From a virus, in the IMG/VR virus record IMGVR_UViG_3300007541_000031, positions 1 through 48,913 of that record: a stretch of 48,913 bases of DNA, one strand, 5' to 3'. Below, one piece after another: positions 1 through 48,913 of the stretch. The first letter of the stretch is position 1; every line of letters begins with the position of its first letter. The position numbers were made by a program, and so were the translations under genes. Under the pieces are notes generated by a model. The model worked only from the letters and a program-made list of their open reading frames with translations, made no database searches and was not told the origin of the DNA.

Positions 1-1132
1 ATTTAATTGAATAATAAAGTTTCTTATATTGCATGTCTTTAAGTTTTTCCAAGATAGCAATACCAACTCCAACATTTTCAACTACGAGTAGGCAGGTGCC
101 ATATTCTGTTCCTGCGTCGTATAAAATCCTCGAATACATATCTAGATCGGGCTTACCTTGATATTCGGCTACAACTGTCATTGTGTCAACCCGAACAATA
201 TGAAAGCAACTAAAGTCAGCTCCGTCTCCACGAGCAACGTCCGCGGAAAGAATATAAGGAACTCCTTCTTGATATCTTTCCCATATCCAAAAATTTCTGT
301 CATAACCAGTTCTATATATTGGGTCTTGAACGTCATGAATAATTCTCTCAAGGTCTTCAGGGTTGATTACTGTTTCTCCTGAAGCATTAAAAGAACACTC
401 AAGCTCTTGCGCGATTTGTCTCTTAGACATGTTTCGTGTTTCTTTCTCAAACCATTCTTGGTCCCGCTCAGGGTGAACGTCCCACATAAGTTTAATTGGG
501 TGAAAATCATTCAATCCGGTCTCGGATTCGCTATAGGTTTTGTGGAACCAATTTCCTACCCCGTTAGGCGTCGACAATGCGATACAACGCCCCCCTGTTG
601 ACAAAGTAGGGTAAAGACCCGTCCACAACTCTTCGAGGCCGTCAACGAACGCTGCCTCGTCTATAATAAGCAATGACAAAGCTTCCGAACGACCAGCGTC
701 TCCAGAAGTGGTTGCGGCTTTAACTTGAGAGCCATTTGTAAGTTCAAACGATTGCTTGTTATCAACTGCAATCTTTGATATCAACATGAAAGAAGGAAGA
801 TTTTTGAAAATCATCTTAACCTTCTTTACAAGGTTTGTTGCTGTGGTGAGTTTCGTTGCAATAACGAGAACGTTCTTTTCTCGGTGAAACAACATGAACC
901 AAGCAACATAGGCAGCTGAGACGGTTGAGATCCCAAGCTGCCTACCTTTTAAGATTACGTTGAAACGATAGTCGTTAAAGTCCTTGAGAAGATCTTTCTG
1001 ATATTCATACGTTTTGAACGGTATCTGACCTTTCAGTGGGTGAGAGATCTTACAATAGTTGTCAATAAAATATTGAGGATCTTTTCCGCACTTTACAATT
1101 TCTTTAACGATTTCATTTTTGGTGAGTTTCAT
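1..1132 (-). CDS. Terminase large subunit (T4 gp17-like), C-terminus cut by window edge
   Basis: Packaging motor ATPase/nuclease that pumps DNA into the prohead. The reading frame is open from the ATG at 1132 to the left edge (377 codons), so the nuclease C-terminus is missing. Visible motifs: an adenine-binding/Walker A-like segment LKGRQLGIST at residues 61-70 (compare SRQLGKT in T4 gp17), Walker B LLIIDEAAF at 154-162, the coupling motif ALSTPNG at 185-191, and the start of the RNase H-fold nuclease with SADVARGDGAD at 296-306 (D298 as first metal ligand) and VVEN at 350-353 (E352 as second). Its ATG overlaps the stop of the preceding leader protein (ATGA), so it is probably translationally coupled. 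The N-terminus MKLTKNEIVKEIVK superficially resembles the leader family but lacks the I-x-E site. Identity is secure from the motif order. Confidence 0.95.
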   Translation of the reverse strand, partial: MKLTKNEIVKEIVKCGKDPQYFIDNYCKISHPLKGQIPFKTYEYQKDLLKDFNDYRFNVILKGRQLGISTVSAAYVAWFMLFHREKNVLVIATKLTTATNLVKKVKMIFKNLPSFMLISKIAVDNKQSFELTNGSQVKAATTSGDAGRSEALSLLIIDEAAFVDGLEELWTGLYPTLSTGGRCIALSTPNGVGNWFHKTYSESETGLNDFHPIKLMWDVHPERDQEWFEKETRNMSKRQIAQELECSFNASGETVINPEDLERIIHDVQDPIYRTGYDRNFWIWERYQEGVPYILSADVARGDGADFSCFHIVRVDTMTVVAEYQGKPDLDMYSRILYDAGTEYGTCLLVVENVGVGIAILEKLKDMQYKKLYYSIK

Positions 1133-1605
1133 ACCCCTCCGGCATCTTGTAATCTTTTAAGATTGGCTGCTTTGAATTTTGGATCATTAATTGTCATCAT
1201 ACCAAAACCACCACCGGTAGGATTTTTCACTCTTCCATAATTAAGCTCTGTATCAGCACGAACTTTACCTGCTGCTTTTTGATTAGCATATTTGGCAAAC
1301 ATTTTTAGAAAATAGTGCAACTCTTGTTCGTCCTTAACATTAAAAAGATTATGTTTATCTGTGACGTTCATGAAGATTTGAGCAGCATTTCCCATAGCTC
1401 CCCCAACTAGATCGCTGAGAATGATTTGTTCTCTAGCTCTTGTGTATGGAGTTCCTTGTGGCTTTTTTGCTTCTGGTTCTTTAGGCTCTTCTTTCTTTTT
1501 ACCTTTGATGAAATCGAACAGTCCTTCATCAAGCTCTTCTTCGTTAACAACAGCATCAAGCTCTTCTTTGATGATTCGCTTTAATGTTTCTTTTGTAAGT
1601 TTCAT
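1129..1605 (-). CDS. Leader-bearing small protein upstream of terminase
   Basis: A 158-residue protein of unknown function. Residues 1-16 are MKLTKETLKRIIKEEL, the leader shared by seven ORFs in this window, with I12-K-E14. Next comes an acidic, lysine/proline-rich linker (about residues 20-55), then an alpha-helical body containing LSDLVGGAMGNAAQIFMNV and a glycine-rich NPTGGGFGMM segment near the C-terminus. It starts inside the stop of the upstream gene (ATGA overlap) and its own stop overlaps the terminase ATG, so it belongs to the packaging/head cassette. A small terminase or head-associated role is possible from position alone, but I see no DNA-binding motif to support it. If the leader is a prohead propeptide (inference), this would be a capsid-internal protein. 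Confidence 0.8.
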   Translation of the reverse strand: MKLTKETLKRIIKEELDAVVNEEELDEGLFDFIKGKKKEEPKEPEAKKPQGTPYTRAREQIILSDLVGGAMGNAAQIFMNVTDKHNLFNVKDEQELHYFLKMFAKYANQKAAGKVRADTELNYGRVKNPTGGGFGMMTINDPKFKAANLKRLQDAGGV

Positions 1606-2156
1606 TTTTGGTTATCTCCAGGTTTAATGAATTCATTTTGAGGACGTTTTGCTTTTGCGGTCTCCAAAAATCTTTTTGTAATGTCTCGAACTGAAGCTTC
1701 GGAAGGGGCTCCGATTTGATCCATTTGCAAGCCACCAATTTTATAATGTTGATATGCTTGAACAAAAGTGCGAACTCTAGACGTTGTTTGTACAATAATC
1801 TGAGGTTCACCCTTTGGAGTTAAGGACACAGAATTACCTGTAATTGCTTTATACTCCTTTTGTAAAAACTTTTTAACTTCGTTAATAGTTTGTGCGATTT
1901 CATTTTCAAATCCATCGTCTTTTAAGTCTTTCATCATTACGTCGGATTGATAGTTGATAATCATTGAATCGCCATAAAATTTTACTTTGAATCCGTCAAT
2001 GCAGCGCTTATCAAGTAATGGAATGCCTTCTTCTCGTTTTAAGCCTGTGGTGCGTACTTGTCCGTCGAGAGAGTAGTTCTCCAAGTGGCCGCCGTCATAA
2101 GCGTTAGCTGCGGCTTGAGATAAGCCTCTGATAATTTCTAATGTTTCTTTGCTCAT
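1602..2156 (-). CDS. Conserved hypothetical phage protein (head/neck region)
   Basis: A 184-residue protein with a compact alpha/beta composition: an N-terminal SQAAANAYDGGHLENYS segment, a KREEGIPLLDKRCIDGFKVKF segment, a strand-rich middle (FYGDSMIINYQSD) and a TTSRVRTFVQAYQHYKIGG stretch near residue 130. From memory, similar proteins occur beside terminase genes in uncultured marine phages, but I cannot name a function. It is coupled by ATGA overlaps to the zinc-ribbon protein upstream and the leader protein downstream. Position favours a head-completion, neck or packaging accessory role (inference). No signal peptide, membrane segment or catalytic motif is visible. Confidence 0.8.
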   Translation of the reverse strand: MSKETLEIIRGLSQAAANAYDGGHLENYSLDGQVRTTGLKREEGIPLLDKRCIDGFKVKFYGDSMIINYQSDVMMKDLKDDGFENEIAQTINEVKKFLQKEYKAITGNSVSLTPKGEPQIIVQTTSRVRTFVQAYQHYKIGGLQMDQIGAPSEASVRDITKRFLETAKAKRPQNEFIKPGDNQK

Positions 2157-2524
2157 TTATTTGGTCTCCAACCTGATTTCCATCTTTCTTCTCGACCCTC
2201 AACCCACTGGACATAACACTTAAAGCAACAATCAAATTTTGTCATATATAAATCATCGACAGATTTGAATGAATATATATTGCATGTCGGACAAGAGCGT
2301 CTTGATTCTCTATTAAGTAGTTCTTTTGAAATTAAAACACCACTTACCTCTTCCTTCTCTTGTTCCTCGTTTAAGTGTCGGTAATTTGTTTTTAAGTCAG
2401 ATAAATAAAATCTTTCCATTTCTTCATCCCAACTTGCCTTTGGGTGCTCAACTGTTTCTTTGCCATATTTATCAGCAATTGCTTTTTCAAGCTTTGCAAT
2501 ATAATCTGGGTCTTTGTTTTTCAT
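2153..2524 (-). CDS. Small zinc-ribbon protein
   Basis: A 123-residue protein. The C-terminal half holds CPTC (near residue 78) and CCFKC (near residue 98), spaced like a four-cysteine zinc ribbon, followed by the tail VQWVEGREERWKSGWRP. The N-terminal half is charged and helical. From memory the C-terminal ribbon plus WVEGREERW tail is common in marine myovirus genomes next to terminase, with no assigned role. The start at 2524 follows the membrane protein gene by a few bases; the stop overlaps the next ATG. It may be structural or an assembly factor; nothing indicates sequence-specific DNA binding. Confidence 0.8.
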   Translation of the reverse strand: MKNKDPDYIAKLEKAIADKYGKETVEHPKASWDEEMERFYLSDLKTNYRHLNEEQEKEEVSGVLISKELLNRESRRSCPTCNIYSFKSVDDLYMTKFDCCFKCYVQWVEGREERWKSGWRPNK

Positions 2525-2528
2525 TTAC

Positions 2529-2930
2529 TTACTCCTGAATTTGATTTACTGCATAATAAGTAGCCAATGAAGCAGCTGTTCCAATCACAAAGCCACCAAA
2601 AAAAGCCCACATTGATCTCTGAGGTTTTGACTGCGCTCTAAGCACATTTAACTCTTCTTCTTTGATTGCCATTAGGTTTGTATGTTTATAGTCTAATGCG
2701 GTATATTTGGCCTCCAATATATCATATTCATATTGCTTATCTGCCACCATAAGTGTGCATTGTAGATCGTTTTGAATCTCGCATTGCTCAACGTTAAATT
2801 CGCATTGTGATACCATTGTAGCCAAAGCCTCATTGTTCAACAGTCTTCCACTGAAAGAAGCTTGTTCTCCCTCTTCAAGTTTTTCAAAGCGAGGCTCGGC
2901 AAAGGCCAAACTCATTAATATTAAAATCAT
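2529..2930 (-). CDS. Small secreted/membrane protein, possible lysis-cassette member
   Basis: A 133-residue protein with a short hydrophobic N-terminus ending in a plausible signal-peptidase site (LAFA-EP, residues 8-13). The soluble middle contains three cysteines (C43, C50, C58) and a helical stretch (60-100). A second hydrophobic helix lies near the C-terminus (WAFFGGFVIGTAASLATYYAV, 108-127). That topology, anchored with a periplasmic middle, fits an outer or inner spanin-like or holin-associated protein, but no lipobox is present. It starts in an ATGA overlap with the coiled-coil membrane protein upstream. Lysis function is inferred from topology and neighbours only. Confidence 0.7.
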   Translation of the reverse strand: MILILMSLAFAEPRFEKLEEGEQASFSGRLLNNEALATMVSQCEFNVEQCEIQNDLQCTLMVADKQYEYDILEAKYTALDYKHTNLMAIKEEELNVLRAQSKPQRSMWAFFGGFVIGTAASLATYYAVNQIQE

Positions 2931-3271
2931 TTCTTCTCCGTTATTCCAAATCCTCTGAGGGCGTTATCCAGCTCCTCAGAATCTTCCTCAAGTTCTTCTT
3001 TTCTTTCATTCTTTTTTGCTTCCGCTTCTTTCTTCTTTTTATCGGCTTCAGCATGTGCACCTTTAACGGAAGCTACGTGAGTCTCACCAGCGGCCTTAGT
3101 TCCTTCGAGCTCAATCTTCCCAGAAGTATCTTTAACCTCAGCTTCTTCTTCTTTTAGTTGTTGCAGCTTTTTTTCTCTAAGTAAATTAATAATCTCTTTT
3201 ACGATCAAAGAAAGCCCCAAGGTGCCAAATGCACCTAGGAGCGTCTTCCAGTTTTCTTTAAGCCACTGCAT
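2927..3271 (-). CDS. Single-span membrane protein with charged coiled-coil tail (i-spanin-like?)
   Basis: I choose the start at 3271 (MQWLKENWKTLLG), giving 114 residues: it makes a TAATG overlap with the preceding stop and has GGAAAGG just upstream, whereas longer starts lie inside the upstream gene without a ribosome site. Residues 8-30 form one transmembrane helix. The rest is highly charged, Lys/Glu/Ala-rich and predicted helical (33-105). An N-terminal anchor followed by a charged coiled coil is the architecture of inner-membrane spanins (Rz), though low-complexity tails of this kind also occur in other phage membrane proteins. It sits between a two-span holin-like protein and a signal-peptide protein. 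Confidence 0.65.
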   Translation of the reverse strand: MQWLKENWKTLLGAFGTLGLSLIVKEIINLLREKKLQQLKEEEAEVKDTSGKIELEGTKAAGETHVASVKGAHAEADKKKKEAEAKKNERKEELEEDSEELDNALRGFGITEKK

Positions 3272-3573
3272 TAGCCTTTCCATACTTTTGCAAAGTCGAT
3301 AGCGGTTTGGCCGCCAATATAAGTCATGGCAATCATACCCCAAGTGTCGGCATCAAGACCAACTCCCCAATACAAAAGCCCAGTAGCAACGGTAAAAACA
3401 AGCAGCTTGCGAGAAATAACTCTTTCTTGAATAGCATCAAACAACCCCTTGTCTTTTCTGTCAAGATAAAGAGCTTCTCGAATATCGTCTTTGCGCTCAT
3501 CGAGAGTCTCTTTAATCTTTTCTTTGCAGTTAATATCTGCTAGCTTTTCAGCTAATTCTTCTTTTAAACCCAT
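3271..3573 (-). CDS. Two-span membrane protein, holin-like
   Basis: A 100-residue protein: a charged amphipathic N-terminal half (1-52), then two hydrophobic segments, LLVFTVATGLLYWGVGL (57-73) and TWGMIAMTYIGGQTAIDF (77-94), ending in a short basic tail. Small size, two membrane spans and adjacency to two other small membrane proteins fit a class II-type holin, but no enzymatic endolysin gene is next to it in this window. The start at 3573 has AGGAG upstream. Its promoter was not found; the only intergenic gap ahead is about 40 bases. Other possible roles are superinfection exclusion or a virion membrane component. Confidence 0.65.
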   Translation of the reverse strand: MGLKEELAEKLADINCKEKIKETLDERKDDIREALYLDRKDKGLFDAIQERVISRKLLVFTVATGLLYWGVGLDADTWGMIAMTYIGGQTAIDFAKVWKG

Positions 3574-3605
3574 AATTAAGTCTCCTATTGTGAACTTAAT
3601 TAGTT

Positions 3606-3630
3606 GCCCAAATCACAATTTGACTTGGGC
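3606..3630 (-). other. Stem-loop overlapping the stop codon of the SbcD-SbcC fusion gene
   Basis: In the minus-strand transcript GCCCAAGTCA pairs with TGATTTGGGC around a 5-base loop (10 pairs, one of them G-U). The TGA stop codon lies inside the hairpin. No U-run follows, so it is not a standard intrinsic terminator. It may be a processing or stability element that separates the nuclease message from the downstream lysis/packaging cassette, or chance. Confidence 0.4.
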
Positions 3631-6600
3631 ATATCCATCGACCTTATCAATTTCAATTGTCTTATCGACAACGTCTTTGAGATTTTCGAGGTGAGTAATT
3701 AACAGAACCGTCTTGAAATGGGACTTAATCATTTGTAATAATCTCACAAAACCTTCCATGTGATCTGCGTCAAGTGCAGTGGCTGGTTCGTCAAGAATAA
3801 AGAAGTCAGGTCTCGGCAAAGAGGATACTGATATCAAAGCTAGGCGAATAGCCATAGAAGCAATTGTCTTTTCAGCACCTGAACCCATTGACAAGGGACG
3901 AGGATCGTATTTAGGGTGCTTTAAGTAAATCTCTAGGTTGCTATCGTCATTGTCAATCAAAACGTCAAAATCAACGATTGAAGAAAGGATAGAAGCAATC
4001 TCTGCGTTAATTACAGACAACATAGACTTAATTACCTCATAAGAGATTCCGTTGGCGTGAGTTGCTTGGGCGAATAAATCATAGGCGATATAATCACGTT
4101 CTGCGTCTTTAACCTTCTGAATTCCTTCTCGAGCTTCTTCAATAAGTCGAGAGGTGGCTCCTTTTTCTGACATTAGCTCTAGCAAGTCCGAGTTGCATTT
4201 TTTGCAATCTCTTTCTTTCATTGAGATAGTTTTGTTGATTGCCATTAAGTCTCGCTTGAGAGAAGATAGGTTCTCGTATGCTTCAATGTTTTCATTGTAA
4301 TATGCGATATCTTCCTCAATCTTTGGAATGCGATGCTCCATTAAAGAAACCTTACCTTCTGCGTTCTCAAATCGTAAAGACTTGTTTTGAATATCGGACT
4401 TTAGATTAATATAATCAATCTCGGTATTCACAAAGTTTTCAACTGTAATCTTCAATCTTTCTTCGTCGAACAAAGAAGCTTTCATTTTAAGATCCAAGAT
4501 AACATTATTTTGCTCTTCTTTTTTCTCGATAGCCTCAGAGATTTTAACCTTTGCTTCTTCTGCCTGCCTTACGAATTCGTTATTACAACAAAAAGAACAG
4601 TTGGGATCATATTCGTGGTCGTGCAACATATCAATCTTAGATTGCAATGAATTAACTTGTCTAGACAGCTTCTCGAACTTTGGAATCTCAGCCTTTAACA
4701 ACTTCTTTAATTCCTTCAAAGAGTTTAACTCTTCCTCAGCCCTAACAGCTTCTTCTTTCAAAGACTCCATTTGAGGCTCTAAAATGGCTAATTCTTCCCT
4801 CTTTGATTTTACTTCAATAGAAAGTTCGGACATTTCTTTTTGAGCCTTTGAGAGCGATTTTTGAGCTTGTGAGAGGGTACTTTGTAGCTCGTCGATATTA
4901 ATGTCTCTTTGTGCTGCTGCGCTTACTTGATCGTTAATTATCTTTTGCTCTTCTCTCAGAACTTCCAAACGAGCTTGGTGTCCTTCGCACTCGTCTTTCT
5001 TTTCTTCAATTTCTCCAAGAATTTCTGCGTATTCACTTAGGGCTTTCTTTAATCTCTTTTCCCAATCAACGGCATTAAGGTGTTTAATATATCCACGCAT
5101 TTCTGCCGAATCTTTTTTGACAGCCTTGTGCATTTCCTCAAAGATTTCAAGGTCTAAGAATTTTCCCAAGATAGCTTTACGCTTAGTAGAACCCTCATTG
5201 ATAAATCCAAACGAATCATGTTGGGCTGCCAAAGAGGTCATTAAGAAATCTTGGAAGTTTCCAATTGTAGATTGAATATTTGCGTCTGTCTCATTGCGAG
5301 TTGTACCATTCTTAGATTCAGCTTGAGTACCTAGAATCATTTTGGTGAAGTCCAAATCTGTCTTTGCAGCTGATTTTGTTCGCTCCAAAGTACGTGTAAT
5401 CTTATATGTATCGTCTCCGATATCAATTTCAATATTACACTTAGATTTATTTTGATTTTGATTAATGATATGAACATTCTTGCGCTCACCTTTCGAGGTG
5501 GTGTTAAACATTCCAAACAAAGCAGCGTCAATGATTGAAGACTTACCTGAATAGTTCTTGCCAAAGATACCAACAAGACCGCTTAGCTTTGAGAAATCAA
5601 TTGAATTACCTTTGCCATAGTTGAATAGGTAGTCCCATTGCATTTTCTTTAGTCGCCAAGTTACATTCCGAGACAAGTCAGAACTAACATACTTAGAAAA
5701 ATATTCCAAAGAAATTTCCTTTGCACGTTCTCTTGTCTCTTCATCAATCTCTTTTGTTGAAAGAAAGTCTTCCATGTATCCGCTGAACACATTAGCGTCT
5801 CGAATATTTTTTGAACGTCCCTTGTTGGTTTTTTCTTCAAACTGAGTTGCTTTGCTTACAACGCGGACAGATAATGGAGACCACTTTGATTGAGCGTAAT
5901 CTTCAAGGCGAACAAGTCTTGCTCTAGGAATATTGTGTTCGCAGACCAAACGCAAACGAGAATTTTTTGGAACGTCAACGTTTGGAAGCTGACCTTCTTT
6001 TGTAACCTCGACTGTAATGAATGGTCGTGGAGATTCAAACAATCTCATTTCTACTGAGTGTTTTTCTTTGCTGTGAATATTCCACATTAGATAACCTTTT
6101 CTGCGAGACTCTCCAAAGTTTTGCTGAACAGTTGAGCCTGCATACCATACACGCTTGTTTTCGTCAAGGTGCTGAGTTCTATGAATGTCTCCGAGCATAG
6201 CGTAGTCAAAATCATTAAAGATAGATATGTCGTCTTCTCCGTGATCTAACTCAAAGCCAGTTCCAACTTGGCAACCTTGAATTGCACCATGATACAGTGC
6301 GATATTGATAGCAGAGTTATCAGAAGGCTTAGTCCAATTATTTCGGTCAAAGACAGATAGAACATTGAACACTAAACCTTCTTCTGGAGAATACTCTTGA
6401 GAGTCTTTTAACAATGTCAGATTAGGATGTTTCAAAGCCTGAACGATTGGTGTGATAGCGTCTTGTCGATCACCATTCTTAAGGTTTCCGTCATGATTAC
6501 CGAGGATCACAATGGTAGGTGCAATATCAGCAAGATTCTTTAGGAAATTAGAAGCCATTTCAAAATACTCTGGAGATAGCTGAGTTTTTGTATGAGCTAG

Positions 6601-6735
6601 GTCTCCTGTGTGTACAATATAGTCTGGTTGCTCTTGAATAAGAGAGTCGTAAATTTCTTTGAATACTTGTCGGTATTCCTCATGATATTTTAAATTGCGA
6701 ATATGTGTATCGCTAATATGTGCGCATCTAAACAT
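3613..6735 (-). CDS. Fused SbcD-SbcC (Mre11-Rad50 / gp47-gp46) recombination nuclease-ATPase
   Basis: A single 1040-residue protein joining two subunits that are separate in T4 (gp47 and gp46) and most bacteria. Residues 1-230 are the Mre11/SbcD phosphoesterase: DTH (9-11), GDL (44-46), GNHD (79-82), YHG (148-150), GDIH (182-185). About 370-470 is the Rad50 N-lobe with Walker A GKNYSGKSS (392-400). A long coiled coil follows, with a CSFC zinc hook at 713-716. The C-lobe has signature LSMGSGAEK (949-957 region), Walker B FFILDEP (978-984) and a LLITH switch. Family role: DNA-end processing for recombination-dependent replication. The ATG at 6735 has AGGAGG upstream and its own sigma-70 promoter. 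A second CxxC (CKKC, 844-847) lies in the descending coiled coil. Confidence 0.93.
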   Translation of the reverse strand: MFRCAHISDTHIRNLKYHEEYRQVFKEIYDSLIQEQPDYIVHTGDLAHTKTQLSPEYFEMASNFLKNLADIAPTIVILGNHDGNLKNGDRQDAITPIVQALKHPNLTLLKDSQEYSPEEGLVFNVLSVFDRNNWTKPSDNSAINIALYHGAIQGCQVGTGFELDHGEDDISIFNDFDYAMLGDIHRTQHLDENKRVWYAGSTVQQNFGESRRKGYLMWNIHSKEKHSVEMRLFESPRPFITVEVTKEGQLPNVDVPKNSRLRLVCEHNIPRARLVRLEDYAQSKWSPLSVRVVSKATQFEEKTNKGRSKNIRDANVFSGYMEDFLSTKEIDEETRERAKEISLEYFSKYVSSDLSRNVTWRLKKMQWDYLFNYGKGNSIDFSKLSGLVGIFGKNYSGKSSIIDAALFGMFNTTSKGERKNVHIINQNQNKSKCNIEIDIGDDTYKITRTLERTKSAAKTDLDFTKMILGTQAESKNGTTRNETDANIQSTIGNFQDFLMTSLAAQHDSFGFINEGSTKRKAILGKFLDLEIFEEMHKAVKKDSAEMRGYIKHLNAVDWEKRLKKALSEYAEILGEIEEKKDECEGHQARLEVLREEQKIINDQVSAAAQRDINIDELQSTLSQAQKSLSKAQKEMSELSIEVKSKREELAILEPQMESLKEEAVRAEEELNSLKELKKLLKAEIPKFEKLSRQVNSLQSKIDMLHDHEYDPNCSFCCNNEFVRQAEEAKVKISEAIEKKEEQNNVILDLKMKASLFDEERLKITVENFVNTEIDYINLKSDIQNKSLRFENAEGKVSLMEHRIPKIEEDIAYYNENIEAYENLSSLKRDLMAINKTISMKERDCKKCNSDLLELMSEKGATSRLIEEAREGIQKVKDAERDYIAYDLFAQATHANGISYEVIKSMLSVINAEIASILSSIVDFDVLIDNDDSNLEIYLKHPKYDPRPLSMGSGAEKTIASMAIRLALISVSSLPRPDFFILDEPATALDADHMEGFVRLLQMIKSHFKTVLLITHLENLKDVVDKTIEIDKVDGYAQVKL

Positions 6736-6764
6736 GTGCCCTCCTTTTGTTTGTTTGTATTAAT

Positions 6765-6793
6765 AATATAACACGTTAGTCTTCAACTGTCAA
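6765..6793 (-). promoter_or_regulatory. Sigma-70-like promoter for the SbcD-SbcC fusion gene
   Basis: Minus strand: TTGACA (6788-6793), 17-base spacer, TATATT (6765-6770), with TGT immediately before the -10 (extended -10). It overlaps the 3' end of the preceding 96-aa gene. The start codon is about 30 bases downstream, after an AGGAGG site. Confidence 0.8.
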
Positions 6794-7066
6794 GATTTTT
6801 CCTTCAAATTCATCGAAAAAAAGTGGACCTCCTTCCATGTGAGTTAAGCTAAATACGTTATAATCGAACCACTCTAGTGATTCAATTGGATCCCAGCCAT
6901 ATTCTTCCGAGAAACAGCTCAATAAAATGTCAATATTATATACCAACCTCTTGTGTTTCTCGGAGAACTCCATTACAGCAGGGGCGAAAGCCTCCTTTGG
7001 TTCTAGCACCAAGAACGTGTATCCCTCTTTAACTGCTTTTTCTATTACTTCGTCTGCAAAACTCAT
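6776..7066 (-). CDS. Small acidic hypothetical protein
   Basis: A 96-residue acidic protein starting MSFADEVIEKAVKEGYTFLVLEP, with a mixed alpha/beta pattern and several aromatic residues (EWFDYNVFS). I recognise no family. It starts in an ATGA overlap with the stop of the nucleotidyltransferase upstream, so both are on one transcript from the promoter near 7929-7957, and the partner gene is the best clue to its role. No membrane segment, cysteines in zinc-like spacing or catalytic motif can be seen. Confidence 0.75.
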   Translation of the reverse strand: MSFADEVIEKAVKEGYTFLVLEPKEAFAPAVMEFSEKHKRLVYNIDILLSCFSEEYGWDPIESLEWFDYNVFSLTHMEGGPLFFDEFEGKILTVED

Positions 7067-7902
7067 ACTAACTCCTTAAGTTGCTCTGGAATATCTGCTC
7101 TTGCAATTTGCAAGATTCTCAAGTATCTTCTAATAATACTATCGTATTGCTCTTGATTTGCACTCTGTTTAATCCAAGAATGAAAATCAGCAAAGGTATT
7201 TGTCTGCTCCATAGTAATTGGTCCAAAACTTTCCGCTAGAGCTTCTAGGGCAATCTGTGGACCCTCAATGAGCCACTCAACTTCACCTTTGTTTTTGATT
7301 CCGTGAAGATGACTAAATGACATACCTATTTCTGTGAAACAAGACAAGATAAGCTGAGTTCTGTGTAGGCCTTTGAGCCCTTGTTCTCCATGAGAATAAT
7401 AAGCCCAGCGAAGCCAATCAATATCTCCAACCATCCAATCAATCTGAACGTACTCACCTGTTGGCTTGTTGTCAGGTCCAAACTGAGGGAAACAAGAAAA
7501 TAAATTACCAGCGTTGACTTTCTTGAGTTCAACGGGGATACCCTCTTCTGTCATTTGTTCTCCAATTAATTCAAGCAATGCTCGCATTTTGCACATGTCA
7601 TAGGTTGCAGTTCGAGAACGTTTATGGATAGATTTATAACGCTCATACCAAGTGTCGTAGTCTACTCCCCAAAGGGCAAGGTTTGACTCAGTGAATGCTC
7701 GAATAATATGAGTAAAGTCAATGGCTAGATCTAGATCTCCAGACACAGCTTTCTTACCTGTCGACCCTACAGGCTCAAAGAAAGTTAAAGAGTGAGCCTT
7801 GTTAGGAAAGATTTTGCCTAATGATTTAATATAAGCATTGATTGTTGGTTGAATGTTTTCTAATTTAATAGAAGTTGTTTGTTCAAAAATATTACCGCCC
7901 AT
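7063..7902 (-). CDS. Pol-beta-superfamily nucleotidyltransferase (copy 2)
   Basis: A 279-residue protein with the nucleotidyltransferase signature GS-x8-D-x-D: G46-S47 and D56/D58 in VGSTGKKAVSGDLDLAID, and a likely third carboxylate D155 in YVQIDWMVGD. The C-terminal part (about 165-279) is helical. Family members transfer NMP groups to nucleic acids, proteins or small molecules; substrate cannot be read from sequence. A second protein of almost the same length with the same motif order (GS, DxD, VQID) lies immediately upstream, so the two may be ancient paralogs or partners. It has its own extended -10 promoter and AGGAGG ribosome site, and is coupled to the 96-aa acidic gene. Confidence 0.82.
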   Translation of the reverse strand: MGGNIFEQTTSIKLENIQPTINAYIKSLGKIFPNKAHSLTFFEPVGSTGKKAVSGDLDLAIDFTHIIRAFTESNLALWGVDYDTWYERYKSIHKRSRTATYDMCKMRALLELIGEQMTEEGIPVELKKVNAGNLFSCFPQFGPDNKPTGEYVQIDWMVGDIDWLRWAYYSHGEQGLKGLHRTQLILSCFTEIGMSFSHLHGIKNKGEVEWLIEGPQIALEALAESFGPITMEQTNTFADFHSWIKQSANQEQYDSIIRRYLRILQIARADIPEQLKELV

Positions 7903-7928
7903 TGGGACCTCCTTTGTATTATGTTTAT

Positions 7929-7957
7929 AATATAACTCGTTTGACGTTAGTTGTCAA
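7929..7957 (-). promoter_or_regulatory. Sigma-70-like promoter for nucleotidyltransferase copy 2
   Basis: TTGACA (7952-7957), 17-base spacer, TATATT (7929-7934) on the minus strand, about 27 bases before the ATG at 7902. It overlaps the end of the upstream nucleotidyltransferase gene. Confidence 0.8.
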
Positions 7958-8789
7958 GCAACTTTTCTATTCTTTTTAAAGCTTTTATTTTATTTTCACC
8001 TTTTGGTGTGCCAACCTCTCCGCTTTTAACTGAGACCATTGACTTGAATACTCCGACGACTCTTTTAAGTCCTCGGTCTGTTTTTATAGTGGATTCTGCT
8101 TGAGAAACCAAATCTTCAAAAGAAGTGTCAAGATTATACCCTCTTAAAATTTGCAGGACGGTGTCCCACTCTTTTGTTCTCCAGACAATCTTGCGCTCTT
8201 TGTTTTCCTTAGAGACAACTCGCAATTGAAGCTCGGTTGAACTGAGAGAGAATTCAATTTCTTCTTTCTCGGATACTTGAGGCTTCTCAATATTCAAAGA
8301 AGATAAAAGCTCCATTCCGTTTTCTTGTACAGCTATCTTTGTGAGGCCAAGGATCACCCCTTGTTTCTCTGCTGGTAAATCCAGAAAGGATTTTTTAAAT
8401 TGCAACTCCTCTTCAGATAAAGCAATGATATTATCAATTTGAACTGAGCCATTAGGTTGAGGGAAAGATACCGTCACAAGCTCTCCACTATTATAGCATT
8501 TTTTGCCCCGATATTTTTCAGATTCAAAGGGGATAATAAGGTCGTCCGAAAGTTTTTTAAAATTTTCCACCAATCTCTTTTTTAGAGATTTTTTGTCCTC
8601 TACTGTATCGAATAATACGATAAGATCCATATCTCCAAAATCCATTTTTGATAAATCTGAATTAAACGAGCCGCTCGTTTCAACTCGAACATATCCTTCG
8701 ATATTTCTCAATACTTCTTTTTCATAGCGCCTCAATACTTGCATAAAGTCTTTGCGCTGAATTCTATTACTTCCTGATACTCCTGACAT
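7947..8789 (-). CDS. Pol-beta-superfamily nucleotidyltransferase (copy 1)
   Basis: A 280-residue protein. Signature: G40-S41 in ETSGSFNSD, D53/D55 in FGDMDLIV, and D119 in GSVQIDNI, giving the three-carboxylate active site of the Pol-beta/MNT superfamily. The C-terminal half is rich in charged helices and contains ELQLRVVSKENKERKIVWRTKEW. The motif order and length match the neighbour at 7063-7902, but overall sequence is divergent. The substrate is unknown: tRNA end repair, nucleotidylation of a host protein or anti-defence modification are all possible and none is indicated. The ATG at 8789 follows AGGAGG and a strong promoter. Confidence 0.82.
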   Translation of the reverse strand: MSGVSGSNRIQRKDFMQVLRRYEKEVLRNIEGYVRVETSGSFNSDLSKMDFGDMDLIVLFDTVEDKKSLKKRLVENFKKLSDDLIIPFESEKYRGKKCYNSGELVTVSFPQPNGSVQIDNIIALSEEELQFKKSFLDLPAEKQGVILGLTKIAVQENGMELLSSLNIEKPQVSEKEEIEFSLSSTELQLRVVSKENKERKIVWRTKEWDTVLQILRGYNLDTSFEDLVSQAESTIKTDRGLKRVVGVFKSMVSVKSGEVGTPKGENKIKALKRIEKLLDN

Positions 8790-8817
8790 AATGTCCTCCT
8801 GTGTTTATTATGGATAT

Positions 8818-8846
8818 AATATAACACGTTGGAGGAAGCTTGTCAA
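8818..8846 (-). promoter_or_regulatory. Sigma-70-like promoter for nucleotidyltransferase copy 1
   Basis: TTGACA (8841-8846), 17-base spacer ending CGTGT, TATATT (8818-8823): extended -10. The 5' side of the -35 makes a near-palindrome (ATTTGACAAGC) like the other early promoters in this block. Confidence 0.82.
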
Positions 8847-8897
8847 ATAATTTTGTTTATTTTTTTGGTCGAGTTGGAGCTCTTCGGTATCTTTTTT

Positions 8898-8929
8898 AAG
8901 AGCGGCTTCGTTCGGAGCCACCTCTTTTT
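8898..8929 (+). terminator. Stem-loop with T-run on the plus strand
   Basis: AAGAGCGGCT pairs with AGCCACCTCTT (one bulged base, one G-T pair) around UCGUUCGG, and is followed on the plus strand by TTTTT. It reads as an intrinsic terminator for plus-strand RNA, although no plus-strand gene precedes it. On the minus strand, the direction of all genes here, the hairpin is followed by A residues rather than U. It overlaps the stop of the broken leader ORF. Confidence 0.4.
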
Positions 8930-9035
8930 AATCTTTCTCTTCGGATTCTTCCTCAGACTCTTCTTCGGCTTCCTCAAGAATTGCTTACAGCTCTTCTTTG
9001 ATAATTTCTTTTAGTGATTCTTTTGTAAGTTTCAT
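8928..9035 (-). pseudogene. Broken leader mini-ORF (nonsense codon 17)
   Basis: The ATG at 9035 makes a TAATG overlap with the primase stop and encodes MKLTKESLKEIIKEEL, then TAA at 8985-8987. Read through the stop, the frame continues as AILEEAEEESEEESEEKD and ends at 8928, so the intact form would be a 35-residue acidic leader peptide. The intact relative starting at 11042 has CAA (Gln) at the same position (GAGCTTCAAGCA versus GAGCTGTAAGCA), so a single C-to-T change explains the break. Either a decaying gene or a functional free 16-residue leader; readthrough is a third option. Confidence 0.65.
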
Positions 9036-9970
9036 TAGATGTTCTCCAGCATTTGTTCGAAAAAGAACATATCGTTCTTTATTTCTCTAGCATTAACTAG
9101 TCTCTCCTGAAACTCTTTGCCACCCATTTCTGAAACGTCAGCGTCGTCAATTGGAACTTTGTGAACTTCAAGATCGTACTTTAACATAGACTTGATAATC
9201 CATTCTGCTTTCTTCTCGGCGTCATGGTCAAGAGCCATGTAAACTGGTGTATCGTGAATTGCAATTGCTTGAAACAACCGAGACTTTTCTCGAAGGGTTG
9301 ATCCAAGAATCGGAATGGCATTGTTTCCAGCAGCGATAGCATCGAACACACCCTCCACAAGAATCACAGGTTCGTCCCAATCAATATTTAGTTCGTTAAA
9401 AACGATATCACGATCTGCTGGAGGGTTGAGGTACCGACGAGAATGCCCGACATAACTCCTAGCAATGAAATAATTAAGATCTCCGTCCACGTCAAAGGAC
9501 GGGATGATGATTCGTCCGCCATAGCGACCCTCCTTACAATAACCAATTTTCCACTTAAGGATTTCTCTTCTTCCAATTCCTCGAGACGACAAATATCTTA
9601 TTGCGTCCGTTGAGTCCATTGGAAGATCTTTGTTGCACAAAGACACAAAGCCTTCGGGCATTTCCAAGACTTGCTTTTCTTGAATGCTGTTGTATTCCTT
9701 GAACATCTCTTCAAAGTCTGACAAGTCAACGAGACCTTGAAGTTCTCGATACTTTTGTCTTTGTTGGTAATCTCCGAATCTTCTTACAATTCGGTAAATG
9801 TTCTTTCCTCGTTGATCACAAACCCAGCAGTGAAACCCGTTATTAAAATTGATTGCTAATTTCTTTTTGTGATGATTACAGAAAGGGCAGTGGTAATAGT
9901 ATTCACTTTGCCCTTGTCTCTTTGGATAACCTAAAATATTATTTAGGATTTTTAATTTATCTGCTTCCAT
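9035..9970 (-). CDS. DNA primase, zinc-finger plus TOPRIM (T4 gp61 / DnaG type)
   Basis: A 311-residue primase for lagging-strand RNA primers. The N-terminal CHC2-type zinc finger is CPFC (28-31) and CWVC (48-51). The catalytic core has GRIIIPSFDVDGDLNYFIARS (152-172) and YLNPP (180-184). TOPRIM motifs are PVILVEGVFDA (E206) and YMALDHDAEKKA (D248, D250). Length is close to T4 gp61 (about 340), much shorter than bacterial DnaG, so there is no separate helicase-binding domain of DnaB/DnaG size. The ATG at 9970 follows AGGAGG and an extended -10 promoter. A truncated second copy of its zinc-finger half lies at 11704-11880. The helicase partner is not in the window. Confidence 0.93.
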   Translation of the reverse strand: MEADKLKILNNILGYPKRQGQSEYYYHCPFCNHHKKKLAINFNNGFHCWVCDQRGKNIYRIVRRFGDYQQRQKYRELQGLVDLSDFEEMFKEYNSIQEKQVLEMPEGFVSLCNKDLPMDSTDAIRYLSSRGIGRREILKWKIGYCKEGRYGGRIIIPSFDVDGDLNYFIARSYVGHSRRYLNPPADRDIVFNELNIDWDEPVILVEGVFDAIAAGNNAIPILGSTLREKSRLFQAIAIHDTPVYMALDHDAEKKAEWIIKSMLKYDLEVHKVPIDDADVSEMGGKEFQERLVNAREIKNDMFFFEQMLENI

Positions 9971-9988
9971 AGTTGTCCTCCTTTAAAT

Positions 9989-10017
9989 AACTTAACACGA
10001 AAAGAAAGACTTGTCAA
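9989..10017 (-). promoter_or_regulatory. Sigma-70-like promoter for primase
   Basis: TTGACA (10012-10017) inside the palindrome ACTTGACAAGT, 17-base spacer ending CGTGT, then TAAGTT (9989-9994). The start codon is 18 bases beyond the -10, so the mRNA leader is only a ribosome site. Confidence 0.75.
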
Positions 10018-10024
10018 GTAGAAA

Positions 10025-10588
10025 TTAGTAATTAAATCTCTCTGCTCTCTCAATCGCCCTTGTAATCGTTGTTGTGTGAACTCCAATTTCTTTCGCAATT
10101 GATCCTTTTGTTTCTCCGGAAAGCCATCTTTCTCTGAACGATGCTTCTTGTTCGTCCGTAAATCTTTTTCGGGATTTACTTATCTTTCTTCGCCACTCTT
10201 CGCTCACGGGCTTGCCGTAATGTGGGTGGTTTTCGCCGGATAGTTTTTCAGATAGAAGTTGCTTCACTTCTTCTGTGTGGTTCAGTCCAGCCATAGGAGA
10301 GCCGGCTACTCTGCTAATGTTGTAGATTTCTTGACCGCCACCAAAGGCTTCGTCAAGATATTCTTGCTCTTTCGCAAGCAAGTTTGCTCTTCTTACTTCT
10401 TCAATCAATACGAACTCAAATTGATCTTCGCCGTGTTTGTTGTAAGAATTTTGAAGGTGGAAGTTGGTGTGAGTTCCGCTTCTCAAGTTTGACTTGTGAT
10501 GTCTCCACCTTCTCTTAATGTTGTTTGAAGATCCAATGTAAAATTTTCCATTGACCTTATTTGTTATTTTGTAAATTCCCGAGTTCAT
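10025..10588 (-). CDS. Free-standing GIY-YIG homing endonuclease with NUMOD3 and HTH
   Basis: A 187-residue endonuclease. The GIY-YIG catalytic domain is at 1-90: GIY (4-6), YIG (17-19), basic RRWRHH (26-31) and candidate catalytic Glu in LAKEQEYLD (E74/E76). A NUMOD3-type DNA-binding motif follows (SGENHPHYGKPVSEEWRRKIS, about 117-137) and then a C-terminal helix-turn-helix (KGSIAKEIGVHTTTITRAIE, 161-180). Such enzymes cut a specific site in related phages and spread by repair of the break. No intron is seen around it. The ORF overlaps the end of the small RHH-like gene by 32 bases, so the two are probably translated from one message. Confidence 0.92.
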   Translation of the reverse strand: MNSGIYKITNKVNGKFYIGSSNNIKRRWRHHKSNLRSGTHTNFHLQNSYNKHGEDQFEFVLIEEVRRANLLAKEQEYLDEAFGGGQEIYNISRVAGSPMAGLNHTEEVKQLLSEKLSGENHPHYGKPVSEEWRRKISKSRKRFTDEQEASFRERWLSGETKGSIAKEIGVHTTTITRAIERAERFNY

Positions 10589-10724
10589 TTTGACTATCCT
10601 CCGCTAACTTGGAGTTAATCAAGTTCTCAACAAACTTTCCAACTTTCAAACCCTTTTCTTTACAATAGTTTTTTAACTTCTCGTGGGTCTCTTCGTTGAT
10701 TTTGAGATTTTTTAAATTAGACAT
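10557..10724 (-). CDS. Small ribbon-helix-helix-like protein overlapping the homing endonuclease
   Basis: A 55-residue ORF too short for most gene callers: MSNLKNLKINEETHEKLKNY, then CKEKGLKVGKFVENLINSKL. A short strand followed by two helices with a conserved turn (KGLKVGKFV) fits an Arc/MetJ-type ribbon-helix-helix DNA-binding fold (inference from pattern). AGGAG lies 7 bases before the ATG. The last 32 bases overlap the start of the GIY-YIG gene in another frame, so it may control expression of the endonuclease or bind its target. The element ACTATTTAAAG lies just upstream, as before two leader genes. Confidence 0.72.
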   Translation of the reverse strand: MSNLKNLKINEETHEKLKNYCKEKGLKVGKFVENLINSKLAEDSQNELGNLQNNK

Positions 10725-10753
10725 GATAACTCCTTTTACTTTAAATAGTCTCT

Positions 10754-10786
10754 AAAAGATAAAAAAAGATAAAAAAGGATAAAAAA
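10754..10786 (-). repeat. Short A/T-rich tandem repeat, period 10
   Basis: Three to four tandem units of AAAAAAGGAT/AAAAAAAGAT type between the leader gene ending at 10800 and the RHH-like gene. In the minus-strand transcript this is a U-rich tract (UUUUUUAUC repeats) without an adjacent hairpin. Possibly a slippage-prone spacer or a weak termination tract. Confidence 0.6.
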
Positions 10787-10799
10787 GTTTAGATTACCA

Positions 10800-11042
10800 T
10801 TATGCGTCGTATCGCCTGATAGCTTCTTCAAAAGAGGCTTTAGAAAGACCTAAATAATTAGGGTTCTGAGAATACTCTCTCCATAATTGCTCCTCTGACA
10901 TGTTTATTGGGTCATCAGAATCCCACCAATCATTTAATAGTGCACGGACATGATCAGGATTAATGTCCCCGTCTTCTTCTCTCAAAGTTGCTTGAAGCTC
11001 TTCTTTGATAATTCTTTTTAATGTTGCTTTTGTAAGTTTCAT
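10800..11042 (-). CDS. Leader-bearing small acidic protein
   Basis: An 80-residue acidic protein. Residues 1-16 are MKLTKATLKRIIKEEL (leader family, I12-K-E14). The body (REEDGDINPDHVRALLNDWWDS and onward) is helical with tryptophans and ends EEAIRRYDA. No known domain is recognised; the body has a helical composition like small phage internal proteins. The ATG follows AAGGAG. The DNA from codon 16 back through the ribosome site to ACTATTTAAAGCATAA is nearly identical to the corresponding part of the gene at 11941-12216, showing a recent cassette duplication. Confidence 0.8.
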   Translation of the reverse strand: MKLTKATLKRIIKEELQATLREEDGDINPDHVRALLNDWWDSDDPINMSEEQLWREYSQNPNYLGLSKASFEEAIRRYDA

Positions 11043-11084
11043 TTTTTTGTCTCCTTAAAATGAATGATTATGCTTTAAATAGTG
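10999..11084 (-). repeat. Leader cassette repeat, copy A
   Basis: About 86 bases covering the leader codons 1-14 of the 80-aa gene, its ribosome site, the CATTCATTT spacer and the ACTATTTAAAGCATAA element. By eye roughly 90% identical to copy B. In copy B the ACTATTTAAAGCATAA bases are the last codons (LFKA-stop) of the NMN-adenylyltransferase-like gene; here the same bases are intergenic, so copy A carries a scrap of that gene. This suggests that B, or a relative, was the donor. Confidence 0.7.
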
Positions 11085-11105
11085 TGCACACAGAAGGTTT
11101 GTCAA
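11076..11105 (-). promoter_or_regulatory. Sigma-70-like promoter for the 80-aa leader gene
   Basis: TTGACA (11100-11105), 18-base spacer, TATTTA (11076-11081). Weaker than its siblings because the -10 is provided by the ACTATTTAAAG element instead of TATATT. It overlaps the end of the GNAT-like gene by a few bases. Confidence 0.55.
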
Positions 11106-11119
11106 GTGAAAAGTTTATT

Positions 11120-11707
11120 TTAAATTTCCCATTTTAGTTTATCGCCAAGAGAGTTGATGATGGTTGGTTCCTTTGTATACCTCTTTGAGAGGGGCGATGA
11201 TTGCCAATCTTCTCCTGCTGAATTCTGAGTGCAATTGTCTTTGCGTTTACGTGTAAGAGTATTTTTCATATCGTCAAGTTGATGTGCGAGAACATCGGAT
11301 CTGTTTTTTAAGTAAAAATCCCATACACCAGCAGCATCCTGTGAGACAATATGTCTATCCGCTGTCAAGCCATTTGACTTCATTGTCGCTACTTCAATTG
11401 CAACATCATAAAGAAACGGGCCCCAGCCATTAGCAGCTCGAGCTACTGTGACTACTGCTGATCCGTCACATGGATCGCCCCATGGTTCAACAGAGTCGAA
11501 CCTAACATCTCCCCATTCTGGGGCATTTTCAGGTTTGTATTCTCCATTTGAGTCAGTGAGGGCTACCGCGATTGTTGCACCCCATGCCCCTTTCTCTATG
11601 TAATGAACCCTAACATACACATCTTCCGGAAGGTCAGTGTGTGTTTTCATGCCTTCTTCCAATACTTCGTTAATGAGGCGTTTTAGAATTGATTCTGTAA
11701 GTTTCAA
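11120..11707 (-). CDS. Leader-bearing GNAT-like protein, paralog 2 (TTG start)
   Basis: 195 residues from a TTG start at 11707, chosen because GGAG lies 8 bases upstream and because it restores the leader KLTESILKRLINEVLEEG (I12-N-E14, also L16-E-E18). A longer ATG frame only reads through the upstream pseudogene. The body is clearly paralogous to the gene at 12821-13447: LPEDVYVRV, GWGPFLYDVAIEVATMKSNG, SDR/ADRHIVSQDAAGVWDFY and SPLSKRYTKEPTII are shared. GWGPxLYDVAIE resembles the acyl-CoA-binding RxxGxG loop plus helix of GNAT acetyltransferases, so a GNAT-like fold is my best guess; it is not proven. Sits downstream of the broken primase and probably uses its promoter. Confidence 0.72.
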   Translation of the reverse strand: MKLTESILKRLINEVLEEGMKTHTDLPEDVYVRVHYIEKGAWGATIAVALTDSNGEYKPENAPEWGDVRFDSVEPWGDPCDGSAVVTVARAANGWGPFLYDVAIEVATMKSNGLTADRHIVSQDAAGVWDFYLKNRSDVLAHQLDDMKNTLTRKRKDNCTQNSAGEDWQSSPLSKRYTKEPTIINSLGDKLKWEI

Positions 11708-11880
11708 TTTATCATCTCCGTTAAATGAATGTCTGAAAATAAATAGTAGCCATTTGCGAAGTTCACCGACAATTTCTTTTTGTGGTGATTGCAAAAAGGA
11801 CAATGATACAAATGCTCATCGCCCTTTTGATAATAAGACCCAAGAACTTGGGTTACAATTTTTCTTTTGTCCTCGATCAT
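11704..11880 (-). pseudogene. Truncated primase zinc-finger copy
   Basis: A 58-residue remnant starting MIEDKRKIVTQVLG, followed by HCPFCNHHKKKLSVNFANGY, which matches residues 27-46 of the primase at 9035-9970 (HCPFCNHHKKKLAINFNNGF). The match stops exactly before the second cysteine pair (CWVC) and the frame then enters the ACTATTTA/CATTCATTT leader-cassette sequence and ends. Promoter and AGGAGG ribosome site remain intact. DNA divergence from the full gene is considerable, so the duplicate is not recent. It may now serve mainly as a promoter for the GNAT-like leader gene. Confidence 0.85.
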
Positions 11881-11897
11881 AATGTCCTCCTGTTTAT

Positions 11898-11926
11898 AAG
11901 ATAACACATCCCAGAAGGTTTGTCAA
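11898..11926 (-). promoter_or_regulatory. Sigma-70-like promoter before the primase remnant
   Basis: TTGACA (11921-11926), 17-base spacer ending TGTGT, TATCTT (11898-11903): extended -10, followed by AGGAGG and ATG. The promoter is fully preserved although the gene is broken, consistent with use by the downstream GNAT-like gene. Confidence 0.78.
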
Positions 11927-11940
11927 GTAAAAAGTTTAGA

Positions 11941-12216
11941 TTACATTTTTTTAATTAAACTTTCTAATTTCTTCAAGAGTCTATCATGGCCTGCCGTTTC
12001 TGTGCCTTCATACATGTAGCCGATTTCTTCAAGTGCTCCTTCTTTATCTCCATTTGAAACTAACTCTTTGAGATCGCTGAAATCAAGGATCATACCCAAG
12101 TCGTCGCCTTTTTCTAGATTATTAATCATTTCAAGAGCTTGGTCTTTGCCCTCTCCGAGAGTCGCTTCCAACTCTTCTTTGATGATTCTTTTTAATGTTG
12201 CTTTTGTAAGTTTCAT
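11941..12216 (-). CDS. Leader-bearing small acidic helical protein
   Basis: 91 residues from the ATG at 12216 (AAAGGAG upstream); a longer frame extends into the preceding gene and is not credible. Residues 1-16 are MKLTKATLKRIIKEEL, identical to the 80-aa protein, then EATLGEGKDQALEMINNLEK and a helical body that looks like tandem short helices (LDFSDLKELVSNGDKEGALEEIGYM) ending LLKKLESLIKKM. No domain recognised. It lies directly after the NMN-adenylyltransferase-like gene; the stop of that gene falls 26 bases before its ATG, so the two are probably one transcript. Confidence 0.8.
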   Translation of the reverse strand: MKLTKATLKRIIKEELEATLGEGKDQALEMINNLEKGDDLGMILDFSDLKELVSNGDKEGALEEIGYMYEGTETAGHDRLLKKLESLIKKM

Positions 12217-12258
12217 TTTATTATCTCCTTTAAATGAATCGTTATGCTTTAAATAGTG
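12172..12258 (-). repeat. Leader cassette repeat, copy B
   Basis: Near-identical partner of copy A at 10999-11084: leader codons, ribosome site, ATTCATTT spacer and ACTATTTAAAGCATAA. Here ACTATTTAAAGCATAA encodes the last residues and stop of the upstream enzyme, indicating this is the native arrangement. A third, more diverged copy spans about 11665-11752. Confidence 0.7.
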
Positions 12259-12763
12259 CGAGAACAGATTGTTCGTCAATTCCGTCAGGCAAAAATTCGG
12301 CGATTGAGTCGCCGTTTTGTAAAGCCGCTCGGAAGTCGGTTGCGGATAAGTCGTCTTGTTGCTCAAAGATTGGGGCAGAAACAATATCTGAACGTATGTC
12401 GTCAAAGTAAGCATTGAATCTCTTTCTGTACCCGACATCTTTTGTTGAGCATCCAAGAGCAACAGGCTCAAGAACTCTGTTCTCGGCATAATCGTAGCAA
12501 TCGGCAAGGGGATTTGTGTAAGATCTGTTCTTTCCTTGTCGGATAGTTGCTCGCTTGTAATTCATCTTTGGGTGATCAAGCAATCCATAGAGTCGCAAAA
12601 CCTCTTCGGTTTGCTCTAAAGTAATTGTGTCTCGAGACTTTTCTCCAATGTAAAGACGAACTTCTTTTACATCAGGATTATCAAGATAGAACTTGATGTA
12701 GTCGTAGTGACCTTTGTGTGGTGGTTTGAATCCACCGGCGATTAGTACAGTGTATTTTTGCAT
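12242..12763 (-). CDS. NMN/cytidylyl-type nucleotidyltransferase (HxGH)
   Basis: A 173-residue enzyme of the HxGH nucleotidyltransferase superfamily (NadM, CoaD, cytidylyltransferases). The N-terminal GGFKPPHKGH (10-19) carries the HxGH motif; LSATDFRAAL (139-148) sits where the C-terminal ISxTxxR nucleotide-binding motif is expected. Length matches archaeal-type NMN adenylyltransferase, so NAD synthesis is plausible, but pantetheine or polyol-phosphate substrates cannot be excluded. No NAMPT or phosphoribosyl partner is in the window. Strong promoter and GGAGG ribosome site; overlaps the leader gene cassette at its 3' end. Confidence 0.85.
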   Translation of the reverse strand: MQKYTVLIAGGFKPPHKGHYDYIKFYLDNPDVKEVRLYIGEKSRDTITLEQTEEVLRLYGLLDHPKMNYKRATIRQGKNRSYTNPLADCYDYAENRVLEPVALGCSTKDVGYRKRFNAYFDDIRSDIVSAPIFEQQDDLSATDFRAALQNGDSIAEFLPDGIDEQSVLALFKA

Positions 12764-12784
12764 AATGTCCTCCGTGTTTTATAT

Positions 12785-12813
12785 AATGTAACACGTTGAG
12801 ACACACTTGTCAA
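12785..12813 (-). promoter_or_regulatory. Sigma-70-like promoter for the HxGH nucleotidyltransferase
   Basis: TTGACA (12808-12813) in the palindrome ACTTGACAAGT, 17-base spacer ending CGTGT, TACATT (12785-12790). Confidence 0.78.
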
Positions 12814-12820
12814 GTAAAAA

Positions 12821-13447
12821 CTATAAATTAAAATCTTGAGTTAGCAATTTTCCCGAGGAAAACAGCTCGTTAATCGTTGTCGGTTCTTTTCTGTAAAGCT
12901 TTGACAGCGGAGATTGATCCCAAGAGATCCCTACTCTATCTTCATACTCTCGAGAAATATTTTGAAGGCAATCGTCATCATGGTCGTCGGGAGTCAAAGT
13001 TCCATCCTCATCATCGAGTTGTAATTTTTCAACGTCTCCTCGTTGACTATTATATTTATCCCACACATTGTATGCGTATTGAGATACAATTGAACGGTCG
13101 CTTACAAGGCCTCCAGCCTTCATTGTGGCGACTTCAATCGCAACGTCATACAACAGAGGGCCCCAGCCCTTAGAAGCGTCAGAATAGGCAACCATAAGCG
13201 CGTGAAGGCAAGGAAATTCGTCTGCCAATTGAACCTCGAGATCCAAAGAGATGCTTCCATAAGGACTTGATTCATTCTCGTATTTTATCGGGCGACCATT
13301 GGCATTTGAATAATAAATTTCAATAACGTCCTCAACGTCTCCGTCAATCTTAATAAACACGTCTTCTGGAAGATCGGCAATTGTTTTCATTCCTTCTTGG
13401 AGAACTTCGTTGATAAGCTTCTTTAGTATTGCTTCTGTAAGTTTCAT
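12821..13447 (-). CDS. Leader-bearing GNAT-like protein, paralog 1
   Basis: A 208-residue protein. Leader MKLTEAILKKLINEVLQEG (I12-N-E14; also L16-Q-E18). The conserved core shared with the paralog at 11120-11707 is GWGPLLYDVAIEVATMKAGG (94-113), SDRSIVSQYAYNVWDKY (117-132), an aspartate-rich stretch (LTPDDHDDDC, 151-160) and SPLSKLYRKEPTTI (179-192). GWGPLLYDVAIE followed by a strand and an S-x-x-A-x-x-VW helix resembles GNAT acetyltransferases (inference). It begins in an ATGA overlap with the ParB-like leader gene, so two leader proteins are coupled. If exported into the head, it could be an injected enzyme acting early on host targets. Confidence 0.78.
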   Translation of the reverse strand: MKLTEAILKKLINEVLQEGMKTIADLPEDVFIKIDGDVEDVIEIYYSNANGRPIKYENESSPYGSISLDLEVQLADEFPCLHALMVAYSDASKGWGPLLYDVAIEVATMKAGGLVSDRSIVSQYAYNVWDKYNSQRGDVEKLQLDDEDGTLTPDDHDDDCLQNISREYEDRVGISWDQSPLSKLYRKEPTTINELFSSGKLLTQDFNL

Positions 13448-13860
13448 CCAAATAGTTCCTTGTATTTTTCTGGAGTCTCAGGATTGTCGAGGTCTAAGAT
13501 CTTTGCTTTCAATGGTTTCTCGTGATCAACTGCTTTTTGTAAGCGATGGTTTCCGTCTAACACTTCTGTGTATTCGCCGTCTTTCTTAACAATGATGATT
13601 GGAAAACTTAAATCCGCAGCATCGACCCTTTCCTGGCTTGTGATTCCCGGACCAACAGGTAAACGTTCTTTGCCTCGAGCTTTTAAGACTTGGTTTTTAA
13701 CCTCTACCGGATCTACATCGATGGTTTCGTTTCCAAGATAGTCGTTTATCTCTCCGATAGTGACCTTTTCGCCATTTTCGAGATTCCAAGAAGTGTCTTG
13801 CCAACCTTCATTAATGACTTCGAGAATAAGTTGTTTTAATTTTGCTTCTGTAAGTTTCAT
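13444..13860 (-). CDS. Leader-bearing ParB/sulfiredoxin-fold protein
   Basis: 138 residues from the ATG at 13860 (AGGAG upstream); the in-frame upstream ATG lacks a ribosome site and would precede the leader. Leader MKLTEAKLKQLILEVINEG (I12-L-E14; I16-N-E18). The C-terminal half has the ParB/Srx pattern: a strand FPIIIVKKDGEYTEV, then LDGNHRLQKAVDHE (101-114), with DGNHR as nucleotide/active-site loop. Known relatives include ParB CTPases, small nucleases and kinases; which activity applies is not visible. It directly follows the RuvC-like gene and is coupled to the GNAT-like gene. Confidence 0.82.
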   Translation of the reverse strand: MKLTEAKLKQLILEVINEGWQDTSWNLENGEKVTIGEINDYLGNETIDVDPVEVKNQVLKARGKERLPVGPGITSQERVDAADLSFPIIIVKKDGEYTEVLDGNHRLQKAVDHEKPLKAKILDLDNPETPEKYKELFG

Positions 13861-13889
13861 ATTGAGCTCTCCTATAAACCAATAAATAG

Positions 13890-14402
13890 TCATCTTAAGT
13901 CAAAATGAGAAAGAGCAACAACAATAGCGTCTGCTTCGTCGTCCAGTCCCGGCTTTGGGTTTCCATGATTCGTGTACTCCATAATAAAATTATCAAACTT
14001 CTTCTCGACCCAATCAAGGACGACCTCTTTTGCTTTTGTTCCTCGAGGAACTTTTATTCCCACTCTAGAACGCGCTGTGGTGGCTCCTACAAGCGTTGGA
14101 GGCTTTCCCAGTAGTTGGTGCGCTATAAGTGAAACCATACCGTTAAAACGCTGCAGGGAACTCATTGTCTTCGCCGTTGTCTTGCCACCAGAGAACATTG
14201 AGAACGGCTCTTCGATTCTAATCTCTGTGATATCATGGAGGGCAATGATTGGTTTAAGAACATTATCCTTTAAAGCTGTAGCTCTTTCCTCTAGAGACAT
14301 CTTGTTGTCTGTTTTAAAGAAATCTGAGTCTACCAGTTCCTGTTTATCATTAATAATTGCCCAACCTATCCTTGAGGTTGATACGTCCAATCCTAAAATC
14401 AT
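13890..14402 (-). CDS. RuvC-family Holliday junction resolvase
   Basis: 170 residues from the ATG at 14402, which has AAGGAAGG upstream and begins right at the RNase H fold; the longer frame adds a basic 13-residue extension without a ribosome site. Motifs: GLDVSTSRIGWA (D6), RIEEPF (E64/E65), and LDDEADAIVVA near the C-terminus (D154/D155/D158), the RuvC acidic set. RuvC-type phage enzymes resolve branched DNA before packaging, the job T4 gives to gp49 (endonuclease VII), so this is a functional substitution. It heads the accessory block and uses the perfect promoter at 14567-14595. Confidence 0.88.
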   Translation of the reverse strand: MILGLDVSTSRIGWAIINDKQELVDSDFFKTDNKMSLEERATALKDNVLKPIIALHDITEIRIEEPFSMFSGGKTTAKTMSSLQRFNGMVSLIAHQLLGKPPTLVGATTARSRVGIKVPRGTKAKEVVLDWVEKKFDNFIMEYTNHGNPKPGLDDEADAIVVALSHFDLR

Positions 14403-14517
14403 TTTAGCCAGCCTTCCTTTGTTTTTAATTCTTTTTGTCAAAAATTAATAATTTATGGTGTTTTTCTCGAGAATCCAATAATATTAGATATTATTTTAGA
14501 AAAAACACAAAAAACTA

Positions 14518-14546
14518 TTGACATATTTAATATATTATATTATAAT
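14518..14546 (+). promoter_or_regulatory. Perfect sigma-70 consensus promoter on the plus strand
   Basis: TTGACA (14518-14523), exactly 17 bases, TATAAT (14541-14546). It would start rightward RNA near 14553, antisense to the last structural gene and facing the leftward promoter. No plus-strand gene follows. In AT-rich DNA a TATAAT is cheap, but both boxes at ideal spacing is notable. Confidence 0.5.
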
Positions 14547-14566
14547 AATACTATACCCACTATTAA

Positions 14567-14595
14567 ATTATAACACATAGGATTATTGATGTCAA
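14567..14595 (-). promoter_or_regulatory. Perfect sigma-70 consensus promoter for the RuvC/ParB/GNAT unit
   Basis: TTGACA (14590-14595), 17-base spacer ending TGTGT, TATAAT (14567-14572), extended -10. It drives leftward transcription into the resolvase and coupled leader genes with an unusually long (about 150-base) untranslated leader. Confidence 0.85.
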
Positions 14596-14600
14596 GTATT

Positions 14601-15893
14601 TTATAGATCTATTTTCATTTTAAATGTATATTCGTCTTCAATTGTTTTCTTTATTGGTTTTGCTAATGAAGTAATAGCAATTAAATTACCATCCTCATCG
14701 TAAATATGAACTTTCGAGATATAAGTTGTTTTCTCGAATGAAGCAGAAACGTATGAACCAGATACAATATTGTTGATTCCATAAGAAGTCTCAGCGAACA
14801 TACTACCAGAACCTAATACAGCACTTCCAATTGAAGTTTGAGTTCTATATGTTGGATTGTTTGAGTGATTCAGGTGTCCTTTTTTGGCGTGAGCAAACAT
14901 TGTCATTGAATTGACATAGCTGGTTCCTTGGAAATATAGCCCATAAGAAGCTGAGGATAACGTTGGAGAAGGACTTTCTCCGTCATTGAGTGTTGTGCCG
15001 TATGTCAACCAAGATCCGCTTGCTGGCGTTCCTGAAGTATATTCAATGTTATTGTTCTCAAGATCATGAGAAGCAGTGAGCATTATGACACCCTCGTCAT
15101 ACAACACAAGACCCACAACTGAATCAACACTAGAGCCCGTCGTTTCAATCAAAAGGCCATTATGATTCTTATCTGAGCAGGTTCCCACTTTCGAACCTGT
15201 GATATAATAGTTGAGCTCAACGGAGCCTTTCTTGATTGTTGAACCATAGTACATGCTAGGGATCGTAATAAAATTGATATTGTCTGCGGCAGAACCTGTC
15301 AATAATTCGTCAAAGATAAAATGCTCTGACATAATTGAATATTTCTTTGCAATGTTTTGTAGGGCTGAAGCTGTGAGATTTATGCTAAATTGATTTCCAT
15401 TATTGTCGGTAATGTCTCTTGTTTCACCTGTGACGAAAGCTAAGCTTTGATCCGACTCTTCCACGTTGTAATAGTTGGCTGTGTATGTGTTTTGTCGAGC
15501 TGTTCTGTTTCTTTTAATTGGAGACTCGATTCCATAAGAAGAAGTGATTTGTCCATTGACGGCAATTGTCGCTGCCGACTCTGCCAATCCACCTGAAGCT
15601 TCTAGCCAATATTTGCTGGTGAACTGGTTATGTCCCGAATTGTTTTGAACAAGAGGCTGATATTTGTATTTCTTGAATACATTCTTTTGAGACCCAGTCA
15701 TTACGAAAGGGTAGATTAGGTTTGAGCCTGTTCTGTTTGTGTTAGTATCATAGACTACAATTCCACCAGATCCACTTATTCGAGACTCTTTATTTGAATA
15801 CATTTGACCCTGATAGACAAGAATGTCATACTCAGGGTAAGTCTTTAATCTGTTAACGAACAGATCGTCTGGAGAGAATTTGAATCTATACAT
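14601..15893 (-). CDS. Virion structural protein (baseplate/tail), paralog A
   Basis: A 430-residue Ser/Thr/Gly/Tyr-rich protein at the end of the structural operon. Its C-terminal region (about 335-430: FAHAKKGHLNHSNNPTYRT, YISKVHIYDEDGNLIAI, KPIKK) is homologous in order to the C-terminus of the next gene upstream (15900-16988), where FCRAKHNEFNYSSNPTY, YITSIGLYSADNTLLAV and EPIRK appear. So both carry the same terminal module on different N-terminal parts. From memory this module is frequent in marine myovirus structural genes; exact location in the virion is unknown. AGGA precedes the ATG. Confidence 0.78.
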   Translation of the reverse strand: MYRFKFSPDDLFVNRLKTYPEYDILVYQGQMYSNKESRISGSGGIVVYDTNTNRTGSNLIYPFVMTGSQKNVFKKYKYQPLVQNNSGHNQFTSKYWLEASGGLAESAATIAVNGQITSSYGIESPIKRNRTARQNTYTANYYNVEESDQSLAFVTGETRDITDNNGNQFSINLTASALQNIAKKYSIMSEHFIFDELLTGSAADNINFITIPSMYYGSTIKKGSVELNYYITGSKVGTCSDKNHNGLLIETTGSSVDSVVGLVLYDEGVIMLTASHDLENNNIEYTSGTPASGSWLTYGTTLNDGESPSPTLSSASYGLYFQGTSYVNSMTMFAHAKKGHLNHSNNPTYRTQTSIGSAVLGSGSMFAETSYGINNIVSGSYVSASFEKTTYISKVHIYDEDGNLIAITSLAKPIKKTIEDEYTFKMKIDL

Positions 15894-15899
15894 AACATC

Positions 15900-16988
15900 C
15901 TAGTAATCCAATCGTGCTCTAAATGTCAATTCAATGTTTGAATCTTTTCTGATAGGCTCAGAGAACTTTCCTACAGCCAACAAAGTATTGTCGGCAGAGT
16001 AAAGACCAATAGAGGTGATATAAGAGATAGGCAAGTCTGTTGTGTTGTTTTTAACAGCGATTTGTGATCCGCTCAAATATGTTGGGTTTGAGCTGTAATT
16101 GAATTCGTTGTGCTTTGCACGACAGAAGTAAACTGTTGAGTTCAACTCGATTGTATTGTTGAATTGCAAGTTGTAGATTCTGTGTCTCAAGTAATCAGCG
16201 GAACCTGAGATTTCGTCTGCGATCAAAGAGCCAGTAAATGAAGTAGCAGCTCCGTCAAAATCAACAGAAGAAGAAAGGAATCCTCCATCTCCAGAGCCAG
16301 TTCCAGCCATGAAGATTGCGCTATTCAAAACGGCAACACCAGCTTGATAATAAATCAAGCCAGCTTTTAAATCTGTTGGTCCAGTTGCCCCACTCAAAGG
16401 AGTTCCAGCTGAATTAGATACATATAGGATACCATATTCGCCAGCAGGAGAGTTAACTCGGTAAGAAGTATCTGCTCCGTAATCGGTGATTTTAACTCTA
16501 TCGTCCATAGCGTCCGCATATACAGGGTCAACACCCAACTCTAATTCAAAAGAGCCTTTCTTGATTTCGTCTTTAACCAACAATCTCGAGAAAGAAAGGA
16601 AGATAGCGTTGTCAATTTTTTCTGAAGTTCCAATAAGATTTCCGTCTTCGTCAAATCTTTGAATGTTTCCATCCTTATCGTAGCCAGAAAGAACTTGAGC
16701 CATTTGATTATAAATATTGTCTTTCTTTGTTGCCTGTTCAGTTACAGCCAATGTGCTTGCGGCGCTTGTACCAAAAGAGATATCAAAGATATGATTAGCA
16801 GAAGAGCTAAGATAAGGGTAGTCGTAAACCGATTGAAACATTCCGTGAGTGAAATTCTTCACATTATCGTCGTCAGGGAACGTTCCATATCCACCACTAA
16901 TGATCGTCCCAGTAATGGGAATGGCTTCATGCAATAAAGTTTTCGTTGAAACTCTGTCTTCAGCTGATAAGTTTTTAAAAATTGTCAT
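15900..16988 (-). CDS. Virion structural protein (baseplate/tail), paralog B
   Basis: A 362-residue protein, beta-rich, no transmembrane segment. It shares the C-terminal SNPTY...YITSIGLYS...EPIRKDSNIELTFRARLDY module with the downstream gene. A central DKDGNIQRFDEDGNLIGT segment (about 103-120) contains two Asp-x-Asp-Gly-Asn loops reminiscent of calcium-binding turns. The ATG follows AGGAATAAG. Function unassigned; position at the end of the baseplate operon suggests an outer baseplate, neck or fibre-attachment component. Confidence 0.78.
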   Translation of the reverse strand: MTIFKNLSAEDRVSTKTLLHEAIPITGTIISGGYGTFPDDDNVKNFTHGMFQSVYDYPYLSSSANHIFDISFGTSAASTLAVTEQATKKDNIYNQMAQVLSGYDKDGNIQRFDEDGNLIGTSEKIDNAIFLSFSRLLVKDEIKKGSFELELGVDPVYADAMDDRVKITDYGADTSYRVNSPAGEYGILYVSNSAGTPLSGATGPTDLKAGLIYYQAGVAVLNSAIFMAGTGSGDGGFLSSSVDFDGAATSFTGSLIADEISGSADYLRHRIYNLQFNNTIELNSTVYFCRAKHNEFNYSSNPTYLSGSQIAVKNNTTDLPISYITSIGLYSADNTLLAVGKFSEPIRKDSNIELTFRARLDY

Positions 16989-16997
16989 ATCTTATTC

Positions 16998-17954
16998 CTA
17001 TACTTTTGCGAATCTTACTGGGATATCAATTGCGTATCCTGTTGTTCTTCCGGTAACTCTGATAATAGAATCAATGATTTTGGTATCTTGATAGGTTGCT
17101 CCGTCAGACTTTAAATATTTGTTGCTCACAGTGCTTCCAATTCTTTCAAATAAGAAGTTGGAAACTCGCAAGTCTTGTGAGGATCTAATCTTGAAGGAAA
17201 TTCTAGAAGAAACTGGTCCGTCGATTGGTGAAGATTTGTTTTCCAACTTTGTTTGCGTTGGAAGGGTGATAAATGGGCTTTCTTGGCCTGCTGGCTTAGT
17301 GACAGTGTAAGTAGCCACGTAATCGTCGTCGACGAAAGGAGTAGGCATTGTTGAGCCGTCAATTGACATTAGTTGGCCCAATCGGTTATCCATTTCAATG
17401 ATAAACTCTGTTTCAATCAAGGAAGGATCAATTTCAGTTACATTTGTTGAGTGAATACCTGAATCAATAACAATAGAACCACCTCGAGTACCATCGTCGA
17501 GACCATACAAGAAACCGGGCTTTGCTTTGTCGTCAGTTCCAATACCAATAGAGTTGCTATTTGCACCAGCGTCTGAATTGTCAAAGGTAGCTTCATTAAC
17601 ACAGACAACAAAGTTACCGTCAGTTGTTAAGTCAGAAGAAGGTCCCTGTGTAGTTAAGGTGTTTAATTTCAAGATTGGCATATACAAAAGGTTTTGGTTA
17701 GCCAAAGAAACCAACTTAGATTTCATTAAAGAAGTGTTGTTGGTGAACGCCTCCAAGATTGGCGTTTGTAAAATGGTAATATCTTGAAGAGCGGTTGTAG
17801 CTGTTTTGTCAAACAAGCCATAGTTAACCTCGTCGTCTCCAAGTGCAAATTTTGCAATAGAAAAAGCTCCACCGCCTTGAGCGAGCCTTCTTCTTCCTTC
17901 GTCGGTAAGAACAACATCTAAAATGATGTCTCCACTATTATCTTGAAAAGCCAT
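16998..17954 (-). CDS. Virion structural protein (tail-associated)
   Basis: 318 residues from the ATG at 17954, preferred because AGGAG lies 8 bases upstream; the in-frame ATG 21 bases earlier has no such site. The N-terminus MAFQDNSGDIILDVVLTDEGRRRLAQGGGAF is highly patterned, and ILDVVLTDEGRRRLAQG followed by KFALGDDEVNYG is, from memory, a recurrent motif of marine phage tail proteins. The remainder is beta-rich and ends VRVTGRTTGYAIDIPVRFAKV. No enzymatic motif seen. An imperfect TTGACA lies at the end of the preceding gene but has no good -10. Confidence 0.78.
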   Translation of the reverse strand: MAFQDNSGDIILDVVLTDEGRRRLAQGGGAFSIAKFALGDDEVNYGLFDKTATTALQDITILQTPILEAFTNNTSLMKSKLVSLANQNLLYMPILKLNTLTTQGPSSDLTTDGNFVVCVNEATFDNSDAGANSNSIGIGTDDKAKPGFLYGLDDGTRGGSIVIDSGIHSTNVTEIDPSLIETEFIIEMDNRLGQLMSIDGSTMPTPFVDDDYVATYTVTKPAGQESPFITLPTQTKLENKSSPIDGPVSSRISFKIRSSQDLRVSNFLFERIGSTVSNKYLKSDGATYQDTKIIDSIIRVTGRTTGYAIDIPVRFAKV

Positions 17955-18011
17955 GTATCTTTCTCCTATTCTCAAATAAATAGATTGTTTTTAAGTTTCT
18001 TTCTCTTTTTG

Positions 18012-20165
18012 TCAAGTGTTAGTCCTATCGTCCAAGAAAAATCTGAGATTAATATCCAACTTTTTTCCTGTGTGCTTAGAGGTCACTCTAATCTTGAATG
18101 TTTTATTTTGACCTTTTTGTAGCAAAGTTCCATTATCTAGTTCCCAATTTGTCTTACTTTCTTGTTTTGAGAACAAAACTCTTTCAATATTAGGATCTAT
18201 CTTCATTATTCTCTTGAGACTCTTTGAGAACTCAAAATCTTTTGTTTCTGGGAAACGATACTCTGATACGACCAACTTATATTCATCCGAGTCCTTTAAG
18301 ACTTCAACTTCAAACACCGGACTATATTCAGACTTCTCTCCGTGATAAGACACTGACTTAAATGAATAATAATATTTTCTATTAGGCACAACCATATCTT
18401 CGTAATGCGCACTAATTTTATCTTTATTTTCTACTCCTCGAATATCCGAAAAGGCATAAGTAGCCATATCGTCAACTGTGATTGGAAATACTTCATCGAA
18501 TTGCTCTATGATTTTTGGAGCTTGATTTAATCTGTATATTTCGTATCGTCCTCTAAAATACTCTTGCCTAATTTTGTCGTTGACTCCGGGTCTATCTTCA
18601 TACAAAGAAGAAAAGAAAAATTCGACGCTTGGTCTATGTGGCCTATTTGCAAAGTCAATTTGAGGCATGTCTGGCATATCGTCAATGAACTTTGTCTCTT
18701 CTCTCTGTAATTCAATCTCTGCGATCTGTAGTGAAGGTTTAACTTCAACTTCAACATAGGCTTTGAACTTTGCGTCTTGAATCTGAGAGAATCCTGCTGG
18801 ATTGTTCTCTATGATCTCTCCGGAGAATGATTGCATTTCTCCGTCTTCTTTTGAAGCAACGAGATTCGAGTAAGTATATGTACTACCTAAAACACCAACC
18901 AACACTTTCGTAACATAGATATATTTTCTGCCGTATTTTAGCTGGGTATCACGGAACACCTTATCTTTGGTATAATAAGTTTGTATTGGTGAACCCGCTG
19001 TATTGTCGAGATATTTTTCAATTTTATATCCGAGAACAAAAGTTTTTGACCCCGTTCCTTGAATGATCTCCTCATAGCTTCTCATATTATCTCGAGTAAA
19101 GTTTCTTAACTCAGCCAAGTAGTCCATAGTCTTTATTTGATTTAAGAATCTATCACTATCTGAGGAGTTGGACAGCTCTTCTTCTCTAAGCAAGAATGTT
19201 TCGTCTGGGAATTCGCTAAAGTTTATGATTGAGGTCGTTGAAGATAAGGCAAGTAGATCATAGATTTTTATTCCAAGATTCTGTCCGCCAACGCGGAATC
19301 CTATGGTTTGGTATGATAAATCTCTCTTGATTGATTGAAGAATATTCTTTTCTTTGTTGCTCTCAATGATTTTAGCTAAAAAGCTTGAGCCCTCTAAGCT
19401 AAAGTTGATAAAAGGTAGATCCTTTTGAAACAGATAGGGAAACTTAATTGTTCGAATCAAAGGAGGGTTTTGTACTGCCTGCCTACCAGAGGTTTGAAGA
19501 GAGGAGTTGGGAAGGATAACCTCTGGCCTTTGCAGGTCAAAAATGTTTCTTTGCTTCTGCTCAGCTTCTTCTGAGGGAACGATTGCATTCGCTAATCTAG
19601 CTTGATATTGATCGAACAACTTATCGATATCTTCCGTTACTCCTGCTTCATATTGAGGATCGTCAAATTGTGTCAATAAATCTCCAACGTTTTGCAAGTC
19701 TTTCTTTTGAGACTTGAATGGATACGAGATAAGATTCCAATTAAGCAACAAATTTGAGGAGGTTGTCTTAGTGGCGTCTTCATAATCTGGGTGGTGAAAG
19801 TTCTTAATAATCTCTCCTGCATTTAGATTATTCAACGTTAAGTCGAACTGGTGATCCTGAAAGGTTGTTCCTACTGGAATACTAGCTCGAATATAATCTC
19901 TCCACTGAGATTGATCTCGGAACTTTGACTCCATTCCCGTAAACACAACGCTGGTTTTCTGGCTTGGAAATAATGTGTCTGAGTTGGTCGAATAACTAAG
20001 GAATGACTCTCGTTCAATCGAGACTCTATAGTTTTTAAATCCTGTCACCGAGAAGCCACCTTGAGTTCTGTTGGGAGAATAATATCTTCCAATTTCTGCT
20101 CTCAATTTATCTGGTGCTTCCTCTAGGGAGCTGATTACATTTGTTGATTCTACTATCGTCGACAT
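18012..20165 (-). CDS. Large virion structural protein with fibronectin-III-like segments
   Basis: A 717-residue protein in the structural operon. The middle (about 390-460, YKIEKYLDN...TYYTKDKVFRDTQLKYGRKYIYVTKVLVGVLG) and a later part (about 510-640, RYEIYRLNQAPK...VVPNRKYYYSFKSVSYHGEKSEYSPVFEVEV) have the strand order and final YYYSFKSVSYHG...S motif of fibronectin type III-like domains, common in tail proteins. The N-terminal 380 residues match nothing I know. It begins in a TAATG overlap with the 72-aa gene. Low-complexity polar content fits an extended baseplate or fibre-connector protein. Confidence 0.75.
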   Translation of the reverse strand: MSTIVESTNVISSLEEAPDKLRAEIGRYYSPNRTQGGFSVTGFKNYRVSIERESFLSYSTNSDTLFPSQKTSVVFTGMESKFRDQSQWRDYIRASIPVGTTFQDHQFDLTLNNLNAGEIIKNFHHPDYEDATKTTSSNLLLNWNLISYPFKSQKKDLQNVGDLLTQFDDPQYEAGVTEDIDKLFDQYQARLANAIVPSEEAEQKQRNIFDLQRPEVILPNSSLQTSGRQAVQNPPLIRTIKFPYLFQKDLPFINFSLEGSSFLAKIIESNKEKNILQSIKRDLSYQTIGFRVGGQNLGIKIYDLLALSSTTSIINFSEFPDETFLLREEELSNSSDSDRFLNQIKTMDYLAELRNFTRDNMRSYEEIIQGTGSKTFVLGYKIEKYLDNTAGSPIQTYYTKDKVFRDTQLKYGRKYIYVTKVLVGVLGSTYTYSNLVASKEDGEMQSFSGEIIENNPAGFSQIQDAKFKAYVEVEVKPSLQIAEIELQREETKFIDDMPDMPQIDFANRPHRPSVEFFFSSLYEDRPGVNDKIRQEYFRGRYEIYRLNQAPKIIEQFDEVFPITVDDMATYAFSDIRGVENKDKISAHYEDMVVPNRKYYYSFKSVSYHGEKSEYSPVFEVEVLKDSDEYKLVVSEYRFPETKDFEFSKSLKRIMKIDPNIERVLFSKQESKTNWELDNGTLLQKGQNKTFKIRVTSKHTGKKLDINLRFFLDDRTNT

Positions 20166-20383
20166 TAATTATATCCTCCGCCTCCGCTAGGCCTCATAGT
20201 TTGAGGAGCAGATTGCGTTGGTCTTTGTGGTTGGGTTTGTTCTACTTGACTTAAAAAAGAAAGAACACCAGCTTTCTGAGGGTCTTGTTTTATTATGATT
20301 GAAGTTTGGAACCTTCTATTGTCGGAAGAAACGTCAATAGTTTGGTCGGGAACATTTGTTTCGTAATAATCTTGAATTGCCAT
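20165..20383 (-). CDS. Small structural-operon protein with Pro/Gln-rich tail
   Basis: A 72-residue protein: a folded-looking N-terminus (MAIQDYYETNVPDQTIDVSS, then RRFQTSIIIKQDPQKAG) and a Gln/Pro/Gly-rich tail ending GGGGYN. No family recognised. GAGGG precedes the start and its stop overlaps the next ATG. Size and tail suggest a connector or clamp peptide rather than an enzyme. Confidence 0.7.
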   Translation of the reverse strand: MAIQDYYETNVPDQTIDVSSDNRRFQTSIIIKQDPQKAGVLSFLSQVEQTQPQRPTQSAPQTMRPSGGGGYN

Positions 20384-20386
20384 ATT

Positions 20387-22489
20387 CTACCCTCTAATAT
20401 AAATCAAGTTATTATAAATAGTTCCTGCAAATTTATCTTTTAAAATTCCAAGCTCTGGTAGTTCATAGTGAAATGCTTTACCTATGATTGGCCTACCTGA
20501 ACTAAGAATGTCTGATTTCATATTTTCATAGATTGGATTATATAGATCCACCATTCCATTCTCGTCCTTACCAAAGCCAACCAAGGCTCTGACCACAAAA
20601 AGATTCTTTTGTGTTTCTTCGATAATCTCGCGCGATTCACTGTTCTTTAATGGATCGGAGTTTGGATTGGGAGCAAAGTCCTCACCCATCATCGCTTTTA
20701 CGTGAGGAGGTATTTCCTCGATATTCAACTTTTCTGCTGTTGCCAATGAACGAACTTTGGACTTGTGGTTTGAAAACTGAAGCTCTTTTATTGATTTAAC
20801 TGACATTGGGTTTCTTAAAAATCTTCTAGGAATCACATCCGAGATTATTCCCAAAATCTTCTTGTCTTTTTCTGTCATTAATCTTTTAAATTCTCTTCTG
20901 AACACAACAGGATTGTCCGAGATAAAATAAGAAGATTCTCCCACATAATGCTTGGCGTCAATCAATGGGTCAATAACTTTTTCATAACCTCGATTCAACA
21001 GAGAAGTTCTGCTTTCAGCAACCGTAAAATTAAAAGAAGAAACAACATCGTTAGAGATTCTGCCTTTCTTATAACTGGTTGGCTTATTGGTTGAATCCAT
21101 TTGCTTTGCTCTCGAAGACTTGGCTAGCCTGAATTGTCTAATCTTTTCAATTGGAATATTCTTCATTCCTCTGTTTGTCTTGATTCTGTCTTTTCCCACC
21201 AATAGGCTCGAGGGAGTCAAAAATGCCGGCGCATTATCCATTCTGGAAAATTGCGCTCTCTCCTCTGGAGTTAGGAACCCTGAATCCTTCAAAGAAACTT
21301 TAGGATAATACTTTTGCTTTTCTTGATTTGTTCGCGAAGCATAATCTCCAATTGTGAATTTATTGAGGCCTTGCTGAGTATCTGAGAATATAGAATAACC
21401 TAAGACTTCTTGTTCGAGAGAAAACTTCTCTACAGATTTTGCCTCTATGGAATTTGAAAACTTTTGACCTTTTAGAACCCTAGATAAACCATTGGGGATA
21501 TTTTTTTGCCCTAAACTTGATACTTTGTACAACTTCTTCACTTGATCGTAGACGCTATTGAAGTGCTGAACAAACATTAGGATATTTGAGGGAGAAGTTT
21601 TTCTTGTTGGTAATAATTTGTTTAAAGAGCTGGTATACAAAGGGGAGTTGTCGCCGCTTTTAATTAAGTTCACCAAGTTCATATATGACAAAGATACTTG
21701 GCCAAGCTTAGAATTCTTAACTCTTTCTGTCGATAAGCTACTAGGTACGCCTTCAATGATCCCTAGATCAGAGAATACCTTTGAAGAATAGTCTACGTTG
21801 AACTTTTGTTTATTTGGATTCCACACACTGAGTGAGTCTAAAGACCTAACATATCCATCGAGAAAGAATAGGGACTCCTCCGCCTTGGACATTACGAAAC
21901 GATAATATTCTTCAAAGTCTGTATCTACAAATAAGTTTATATTATATGATACTTCTGATATGCCCTTTCTATCTTTTAGAGAATCTTGAAATAGAAAAGT
22001 CTTTACTCCCAAGTCATTGAACAACCCGACTTGTTCTATAGTTGAAATAATTGTGCTGCTCTTCAACATTTCTTGCGAGGGTTTTAAAGGATCAAATTTT
22101 ATAGACTCGTTTTGATTAGTCACCTTGCTAGGCAAGAAGTCAAAGTAAACACCGGTAGAAGAGAGGGCTCTTTGTTGCTTTTCTAAATTTCCTTCTCTCA
22201 AAAAAAATGATATAACTTCCGTTGAAATATAATCATAAGAATCTAGAACCATTGTTCCCAAGCGATTCGAAGAATCTTTTCCTTTGACAATTTCCTCTCT
22301 GTGGATCTTACCCGTCAGTAGTTTAGTTGATCCATTGATTTTATTAAACAATGCTCTGTTTAGTTTAAACATTGTTTTTGCAATATCTGATACTTCCAAA
22401 GCAATAGACTTTTCATTTACGTGAATGAGAGAAATTGTTTGACCGTCCTCTGTTTGGGTTTCTATGTTAAAATAAATTGATTTTTTCAT
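20387..22489 (-). CDS. Large structural-operon protein, function unknown
   Basis: A 700-residue protein with no recognised domain. It begins with MKKSIYFNIETQTEDGQTISL, has alternating charged and polar helices, and contains a basic central region (about 440-500, KTNRGMKNIPIEKIRQFRLAKSS) and a conserved-looking DVIPRRFLRNPMSVKSI segment near residue 570. Starts in an ATGA overlap with the upstream gene. Position among baseplate proteins makes it a virion component by inference only. Confidence 0.72.
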   Translation of the reverse strand: MKKSIYFNIETQTEDGQTISLIHVNEKSIALEVSDIAKTMFKLNRALFNKINGSTKLLTGKIHREEIVKGKDSSNRLGTMVLDSYDYISTEVISFFLREGNLEKQQRALSSTGVYFDFLPSKVTNQNESIKFDPLKPSQEMLKSSTIISTIEQVGLFNDLGVKTFLFQDSLKDRKGISEVSYNINLFVDTDFEEYYRFVMSKAEESLFFLDGYVRSLDSLSVWNPNKQKFNVDYSSKVFSDLGIIEGVPSSLSTERVKNSKLGQVSLSYMNLVNLIKSGDNSPLYTSSLNKLLPTRKTSPSNILMFVQHFNSVYDQVKKLYKVSSLGQKNIPNGLSRVLKGQKFSNSIEAKSVEKFSLEQEVLGYSIFSDTQQGLNKFTIGDYASRTNQEKQKYYPKVSLKDSGFLTPEERAQFSRMDNAPAFLTPSSLLVGKDRIKTNRGMKNIPIEKIRQFRLAKSSRAKQMDSTNKPTSYKKGRISNDVVSSFNFTVAESRTSLLNRGYEKVIDPLIDAKHYVGESSYFISDNPVVFRREFKRLMTEKDKKILGIISDVIPRRFLRNPMSVKSIKELQFSNHKSKVRSLATAEKLNIEEIPPHVKAMMGEDFAPNPNSDPLKNSESREIIEETQKNLFVVRALVGFGKDENGMVDLYNPIYENMKSDILSSGRPIIGKAFHYELPELGILKDKFAGTIYNNLIYIRG

Positions 22490-23385
22490 TTTGGTATCCC
22501 CGGAATATTTGGAACTGGATCTCCAACCAGATTAAAGTCAGGCTCCGTTACTCTATATAGAGAGCTAGTAAATAAACTTGCAGTTGGCCCAGACTGCTGA
22601 TCTCTAGCGAAGATCCCTTCGGCCATTGTTAAGCCACCGGAGGACAAGCCTATACCAGCAAACACTTCATCACTAAGAACAAATGAGGGGTCAAAAGGAT
22701 CTCCGTTTTCAAATAAGATTTTACTGTTCTCTTCTCGAACAAGCATGACGGTTGGGTGTTCTTGGTTAATGTGTTCTGAGCCTACCATATAAGATCCGTC
22801 TTGAGCTACATGGACTGGGCCTGCATATTCCTCGTTGGTATCCGGATAATAAAAATATTGAGATTCGTTATTTAATTGTCCTCCGGACTTAACGAGTTCT
22901 CCGGAGATTGGTCCATAAAATTTATTGAATAGTTTTGAACCAGTACCAACAACTTCATAAAAACAGCCAACATACACGCTTAGGTGGCTGCTAGTTTTGT
23001 TGTTTGGGGTGAGGCTGAATGTAAAGTTTGTCTTGTGTTCACTCAAAGTTTCTCCTTCGAGGAATAGGGCGTCAAAACTATCGCAATCTCTTACCTTTGA
23101 GTATTCGTTTTCAAGCTCTCTTGTTGGAGAAAAGTTTTGGATAACAGGTATGTCCATTAGGCTCTTTGTTCCATTGCTTAACAGAATAGAGGTTTCTTCA
23201 TTGAATATGAGAGCACACTTAACTTTTATCCCCATACCTCTACGCCACCAAGACGGATTGTCTCTATGGTCGTACATTTTGCACATAACAGATAATTCCA
23301 CAACTCCGTTGCCCGAGTCTTGAATTACAATTCTGTCAACAAATACATTTGGTAAATTCTCGTTTCCGACAGTTAAAATATCCAT
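22486..23385 (-). CDS. Structural-operon protein, beta-rich
   Basis: A 299-residue protein, strand-rich, beginning MDILTVGNENLPNVFVDRIVIQDSGNGVVEL. An HLSVYVGCFYEVVGTGSKLFNKFYGPISGELV segment lies near residue 135, and the C-terminus (FARDQQSGPTASLFTSSLYRVTEPD) is proline-rich. No enzymatic motif. Coupled on both sides by overlaps. Likely a virion protein from context. Confidence 0.72.
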   Translation of the reverse strand: MDILTVGNENLPNVFVDRIVIQDSGNGVVELSVMCKMYDHRDNPSWWRRGMGIKVKCALIFNEETSILLSNGTKSLMDIPVIQNFSPTRELENEYSKVRDCDSFDALFLEGETLSEHKTNFTFSLTPNNKTSSHLSVYVGCFYEVVGTGSKLFNKFYGPISGELVKSGGQLNNESQYFYYPDTNEEYAGPVHVAQDGSYMVGSEHINQEHPTVMLVREENSKILFENGDPFDPSFVLSDEVFAGIGLSSGGLTMAEGIFARDQQSGPTASLFTSSLYRVTEPDFNLVGDPVPNIPGIPK

Positions 23386-24353
23386 TAATTACAATCCTCC
23401 AAGTCATCAGGGCCAACCCTTGTAGAGTAAATATCAAATCTTTCAGTTCTTTTGTCCGGACAGATAACTTCTTCGTCCAAAAATTGATTATTGACTTCAA
23501 GTTCAGAAACTGCCTGACATAAAATTTCTTGGTCTATATCTTCGTCGAACTCAAAACTAAAGTAGTATTCTACAAACTTAGGGTTATCTTCTGGTATAAC
23601 AGAAGGGGATCCTTCTCTATCTAATATCGGAGTCTCGGGTGTTCCGTCTTTTAGGATTCCGTCTACGATAGCAGATTCTACTTTGCTCATTTTTAATGGA
23701 GTAAGCAGTTGCTCGTCGTTGTCGTCGACAAGGAATACTTCGATATCAAAATTTTCTTTTTCATAAAACGAAGCAAACTCTTTCAAGTGAATAATCGGTT
23801 CTTCGTAAGATATTTCAACGTACTCTCCATTGTCAAAAACTCGAGAAGTAATAGAATCGAAATTCATAGGATTATCGAGTAGGTTCTTTGAATTAGCCAC
23901 AAAGACATAATCAATGTCAACTTGAGGTATAAGCAGGTTTCCGCCGACTGAGGGAATCTCATAAGTAGATTCAGAACCAGTTATGTATCCTCTTAACATT
24001 GTGGCTTGAAAACTAGGATTGTTCTCACTAGAATAAGAAGACTTTCCAAGGGGATATAGGTTGCCTTGCCTCATATCATTCTTTTTTACCATAACTCTTT
24101 TGCTATCAATGATAGAGGGAGATTCAACTTGCGGAGCCTCTTCTTGGAAGGCTCTGTTCACTTTTAACTTTGGAGTTTCATTTAAGATTCTGTTGTGAGC
24201 AGCTTCTTGAGTTTCTCCAGAAACTTTGTAGCTGATGTCGTCGTCAACAAACTCATAAGAATGAGGCTTGAACTTTCCAATAGAATACAAATAACGACCA
24301 TAAGGAGTCATTTCGATCTGCATTACTTCTGTCTTCTTGTTAAAAAATGTCAT
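23385..24353 (-). CDS. Conserved marine-phage-type structural protein
   Basis: A 322-residue protein. The N-terminus, FFNKKTEVMQIEMTPYGRYL followed by YSIGKFKPHSYEFVDDDISY, fits a pattern I recall from structural genes of uncultured marine phages (KxEVIxxELTPYGRxLLSxGKFKPxYYxFxDDD). The rest is acidic with a C-terminal block (YYFSFEFDEDIDQEILCQAVSELEVNNQF) and two late cysteine-containing segments. Position directly after the 1373-aa protein, with which the same pattern usually travels. Exact role unknown. Confidence 0.78.
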   Translation of the reverse strand: MTFFNKKTEVMQIEMTPYGRYLYSIGKFKPHSYEFVDDDISYKVSGETQEAAHNRILNETPKLKVNRAFQEEAPQVESPSIIDSKRVMVKKNDMRQGNLYPLGKSSYSSENNPSFQATMLRGYITGSESTYEIPSVGGNLLIPQVDIDYVFVANSKNLLDNPMNFDSITSRVFDNGEYVEISYEEPIIHLKEFASFYEKENFDIEVFLVDDNDEQLLTPLKMSKVESAIVDGILKDGTPETPILDREGSPSVIPEDNPKFVEYYFSFEFDEDIDQEILCQAVSELEVNNQFLDEEVICPDKRTERFDIYSTRVGPDDLEDCN

Positions 24354-24365
24354 TTAGATTCCTCA

Positions 24366-27300
24366 CTATAGTCCGGGGTTTATTGGTCCGTCGTCAGGCC
24401 CTTCATCAATTTCTTCAAGTGGATCGACTCCACCAGTGGCCACTCCTTGATTACTACCTTGTTCACCAGCTTGTCTTTGGTCTTGTCCAGTTGGGGTCAC
24501 ATAAGTATTAGGAGAATCTCCGCCCATTTTTCCTAAAATTCTATCTTGAATATTTGCGAAAGACTCTTCTAATTCCTCAAATCTCTGAGCGACGAAGGCG
24601 TTTCCTTGACCCGATTGAGGTCCGCTAGGAGACTCTGAGTCGTCTAATAGTTCCACCCCTGCCTCTTCCGGAGTTGGTAAAGTTATTGTTTCAGGGATTG
24701 GATCGTCCTCAAGCCCACCAACAATATATTCGATCTTATCTTGGTCAGCAGTAACCGCGTTCCAAGCTGGTATATTATCTGTGTAGTTTGTGAAATCTGC
24801 ATTTCCCATTTCAACTTCGGCATCAATCTTAACCATTTCAACCAAAGAGAAGAAGTCATAGGGCCAATTGTATTGAATGGCCGTGGTAGGTCCAAATTCG
24901 TCTTGGGTTACATTCCCAGACTCTACCTTGGTATTGACCTCGGGATTTCTTAAAACGGTCTTTTTGAAGTAGTTATTGGCCGCACGTTGCTTAACCTTGA
25001 ACACCATCCACTTTAATTCATGTGGCATGTCGATTGTGTCATTTCCGCTTTCTCCTCCAGCTCCCAATAGTTCTTTTTGTAGGAGTGGGTGAGTAATGGC
25101 AACTTCCGATTCTTCCAATTCCAATCCGATATCCGGAGGTAGATTCTGCCAAATATCTGATAGATCTTGTTGAGACAATGTGTGCGAGAACTCAAAGACA
25201 TACATTGCGACTGGTTCAACATTGTCGAAGTTCAAGAAGTCAAATGAAGGAGGGAAGATAAACTTTTTCATTTTATCCATTTGATTAAGGACCGTTCTTC
25301 CGATTTGAGATTGCGCCTCTCCGGTTGTTAGGCCTTCTCTATTTCCGTCTTTATACATTTGGACTTTTGACTTGTCAAGCTTGAAGAACTTCTTCCTTCC
25401 TTTTTCTTCGACAAATGGAACAGCAACAACAGCTTCCGAAATTACTTTAGAAGAAGCAAGTCTTCCAAGTTTTGTTCCAACTCCGGAGAATCCTAGGTGT
25501 GAGGAAAGGTCAAGGATCTTGTTTTCTGCCCCTGATATTCCGAGCACTTGAGTTTGATAGTTATCTGGAATTGCTCCAACCTGAATGAACACTCCTTCGT
25601 TTTCTTCTGGAATTCTTCCATGCTGATGCCACATTCCTCGAGGAACAGAGCCGGAGCCATATTGCGGAAGAGTTAAATGGTCGCTACCAGATACATGAGC
25701 AAAATTGAGCATTGGAGTTTCAAACTTGGTTTGAATAACCCAGCGAGACTCTTCGTCTACAGCCGTATCGACAACAAGAGAGCCGGCAGCCCCAGAACTA
25801 CCTCTTGTTTGAACTTTACCGATTCCAAAAATATTCAAAGAAGCTGATAATTGCACGGCGTTTATATTGATTCTATTTCCTGTTGGAGATTGAGGTCCGG
25901 GCACTGGACCACTTCCGTCTTGAAAGGATATCCCAGCATTTGATCCAGTGTACGCAGTATTATAAAAACTGCTATCATATCTTGTGTAGCTGGAAGTTAT
26001 TGCATTTTGAATTTCTTGAATAGTCATTACCTCAGAAGAGGCTGTAAACCACATTTCGCACCAAGCTTCTCCATGATAATAGGGAGGCGTAAATGGAAAG
26101 TTATATCCATTACTAGAGTCTTTATCCCAATAATGCTCCTCGGAAGTGTCAGATATAATGTCAAACCTTTCCTCATCAAATCTAAAGGGTCTATCTACGG
26201 TGGCGTCCACTTCAAATCCTGCTCTGCCCAATGAAGGAGGGCCAAATGCAGAAGATCTAGAGTACATCGTAAAGGTCTCAAAAGATCCAGTTTCTCTGTA
26301 TTTAATTATGTCTTGCGGGGGCATATAGGGCAGAGTTTCCGAGCCGGAATGGTATACCATGAATCTAGACTTATTCATTGATTTTCTCATTTTAAGTCTC
26401 ATTCCGTAAACTTTTCCAACTTCAAAGTTTCTTATATCTTTTTGCTTTTTGGATACAATTGAGGTTAGCTGTCCATTAGGTAGGAAAAATTCTGGTATCT
26501 CGGCCAAGAAGTTGTTCGACATTAATGAATAAAATTCATCCCCTTCTCCGTCCCAAATTGCTGAGGCAGATAAGTTGCCAGAAGGATGAGGCTCATTGGA
26601 AGTTAATTTGTCGCGAGATAAATAATCTTTTGGCTCTACCAAGGCTTCAAATGGTATTCTTTTATTAAAATTTTGAGCTATAAAATAATTTCCATCGACA
26701 GAGGCTGTTACACTAAGTGATCCAGTGATAATTGGATAATCAACAGCTACACCAGACTTAATTGTATTAAATAAGACTCCGGGTGCAAACAATGGAGTCA
26801 TTACCATTTGCTTGCCATAATTAAAATCAGACAATTGAACATTGTTAGTATTATATAATGATATATTATCCCCAAAAGAATCGTAAAATCTTTTTGCCAA
26901 ATCTACCGTTCTTTGAGCAGGATAGAAACCCTCATAAGGCAAGAACTTCTTGACCGCCTTACACCTCAAAGAAAGGACTTTGCCGTTTGTAAACTCTTTG
27001 TGGTCCGAGTCAATCAATTCAAATTGCTTCATAAAGTCTGAGTTTGAATAAATCTCGTAGAAATTTTGCCTCGAGGAGTCGCTTGAACCTGAAATCCCAC
27101 CTGATATCTCAAGCATGTCAAGTTCAATTGCATTATCGGTTCTCTTAAAATCTTCAATTTGAGAACTCATTCTAAACTCAGGAACAACAGCGTAGTTCTT
27201 GGAGTGTTTTTTTAGTTCCTCAACATAGTTCCCATAGGTGTCATAGAAAGGATATTTTGGAGCATGAACATAATTTCCATCAGAATCTTTAATATATCTA

Positions 27301-28487
27301 TTTGCTCCTGCCTCCCAAAGAGCTCCGCCTTGGAATAAAGTCTCCGTACTTGAAGTTCCATAGATTTCCATACCAGAAGGATTAGACACAGATTGAGAGG
27401 TGTCTAGAGAGATTCTTCTCATATACAGAGGAGAGGGAGACATTTTTTCATCAATAGACTCGGCAGCATTTTGTACATAGCTCGGACTTATTGAACCTAG
27501 ATTGTTATTAGTTGGCACTGCATTTGTTAAATAATTTTCAAACAGAGACCAATATTGGCTCATTGTTGACATCAAAACACCTTCGCCTTCTCTTCTAGAC
27601 TCTGAGGCTTGGCTTCCTATGTATACTCCCGGAATATCCCAGAGTATAGAATAGTCTTCTGAGGCATAGGATCTATCAAGAAATATTTGAGACTCATCAA
27701 GAGGCCAAGAAGATTCTCTGGTATATCCCTCCTCTAAAAGAGCTGGATTTGTGTGCCCGAAGCTATTAGATTGATATAATCTTGTCCTATCTTCTCGATT
27801 ATGTCTAAAAAACGATTCAAACTCTGGTCTATTTCGAACTTTGTCAATAAATTGATTCTCTGCTTTAGGAAATACCGTCTCGCGGTATTGTAAGAATTCC
27901 CAATAAGTTAAAGGAGAGTCTTGCTTATTTAGCCCATTTTCAAGATACATATCTTTAATGGCGGCATACTCAGTATTGTTATCGTCAGGATCATATCCCA
28001 TTAATTTATTGACTTCTTCGTTTGCAAAACCAATTTGAGAATTACCATAAGAAGAAATGATAGAAAACTTTTCTGGTTCCGGAGCTAAGTTGCCGTCTTC
28101 GTCTTTGAAATGTCTTCCAACATTCCAAACTAAAGGGTAGGACTTTTGACAAACAGCTGGCTCAGTAAAACTATATAGGGCCGAATATCTATCTCGGACT
28201 CTAAGCTCGCCTTCTTGCAGAACATTGCGGACAGGTCCGGTGTTTGTCACAAATGTTAGGGTATTCTTTGTTTTGTGGTATCTTGATAGGGGATTTTCAG
28301 ATACTCGAATTTGCTTCCAAGTCGAGTATCCATAGGGTCCGTTTCTGTGTAGGTTGATTCCAACTAGCGTATCTTCAGGATCAATAGAACCTACCTCAGA
28401 GTTTCTGTCGCTCGTGATTGTATTGGTGTCGTCGAATGAACTTGACACCAAGGTATTCATTCCTGCAAAATCAACAAATGTTGGCAT
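24366..28487 (-). CDS. Giant virion structural protein (1373 aa)
   Basis: Beta-rich N-terminal two thirds with many Ser/Tyr/Pro residues. A conserved C-terminal block (about 990-1260) includes ISEAVVAVPFVEEKGRKKFF, MDKMKKFIFPPSFDFLNF, MYVFEFSHTLSQQDLSDIW, WQNLPPDIGLELEE, HELKWMVFKVKQRAANNYF and YNWPYDFFSLVEMVKIDAEV. I recall this block as widespread in uncultured marine myovirus genomes beside the gene pair seen here. The last 100 residues are a Gly/Pro/Gln/Glu-rich disordered tail. Likely a peripheral baseplate or neck-whisker scale protein; no catalytic residues apparent. Confidence 0.8.
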   Translation of the reverse strand: MPTFVDFAGMNTLVSSSFDDTNTITSDRNSEVGSIDPEDTLVGINLHRNGPYGYSTWKQIRVSENPLSRYHKTKNTLTFVTNTGPVRNVLQEGELRVRDRYSALYSFTEPAVCQKSYPLVWNVGRHFKDEDGNLAPEPEKFSIISSYGNSQIGFANEEVNKLMGYDPDDNNTEYAAIKDMYLENGLNKQDSPLTYWEFLQYRETVFPKAENQFIDKVRNRPEFESFFRHNREDRTRLYQSNSFGHTNPALLEEGYTRESSWPLDESQIFLDRSYASEDYSILWDIPGVYIGSQASESRREGEGVLMSTMSQYWSLFENYLTNAVPTNNNLGSISPSYVQNAAESIDEKMSPSPLYMRRISLDTSQSVSNPSGMEIYGTSSTETLFQGGALWEAGANRYIKDSDGNYVHAPKYPFYDTYGNYVEELKKHSKNYAVVPEFRMSSQIEDFKRTDNAIELDMLEISGGISGSSDSSRQNFYEIYSNSDFMKQFELIDSDHKEFTNGKVLSLRCKAVKKFLPYEGFYPAQRTVDLAKRFYDSFGDNISLYNTNNVQLSDFNYGKQMVMTPLFAPGVLFNTIKSGVAVDYPIITGSLSVTASVDGNYFIAQNFNKRIPFEALVEPKDYLSRDKLTSNEPHPSGNLSASAIWDGEGDEFYSLMSNNFLAEIPEFFLPNGQLTSIVSKKQKDIRNFEVGKVYGMRLKMRKSMNKSRFMVYHSGSETLPYMPPQDIIKYRETGSFETFTMYSRSSAFGPPSLGRAGFEVDATVDRPFRFDEERFDIISDTSEEHYWDKDSSNGYNFPFTPPYYHGEAWCEMWFTASSEVMTIQEIQNAITSSYTRYDSSFYNTAYTGSNAGISFQDGSGPVPGPQSPTGNRININAVQLSASLNIFGIGKVQTRGSSGAAGSLVVDTAVDEESRWVIQTKFETPMLNFAHVSGSDHLTLPQYGSGSVPRGMWHQHGRIPEENEGVFIQVGAIPDNYQTQVLGISGAENKILDLSSHLGFSGVGTKLGRLASSKVISEAVVAVPFVEEKGRKKFFKLDKSKVQMYKDGNREGLTTGEAQSQIGRTVLNQMDKMKKFIFPPSFDFLNFDNVEPVAMYVFEFSHTLSQQDLSDIWQNLPPDIGLELEESEVAITHPLLQKELLGAGGESGNDTIDMPHELKWMVFKVKQRAANNYFKKTVLRNPEVNTKVESGNVTQDEFGPTTAIQYNWPYDFFSLVEMVKIDAEVEMGNADFTNYTDNIPAWNAVTADQDKIEYIVGGLEDDPIPETITLPTPEEAGVELLDDSESPSGPQSGQGNAFVAQRFEELEESFANIQDRILGKMGGDSPNTYVTPTGQDQRQAGEQGSNQGVATGGVDPLEEIDEGPDDGPINPGL

Positions 28488-28496
28488 TATTAACTC

Positions 28497-31400
28497 CTAT
28501 CCCGTAATAGATGAAGCAGAAGGGAAAACTAAGGCCTCAACCCAACCTGCCGAAGAAGAAATTATTCCGTCCTTCGGAGCATAACCATAAATGTGTTGTT
28601 CTGGTCTGTCATTCTCGGAATACCAATGAGAACCTGAAGTTGCTGCATTGATCCAAGAATATTGGAACTCACTCCTTGGCAATGTTGAATTGATATGCAT
28701 GTTGTCATAACTGCTACCAGTAATTAGTGTGGATCCACTATATTCTATTCTTCGTGAAGTATTTCTATGTTGCTTCCCAAAAGAGCCGCTTGAAGGATAA
28801 ACCGAGGCCGTTATCTCACCATAGTGAGGATCGATTCCAAACTTGCCCATGTGAAGCGCTCTAAGGGTCTTTAAGCCTCTTCTTAGTCCAAGGTGGTCTT
28901 CTACCCTTATTGTACCTTGCTCACCACTGCCAGAGCCTAATACGGAAAGATTTCGGAATGGCAACGCGTTATGCACAGAATAGGTTGAGGTATATGCGTC
29001 AAGATACCCAATTGATTGAACCTCGGGGCCGCCGGGAGCAGAAAATCTTGTTGTTATGTTTCTCTCAGAGCCAGTTAGGTCTGTTCTAGGGATTTCGATT
29101 ACAATATCAGGGCCATAAACGGCGGCAACAGGATTTGTTCCTCCTGCAATATTACTAATTGAAAAGAAGCTCCTAGAAGGGTCTGGGTCAACAAGGATTG
29201 ATTCATTATAGGAAGATCCTGTTGCAGAGGCAGTAAGAGAAAATAAAATATCTGAGCCTGCCGAGGAAGTTGTCACATTAAACGAAGTGTTTGCTTCAAT
29301 CTCAGTTTCCAATGCTTGCCATATTTGCTCGGAAGTTCCTGTTGTTTCAATATATGAATAAGAAGGAGTTGGAGAAGGAGCTGAAGCAGTTAGAACAAAA
29401 GTAAAGCCACCAAAACTTATCGAATCCTGATCTCGTATTCCGACTTCGTCTGTACCTCCAGCAATGTTCACCAGATTAGTGAAAGAATTTCCAATTTCAG
29501 ATAAGGAGAAATTGTTTGCTGATCCTGTTTGTGAAGCTGTCATTTCAAATAATGCTTGATCTCCCAAGTCAGTTATGGAAACATTTAAATTAAATGAAGA
29601 TTCGATTTTTGACTCCAAAGAAGACCATATATCGTTAGAGGATCCTGTTGTTTCGATATATTTGTTTGTTGAGTCGTCTGCTACATAAGACTCTGTTAGA
29701 TGAAAAGTCACTGCCCCTATTGTCAATCTATCTTGATTTTCTATTCCTGCTGGCGTGACGCCTCCTGCCGCGCTTACAAGATTTTGGAAAGTTGCTCTCG
29801 AGCCATTTGAATTTTGGGTAAAAGCAATATCTTCGGAGGGACTAGCAACAGAAGAAGTTAAATCAAATCTATAATATCCATTGCCTAGATCATTAATAGT
29901 AATTGTATCAAAATTTGTCGAATCCTTGATTGACTGAGAAAGAGCATTATGAAAATCAGAAGTTGAACCTGTACCTATTCCGCTTGTTAAATCAATCAAA
30001 AAATTCTGAGAACCTAATGTTAACTGATCTCCGTCTTCTGCTCCAACCTCATCAGTTCCAGCAGTCCCTGCATTTATAATTGAGAAAGATGTAGTGCTGG
30101 TGGAGATATTTGGATCCTCTGCGGAACCTGTATATACGGAGGTCAAACTAAATGTTCTTGGATTATCAGAGCCAGTAATAACGGTATAATCAGTGTTGGC
30201 TTCAATTTTTGTCTCGAGTTCCGCCCACATTACGTCATCGGTAACTCCTGAGCCTGTCGCTAAGATTTCCAAAGCACCGGCTGGTGAAGAGTGAGTTATA
30301 GTGAAGGTTTGGCCATCAATTGTTATCGTACCGGTATCCGCAGCTCCTTCATTATCCACGCCACCTGTTGCGTTAGAAATGTTTGTAAATGTTCCCAAAA
30401 CCCCAGATAGATTCAGGGTTAAATTATAATTTGCTCCTACGGGCGCACCTGAGATTGTAAATGATGCTGAGGAAGGAGTTTTGACAATAGTCAGCGAAGT
30501 TCCCGAACCTGTCAATGGAACAAGATCTCCAACAGAAGATATTGAAGCAGTCAAATCATTATTGTTGCTTCCTGCATCGGAAATAACTTGAGAATTGGTT
30601 ATCGCTGTTCCAACAGTCAATCCCTCAAAATCCATAATCATGGTAGGATTGCCGGGCTTTGAAGACTGCCACTTTCTACTATTGTAAAGCTCAACCATGT
30701 GAGCGTGAGGCCTAGCTTCTGGGTAAACCACAACCTCGTCCAAGTAAATCGGACCAGTGGAACCAGCAGGAAATAAATTATTGGTGCCGTCATATTTTGC
30801 AAACAAGGTTATTTCATCTGTTGACAAGTCTACCCAAGACAAGGGTCCCGGGACAGCAGCTCCTTTGCTTTGAGACATTGCATGAACAGTCAGAGCACTA
30901 CTTGAAACACCGTTTAAATATAGCTTTAATTGATCACCATAACCCATACTCCCTGAGTGGCTAAAAGAGAAGTGATTCAAGCTTTGACTATAACTGCTGG
31001 TGAAGTTTGTTATTTTCCAAATATCAACAAACTCATCTCCGGTTACGCCACTATTATCTCTCCAAACAGATTCGAAATACAAAGAACCACTTTCAATATA
31101 GATATACTTTGTTGTATCTCCGTTTGAATGTCTACCCTCGTAAATTGTATTGATTCTATCCGCTCCGAAGGTGTCAAAATAAAGCCAGAAAGAGATTGCA
31201 TAACCTGCTGTTCCTCCACCGCCATTCGTAATTGCGGAAGAGTGTAATCTAGACAAGCTGTCAGCTGAGGAACTAACCGCAATGCTCCTTGTCACAGGAT
31301 GCTCTACGTAATTGACGGTATAGTCCGGCAAATCTGTGGACAAGGCAGTTTGAAAATCATTATAAAAGTCCCTATCTGTTGCCCCAGAGATTGAGGTGTT

Positions 31401-34400
31401 ACCGGGATCAATAAGGGAATTATCTAAATCAATTTCATAGCTAAAGATTGAGCCTACACTCTGTGTAATTACGAGAACCGCTCCTTCATTTGCATCGTCA
31501 ATGCCATTAACATCAAACAAAGCATTGCTTGAAGAACTACCGGGTACCCATGAACTAGTCATAGTGAAAGAGCCAATAGCATTAGTTCCTTGGATGTTGG
31601 CACCTGTGACCTCAAAGGAGCCCGTAGAATAAGAAGCGGCAATAGGAGATCCAGTCAAATTAAAAGAACCAGAGGACAGTGTTCCAACTTGAGTCGCTCC
31701 TGACAACTGGAAAGAACCTTTTGCGTAATCTCCGGAACTTCCTGCTGACATTAGGTTTCCGTCGGGCTGCCTATTGTTGGAAGATACTCCAAAAACATTT
31801 CCGGAAGTATAGGTTGCAACACCAATTAATGTCTGATAGTGAGTTGTATCAGGTAGGCTATTCGCAATGGAAGAAGGCAATATATCCCAATCTGGATTAT
31901 TGTAAGCTTCGATTGCCCAAGTCTTTTGGAATGTTGGAGATATTTGGAACAACTCTAATTCATTCTTGTAGTTCCCTGCTTTCCAAGATCCCGACACAGT
32001 CTTAATATTCTTAACGTTGATAGGTCTCTTTGCGTGTTCGTCTCGATACCTTGTTGCTTTTGGAGCTGTTGAGCTTGGATAACCTCCTGTATCGTAGTCT
32101 GCGCCAACGAAACCCAAGGCACCGTCTGCCGAGGGATCGACAGGGTGTTCTGCGATTGATAAGCCCCATCCTTCTGGTCTGTTATCCTTATTGTCGGCTC
32201 CATGATTCAAGTCAATATGTCTATATTGTAGACCTCCAACATGTTGTTCGGTGAACGGCCCTTGAACAGAGGTTTCATTATAGTTTCCAACAATATCATT
32301 ATGAAGGTTCGTTAGGTGTACTCCAGACTTATAAAGAGATTCGACAACAGCGTTAAAGCCAGAGTTGACAGTTCCAGACATAACATTCAAAGGCAATACA
32401 AAGTCTCCATGAACCCAATGTCCATATTCTTCTCCATATTTATTACCAATTTGAGCGTTAGTTTGATACTTCTTTTTCAAAGGAACAAAATCGTTGTTTG
32501 GGGCCTCTTCCACTACCCCTTGGCCTTCTCCAAGCCCAACTGTCACTACGTTTTGAGGAACGCTCTCAAGTCGTCCAGCGGGAGCGATTGATTCGTGGAA
32601 CAATTGAAGATTCTTTTTTCTTCCAAAGTTCGTTCCGCCGTGAATGGTTTCACGAGATACAATTGATAAATCGCTTGTTTTTGCGAATCTTCTTGTACTG
32701 TATACGTCACTTACGTATGCGTTTCCACCAATTTCTCTCCTCAATAATCCGGAAGTTTGAAGCGAAGTATCATTGGTTAGAGTTTTTTGAATTGAAGCTC
32801 GAACTCCTTCCTTCTCAGATCTCTCTTTGTGCCATAAAGTTTGTCTAGATTCGTCCTCTCTCGTGGCTGGATCGTGGTGAGCGTGGCCATACTGCCAATT
32901 GTACTTCATTTCAGAAACACCCTTAATAGACCCCTCTGTTGATTGGAAAGTCGTCAGAACTGGAATCTGGTGGGTATATTTGCTTCTCTCGAGCACATGG
33001 CTTTCAACAATGTTGTTAATTTTTTCTGAGAATCTTGCGCCTGCTGGCGTTAATTGCCTCAAGCCTTCTGCAATTGATTCGTCAATCCACTTATAGAACG
33101 AGGTGAACTTCTCCATATCAGGATCATTCTCGACATCTTCAAAGAATCTTTCTCTCAAAAATTCAAGCTTTCCGTAGTTTTCGTGATATCTCTGATTGGG
33201 CTGTCCGATTAAATTGTTGAATTCAACAGCGGTTGAGAACATTTTCAGCATTTCTTCTGATATTGTGCCATATAAAGACTTCTCGAATGAATAGAAGTTA
33301 TCTGAAACGTCGTCGTCAACAAAGAAGCTTTCGCCTTCTTCGTCTTTAATTGTAATTAAATCCGAGGACAACAGATTATCCAACCCTCGTTTTCTCGCTG
33401 ACATTAAGTATTCGTTATCAAAAACTGTCGTAGAAGACACGTTGAAGCCTTCAGCTTGAGCAGGCAAATATCGCTGAATAGAGTCAGATAAACTTCCGTA
33501 GTTTGAATCAGAAGAACCGGAGGACATATCTACTACCGTGAATTCTCCACTAGAATCAGATCCTGTTAGCTCAGCGAATCCCCAATGGAAAGATAGCGTC
33601 TTTTCTCGTGGAATCTCAATCCCGTAAGTGTCAATCAAGTCTGTGTCTTGTGGATTATTCGCTCCAAATGACTTAGGGTCATAGGCGTGTTGGTCGATTG
33701 CGTCAGAGGACAAATAACTGTTCCAAAATCTAACAGAACCTAATCTAATGTCCGTGTCATAAATTGAGGAACCAGTAAAGTTTGTTCTATGCGATCCAGC
33801 GTAGAAAATTTTGTCTGAAGAATAAAAGTCTCGAGATACACTTGAGGTTGATAGCAGGAAGTAATTTCTCTTTGTATTGGCCTCCGCTTCTACACCATAG
33901 AACTCAATCTCATATCTATCATCAATATTGCCTGAAATATTGGCCATAGGATAGTTTTCATGTTTCATTTTTACGGAAATATTCCATTTGTTGCTGTCAT
34001 ATTGGCCGTCGAAGAAATCTGTTTCTAGATTGACCGAAGAACCAGTAAGCAAGAACTTAACTCTTTGCCTCTCATTCTCTCTTAGATTGGCCTCAAGCTT
34101 TTCTTTAATAACATATACAGATAAACCATAGTCAGTAGCAGGGTGAGTATATTCAGAACCTGTTGAGTGAAATCCAACAATAGAAGCAGTCAATTGATTA
34201 TAAGGAAAAAACCCTCTCCCGCCAGCATAACTTTTGGAAGGAAGTACGATCTCAGACTCTAAAGAGAATGAACCTAAATAGTCTTTGTCTCCGGGCACAT
34301 AGATATTTCCTGCACTGGAGGTACTATAGATTGTTCCCGATCTATTTCCTTCTTCATTGAAGTCAACAAATCTCTTCTCGACAGAAATAAATTCATAGTT

Positions 34401-36098
34401 ATCTCGAGCAACAAAAGTTGAATCGTCGGCGTATTGGTGCAACTTAACAACATTTGAACCAAGACCCACGGAATTAAAGAAGTTTCGGAAAGACTTTTCT
34501 GTTCCTTTGGACTTGTAGATTGATTGTAAGTTGTTGTAAATGTTTTGGTAAATCGTATTCTTAACTTTCTCTATGTTTGCCTCGAATACCTCATTGTCGT
34601 CTCGATTAAGCAATCGCTCTAATTGTGTTGACTCCACAAAGAGATCAGGAATAAAGAAACCTTCGTTCTCAAGAACTTGTTTGGAGAAAGGCGTTGGGCT
34701 TTCATCTTCTTGATAGTATCTCTTATCTCTAACTTTGTCGACGAAGTTAATTTGGTGCCACAATGTGTCGAAGTAGTTACCCATAATCTGACACAAATAT
34801 TTGAGTTGAAATCCATTTTGAGCATCCTCCTCTTGCATCCATGACGGCATATATCTATAGAACATTGACGAGTTTGACATGTCAGCCACAGAACCAGAGT
34901 TTTTATATTCTGCTTTTGTCGATACAATGTCAGGGTGGAAAGAATAAATAATAGGATCTTTGAACTCAGGTTGAGATAGTTTCTCGGTGATCGCAGAATC
35001 AGTGCTTCTAAAGGCCGAGGAATAGCCAGAAACAGTTCCATTGTTGATACGGCCAGAGTAATCCAAGACAATCTTATCAATGCTCTCAGTGCCAGTTATG
35101 CCCTCATTAAACTTAAGATACAGACTTAAGTCTAGGTTTGAATCGAACTTATTTGTTCCGCCACCAACAGGATTGAACCAATTGTTGAATATTTGTTCGG
35201 AAGTTCTTTCTTTTTTCCAAAATCTAAACTCGTCCAGTGAACCGGTTAACTTATTTAAAGTGCCGTCGAATGTATGTCCAATCTTAATATTCATTGCGTC
35301 CGAAGTTGGGAGCAAGTCAGGAATATTTTTTGCCGAACTTACTTCTTCAACGAACTGGCCGTTTTTATAAAACTTAGAAGTCAATCCTGTCGAGGAAGAA
35401 ATAGTAGATACTGCGTAATGATTCCAGTCAGTATCAAGAACTGCTGTGAACAAAGGCTCGTAAGTCTCCGACCCAGATCTCATTATCAGCTTAACATCGT
35501 CTTGAACCTGCTGTAGTAATATATCACCAGAGGCTCCAGAGACGTGGCAGATAGCTCTTTGATCCAATATGGTAGCAGTTTTTAGCCAAAATTCAATTGT
35601 AATCCCGTCCTCTCCTCGGAATTCAAATGCGCTAGTTCTACCTTTGTCCTCGTCATACTTCATTGAGTAATCGAATGTAGAATCCAGAGTTTTTCCTGAC
35701 ATACCAGAGGAGGCAGTGTGTGGTCCGCCAAAAATATCAATGTATTCAGAGGCATGAAAGTTTACATATCCATTTGTGCGAGGATATAGATTCTCAAAGA
35801 CGTAGCGATCCAAATAAGAAGAAGAGTTTTCAAACTCGACTTTTTCCGCCAAAGTTCCGTCATAAGGATAATATTGATAGATTCTCTCAAAAGCCTTCTC
35901 GTAATAAAGCTCGGCAGAACCGAACTTTGCAAAATTAGAAGCTGTTGCAAAGTCAATAGGAGGAACGAATGTTTCAAACTCTTTTTTCTTTGCCTCAACA
36001 TATTCCGAAGACTCAACGTTTTTGACCAACTCGTCAGAGGTTACAGTCTTTTGGATTTTTGGAGTTCCTTTGCTATTGAATAAATCTTTAATGCTCAT
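28497..36098 (-). CDS. Giant baseplate protein (2533 aa) with LamG-like domains and tandem repeats
   Basis: The longest gene in the window. Three concanavalin/LamG-like segments: about residues 150-330 (ITIEFWLKTA...WNHYAVSTI...GSLDEFRFWKKE), 620-830 (SFSLESEIVLPS...IRLGSVRFWNSYLSSDAIDQH) and 1610-1810 (YAISFWLYFDTF...LNHFSFSHSG...IYLDEVVVYPE). Between the second and third lies a conserved core (about 930-1100, FYKWIDESIAEGLRQLTPAGARF, NNIVESHVLERSKY) that I recall in marine phage baseplate proteins. Short GSF-repeats sit at about 1457-1514 and long repeats at about 1906-2326. LamG folds often bind carbohydrate, so host-surface contact is plausible. TAATG overlap with the upstream gene. Confidence 0.85.
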   Translation of the reverse strand: MSIKDLFNSKGTPKIQKTVTSDELVKNVESSEYVEAKKKEFETFVPPIDFATASNFAKFGSAELYYEKAFERIYQYYPYDGTLAEKVEFENSSSYLDRYVFENLYPRTNGYVNFHASEYIDIFGGPHTASSGMSGKTLDSTFDYSMKYDEDKGRTSAFEFRGEDGITIEFWLKTATILDQRAICHVSGASGDILLQQVQDDVKLIMRSGSETYEPLFTAVLDTDWNHYAVSTISSSTGLTSKFYKNGQFVEEVSSAKNIPDLLPTSDAMNIKIGHTFDGTLNKLTGSLDEFRFWKKERTSEQIFNNWFNPVGGGTNKFDSNLDLSLYLKFNEGITGTESIDKIVLDYSGRINNGTVSGYSSAFRSTDSAITEKLSQPEFKDPIIYSFHPDIVSTKAEYKNSGSVADMSNSSMFYRYMPSWMQEEDAQNGFQLKYLCQIMGNYFDTLWHQINFVDKVRDKRYYQEDESPTPFSKQVLENEGFFIPDLFVESTQLERLLNRDDNEVFEANIEKVKNTIYQNIYNNLQSIYKSKGTEKSFRNFFNSVGLGSNVVKLHQYADDSTFVARDNYEFISVEKRFVDFNEEGNRSGTIYSTSSAGNIYVPGDKDYLGSFSLESEIVLPSKSYAGGRGFFPYNQLTASIVGFHSTGSEYTHPATDYGLSVYVIKEKLEANLRENERQRVKFLLTGSSVNLETDFFDGQYDSNKWNISVKMKHENYPMANISGNIDDRYEIEFYGVEAEANTKRNYFLLSTSSVSRDFYSSDKIFYAGSHRTNFTGSSIYDTDIRLGSVRFWNSYLSSDAIDQHAYDPKSFGANNPQDTDLIDTYGIEIPREKTLSFHWGFAELTGSDSSGEFTVVDMSSGSSDSNYGSLSDSIQRYLPAQAEGFNVSSTTVFDNEYLMSARKRGLDNLLSSDLITIKDEEGESFFVDDDVSDNFYSFEKSLYGTISEEMLKMFSTAVEFNNLIGQPNQRYHENYGKLEFLRERFFEDVENDPDMEKFTSFYKWIDESIAEGLRQLTPAGARFSEKINNIVESHVLERSKYTHQIPVLTTFQSTEGSIKGVSEMKYNWQYGHAHHDPATREDESRQTLWHKERSEKEGVRASIQKTLTNDTSLQTSGLLRREIGGNAYVSDVYSTRRFAKTSDLSIVSRETIHGGTNFGRKKNLQLFHESIAPAGRLESVPQNVVTVGLGEGQGVVEEAPNNDFVPLKKKYQTNAQIGNKYGEEYGHWVHGDFVLPLNVMSGTVNSGFNAVVESLYKSGVHLTNLHNDIVGNYNETSVQGPFTEQHVGGLQYRHIDLNHGADNKDNRPEGWGLSIAEHPVDPSADGALGFVGADYDTGGYPSSTAPKATRYRDEHAKRPINVKNIKTVSGSWKAGNYKNELELFQISPTFQKTWAIEAYNNPDWDILPSSIANSLPDTTHYQTLIGVATYTSGNVFGVSSNNRQPDGNLMSAGSSGDYAKGSFQLSGATQVGTLSSGSFNLTGSPIAASYSTGSFEVTGANIQGTNAIGSFTMTSSWVPGSSSSNALFDVNGIDDANEGAVLVITQSVGSIFSYEIDLDNSLIDPGNTSISGATDRDFYNDFQTALSTDLPDYTVNYVEHPVTRSIAVSSSADSLSRLHSSAITNGGGGTAGYAISFWLYFDTFGADRINTIYEGRHSNGDTTKYIYIESGSLYFESVWRDNSGVTGDEFVDIWKITNFTSSYSQSLNHFSFSHSGSMGYGDQLKLYLNGVSSSALTVHAMSQSKGAAVPGPLSWVDLSTDEITLFAKYDGTNNLFPAGSTGPIYLDEVVVYPEARPHAHMVELYNSRKWQSSKPGNPTMIMDFEGLTVGTAITNSQVISDAGSNNNDLTASISSVGDLVPLTGSGTSLTIVKTPSSASFTISGAPVGANYNLTLNLSGVLGTFTNISNATGGVDNEGAADTGTITIDGQTFTITHSSPAGALEILATGSGVTDDVMWAELETKIEANTDYTVITGSDNPRTFSLTSVYTGSAEDPNISTSTTSFSIINAGTAGTDEVGAEDGDQLTLGSQNFLIDLTSGIGTGSTSDFHNALSQSIKDSTNFDTITINDLGNGYYRFDLTSSVASPSEDIAFTQNSNGSRATFQNLVSAAGGVTPAGIENQDRLTIGAVTFHLTESYVADDSTNKYIETTGSSNDIWSSLESKIESSFNLNVSITDLGDQALFEMTASQTGSANNFSLSEIGNSFTNLVNIAGGTDEVGIRDQDSISFGGFTFVLTASAPSPTPSYSYIETTGTSEQIWQALETEIEANTSFNVTTSSAGSDILFSLTASATGSSYNESILVDPDPSRSFFSISNIAGGTNPVAAVYGPDIVIEIPRTDLTGSERNITTRFSAPGGPEVQSIGYLDAYTSTYSVHNALPFRNLSVLGSGSGEQGTIRVEDHLGLRRGLKTLRALHMGKFGIDPHYGEITASVYPSSGSFGKQHRNTSRRIEYSGSTLITGSSYDNMHINSTLPRSEFQYSWINAATSGSHWYSENDRPEQHIYGYAPKDGIISSSAGWVEALVFPSASSITG
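29120..30380 (-). repeat. Four tandem ~100-residue protein repeats in the 2533-aa gene
   Basis: Each unit has the pattern DxLTIGxxxFxLT, TTGSS-(DE)xIWxxLExxIExxTxFxV, then LFxLTAxxTGSxxN and closes with NxAGGTxxVG. Units begin near G1911, E2010, E2110 and R2210 of the protein. The last two are most alike; the second is most diverged. Alpha/beta units of this type probably form a beaded rod (inference). A related partial unit may precede the third LamG domain. Confidence 0.75.
31555..31728 (-). repeat. Short GSFxLTG tandem repeat in the 2533-aa gene
   Basis: Units of 16-17 residues: GSFQLSGATQVGTLSS, GSFNLTGSPIAASYST, GSFEVTGANIQGTNAI, GSFTMTSSWVPG. Three and a half copies. Probably a beta-solenoid or flexible spacer before the third LamG-like domain. 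Confidence 0.8.
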
Positions 36099-37462
36099 TA
36101 ATCTACCACTCTAAACTTAAATCTATAAGGTTGCTCTTCCCAACCATTTTCCTCATCATAGAAGGAGTATTGTATCTCATATAAATATCCTGCTTCTAGA
36201 TAAGTTGTGTCGAGGTCAAAGTAATTTCCTGATACGTCGTAGGACAGCTGGGTGTGCATTGTTGAACCAGTGCCATAAGGAGTTATCACATAATCATCGA
36301 TAGATCTTCTTAATTGATAAGAGGCACTAGGAATGATCAAGCTTGGAATTGAAGATTGGACTGCAACTGTGTAAATGTTTGGAGACCAATTCTTTTCTCG
36401 AACATATAGATTAAGTCTGTGTGTTTGATTTTTTCTGTAGTCTTTTCTAAGTCCCGGCATAGACAAAACATAAATGTCCTCCGGATTGTATCCATAGGAA
36501 GCGAAATTCTTTACAGAAATCGTCCCAGTATGATAGGCAGTGCTTCCACTATACCAAACATCATATACTGTAGATTCGCTTGTATCGGCCGCCAATTGTG
36601 CTTTATAGATTCCAGTATCAACTCTGCTTACAGGGGCGGAGACCAATGACACATCTGCAGATGTTCTAATACTTGCACTTGTTGGCGCAACAGGATAGTC
36701 CCTCAAACGGCCCCTAATGCGATTGTAGAGGTATAAAGTGTTTAGGTTATCCGTTGCACTAGCAAATGACGAAGACGCGTAAAATGACCCTCTATCGTCC
36801 TTTCTCGCGCTATCCCAACGCGCTTCAAGAACTGGTCTTTGAAGATAGAACTCGGAGTCTCTTCCGAAGAATTTTTTTGTATAAAAAGATTTGGTCTCGG
36901 ACTCATGAGAGCTTGACAAGGCAATACCGAATCCATAATTAGACCAAGTGCCGTCTCTCCACTCATTAACGATATCACTAACGTCAACCTCAAGATCTTC
37001 GAGACCAGTAGAAAACTCCATTGTACTAGCTGATACAGTTCTATAATCTCCGCCTTGAGTATCCCAAGCGGAACCTGAAGATCTGTTAATCCAGTTGGAG
37101 CCTACGCCACCTCTAGTGATATCCTCATAGTTCTCCATATCAATACCATAACCTTCTTCCCAAGATTGAGAAACTGCTGAGATAGTCATTGTGAACTCTG
37201 ACGGAACAGTTTGTGAATGTGGAGCATTGAACATTTTAAGATACCAAGAAACTCCGGAGGCTGGTACTTGCGAGAAATCCGGATTGAATTGAATCAATGC
37301 TCTCGATAATTCAACCGACGAGGAGGAGGCTTGGCCATAGATTGAGAATACCTCAAGAATATCTGAGGCTCCCATGTTTGAGCCCGTTCCTCGAGTTGTT
37401 AAATTCTCTTGATAAGCATTGGTAATTGTGTTATCTTTTGTTGCGTAAAACTTACGAATCAT
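36098..37462 (-). CDS. DNRLRE-like baseplate protein
   Basis: A 454-residue beta-rich protein. The first half matches the layout of DNRLRE/carbohydrate-binding-like domains: an early SRALIQFNPDFSQVP stretch, then GLEDLEVDVSDIVNEWRDGT-WSNYGFGIALSS (about 160-190) and a further PVLEARWD strand. The second half resembles an Ig-like pair (STVYDVWYSGSTAYHTGTISV). It begins in an ATGA overlap with the gp6-like gene and abuts the 2533-aa gene (TAATG), so the three are one baseplate unit. No T4 equivalent obvious. Confidence 0.8.
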   Translation of the reverse strand: MIRKFYATKDNTITNAYQENLTTRGTGSNMGASDILEVFSIYGQASSSSVELSRALIQFNPDFSQVPASGVSWYLKMFNAPHSQTVPSEFTMTISAVSQSWEEGYGIDMENYEDITRGGVGSNWINRSSGSAWDTQGGDYRTVSASTMEFSTGLEDLEVDVSDIVNEWRDGTWSNYGFGIALSSSHESETKSFYTKKFFGRDSEFYLQRPVLEARWDSARKDDRGSFYASSSFASATDNLNTLYLYNRIRGRLRDYPVAPTSASIRTSADVSLVSAPVSRVDTGIYKAQLAADTSESTVYDVWYSGSTAYHTGTISVKNFASYGYNPEDIYVLSMPGLRKDYRKNQTHRLNLYVREKNWSPNIYTVAVQSSIPSLIIPSASYQLRRSIDDYVITPYGTGSTMHTQLSYDVSGNYFDLDTTYLEAGYLYEIQYSFYDEENGWEEQPYRFKFRVVD

Positions 37463-39255
37463 ACCGCTGTCCCTCTAATGTCTAAGTTAAAGTTTTTGAT
37501 CTCAAAAACAACGTTTCTTGGAGCCTTGAGATATGTTCCATCCTTTGATTTCATTTCTTTGATTGATACTGGGGCTGTACTGTATCCTTCTCCCTTCATA
37601 AGCTTGGGATTCACCTCCATTGTATCTAACACTCCGTCAATCTTATTTATTATATTGAAGACTTTTGTTAGATAAAACGGTTCTCCAATGTGCATTTTCT
37701 CTGATAGCATTGTTCGCAATCTCGAGTTTACTGTGTTTAGAACTTCTGTTTTGTCATAGGTTGGATCAACAACGATTTTATAATCGAAACCTATGTTCAA
37801 AATTTTTGCGTCATAAATATCAATGTTGTCATTTAATACTTTGTAGCTGTGTAACCAAGTTTTAATGTTGTTTTTAATTGTGGAATTACAAACGACAAAG
37901 TTTCCATTCGTATCACTCGACATTAAGTAAATGGATAATCTTCTATTCGAGGAAGAAGGGTCGTTGATAACGGCCGCTCTCTTGATTCTTCCAAACTTTT
38001 GAGGCATTAACATAATCAATGCTTCATAATCTTCTTTTGTTACAGCTCTCATTTGAGCAAACTTATTTGCTAATGCTCGAATCTTGATCTCCTCAGAAGA
38101 AAGTTCTGCCGTATCATGATTAATTGGTGTGTCATTTGCAGTTTCAACCGAGGAAATTACTCCTCTCTCTAGAGCTTCAGAAGATATCGCAGTTCTGTTC
38201 GGGAAATCCATTGTATAATTACCCATGCTAGTAAGTGAACCAACTGCCAGATTGATTGAGTCTGCTACATTTATACTAAAAGATACTGTCATTGTAGTGT
38301 TAGACGGAGCAACACCCAAAGTCTTTGTTCCCAAAAGCTCATTTGGATCAAAGGCCTCGTCGCTAATATAGGGCTTACCCATCATTCTCAATGAAACTTG
38401 ATCTGGTTCAATTATGCTCAATGGAGATATTGTTTCTTCTTCTCCGGAACCAAATTGCAAATATGTACCTGAAGAATCTCTGAATACAACGAATCTTCGA
38501 GGAACAATCTTTCTCTTCATGATCGAGGGAACACCTTCTGCTCTTGCATTGCTGTTTGTTGTGTCAACATAAACAACGTCTTGTGCCAAGTGGTTCACTT
38601 CATAATATTTGTTGCCTTCGGAGTCAACTACATTTCCAATTTCGAAAATAGAAGGAGGACCTACTCTGATTTTCTTGAACTTCTCAAAAGAACCGATATC
38701 AATAGAAACCGAAGAATTAATATAAGATACAACAACTCCCTTTGCTCTAATTGCATAAGAAGAAGGTTTTCCGGAAGTTTGGTCGAATCTAGCAGCTACA
38801 ACTTCATTTTTTGGATCATTAAAGTCAACGTCGTGAGATAAAATAAATGAAATACCAGTGTTAGAAGATACTGTCGCTCCTTGTTTTAACACGGGAATGT
38901 ATTTTATGTCAGGTCCGAGACCAGTTGAGGCAGCAGGAACAATAATATAAAACGAGGTGACAGCCGATACTGGAGGAGATATAAATGAATTCACTCCTTG
39001 GCTTTGAGCATGCTTTAATACATTGTCATACTCAACAGAGTTTTGAATGAAAGATTCGTTAACCTGATAGTCCAGATAGAATGAAAGCATATCCCCAACA
39101 TAGGAGACCGCGTCAATAAGGTAAGAACCAAATGAGTTCTCAGAGAAATCCCTATAGTTGTCAGGAAAATACCTTCTCGCATGTTCCTCCAAGTCCGCTC
39201 TAATAGATTGGAAATCTTTATTGGTGTAGTTAACCATTTTCTTTTTTGCTTTCAT
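37459..39255 (-). CDS. Baseplate wedge protein, gp6/baseplate-J-like
   Basis: A 598-residue protein. The N-terminus MVNYTNKDFQSIRADLEEHA, then YRDFSENSFGSYLIDAVSYVGDMLSFYLDYQVNESF, is characteristic of the T4 gp6 / J-like family (DFxSIxxxLxxxxxxxFPxxxxDFxxxxxGxxLIExxAYxxDxLSFYxD). A long beta-rich middle and a C-terminal domain (YDKTEVLNTVNSRLRTMLSEK and onward) complete it. T4 gp6 is 660 residues. It follows gp25 by a TAATG overlap, the same order as in T4 (gp25-gp6 are wedge neighbours). The start at 39255 has AGGA upstream; an alternative in-frame ATG six codons later is possible. Confidence 0.92.
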   Translation of the reverse strand: MKAKKKMVNYTNKDFQSIRADLEEHARRYFPDNYRDFSENSFGSYLIDAVSYVGDMLSFYLDYQVNESFIQNSVEYDNVLKHAQSQGVNSFISPPVSAVTSFYIIVPAASTGLGPDIKYIPVLKQGATVSSNTGISFILSHDVDFNDPKNEVVAARFDQTSGKPSSYAIRAKGVVVSYINSSVSIDIGSFEKFKKIRVGPPSIFEIGNVVDSEGNKYYEVNHLAQDVVYVDTTNSNARAEGVPSIMKRKIVPRRFVVFRDSSGTYLQFGSGEEETISPLSIIEPDQVSLRMMGKPYISDEAFDPNELLGTKTLGVAPSNTTMTVSFSINVADSINLAVGSLTSMGNYTMDFPNRTAISSEALERGVISSVETANDTPINHDTAELSSEEIKIRALANKFAQMRAVTKEDYEALIMLMPQKFGRIKRAAVINDPSSSNRRLSIYLMSSDTNGNFVVCNSTIKNNIKTWLHSYKVLNDNIDIYDAKILNIGFDYKIVVDPTYDKTEVLNTVNSRLRTMLSEKMHIGEPFYLTKVFNIINKIDGVLDTMEVNPKLMKGEGYSTAPVSIKEMKSKDGTYLKAPRNVVFEIKNFNLDIRGTAV

Positions 39256-39650
39256 TAGTAGAATCCTATAGTTGTTTCGCTATTCAACTCGAGCTCAAAA
39301 ACCGCTTGAATTATGTTTTTTGGAATTGTGTATACAATTCTAACTTTAATGGTATTATCGCTATCGTCGCTAGCGCCAACCGAAATATCATCAATCTGTA
39401 AATATGGCAAATAAGTTTCAACTTGCTCCTGAATCTCTGATACTATAATAGAATGAAATTGAGCTAAGTTCGGTTCAAACAAAAAACTTCTAATTCCAAT
39501 ACCATAGCTCAAATCGCTAATATTCTCTCCCTTTGAAGTCATTAAAAGATTCTTCAAAAAGAAATTGATTTGATCCTTTGGGTCGGTATACACCTTGAAT
39601 GTATCGGTCTCTCCAGCTGATAGAGGCCATTTAGGTCCGAATATAGCCAT
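39255..39650 (-). CDS. Baseplate wedge protein gp25 (GpW/gp25 family)
   Basis: A 131-residue protein, the same size as T4 gp25 (132). Typical features: N-terminal WPLSAGETDTFKVYTDPKDQINFFLKNLLMTSKGENISDLSYGIGIRSFLFEP, with the conserved NLLMTxxGExxxxxxYGxxxxxFLFE core, and a C-terminal strand pair. gp25 nucleates the wedge and contacts the sheath. It is followed by gp6 with TAATG overlap. Highly recognisable. Confidence 0.94.
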   Translation of the reverse strand: MAIFGPKWPLSAGETDTFKVYTDPKDQINFFLKNLLMTSKGENISDLSYGIGIRSFLFEPNLAQFHSIIVSEIQEQVETYLPYLQIDDISVGASDDSDNTIKVRIVYTIPKNIIQAVFELELNSETTIGFY

Positions 39651-39681
39651 ATTATATTTCTCCTCAGCATTAATTAGGTCA

Positions 39682-42600
39682 TTACTTCAAATCTTTCTTG
39701 GGATCCGCACACTCTTCTCCGTTGGCGTCATATATCTTTGTTCTCATTTTTCTCTTTAGCCACCAAGGTAGCTTCACCGAAGGTAGAGAAAAGAAGTCCA
39801 AAGGATTGTTTAACCTCAACATTCTAGAGTTTTCCGAATCGTCATCGTCGTCTGGACTTTGTCCATCAGGGTGCCTATTGAGATAAATTGACTTAAACTC
39901 TCTGCGAAGATAATTCTTTGCAAACTTATTTGTTACTCTATCCCAATCGTCAACGTCTGGGTCGTCATTCAATGCCTGTTCGTCTCTTTCGGAAGGATCT
40001 CTACCAATCGCTGCCGGTAGGGTTTCCATACAATAAATTGCTAACATAGAAGAAGCTTGCTTTATATTGAATACTTTATCCATAAGAACTTGAAACTCAA
40101 CTGTTGAAACCATTTTGTTGATAAGACACTCTAAGTCAAAAGGTTCAACTCCATTAAATGGATCAAAGTCCATAAAGGAACTGTCTTTAACTCCAACTTC
40201 GGCTTCAAGGATTGGCAAAGAAAATGTCCCGTCCTCGAAGATATAAGATTTTTCTTTCTTGGATTTTTCAACAAATTGAGCGTTGTTTTTCATAGCAGCT
40301 ATCGTACTTTCAGACATATTCTTTGGAAAAACTATGGACATTCTAATTCCATATTTAACTCCGGAGTCGCCCTTTGTTCCTGTGGGTTGCGGATTATCCC
40401 CTTCGATTAAAAATGATTCGTCATAAGAAACATTGATATTCTCGAAATCCTGTCCTAAAATATACTTTGTCTGCGCTTCTTTGATTCTGGAGGCCACTAA
40501 TGCGCCTCGTTCTTTATTTAATTCCACCAGTTTGTTGATATCTTCGCTTGAAGTGAACCCTTTGTCAAATAAACTCTTTAAACTACCAGTATAAAGAAAA
40601 GAAAGATCTCCAAAAAAGTCAGATAAATTTTTATCTTCTAAGAAGGACAGGTTCGAGGAAACAAACTCTGACATGGCAGATAGTGAAACTGCTCCTTTAT
40701 ATTTGTTCGATCTAGCGCCTATGACTTGAGGCAAGGTTATATCTCTTCTATCTTTCAGCCTAACATAGCTTTCAATCACAAATTGAACTTCTTCGGTGGG
40801 AGCTACGGGGGATATCAAGTTGCTGTTGGGGATTTCTGGGATTGACCCCGGGTTAAAGACACCTCTTTGTTTATCGACATAGAATTCGTTTAGTCCAACT
40901 CTACTATTAGACTTTTCAAAAATATCTTTCATTCCGAAAATTGCTCTAGATAAGTCAAAATAGTTTGGCTTATCAGATATTCCGTCCACAAACAACTCTG
41001 TCATTCTGTTAATCTCTAATCTGACCAACTCTGACATAATCAATTCCGCTTCTCTCTCAAAAAGCTTAATGAAATATATCTTTTGGAAAAATTGAATTTT
41101 CTTCAAGCTTGCGAATCTCAAGTCAATCTTTTGAAGGTTCTCAAATACTCCACCGTCAAAAAATGTCTCGCGTTCTTCTTCGTCTGTTAATCTAAAGGCA
41201 ATTGCTTGCAGTCCTAAATTAACCATTCCACCTGAAACAACAGCCAGAGGATTGTAGTTGGCTGGAGGTTTTTTAATGCTGGATTTTCCTAAAGCAGGAA
41301 GTTCAGCTATCATTTGTTTTTTTATTTTCTTGTCGATAACCCTATATTTGTCCAAACCTTTCTGAATTCTATTTAATGCAGAAGATATGCTGTCTGGTGG
41401 GTTTAATCCGTCGATATCAATCATTCTTTGGTAAGCCTCTACGCATTGCTCTAAGAATGTGTACCAATATCTTTCTCGCACAATTCTAACTTTTCTATTA
41501 TTAGTTAGCAAACCTAGATCGCTCATTTCCTTCTTCATTTTGGAAACAATATATTTTGACATTGATTGATCAAAATTATCAGGTCTTACTTGAAGATTTG
41601 AGAATAATCCGTAGCCTTTAATAAAGTATTCTCCAAGATATGTTCTGAGGGTTGTGCGTACAACTCCGTCTAGATTGGCTTTATTTTTGTTATCTAACAA
41701 CAAGTGAAATGGCTTAACGCTTGAACAATCAGGATCTTTTGACAGTCTCGGATCAGCTTGCATTGAAGAGTTAAGGGTTTTTACTCTCTGCTTGATATCT
41801 GTCATGTCAAACAATGGAGGAGTTTTTGGTTCACAACCTTCTTCTGAGGAAAAGGCCTTGCGTCCAACTTCAACCCAGCCTGTAAATTGTCTTGGTTCAA
41901 CATAAAAAGCGGGATTCTTGTAAGAGCCTCCGTAAATGGCAGGGTCCAATGGAATGATCCTGCTGTCTGCGAAAGTACCCAGTTCACCCTCGTTTTGCGA
42001 AGGCGTGTATTTGAATGAATCTTTTGTTAGAGTGTCTGAAGTGTACCCGAATTCATATCCAACAGGGATCGAATCTGTTCTCGAATAATCAGATAGGAGA
42101 GCAGTAGTTAAAGATTTATTTAATGACTCGAAAGATTGAGCATACAAATTAGTCCAACTTCTATTCAGGGGCAACTTTGATTGCACGATCTTTCCGAATA
42201 ATTCTTGTCTAATATTTTTATTTTGATTTGTGTTGTATTGAAATCCAATCGAAGACATGTAATTCTCTTCTTCTTGAGTTGGTCTCACCTCTGTTTTGAA
42301 AGATATGTCAATTACAGATTCGTTGTCAGTCTCCTCTTCAACTTGGAGCCTATAGTCAAATTTGTTCTTGGGAACTATCGAATTGTTAGCTCTAACTTTT
42401 AAGGAATACGAAAAGTCATCTGAGGAGTCATTGAACTTGTAGACAACTCGATTATTTTCTCCTGACATATTGTAGCTTCTTCCACCACCTTCTTCTACCT
42501 CCAAGACTTGCTTTCTTTGTTTGATTGCAACTGTTGGAGGATATTCTCCAATGGCCTCACCATTTTCTGTCATAGCGTCCATTAAGAACTGTCCGGGAAA

Positions 42601-45600
42601 CCTAAACTTTTGAGAATACTTTGCGTCTCTTTCTGCTTGGCTGTTTGTGTAATTCGGCTGAAAGATCTTCTTGAATCCTCTAAATATCTCTCTAGTGCCT
42701 CGAGTATCAGCTAATGCTTCAGCGAGAATACCGCCTTTTCCAAAGAAGCCTCTCTCGATAGATTTAGATAAATTGCTAAAGAAATTGTCTACCAATTCTT
42801 CTTGTTGTTCTTTGTCAAAGTCACTTTCCGAAGAGGCATTAATAATATTATTTGGATTACAAACGTCCTTCAAGGCTTCGTTTGTTATTGCTCCAAAAAA
42901 TGGCTCACCAGTAGAAGATAGGTCTCCAATGTCGTCCATAACGTCTGATAAAGCCTTTTCTGTCTCGTTATTCAAAACGTCAACCCAGTCAGTAGGGTCT
43001 TCAGGAGAGTTCAATAAATCGTCTCTCAGGTCGTTCCAAGCGTTAAGTTGTTCATTTGTCAAACAGATTGCTGGGGATATTGGTAAATTTGGAATACCTG
43101 CTTCGAGAAGATCTCTAATTCTTTCTTGTTCTTCGGGACTTAAGTAGCTACCTAAGTTATGAAAAAAATATGCTACTTGGCTTGGGTCTCCTAGAAGAAA
43201 ACTCATTTCAGGAGCTAAGGTCCTTACAGCATTGGCAACTCTCTTATTGAATTGATCGTTCTCTTCTCCTTCGGGAGCAACCATTGCTTCCAAGAATTCT
43301 CGAGTTGAAGCAACAGAAGAAATGATATTGGATACTCTGGCTCCTTGACCTTCATAGTTTGCATTGGGATTGAAGGATATAGGTGAAAATAGTGCCTCAG
43401 CTAATTCTTCAGCTCTCGATCTAGCAGTATCGGGGTTCTCACCGTCATTACAGAAGGCCTCATTTAAAGCTTCGATAAAGCCATTATAAACTCCTGCTGC
43501 GGTGTTGGGTAGTCCATTTTTCAAAGCGTCAGTTGCAAATCCTCCTGCGGCCTCTAAGAGATTGCATAAAGCTCCCTCCAAAGAACCCATTAATCTAGTC
43601 AGCAGCTTAATCGCCAAGTCTGTTATTAGTTTAACGATTGCTTCTCTGAACATTTCTGAGAATTGGCTTTCCAACATGAACCTAAAGTTTATGCTCGGAA
43701 TATTGACCTTTGGAATAGTAAGTGACACATTGGGATCGCATAGATCAACAGACAGGCTTTTCATAAAGTCGCCCGGAGGTGGATAAAATACAGGCTTTCT
43801 AGTACACTCAGACAAGTATCCCTTGACTTTTCCACTTACAAAGTTGACAATTGGATACTTATTTAATCTTGAAAATAAATCGTCTAAACCAAACGAATCA
43901 AGAATTGAGTCAATAATAAAATCAAACACAACGTCAAACACGGCGTCGACTTTAACTCCCAAAGAAGTCTCTTTAAAAGACCTAGAAGCTTGTTCATAGG
44001 GACTTAGATCCTCATCGGACAACTCTTGATTTCCAATTGAATTAAATGACTCTTCAAAATTATCTAGGCTTTGATTTAATGTTCCGAAAAAATCGTCTTG
44101 ATATGCCAAGATTCCAATTGCCAGATCATAGCCTGCTTCGTTTATTTTTTGTTTTATTTCTTCTGTCTTATTCTTTATTTTGGAAGATACTTTTAATCCT
44201 TCTAATTGTTCTACTAATTCTGATTCCACGGACTTATAATCTAGAACTCTCTGAGCTATGTTTCGCAACTCTTCCTTAGCAGCTTCACTAGGTCTTAGTG
44301 TAGTGCCCGGCAAAGTGATTAACTCAGACATATTCTCAGACACAATCAGGTCTCTTACTTTGGATCTCTCAGTTTCAATTTGTTCTCTCACCAAAGTTAG
44401 CTTTTTGTTTATTTCTTTTCTTTCTTCTAGGTTCTCTCGAACGTCAGAAACTGATTCTCCAACCGCTGAAGATATTCTATCTGCGGCTTCTTTAAATTTT
44501 GAGTTTTGAACTTTAAACTTTCGGAACTCTTTCTTTGTTTCCTTTTTATGAATCTTTAATTCTTCTTCTTTTTCTTCTCGACTTAGATATTCATTAGTTT
44601 TTATTCTATTGATTTTGTCAATGGCGGAGTCGATTATTGGCTTAGGCAAGTGTTGCTCTAAGAACGCAAGGTCTTCTCCTTGAGCAGTTCTTCCTTCTAA
44701 CTCTTCTAGTTTTTCATATACCAGCCTGAATGTCTGTTTTGATTTTACAAAATCTTTGAGCTTTTGATTTCCATCCTCAGATTTTTTTATGTTCAGCAAG
44801 TCTGATAAGTTTACATTTCCGAATTGTTCATTTATTGTTTGATTGAGTTCGTCTCGGAATCCTGCCGGTAATCCATTTAAGAACAAGCTGAACGTATTCA
44901 ATTCCATATAGTCGAGAGCTTTCTCTACTAGAATACCTAAGAATGTATCGAATGATACGCCACTAGCTATGCACTCCAAAGCCTTTCCAGCTATCGAGGT
45001 TATTCCGCATAGCCCGAATACAGTAATTGCTTCACTTGTGTCTAATTCAGATTCTCCCGAGGCAGCATCTTTATATCCCATTAAGAATGAAGTCTCGGGC
45101 TTCTTGAGTAATTCATTCGAAGCCTCAAGGAACTCTTGATAGTGGGGCGAGTTTTCTACTTGATTTCCAAAAGATCCTTCTTCGAGCCTTCTAAACTTTT
45201 CTTCAGCATAGACTTCAGCATTTCTTTCAATGTCAGATTTTTCATAAATGTTGTGATATACTCCAACGTTTGCTGTTATCTTCTCATTTCCAGCAGAAGT
45301 CTTAGAAGTATAAGAATATTCTGGAACTTTCACTTCTGCAAATGGGATTCCATATTCTTTCATTTTCTCCAACACATTGTTTTTGTTGGAGATTTTCACA
45401 TTCGCTTCTTCTCTAAGTGAGGAAGTTGAGTCTTCAAAAATTGAAGAATAATAGTTGTTGACATAATCAACCATTTCAAGAACGATCTTGTTTTCATATT
45501 CTTTTTTATATCGAGCGATCATTTTTTGCTTTCGCTCTTCCTTTGGTTTTGGATCATCTCCGCCTTTTTCCAAGGCCATTTGTGCTGTTGATTTTGGAGT

Positions 45601-46782
45601 TCCGCCGATACCTTCGCATAGTTGTTTCGCTAATTCGTCCTCAATAGAATCGAAGGCGGACAAAACCTGCTTTGATAAAAAGTCAATAACTTGGCCATTT
45701 CCAACACCAAGCCTTTCCTCCAATAGACATTCCAATCCAGCTTTGGTCTCATTAATCTCTTCGAGACTTCCATAGTCAACAATATACTTTGGGTAAAAAT
45801 ATTCCAAAGTAAAGTCTAGCCAAGGCTTTGTTTCTTTCGCCGTAATATCATTGATTATATCTTCTATGTTCGCTAGAAAGTTATAAACAACAGCCAGAGA
45901 ACCTTTTCTTAAAGGGCTACTCTTAGGTATTTTAATTTTTTCATATTTGTCACACCCGTCGTCAGGCAAGACAAGCAGTTTTTCCAACTTATAGTTTTGG
46001 CCAAACAATAGTTTGATTTTTTCTGCTCTCTTTGATTTGAAAAGTCCGGGTCGATTTAGCTTTGCGTACCCATTATCTTTCAGTAGCTTGTTGATCCCTT
46101 TAATGAAATCGTTGATCCTAGACGCAGTCCAATCATAGTTGATTCTAGCTGTCTCATCGGATTCTTGACGGATGACAAATCCGGTCTCTTTGTCTTTTCT
46201 GATTATCCTACTTCCTTGCGCAAGCGAATAGAATCCACCATAGGCTTTGATAGCCCATTTTAATTGTCTAAGTTTCCTATAAAGGCCGCTGGCCTCCAGC
46301 ACAATCTCTTCCACTGATTCAAGTCTTGAGTCGTCTTGAGTTGAGTTCTCGGAATCATTAGGTTCAATTTGGTCAAAATTAAAGGCAGGTACAGCTACAA
46401 GATAGGTTTCTCCAAGTGCACCAGAACGAATATCTTTATATTTGTTCTTGATATAGCAAGCATTGGAAACCTGAGTTCTTGTTCCGTCATTTAATGGCTT
46501 ATCTAGATCCACAAGGATTCTCTCTGAGGCTAGATTAAAAACTGAAGTCTGTGATTTATCTTCGAGTGCAGGTTCGTTTTGATACACCCTAACATGGTAC
46601 TCACAATATTTCTCATTGAGATATGCTTCTTCAATTTCCCACCAGTTAGCTTCTAATTTGAAGTTTGGATTGGGTTGACAAGTAGGGCAAAGTTTTTCAT
46701 CTAAAACCTCGGGACTATCTAATACAAAGTCCTCACACTCCTCTTTTTGAAAGTCAGAGTATTTTTTTTCTAAATTCGCCAT
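39682..46782 (-). CDS. Giant baseplate/hub structural protein (2366 aa)
   Basis: A very large protein between the spike-like gene and gp25. An N-terminal CPTC sits at 32-35. A long charged coiled coil runs about 730-890 (EEKEEELKIHKKETKKEFRKF and onward). A hydrophobic/amphipathic helical stretch lies near 1034-1095 (FREAIVKLITDLAIKLLTRLMGS). The C-terminal third is alpha/beta (GVKYGIRMSIVFPKNM...LINKMVSTVEFQVLMDKVFNI) and ends in an acidic patch (DDDDDSENSR) and WWLKRK. Size would suit a tape measure, but its position downstream of the hub genes and its complex folded composition argue for a baseplate protein. AGGAGATAGT precedes the ATG. Confidence 0.75.
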   Translation of the reverse strand: MANLEKKYSDFQKEECEDFVLDSPEVLDEKLCPTCQPNPNFKLEANWWEIEEAYLNEKYCEYHVRVYQNEPALEDKSQTSVFNLASERILVDLDKPLNDGTRTQVSNACYIKNKYKDIRSGALGETYLVAVPAFNFDQIEPNDSENSTQDDSRLESVEEIVLEASGLYRKLRQLKWAIKAYGGFYSLAQGSRIIRKDKETGFVIRQESDETARINYDWTASRINDFIKGINKLLKDNGYAKLNRPGLFKSKRAEKIKLLFGQNYKLEKLLVLPDDGCDKYEKIKIPKSSPLRKGSLAVVYNFLANIEDIINDITAKETKPWLDFTLEYFYPKYIVDYGSLEEINETKAGLECLLEERLGVGNGQVIDFLSKQVLSAFDSIEDELAKQLCEGIGGTPKSTAQMALEKGGDDPKPKEERKQKMIARYKKEYENKIVLEMVDYVNNYYSSIFEDSTSSLREEANVKISNKNNVLEKMKEYGIPFAEVKVPEYSYTSKTSAGNEKITANVGVYHNIYEKSDIERNAEVYAEEKFRRLEEGSFGNQVENSPHYQEFLEASNELLKKPETSFLMGYKDAASGESELDTSEAITVFGLCGITSIAGKALECIASGVSFDTFLGILVEKALDYMELNTFSLFLNGLPAGFRDELNQTINEQFGNVNLSDLLNIKKSEDGNQKLKDFVKSKQTFRLVYEKLEELEGRTAQGEDLAFLEQHLPKPIIDSAIDKINRIKTNEYLSREEKEEELKIHKKETKKEFRKFKVQNSKFKEAADRISSAVGESVSDVRENLEERKEINKKLTLVREQIETERSKVRDLIVSENMSELITLPGTTLRPSEAAKEELRNIAQRVLDYKSVESELVEQLEGLKVSSKIKNKTEEIKQKINEAGYDLAIGILAYQDDFFGTLNQSLDNFEESFNSIGNQELSDEDLSPYEQASRSFKETSLGVKVDAVFDVVFDFIIDSILDSFGLDDLFSRLNKYPIVNFVSGKVKGYLSECTRKPVFYPPPGDFMKSLSVDLCDPNVSLTIPKVNIPSINFRFMLESQFSEMFREAIVKLITDLAIKLLTRLMGSLEGALCNLLEAAGGFATDALKNGLPNTAAGVYNGFIEALNEAFCNDGENPDTARSRAEELAEALFSPISFNPNANYEGQGARVSNIISSVASTREFLEAMVAPEGEENDQFNKRVANAVRTLAPEMSFLLGDPSQVAYFFHNLGSYLSPEEQERIRDLLEAGIPNLPISPAICLTNEQLNAWNDLRDDLLNSPEDPTDWVDVLNNETEKALSDVMDDIGDLSSTGEPFFGAITNEALKDVCNPNNIINASSESDFDKEQQEELVDNFFSNLSKSIERGFFGKGGILAEALADTRGTREIFRGFKKIFQPNYTNSQAERDAKYSQKFRFPGQFLMDAMTENGEAIGEYPPTVAIKQRKQVLEVEEGGGRSYNMSGENNRVVYKFNDSSDDFSYSLKVRANNSIVPKNKFDYRLQVEEETDNESVIDISFKTEVRPTQEEENYMSSIGFQYNTNQNKNIRQELFGKIVQSKLPLNRSWTNLYAQSFESLNKSLTTALLSDYSRTDSIPVGYEFGYTSDTLTKDSFKYTPSQNEGELGTFADSRIIPLDPAIYGGSYKNPAFYVEPRQFTGWVEVGRKAFSSEEGCEPKTPPLFDMTDIKQRVKTLNSSMQADPRLSKDPDCSSVKPFHLLLDNKNKANLDGVVRTTLRTYLGEYFIKGYGLFSNLQVRPDNFDQSMSKYIVSKMKKEMSDLGLLTNNRKVRIVRERYWYTFLEQCVEAYQRMIDIDGLNPPDSISSALNRIQKGLDKYRVIDKKIKKQMIAELPALGKSSIKKPPANYNPLAVVSGGMVNLGLQAIAFRLTDEEERETFFDGGVFENLQKIDLRFASLKKIQFFQKIYFIKLFEREAELIMSELVRLEINRMTELFVDGISDKPNYFDLSRAIFGMKDIFEKSNSRVGLNEFYVDKQRGVFNPGSIPEIPNSNLISPVAPTEEVQFVIESYVRLKDRRDITLPQVIGARSNKYKGAVSLSAMSEFVSSNLSFLEDKNLSDFFGDLSFLYTGSLKSLFDKGFTSSEDINKLVELNKERGALVASRIKEAQTKYILGQDFENINVSYDESFLIEGDNPQPTGTKGDSGVKYGIRMSIVFPKNMSESTIAAMKNNAQFVEKSKKEKSYIFEDGTFSLPILEAEVGVKDSSFMDFDPFNGVEPFDLECLINKMVSTVEFQVLMDKVFNIKQASSMLAIYCMETLPAAIGRDPSERDEQALNDDPDVDDWDRVTNKFAKNYLRREFKSIYLNRHPDGQSPDDDDDSENSRMLRLNNPLDFFSLPSVKLPWWLKRKMRTKIYDANGEECADPKKDLK

Positions 46783-46790
46783 ACTATCTC

Positions 46791-47756
46791 CTAGGTTGTG
46801 AATACATGCTTGCTGTTGACGTAAGCAGATCCAAAGTTTTCATTCAGATAATTTATTTTGTTCAACTCAATATTCTTGTTAAATAGTTGTCTGGAAGCAA
46901 TGCTAGCAGTTGTTTTCGCTTGCACAAAAGCTGTAATTGGTGTATATGAAGAAGGAGCGAGTGCCACTGGTATAAATGGAGGTACAGGCATTGGCGCCAC
47001 AGGATGAACATGTGAGGCTAAGGCCAAGTCCATTTTTTGAATCATTGAAGTGTTGTCTCCAACAAGCGCAGAGAGCTCTTTAATTGCGTCAAAAAGCTCG
47101 TTTAAGCATTCAGTAAGGTTATCACCCTTCGGGATAGGTTGAAGCTTCCTACGAGTACCTAATGCCTTTTTAAGAGGACTAAGGAAATTGGAGAATACCT
47201 GCTCTTCATCCTCTGTGTAGTTTCCGGCTATCAGCGAGATTGTTCCGGGTCTTTCATTTTTCTTTCCGTTAGAGAGTTTTTCTCCGTCTGGTCCTGTTCC
47301 TTCAAATCTTGCTCTCCCCGTTACAATCTTAATATCTTCTCGGGCATGGAATCTCAATGTGTCCGCCTTGATTCCAACGGTGGAGCGGCCCGGCTCTGCT
47401 TGTCTTGGTGTAGGTGCGAGACCCATATATTTATCAATATCAGCTTTCTGAGACATGTAGATTCTTGCTGAGTCGAGAGCGAAGTTAGGATTCTCAGAAT
47501 TCAATCCAGCAATTAAATCAATGCGACCAGCAGAGGTTGCACCTTTTCCACCATATCCAGAGTATAAATTTCCCGGCCTATCTCGACCCAATACGATAAG
47601 AGAGTTGTTGTCTCCAGCATATACTCGCTCACTTGAAGCATTCTGATATACAGCAAAGTGCTCGTCAATAGGTTTATTTGCTATACCTCTACGCTTACCG
47701 GTTCTATCTAACTCAGGGTTTTTGAGTTTAGATTTGTCTTGAATTTTATCAGCCAT
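46791..47756 (-). CDS. Baseplate spike/hub-associated protein (gp5-like?)
   Basis: A 321-residue protein. N-terminal segments SERVYAGDNNSLIVLGRDRPG, YSGYGGKGATSAGRIDLIAGL and ARIYMSQKADIDKYMGLAP, then DTLRFHAREDIKIVTGRARF, form short strands like those of OB-fold/beta-helix spike proteins. A proline-rich HVHPVAPMPVPPFIPVALAP (about 248-268) precedes a C-terminal extension. From memory, similar proteins precede gp25 in marine phages. It lies next to the M15 peptidase hub protein, so a spike or hub tip role is probable but not proven. No lysozyme domain is present. Confidence 0.75.
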   Translation of the reverse strand: MADKIQDKSKLKNPELDRTGKRRGIANKPIDEHFAVYQNASSERVYAGDNNSLIVLGRDRPGNLYSGYGGKGATSAGRIDLIAGLNSENPNFALDSARIYMSQKADIDKYMGLAPTPRQAEPGRSTVGIKADTLRFHAREDIKIVTGRARFEGTGPDGEKLSNGKKNERPGTISLIAGNYTEDEEQVFSNFLSPLKKALGTRRKLQPIPKGDNLTECLNELFDAIKELSALVGDNTSMIQKMDLALASHVHPVAPMPVPPFIPVALAPSSYTPITAFVQAKTTASIASRQLFNKNIELNKINYLNENFGSAYVNSKHVFTT

Positions 47757-47760
47757 AATA

Positions 47761-48867
47761 TCACACCCTTATTTTAAAATCAGAAGGTAAGCCTGATTCG
47801 ATCAATACAGTCCTTAACTTGTTGTTGGGGAAAAACTGTAAGTGAGCCCAATCTGGAAAATCTTCCCAATCGCCACCCCAATAAAGACCTTCTTCTTTAC
47901 CTGCTTTTCCTAGAGCCTCCCAAAACCCATTTGCTGCCGCTGCGTCTGTCCAAGCCCACCTTTTGTCAATAATATCCACGGCATAGGCATTTGGTCGACC
48001 TGATTTTAAAGCTGTGTGGAAGCTGAAATATACTTTGCTGTTTCCTTTCTCCACGATATCCTTTTGTTCCGCCAAACTTCGCCAAGCAAAATATACTTTA
48101 GGTCGAAAGTTTTGATTCTTCAGTTTAATTAAAACATTTTCAATCTTAGGTCTCATTCTTGGATCTAAAGAAATTAGTTTTTCTTCTTGTGATAATCTTT
48201 CGCTTGGAGTAGCTGGTCTGGCATACAAATCTCCACCAGACAAATCACCTAGAAAAGAAGTTGCACCTGCTTTGAAAGAATTCAGCGAAGAGATTAATGG
48301 AGCCACTGACAGCAACTGTGTATACCCTTCGTGGATAGAGGACTGCTCCAACTTTTTGAATCTTAAACCTTGAGCAGTTCCTTCGATAATTGAACCAAAC
48401 TCATAATAGCACTCAACTATCTCTCCAAAAGACAAAGACAGATTCCCAGCTTTGTCTGAGAGTCTGCTTTTTGCTTTTAAATATTGAGCACTATGATATA
48501 AGTCCAACTTCCTCATAATATCATTGGGATCAGTCAATCCAACAAGCGGAGGAAGAGAGTCTCCAATGGCAGGAGCGCCTTCCACAACTACATTGAAATT
48601 GCCCTGCAAGGCATTATTGAACTCTTGCTGACTTATTGGCTTAACTGTTATCTCAAGCTCTTGGCTTACATTTGAGGAGCTGCCTAACTGCTCTGATTCG
48701 CCAGTATTTTCTTCGTCTTTAAAACTAGATAAACACACAGCATAGAACGTTCCTTCAGTAAACAAAGACTCATATCTTTGTCTTAAAAGTACGTCATTTC
48801 TAAATGATACTGCATTGAAGTGATCTGAAGAGTTATTTGTGTAGTTTCTAAAATCAAGATTTTTCAT
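47761..48867 (-). CDS. Baseplate hub protein with C-terminal M15-type peptidase
   Basis: 368 residues from the ATG at 48867 (GGAGGACG upstream; a longer in-frame ATG lies without ribosome site). The N-terminal two thirds are a structural domain (NAVSFRNDVLLRQRYESLF... at 18-36). The C-terminal 110 residues are an M15-family (VanY/L-Ala-D-Glu endopeptidase) domain: YFAWRSLAEQKDIVEKG (259-275), zinc ligands H284 (SFHTALKSG), D298 (AVDIID) and H342 (WAHLQF), and WGGDWEDFPDW (330-340). It would cut the peptidoglycan stem during tail penetration, replacing the lysozyme domain of T4 gp5. The only obvious cell-wall hydrolase in the window. Confidence 0.9.
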   Translation of the reverse strand: MKNLDFRNYTNNSSDHFNAVSFRNDVLLRQRYESLFTEGTFYAVCLSSFKDEENTGESEQLGSSSNVSQELEITVKPISQQEFNNALQGNFNVVVEGAPAIGDSLPPLVGLTDPNDIMRKLDLYHSAQYLKAKSRLSDKAGNLSLSFGEIVECYYEFGSIIEGTAQGLRFKKLEQSSIHEGYTQLLSVAPLISSLNSFKAGATSFLGDLSGGDLYARPATPSERLSQEEKLISLDPRMRPKIENVLIKLKNQNFRPKVYFAWRSLAEQKDIVEKGNSKVYFSFHTALKSGRPNAYAVDIIDKRWAWTDAAAANGFWEALGKAGKEEGLYWGGDWEDFPDWAHLQFFPNNKLRTVLIESGLPSDFKIRV

Positions 48868-48913
48868 CGTCGTCCTCCGACTTTTGAATTTGATCAAATA
48901 TTTGAGCAAAGTC
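48854..48913 (-). CDS. C-terminal end of an upstream gene (partial)
   Basis: An open frame enters from the right edge and ends at 48854 as DFAQIFDQIQKSEDDDEKS-stop, overlapping the start of the hub-peptidase gene by 14 bases. It is too short to identify. Acidic tails like this fit baseplate/tail assembly proteins but it could be chance. Needs the neighbouring sequence. Confidence 0.35.
   Translation of the reverse strand, partial: DFAQIFDQIQKSEDDDEKS

What the first reader, a model, noticed from the sequence alone, without database searches (positions are those of the whole stretch)
1129..13860. Shared N-terminal leader on seven different ORFs: candidate capsid-targeting propeptide system
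Seven ORFs (starts at 1605, 9035, 11042, 11707, 12216, 13447, 13860) begin with the same module: MKLTK-x-x-LKRIIKEEL or MKLTE-x-x-LK-x-LINEVL-x-EG. The bodies behind it differ: GNAT-like, ParB-like, small acidic, and a terminase-adjacent protein. All seven keep I12-x-E14, and three of them also have I/L16-x-E18. T4-type prohead proteases (gp21) cut after (L/I)-x-E, and T4 internal proteins carry an N-terminal capsid-targeting sequence of similar size. I infer that the leader sends enzymes into the head to be cleaved and injected. The invariance could alternatively reflect an amphipathic helix or a scaffold-binding helix.
Basis: partly seen in the sequence, partly recalled or inferred. Interest (0 to 1): 0.88.

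Follow-up and report, generated by a model that had tools for sequence, protein, structure and literature searches.

The report
Phage capsid-shipping tag on unrelated proteins
A large group of uncultured, mostly unstudied T4-related phages puts the same short N-terminal tag, ending in the likely cut site of their head protease, on hundreds of otherwise unrelated small proteins, most likely so that these proteins are packed into the virus head, trimmed and injected into the host cell.

Summary
All seven starts are real. One (9035) is a decayed 16-codon remnant, and two (11707, 13447) are paralogs, so six intact leaders sit on five unrelated bodies. Outside the window the leader is a large phage-specific module: 261 distinct leader ORFs, about 200 unrelated body clusters, no match in about 85,000 bacterial and archaeal genomes. 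In 128 leaders chosen only by residues 1-9, I12 is 96% and E14 98% conserved while residue 13 varies, the L/I-x-E pattern that T4 gp21 cuts; a second hydrophobic-x-E follows near residue 22. All seven leader-bearing records of at least 160 kb encode a gp21-type protease and a gp23-type capsid protein. Leader genes often sit beside the protease and carry the promoter motif of scaffold, sheath and tail-tube genes. The window lacks the protease because it ends inside TerL; a relative with 90% identical TerL has it 5.7 kb further on. Best reading: a capsid-targeting propeptide that works like T4's CTS but has its own sequence and two candidate cut sites. Packaging, cleavage and injection are inferred; there is no virion proteomics. 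"GNAT-like" is not supported; "ParB-like" is weakly supported.

The parts
1540..1605 (-). leader 1 (residues 1-22, MKLTKETLKRIIKEELDAVVNE) of the 158-aa protein 1129-1605, in the terminase operon
   Evidence: HMM 41 bits; homologs with the same position before TerL in L039, L058
1129..1605 (-). whole leader gene, 158 aa; body of unknown family
1..1132 (-). terminase large subunit, first 377 codons, runs off the window; starts MKLTKN by coincidence but lacks I12-x-E14 (residue 14 is K)
8988..9035 (-). leader remnant MKLTKESLKEIIKEEL followed by in-frame TAA: decayed copy, no body, no promoter motif
10800..11042 (-). leader gene, 80 aa; leader = 10977-11042 (MKLTKATLKRIIKEELQATLRE)
11120..11707 (-). 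leader gene, 195 aa, TTG start; leader = 11654-11707 (18 residues, ends L16-E-E18); paralog of 12821-13447
11941..12216 (-). leader gene, 91 aa; leader = 12151-12216 (MKLTKATLKRIIKEELEATLGE)
12821..13447 (-). leader gene, 208 aa; leader = 13394-13447 (ends L16-Q-E18|GMKT); start overlaps the stop of 13444-13860
13444..13860 (-). leader gene, 138 aa, possibly ParB/sulfiredoxin-like body; leader = 13807-13860 (ends I16-N-E18|G)
   Evidence: (phrog_17560)
11076..11082 (-). CTATTTA late-type promoter motif 40 nt before leader gene 11042
11740..11746 (-). CTATTTA late-type promoter motif 39 nt before leader gene 11707
12250..12256 (-). CTATTTA late-type promoter motif 40 nt before leader gene 12216
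13883..13889 (-). CTATTTA late-type promoter motif 29 nt before leader genes 13860/13447
12242..12763 (-). leaderless cytidylyltransferase-like gene with an early-type TTGACA promoter; its relative in L114 carries the leader

Best explanation
The leader is a capsid-targeting propeptide. It is made on proteins expressed mainly in the late phase and forms a short helix that binds the prohead core, so the proteins are co-assembled into the head. The gp21-type prohead protease then cuts after I12-x-E14, or after the second hydrophobic-x-E near residue 18-24, or after both, and frees the body inside the head for injection with the DNA. Shown here: a shared protein-level module on unrelated bodies; an I-x-E core; a second site at the leader/body junction; protease and gp23 in the same genomes; location beside head genes; late-type promoter motif. 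Inferred: core binding, cleavage, which site is used, presence in virions, injection, and the function of the bodies (by T4 analogy, host take-over or anti-defence).
For: (1) Among 128 leaders chosen only on residues 1-9 and outside the scan pattern, I12 is 96%, E14 98%, residue 13 variable (K 66%); E14 is the best-conserved residue after position 9. (2) Hydrophobic-x-E ending at residues 20-24 in 70% of leaders, against 10.7% in equal windows of the bodies; conservation ends at residue 23. In the homologs of 13447 whose N-terminus could be read, a hydrophobic-x-E stays at the junction despite leader indels. (3) gp21-type protease PF03420 and gp23 PF07068 in 7 of 7 records of at least 160 kb; 25 of 26 protease-negative records also lack gp23 and so lack the head locus, and the other ends about 4 kb past gp23. 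(4) Leader gene within 1.5 kb of the protease in 4 of 7 near-complete records (p=0.009) and 13 of 24 protease loci. (5) Capsid protein keeps LL[RK]E|[AS] at the gp23 cut position. (6) CTATTTA precedes scaffold, sheath and tail-tube genes; leader genes 9/44 versus 85/1171 others, p=0.005. (7) T4 IPII/IPIII begin MKTYQEFIAE|A; T4 targeting residues 4, 7 and processing residues 8, 10 (PMC9026906) fall on leader L8, I11, I12, E14 at an offset of four. (8) 245 bodies form 201 clusters, like T4 IPs that share only the leader (PMC12373910).
Against: No virion proteomics, and no cultured relative found with this leader. E15 (87-93%) and L16 are conserved beyond the first proposed cut, so that site may be uncut or these residues bind something. 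Three of seven near-complete records have no clear leader gene beside the protease. One leader gene (L114:1239-1805) has an early-type promoter. Bodies are acidic (median pI 5.2), unlike the basic T4 internal proteins. The window itself holds no protease.
Confidence: 0.76

Rival explanations
1. Uncleaved docking helix: the leader is an amphipathic helix that binds scaffold, portal or another virion protein, and the I-x-E is part of the binding face, not a cut site.
For: E15 and L16 are conserved after the first site; residues 6 and 7 are genome-specific although the bodies are unrelated (0.42 v 0.21 and 0.57 v 0.20), as expected for a co-evolving partner or for gene conversion between leaders.
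Against: A docking helix does not predict variable residue 13 between near-invariant I12 and E14, nor a second hydrophobic-x-E kept at the leader/body junction through indels. Hydrophobic moment of the consensus is not clearly higher than in shuffles (p=0.21).
Confidence: 0.14
2. Shared expression cassette: late promoter, ribosome site and first codons duplicated and shuffled for expression; the leader peptide itself does nothing.
For: In the window the conserved unit spans promoter, ribosome site and the first codons for 11042, 11707 and 12216; ATGAAACTTACA is identical in six of seven and differs only by the TTG start in 11707.
Against: Across 261 leaders synonymous third positions vary while amino acids hold, and upstream sequences differ widely, so selection acts on the peptide. 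Leaders 1605 and 13447 lack the promoter unit.
Confidence: 0.04
3. The leader sends proteins to another place or complex, for example an early replication or host-takeover complex, and is not a virion signal.
For: Some leader genes lie among DNA-metabolism genes; one leader fusion (L114:1239-1805) has an early-type promoter.
Against: Leader genes in the window carry the late-type motif while interleaved primase, Mre11-Rad50 and cytidylyltransferase genes carry TTGACA; leader genes flank the prohead protease.
Confidence: 0.06

Closest known systems
T4 capsid-targeting sequence (CTS) of internal proteins IPI, IPII, IPIII
   Same: Short N-terminal peptide beginning MK and ending (F/I)-I-x-E, shared by otherwise unrelated small proteins; gp21-type protease in the genome; genes scattered among early genes.
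   Different: Consensus MK[LI]TKxxLKxIIKEEL...hxE is about 18-24 residues instead of 10, has two candidate cut sites, residue after the first site is E instead of A; many more copies, body families and tandem arrays per genome; bodies acidic.
phiKZ/SPN3US-type head propeptides (gp175/gp245 protease)
   Same: Propeptides of head proteins with several redundant glutamate cut sites (PMC9026906).
   Different: I know of no common short sequence on those proteins; protease and capsid here are T4-type.
Flavobacterium phage immuto repeated N-terminus MENFDLKKFLVENKLT
   Same: Near-identical N-terminus on three ORFs of a phage syntenic with the window, with L-x-E in it.
   Different: Different sequence; not tested for processing; may be an analogous tag.

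Membership tests
T4-type capsid-targeting sequence / internal proteins | Short N-terminal peptide shared by otherwise unrelated proteins | tested here: met
   261 distinct leaders; 245 bodies in 201 clusters
T4-type capsid-targeting sequence / internal proteins | Peptide contains L/I-x-E, the gp21 cleavage motif | tested here: met
   I12 96%, E14 98% in leaders not selected for it
T4-type capsid-targeting sequence / internal proteins | gp21-type prohead protease in the same genome | tested here: met
   7 of 7 near-complete relatives; window is a fragment without it; relative G047 with 90% identical TerL has it in the same operon
T4-type capsid-targeting sequence / internal proteins | Recognisable homology to MKTYQEFIAE | tested here: inconclusive
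   Key positions align at an offset of four by eye; no statistical homology; leader HMM gives no hit of 10 bits or more in the T4 regions held
T4-type capsid-targeting sequence / internal proteins | Late expression with head genes | tested here: inconclusive
   Motif evidence only: CTATTTA shared with scaffold, sheath and tail-tube genes, four sites in the window; one leader fusion has an early-type promoter
T4-type capsid-targeting sequence / internal proteins | Protein present inside the mature head | not testable with these tools
   needs virion proteomics
T4-type capsid-targeting sequence / internal proteins | Peptide removed by the prohead protease | not testable with these tools
   needs N-terminal mass spectrometry or in vitro cleavage
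T4-type capsid-targeting sequence / internal proteins | Injected and active against host (e.g. anti-restriction) | not tested
   bodies have almost no known families
GNAT acetyltransferase (body of 13447/11707) | GNAT fold | tested here: inconclusive
   Pfam none; partly confident model (pLDDT 67), no PDB match with E below 0.3
ParB/sulfiredoxin fold (body of 13860) | ParB/Srx fold and DGxHR motif | tested here: inconclusive
   DGNHRLQKA; top fold hits are sulfiredoxin, ParB, Noc (best E=0.06, prob 0.84) on a low-confidence model; weak ParB PHROG hits

The most novel reading that the evidence does not exclude
A lineage-wide shipping label: a large clade of uncultured T4-like phages has its own CTS, unrelated by detectable descent to T4's, with two-step processing and genome-specific binding residues (6 and 7). 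The label marks a pool of hundreds of non-homologous injected proteins, most with no known relatives.
Probability: 0.45. Interest if true: 0.8.

Novelty: new variant of a known kind. Interest (0 to 1): 0.64.

Why it matters
If right, a 16-22 residue string identifies injected phage proteins from sequence alone in phages nobody has cultured. That turns hundreds of anonymous ORFs into candidate anti-defence or host-takeover proteins; T4's three internal proteins, which share only the leader, all block restriction enzymes (PMC12373910). It also gives a ready packaging tag, extends the CTS idea beyond T-even phages, and shows a free-standing enzyme with and without the tag (L114 against the window).

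Tried and rejected
Leader search in cultured phages by short tblastn found nothing, but power is low; blastn of leader DNA gave A/T-rich chance hits. A viral-contig search with the baseplate protein and one with 13860 gave no relatives. The protease query was typed with errors in its first third, so I use it only as a pointer. Cultured syntenic phages immuto and Mel-JY01 (parts of each were read) and a cyanophage region lack this leader. TerL starting MKLTKN was considered as an eighth leader and rejected: no E14, and distant TerL proteins align there without it. DNA-level cassette as sole cause was rejected by synonymous variation. GNAT label not supported. No paper in the library prints the motif, which is weak evidence because papers seldom print such strings.

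Full report
THE OBSERVATION. All seven starts carry the module, and all have I12-x-E14. Corrections: 9035 stops after 16 codons and is a remnant; 11707 starts with TTG; 11707 and 13447 are paralogs (52%). So there are six intact leaders on five unrelated bodies. Each intact leader also has a second hydrophobic-x-E, at residue 18 (LEE, LQE, INE) or 22 (VNE, LRE, LGE). The TerL at the left edge (1-1132) begins MKLTKN but lacks E14, so MKLTK alone is not diagnostic.

HOW WIDESPREAD. The loci hold 286 leader ORFs, 261 of them distinct, from 105 loci. Two versions of the pattern gave no match in 84,980 bacterial and archaeal genomes. The leader is therefore phage-specific within what was searched. 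The leader HMM finds 3 to 12 leaders of 10 bits or more per near-complete genome, often in tandem arrays.

ANATOMY. Information is high through residue 16, moderate at 19, 20 and 22 (V, L, E), and falls to background at 23-24. Because the scan pattern fixed most of residues 1-16, I repeated the count on 128 leaders that do not match the pattern and were chosen only on residues 1-9: I12 96%, E14 98%, E15 87%, residue 13 variable. A hydrophobic-x-E ends between residues 20 and 24 in 70% of leaders against 10.7% in body windows of equal size. Synonymous positions vary, so selection is on the peptide. In the family of 13447, leaders differ in length, but those that could be read keep a hydrophobic-x-E directly before the body.

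BODIES. 245 bodies fall into 201 clusters, 174 of them singletons. Of 126 scanned, almost none match Pfam or PHROGs. They are short (median 95 residues), acidic, and almost free of membrane-like segments. One case is instructive: L114:1239-1805 is the leader fused to a cytidylyltransferase-like enzyme which is leaderless in the window (12242-12763), G031, L024 and L071. The joint lies right after M-G-E.

GENOME CONTEXT. Seven of seven leader-bearing records of 160 kb or more carry a gp21-type protease and a gp23 capsid protein. Of 26 protease-negative records, 25 also lack gp23; in the other, gp23 is about 4 kb from the contig end. Leader genes lie within 1.5 kb of the protease in 13 of 24 distinct loci, and in 4 of 7 near-complete records against an expectation of 0.14 each. 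Many of the larger set are fragments fetched because they hold leaders, so the 4 of 7 figure (p=0.009) is the fairer one. The capsid precursors keep LL[RK]E|[AS] at the gp23 cut position, which suggests T4-like specificity. The window ends in TerL; in G047, with 90% identical TerL, the order is leader, 186-aa homolog of window 1602-2156, leader, leader, TerL, portal, further small genes, protease, with the protease 5.7 kb past the TerL start.

EXPRESSION. CTATTTA is among the most enriched upstream words in all six genomes read and precedes scaffold, sheath and tail-tube genes; TTGACA precedes groEL, primase and Mre11 genes. Leader genes carry CTATTTA more often than others (9/44 v 85/1171, p=0.005). 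In the window, four sites at -29 to -40 serve leader genes 13860 (with 13447 coupled), 12216, 11707 and 11042, while interleaved primase, cytidylyltransferase and Mre11-Rad50 genes have TTGACA at -47 to -58. 11042 also has a TTGACA at -63, and the L114 leader fusion has an early-type promoter, so timing need not be strictly late. That CTATTTA is a late promoter is an inference from the genes it precedes.

COMPARISON WITH T4. T4 IPII and IPIII start MKTYQEFIAE and gp22 starts MLKEQLIAE. The literature places CTS targeting at residues 4 and 7 and processing at 8 and 10 (PMC9026906). Shifted by four, these are leader L8, I11, I12, E14. This alignment is by eye. T4's IPs share only the leader and block different restriction enzymes (PMC12373910), and phiKZ propeptides have several redundant cut sites, which is like the two sites here. 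It works like a CTS; membership by descent is not established.

CO-VARIATION. Within a contig, leaders on unrelated bodies agree at residues 6 and 7 far more than between contigs (0.42 v 0.21; 0.57 v 0.20). This may be gene conversion or a genome-specific binding partner; I cannot separate the two.

CONCLUSION. Targeting into the head with processing is the best explanation (0.76). Every wet step (packaging, cleavage, injection) is inferred.

Noticed in passing
six near-complete relatives and window: Two promoter words: CTATTTA before structural genes and CTTGACA before early genes. CTATTTA differs from the T4 late promoter TATAAATA and may be a distinct late promoter.
   Followed up: partly
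L213 (Flavobacterium phage immuto) 18588, 3762; L211 1803: Three ORFs share MEN(T)FDLKKFLVEN(K/R)LT, possibly an analogous tag in a cultured phage.
   Followed up: no
L176 (G031 112695-112925); L217 14184-14411 (annotated RpsU): A small ribosomal S21-like gene lies just downstream of the protease in the head operon.
   Followed up: no
L114:1239-1805 against window 12242-12763: Natural fusion of the leader to an enzyme that is leaderless in relatives.
   Followed up: yes
L080:3623-4417, L072, L108, L218: Leader and non-leader proteins share a motif like KKDACYxKVKxxxxVWPSAYAS, also in a cyanophage record.
   Followed up: no
window 8988-9035: Decayed leader copy with in-frame stop directly after the primase gene.
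   Followed up: partly
relatives, gene just after the protease (e.g. L176, G031 112901-113326): A conserved 137-144 aa protein starts with a leader-like helix (LKKxLKPLIKECIKEV), perhaps a core protein with a diverged tag.
   Followed up: no

Follow-up and report, generated by a model that had tools for sequence, protein, structure and literature searches.

We analysed a viral sequence of 48,913 nucleotides (IMG/VR record IMGVR_UViG_3300007541_000031, positions 1 to 48,913; hereafter the window), which carries on its minus strand a gene joining an Mre11-like (SbcD-like) nuclease and a Rad50-like (SbcC-like) ATPase in a single chain of 1040 amino acids (3613-6735). We are highly confident that this aquatic phage encodes an SbcCD/Mre11-Rad50 enzyme on one polypeptide and that the protein falls into the fusion group that is specific to viruses and includes mimivirus R555 as its type member. 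The fusion gene is a real observation, ordinary in kind and mostly explained already. The fresher and more important observation is that the fusion gene and the neighbouring primase gene appear to be recurrent hosts of end-replacing homing elements in this phage family, an interpretation that we consider likely.

Results and discussion

A nuclease and an ATPase in one reading frame

The frame of 1040 codons starts with the ATG at 6735 and runs down the minus strand to 3613. A first-pass annotation of the window had placed a natural nuclease-ATPase fusion at the same coordinates without giving the strand, and had described an order of motifs that our own reading of the translation reproduced: DTH (9), GDL (44), GNHD (79), H149, GDIH (182) and Walker A GKNYSGKS (392), followed C-terminally by CSFC (713), CKKC (844), SGAEK (952) and FILDEP (979). 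Profile searches agree with the frame. Pfam matched Metallophos at residues 3-185 (1.1e-12), AAA_23 at residues 375-582 (4.3e-11) and, likewise beyond the Metallophos part, SMC_N, while PHROGs assigned residues 1-349 to the SbcD-like phrog_100 (2.4e-32) and residues 298-1037 to the SbcC-like phrog_77 (1.6e-55).

An AlphaFold2 model of the monomer, built from 30 sequences (mean pLDDT 78.9, pTM 0.51), was used together with motifs and relatives to map the domains, all of which are encoded on the minus strand. The phosphoesterase domain (residues 1-243; 6007-6735) is defined by the Pfam match and by its motifs DTH, GDLAH, GNHD, H149 and GDIH, which are invariant in 86-87 distinct sequences. It is followed by an Mre11-like capping domain (residues 244-294; 5854-6006), recognised by alignment with SbcD structures and delimited by the secondary structure of the model. 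Behind a low-confidence stretch (295-307), the model contains two helices (314-326 and 332-350; together 5686-5796), which by analogy to Thermotoga maritima Mre11 (PMC3175470) would form the C-terminal helix-loop-helix that binds Rad50. The two halves meet at residues ~350-360 (5656-5690), where R356, N357 and W360 are invariant among 30 aligned proteins and the Rad50 fold begins at 359-360; the region 5560-5640, across which a check of the frame by reads had been suggested before, encodes residues 366-392, which include the start of Walker A. In the model, the ATPase is split by two coiled-coil arms, an ascending one (530-704; 4624-5148) and a descending one (720-891; 4063-4578), connected by a hook turn (705-718) with the zinc-hook CxxC at C713-C716 (4588-4599), which is supported by conservation among 87 distinct proteins. 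The N-terminal lobe (359-529; 5149-5661), assigned by Pfam, motifs and model, contains Walker A at 5539-5562. The C-terminal lobe (897-1040; 3616-4047), assigned by profile and model matches, contains the signature SGAEK (3868-3882), Walker B FILDEP (3784-3801) and H1015. Hence the calcineurin-like phosphoesterase fold and capping domain of SbcD/Mre11 are present, as are Walker A, Q-loop, signature, Walker B, His switch, coiled coil and zinc hook of SbcC/Rad50. The idea that fusion had shortened both partners is not borne out, as nuclease, capping domain, helix-loop-helix, whole ATPase, coiled coil and hook are found in the model and no obvious truncation is seen in either half; the Rad50 part is, however, smaller than cellular SbcC.

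Structure comparisons gave a matching picture. Heads of Escherichia coli SbcC aligned to the model with Z ~28 (7yzo_D, Z 28.4, rmsd 3.5 over 352 residues), and SbcD/Mre11 structures aligned to residues 1-294 with Z 22-23 (7dog, 3thn; VIA-align comparison with Staphylococcus aureus SbcD 7dog, Z 23.3). The sequence profile of the family also matches solved Rad50 and SbcD. The top viral structure match was a 'putative DNA repair protein' of Tupanvirus with 1379 residues (Foldseek E 9.8e-61), followed by proteins of Harvfovirus, Yasminevirus and Catovirus, of phage pT24 and a 1009-residue Listeria phage protein. Such matches in both giant viruses and phages indicate that single-chain forms are widespread in viruses.

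Relatives share the single frame

A single polypeptide could in principle result from a sequencing or assembly error that joined two genes of the gp47 and gp46 type in frame, and most well-studied phages indeed have two genes. Relatives were thus decisive. A scan of viral contigs yielded 45 loci with a protein query and at least 580 relatives with an alignment query, 80 of which were kept. Among the 126 fusion loci examined, some of which are the same contigs fetched twice, 111 contain the full-length, unbroken single frame, corresponding to 86 distinct proteins of 1036-1058 residues. The remaining loci end at contig edges, except for L040 with one in-frame stop and L163, which is interrupted by an insertion. 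Nine residues of the nuclease half (D9, H11, D45, H48, N80, H81, H149, D183, H185) as well as G397-K398-S399, Q505, S952-G953, D982-E983, D989 and H1015 of the ATPase half are unchanged in at least 86 of 87 sequences. The recurrence of the frame across many samples excludes chance and an assembly error. Together with the conserved joint and the annotation of single genes in Microcystis phage Mel-JY01 and Tenacibaculum phage pT24, these independent relatives refute the two-gene reading, to which we assign a practically negligible probability. The single-chain gene is therefore taken as genuine in the following.

A single scan of genome contigs for cellular homologues returned two contigs of metagenome-assembled genomes (L132, L133). 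In both, the gene has a primase of the phage type as its neighbour, and we read them as phage DNA binned with bacteria. The Walker A region of L033 and L040 reads VSLNGPNGQGKSAIL, compared to VGIFGKN[YF]xGKSSI[IV] in their closest relatives, as if this segment had been exchanged.

Hook and coiled-coil cysteines

The hook has the form DPxCxxC in 73 of 87 distinct proteins, including that of the window, and a wider-spaced form, PCG-x4/5-C, in the other 14; the latter was seen in the hook region of L023, L028-L036 and L040. A second CxxC at residues 844-847 had been noted as unexplained in the first-pass annotation. C847 is present in all 87 distinct sequences, but C844 in only seven, so that CKKC is best described as one conserved cysteine with a chance neighbour. 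On the other arm of the coiled coil, C583 (~4987-4989, minus strand) is conserved in 86 of 87 sequences and lies ~131 residues before the hook, while C847 (~4195-4197, minus strand) lies ~132 residues after it; given these near-equal distances, the two cysteines may be located opposite one another on the paired arms. The invariance of C847 and its equidistant partner are what could speak for a further zinc site, or another hook, at 844-847, but the relatives do not maintain this CxxC as a pair and we regard such a site as very improbable.

A known kind of viral fusion

Mre11/Rad50 fusions are not novel and have been known in viruses since 2011, when a study by Yoshida, Claverie and Ogata reported this architecture for R555 of mimivirus and for a further twelve proteins, including those of a Bacillus phage, plasmids and eukaryotes (PMC3175470). 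Homologues of R555 were frequent in metagenomes of aquatic (viral) DNA, with an enrichment in the size fractions of viruses, the fusion itself being confirmed in a few long environmental sequences (PMC3175470). According to the published description, R555 shares with the window protein an N-terminal Mre11 part and a C-terminal Rad50 part on one chain, but is longer (1351 versus 1040 amino acids) with a longer coiled coil. It carries two substitutions: the third Asp in motif II is replaced by His, and the residue corresponding to His206 of Pyrococcus furiosus in motif V by Asp (PMC3175470). Both are found in the window protein as GDLAH and GDIH, with D45, H48, D183 and H185 invariant. The canonical GHxH form of motif V is absent from all 87 distinct sequences, which have GDIH throughout, and the window protein was thus filed with the viral fusions and not with the canonical cellular SbcD/Mre11 clade.

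Other systems are similar in part. E. coli SbcD/SbcC and archaeal and eukaryotic Mre11-Rad50 share the folds and most motifs, but are encoded by two genes and have longer coiled coils, GHxH instead of GDIH and an LSGGE-type signature instead of SGAEK. T4 gp47/gp46 likewise combine nuclease and ATPase, with a presumed common role in end processing for recombination-dependent replication, but occupy two genes. Bacillus phage Eldridge also keeps separate proteins and the canonical motif V (GHYH), whereas Mel-JY01, like the window, has GDIH. The Mel-JY01 'AAA domain containing protein' (WWT39521.1) is a single chain of 1066 amino acids with a DPKCKHC hook and 28% identity to the window protein; a primase-like gene is located directly upstream of its gene and a GIY-YIG gene before the primase.

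Proposed function

Mre11-Rad50 assembles as M2R2. Since this ratio is 2:2 already, the fusion does not newly impose a 1:1 stoichiometry, as had been supposed, but retains the usual ratio and places each nuclease beside its own ATPase, so that the halves would act in cis. Only ~8 residues separate the last Mre11-like helix (350) from the Rad50 fold (359) in the window protein. For T. maritima, a distance of ~28 Å between the end of Mre11 and the start of Rad50 was argued to suit a short linker (PMC3175470).

From these features we infer catalysis, dimer form, substrate and replication role by analogy: the protein most likely forms a homodimer and processes DNA ends in the manner of T4 gp46/47 or SbcCD. 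Contacts between the ATPase heads, between the nuclease domains and at the zinc hook would probably hold two chains together in the usual M2R2 head, which would carry a coiled-coil arm of ~25 nm. On binding ATP, the clamp would close around its DNA substrate (ends, hairpins or branched replication intermediates), and ATP hydrolysis would make the clamped DNA accessible to the Mn-dependent nuclease. The resected ends would then be used to repair the phage genome and to replicate it by the recombination-dependent route, as for T4 gp46/gp47.

The exchange in motif V means that activity or metal preference may differ from enzymes with GHxH. It could even be argued that the protein retained the clamp or tether while its nuclease was lost or changed, considering that Asp at position 183 is invariant in all 87 distinct sequences and was also reported for R555 (PMC3175470). 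However, the other metal-site motifs (DxH, GD, GNHD, H149 and the last His) are invariant, which favours an active centre, and Asp should be able to bind metal as well; we therefore give little credence to a loss or change of nuclease function and prefer the end-processing homodimer.

The genome context points in the same direction. In most relatives whose contig extends that far, a primase gene lies nearby upstream of the fusion gene. In each of ten longer viral records, the phosphoesterase family and the SbcC-like family were found once, with no second phosphoesterase, no second complete SbcC-like gene and just a displaced tail in the record of L034, although these records are fragments and the absences count for little; five of the ten contain a RecA-family gene. 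The nearby primase, the lack of second copies and the RecA-family genes support a role in recombination-dependent replication. That aquatic phages carry the fused form so widely suggests that it belongs to the standard equipment for their replication. With nuclease and ATPase in one compact chain, an SbcCD of this kind would lend itself well to biochemical and structural work on how the two cooperate.

Homing endonuclease genes at the Walker B codons

GIY-YIG genes were found beside the Walker B codons of the fusion gene at five distinct loci. In L032/L035, L034, L045 and L056, the whole fusion gene is followed by a GIY-YIG/NUMOD3 gene and then by a duplicate of its last 60 codons, which begins at the Walker B codons (L032 6756-7905, identical in L035 and L055; L034 4796-5835; L045 1625-2751, on a contig that starts inside the fusion gene; L056 3929-5077). 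A shorter remnant of a displaced end is present in L052/L053. Attached and displaced ends differ synonymously in 20-28 of 58 codons and non-synonymously in 3-10. In L032, it is the displaced copy that most resembles the uninterrupted relatives L036/L029 (85% of bases, versus 77% and 76% for the copy still attached), and in L045 the displaced copy likewise comes closest to L003 (86% versus 74%). Both results would be expected if the attached end had been imported. For L034, the base comparison favours neither copy as import.

The primase gene of the window shows the mirror image of this arrangement: a displaced 5' piece (11742-11880), a GIY-YIG gene (10025-10588) and a complete primase gene (9035-9970), all on the minus strand. 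The piece ends shortly after the HCPFCNHHKKK motif, and 26 of 49 residues are common to both primase starts. Comparable primase pieces were seen in L029 and L074/L075, and a comparable piece of a chaperonin start in L058.

End-replacing homing is known from yeast and fungal mitochondria, and the yeast WHO elements replace gene ends. The phage pattern resembles these cases, with cutting being a prediction here. We suggest that the GIY-YIG gene occupies a place where the codons specify a motif that the protein cannot do without, i.e. Walker B of the fusion protein and the zinc motif of the primase, and that the element would bring along a synonymously recoded gene end. The host gene would thereby stay whole and become resistant to cutting, while its old end would be left behind as a displaced fragment. 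If true, such homing would be a route to mosaic genes, in which one end of an essential phage gene differs in its history from the other. A keyword search of the literature accessible without subscription returned no report of end-replacing homing in phages, and the same applies to a review of mobile DNA in T4.

Between fusion stop and endonuclease gene, two short Walker-B-like pieces (TATTTATTTTAGATGA) occur in L034 (4979-5060) and L045 (1808-1870), where they form part of a terminator-like hairpin, and such pieces are likewise present in L032 (6939-6990) and L056 (4112-4150); they are possibly scars of earlier homing. A search for flanking repeats gave 26 hits, many of them chance or simple-sequence matches (e.g. 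L067, L077, L117) that were left out.

Insertions and a shared leader

In L163 (4070-5058) and L048 (2070-3114), insertions at the same site of the Mre11 half, just after GDIH, split the fusion into two frames and contain nuclease-like ORFs (DUF7487/NUMOD3, TnsA-like). Rfam gave no group I intron match at the gathering threshold in the window, L032, L034, L045 and L048, and no meaningful intron match for L163/L048 at E<=1. A group I intron of a described family at the interrupted sites is thus unsupported by Rfam, which leaves room for an intron of an undescribed family.

Finally, otherwise different short ORFs of the window, all on the minus strand, share the N-terminal leader MK[IL]TKxxLKxIIKEELxxxL (1129-1605; 8985-9035, broken by a stop; 10800-11042; 11941-12216). 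The pattern gave 181 hits in 90 of 212 loci and none after codon shuffling, and possibly represents a putative capsid-targeting leader like that of T4.
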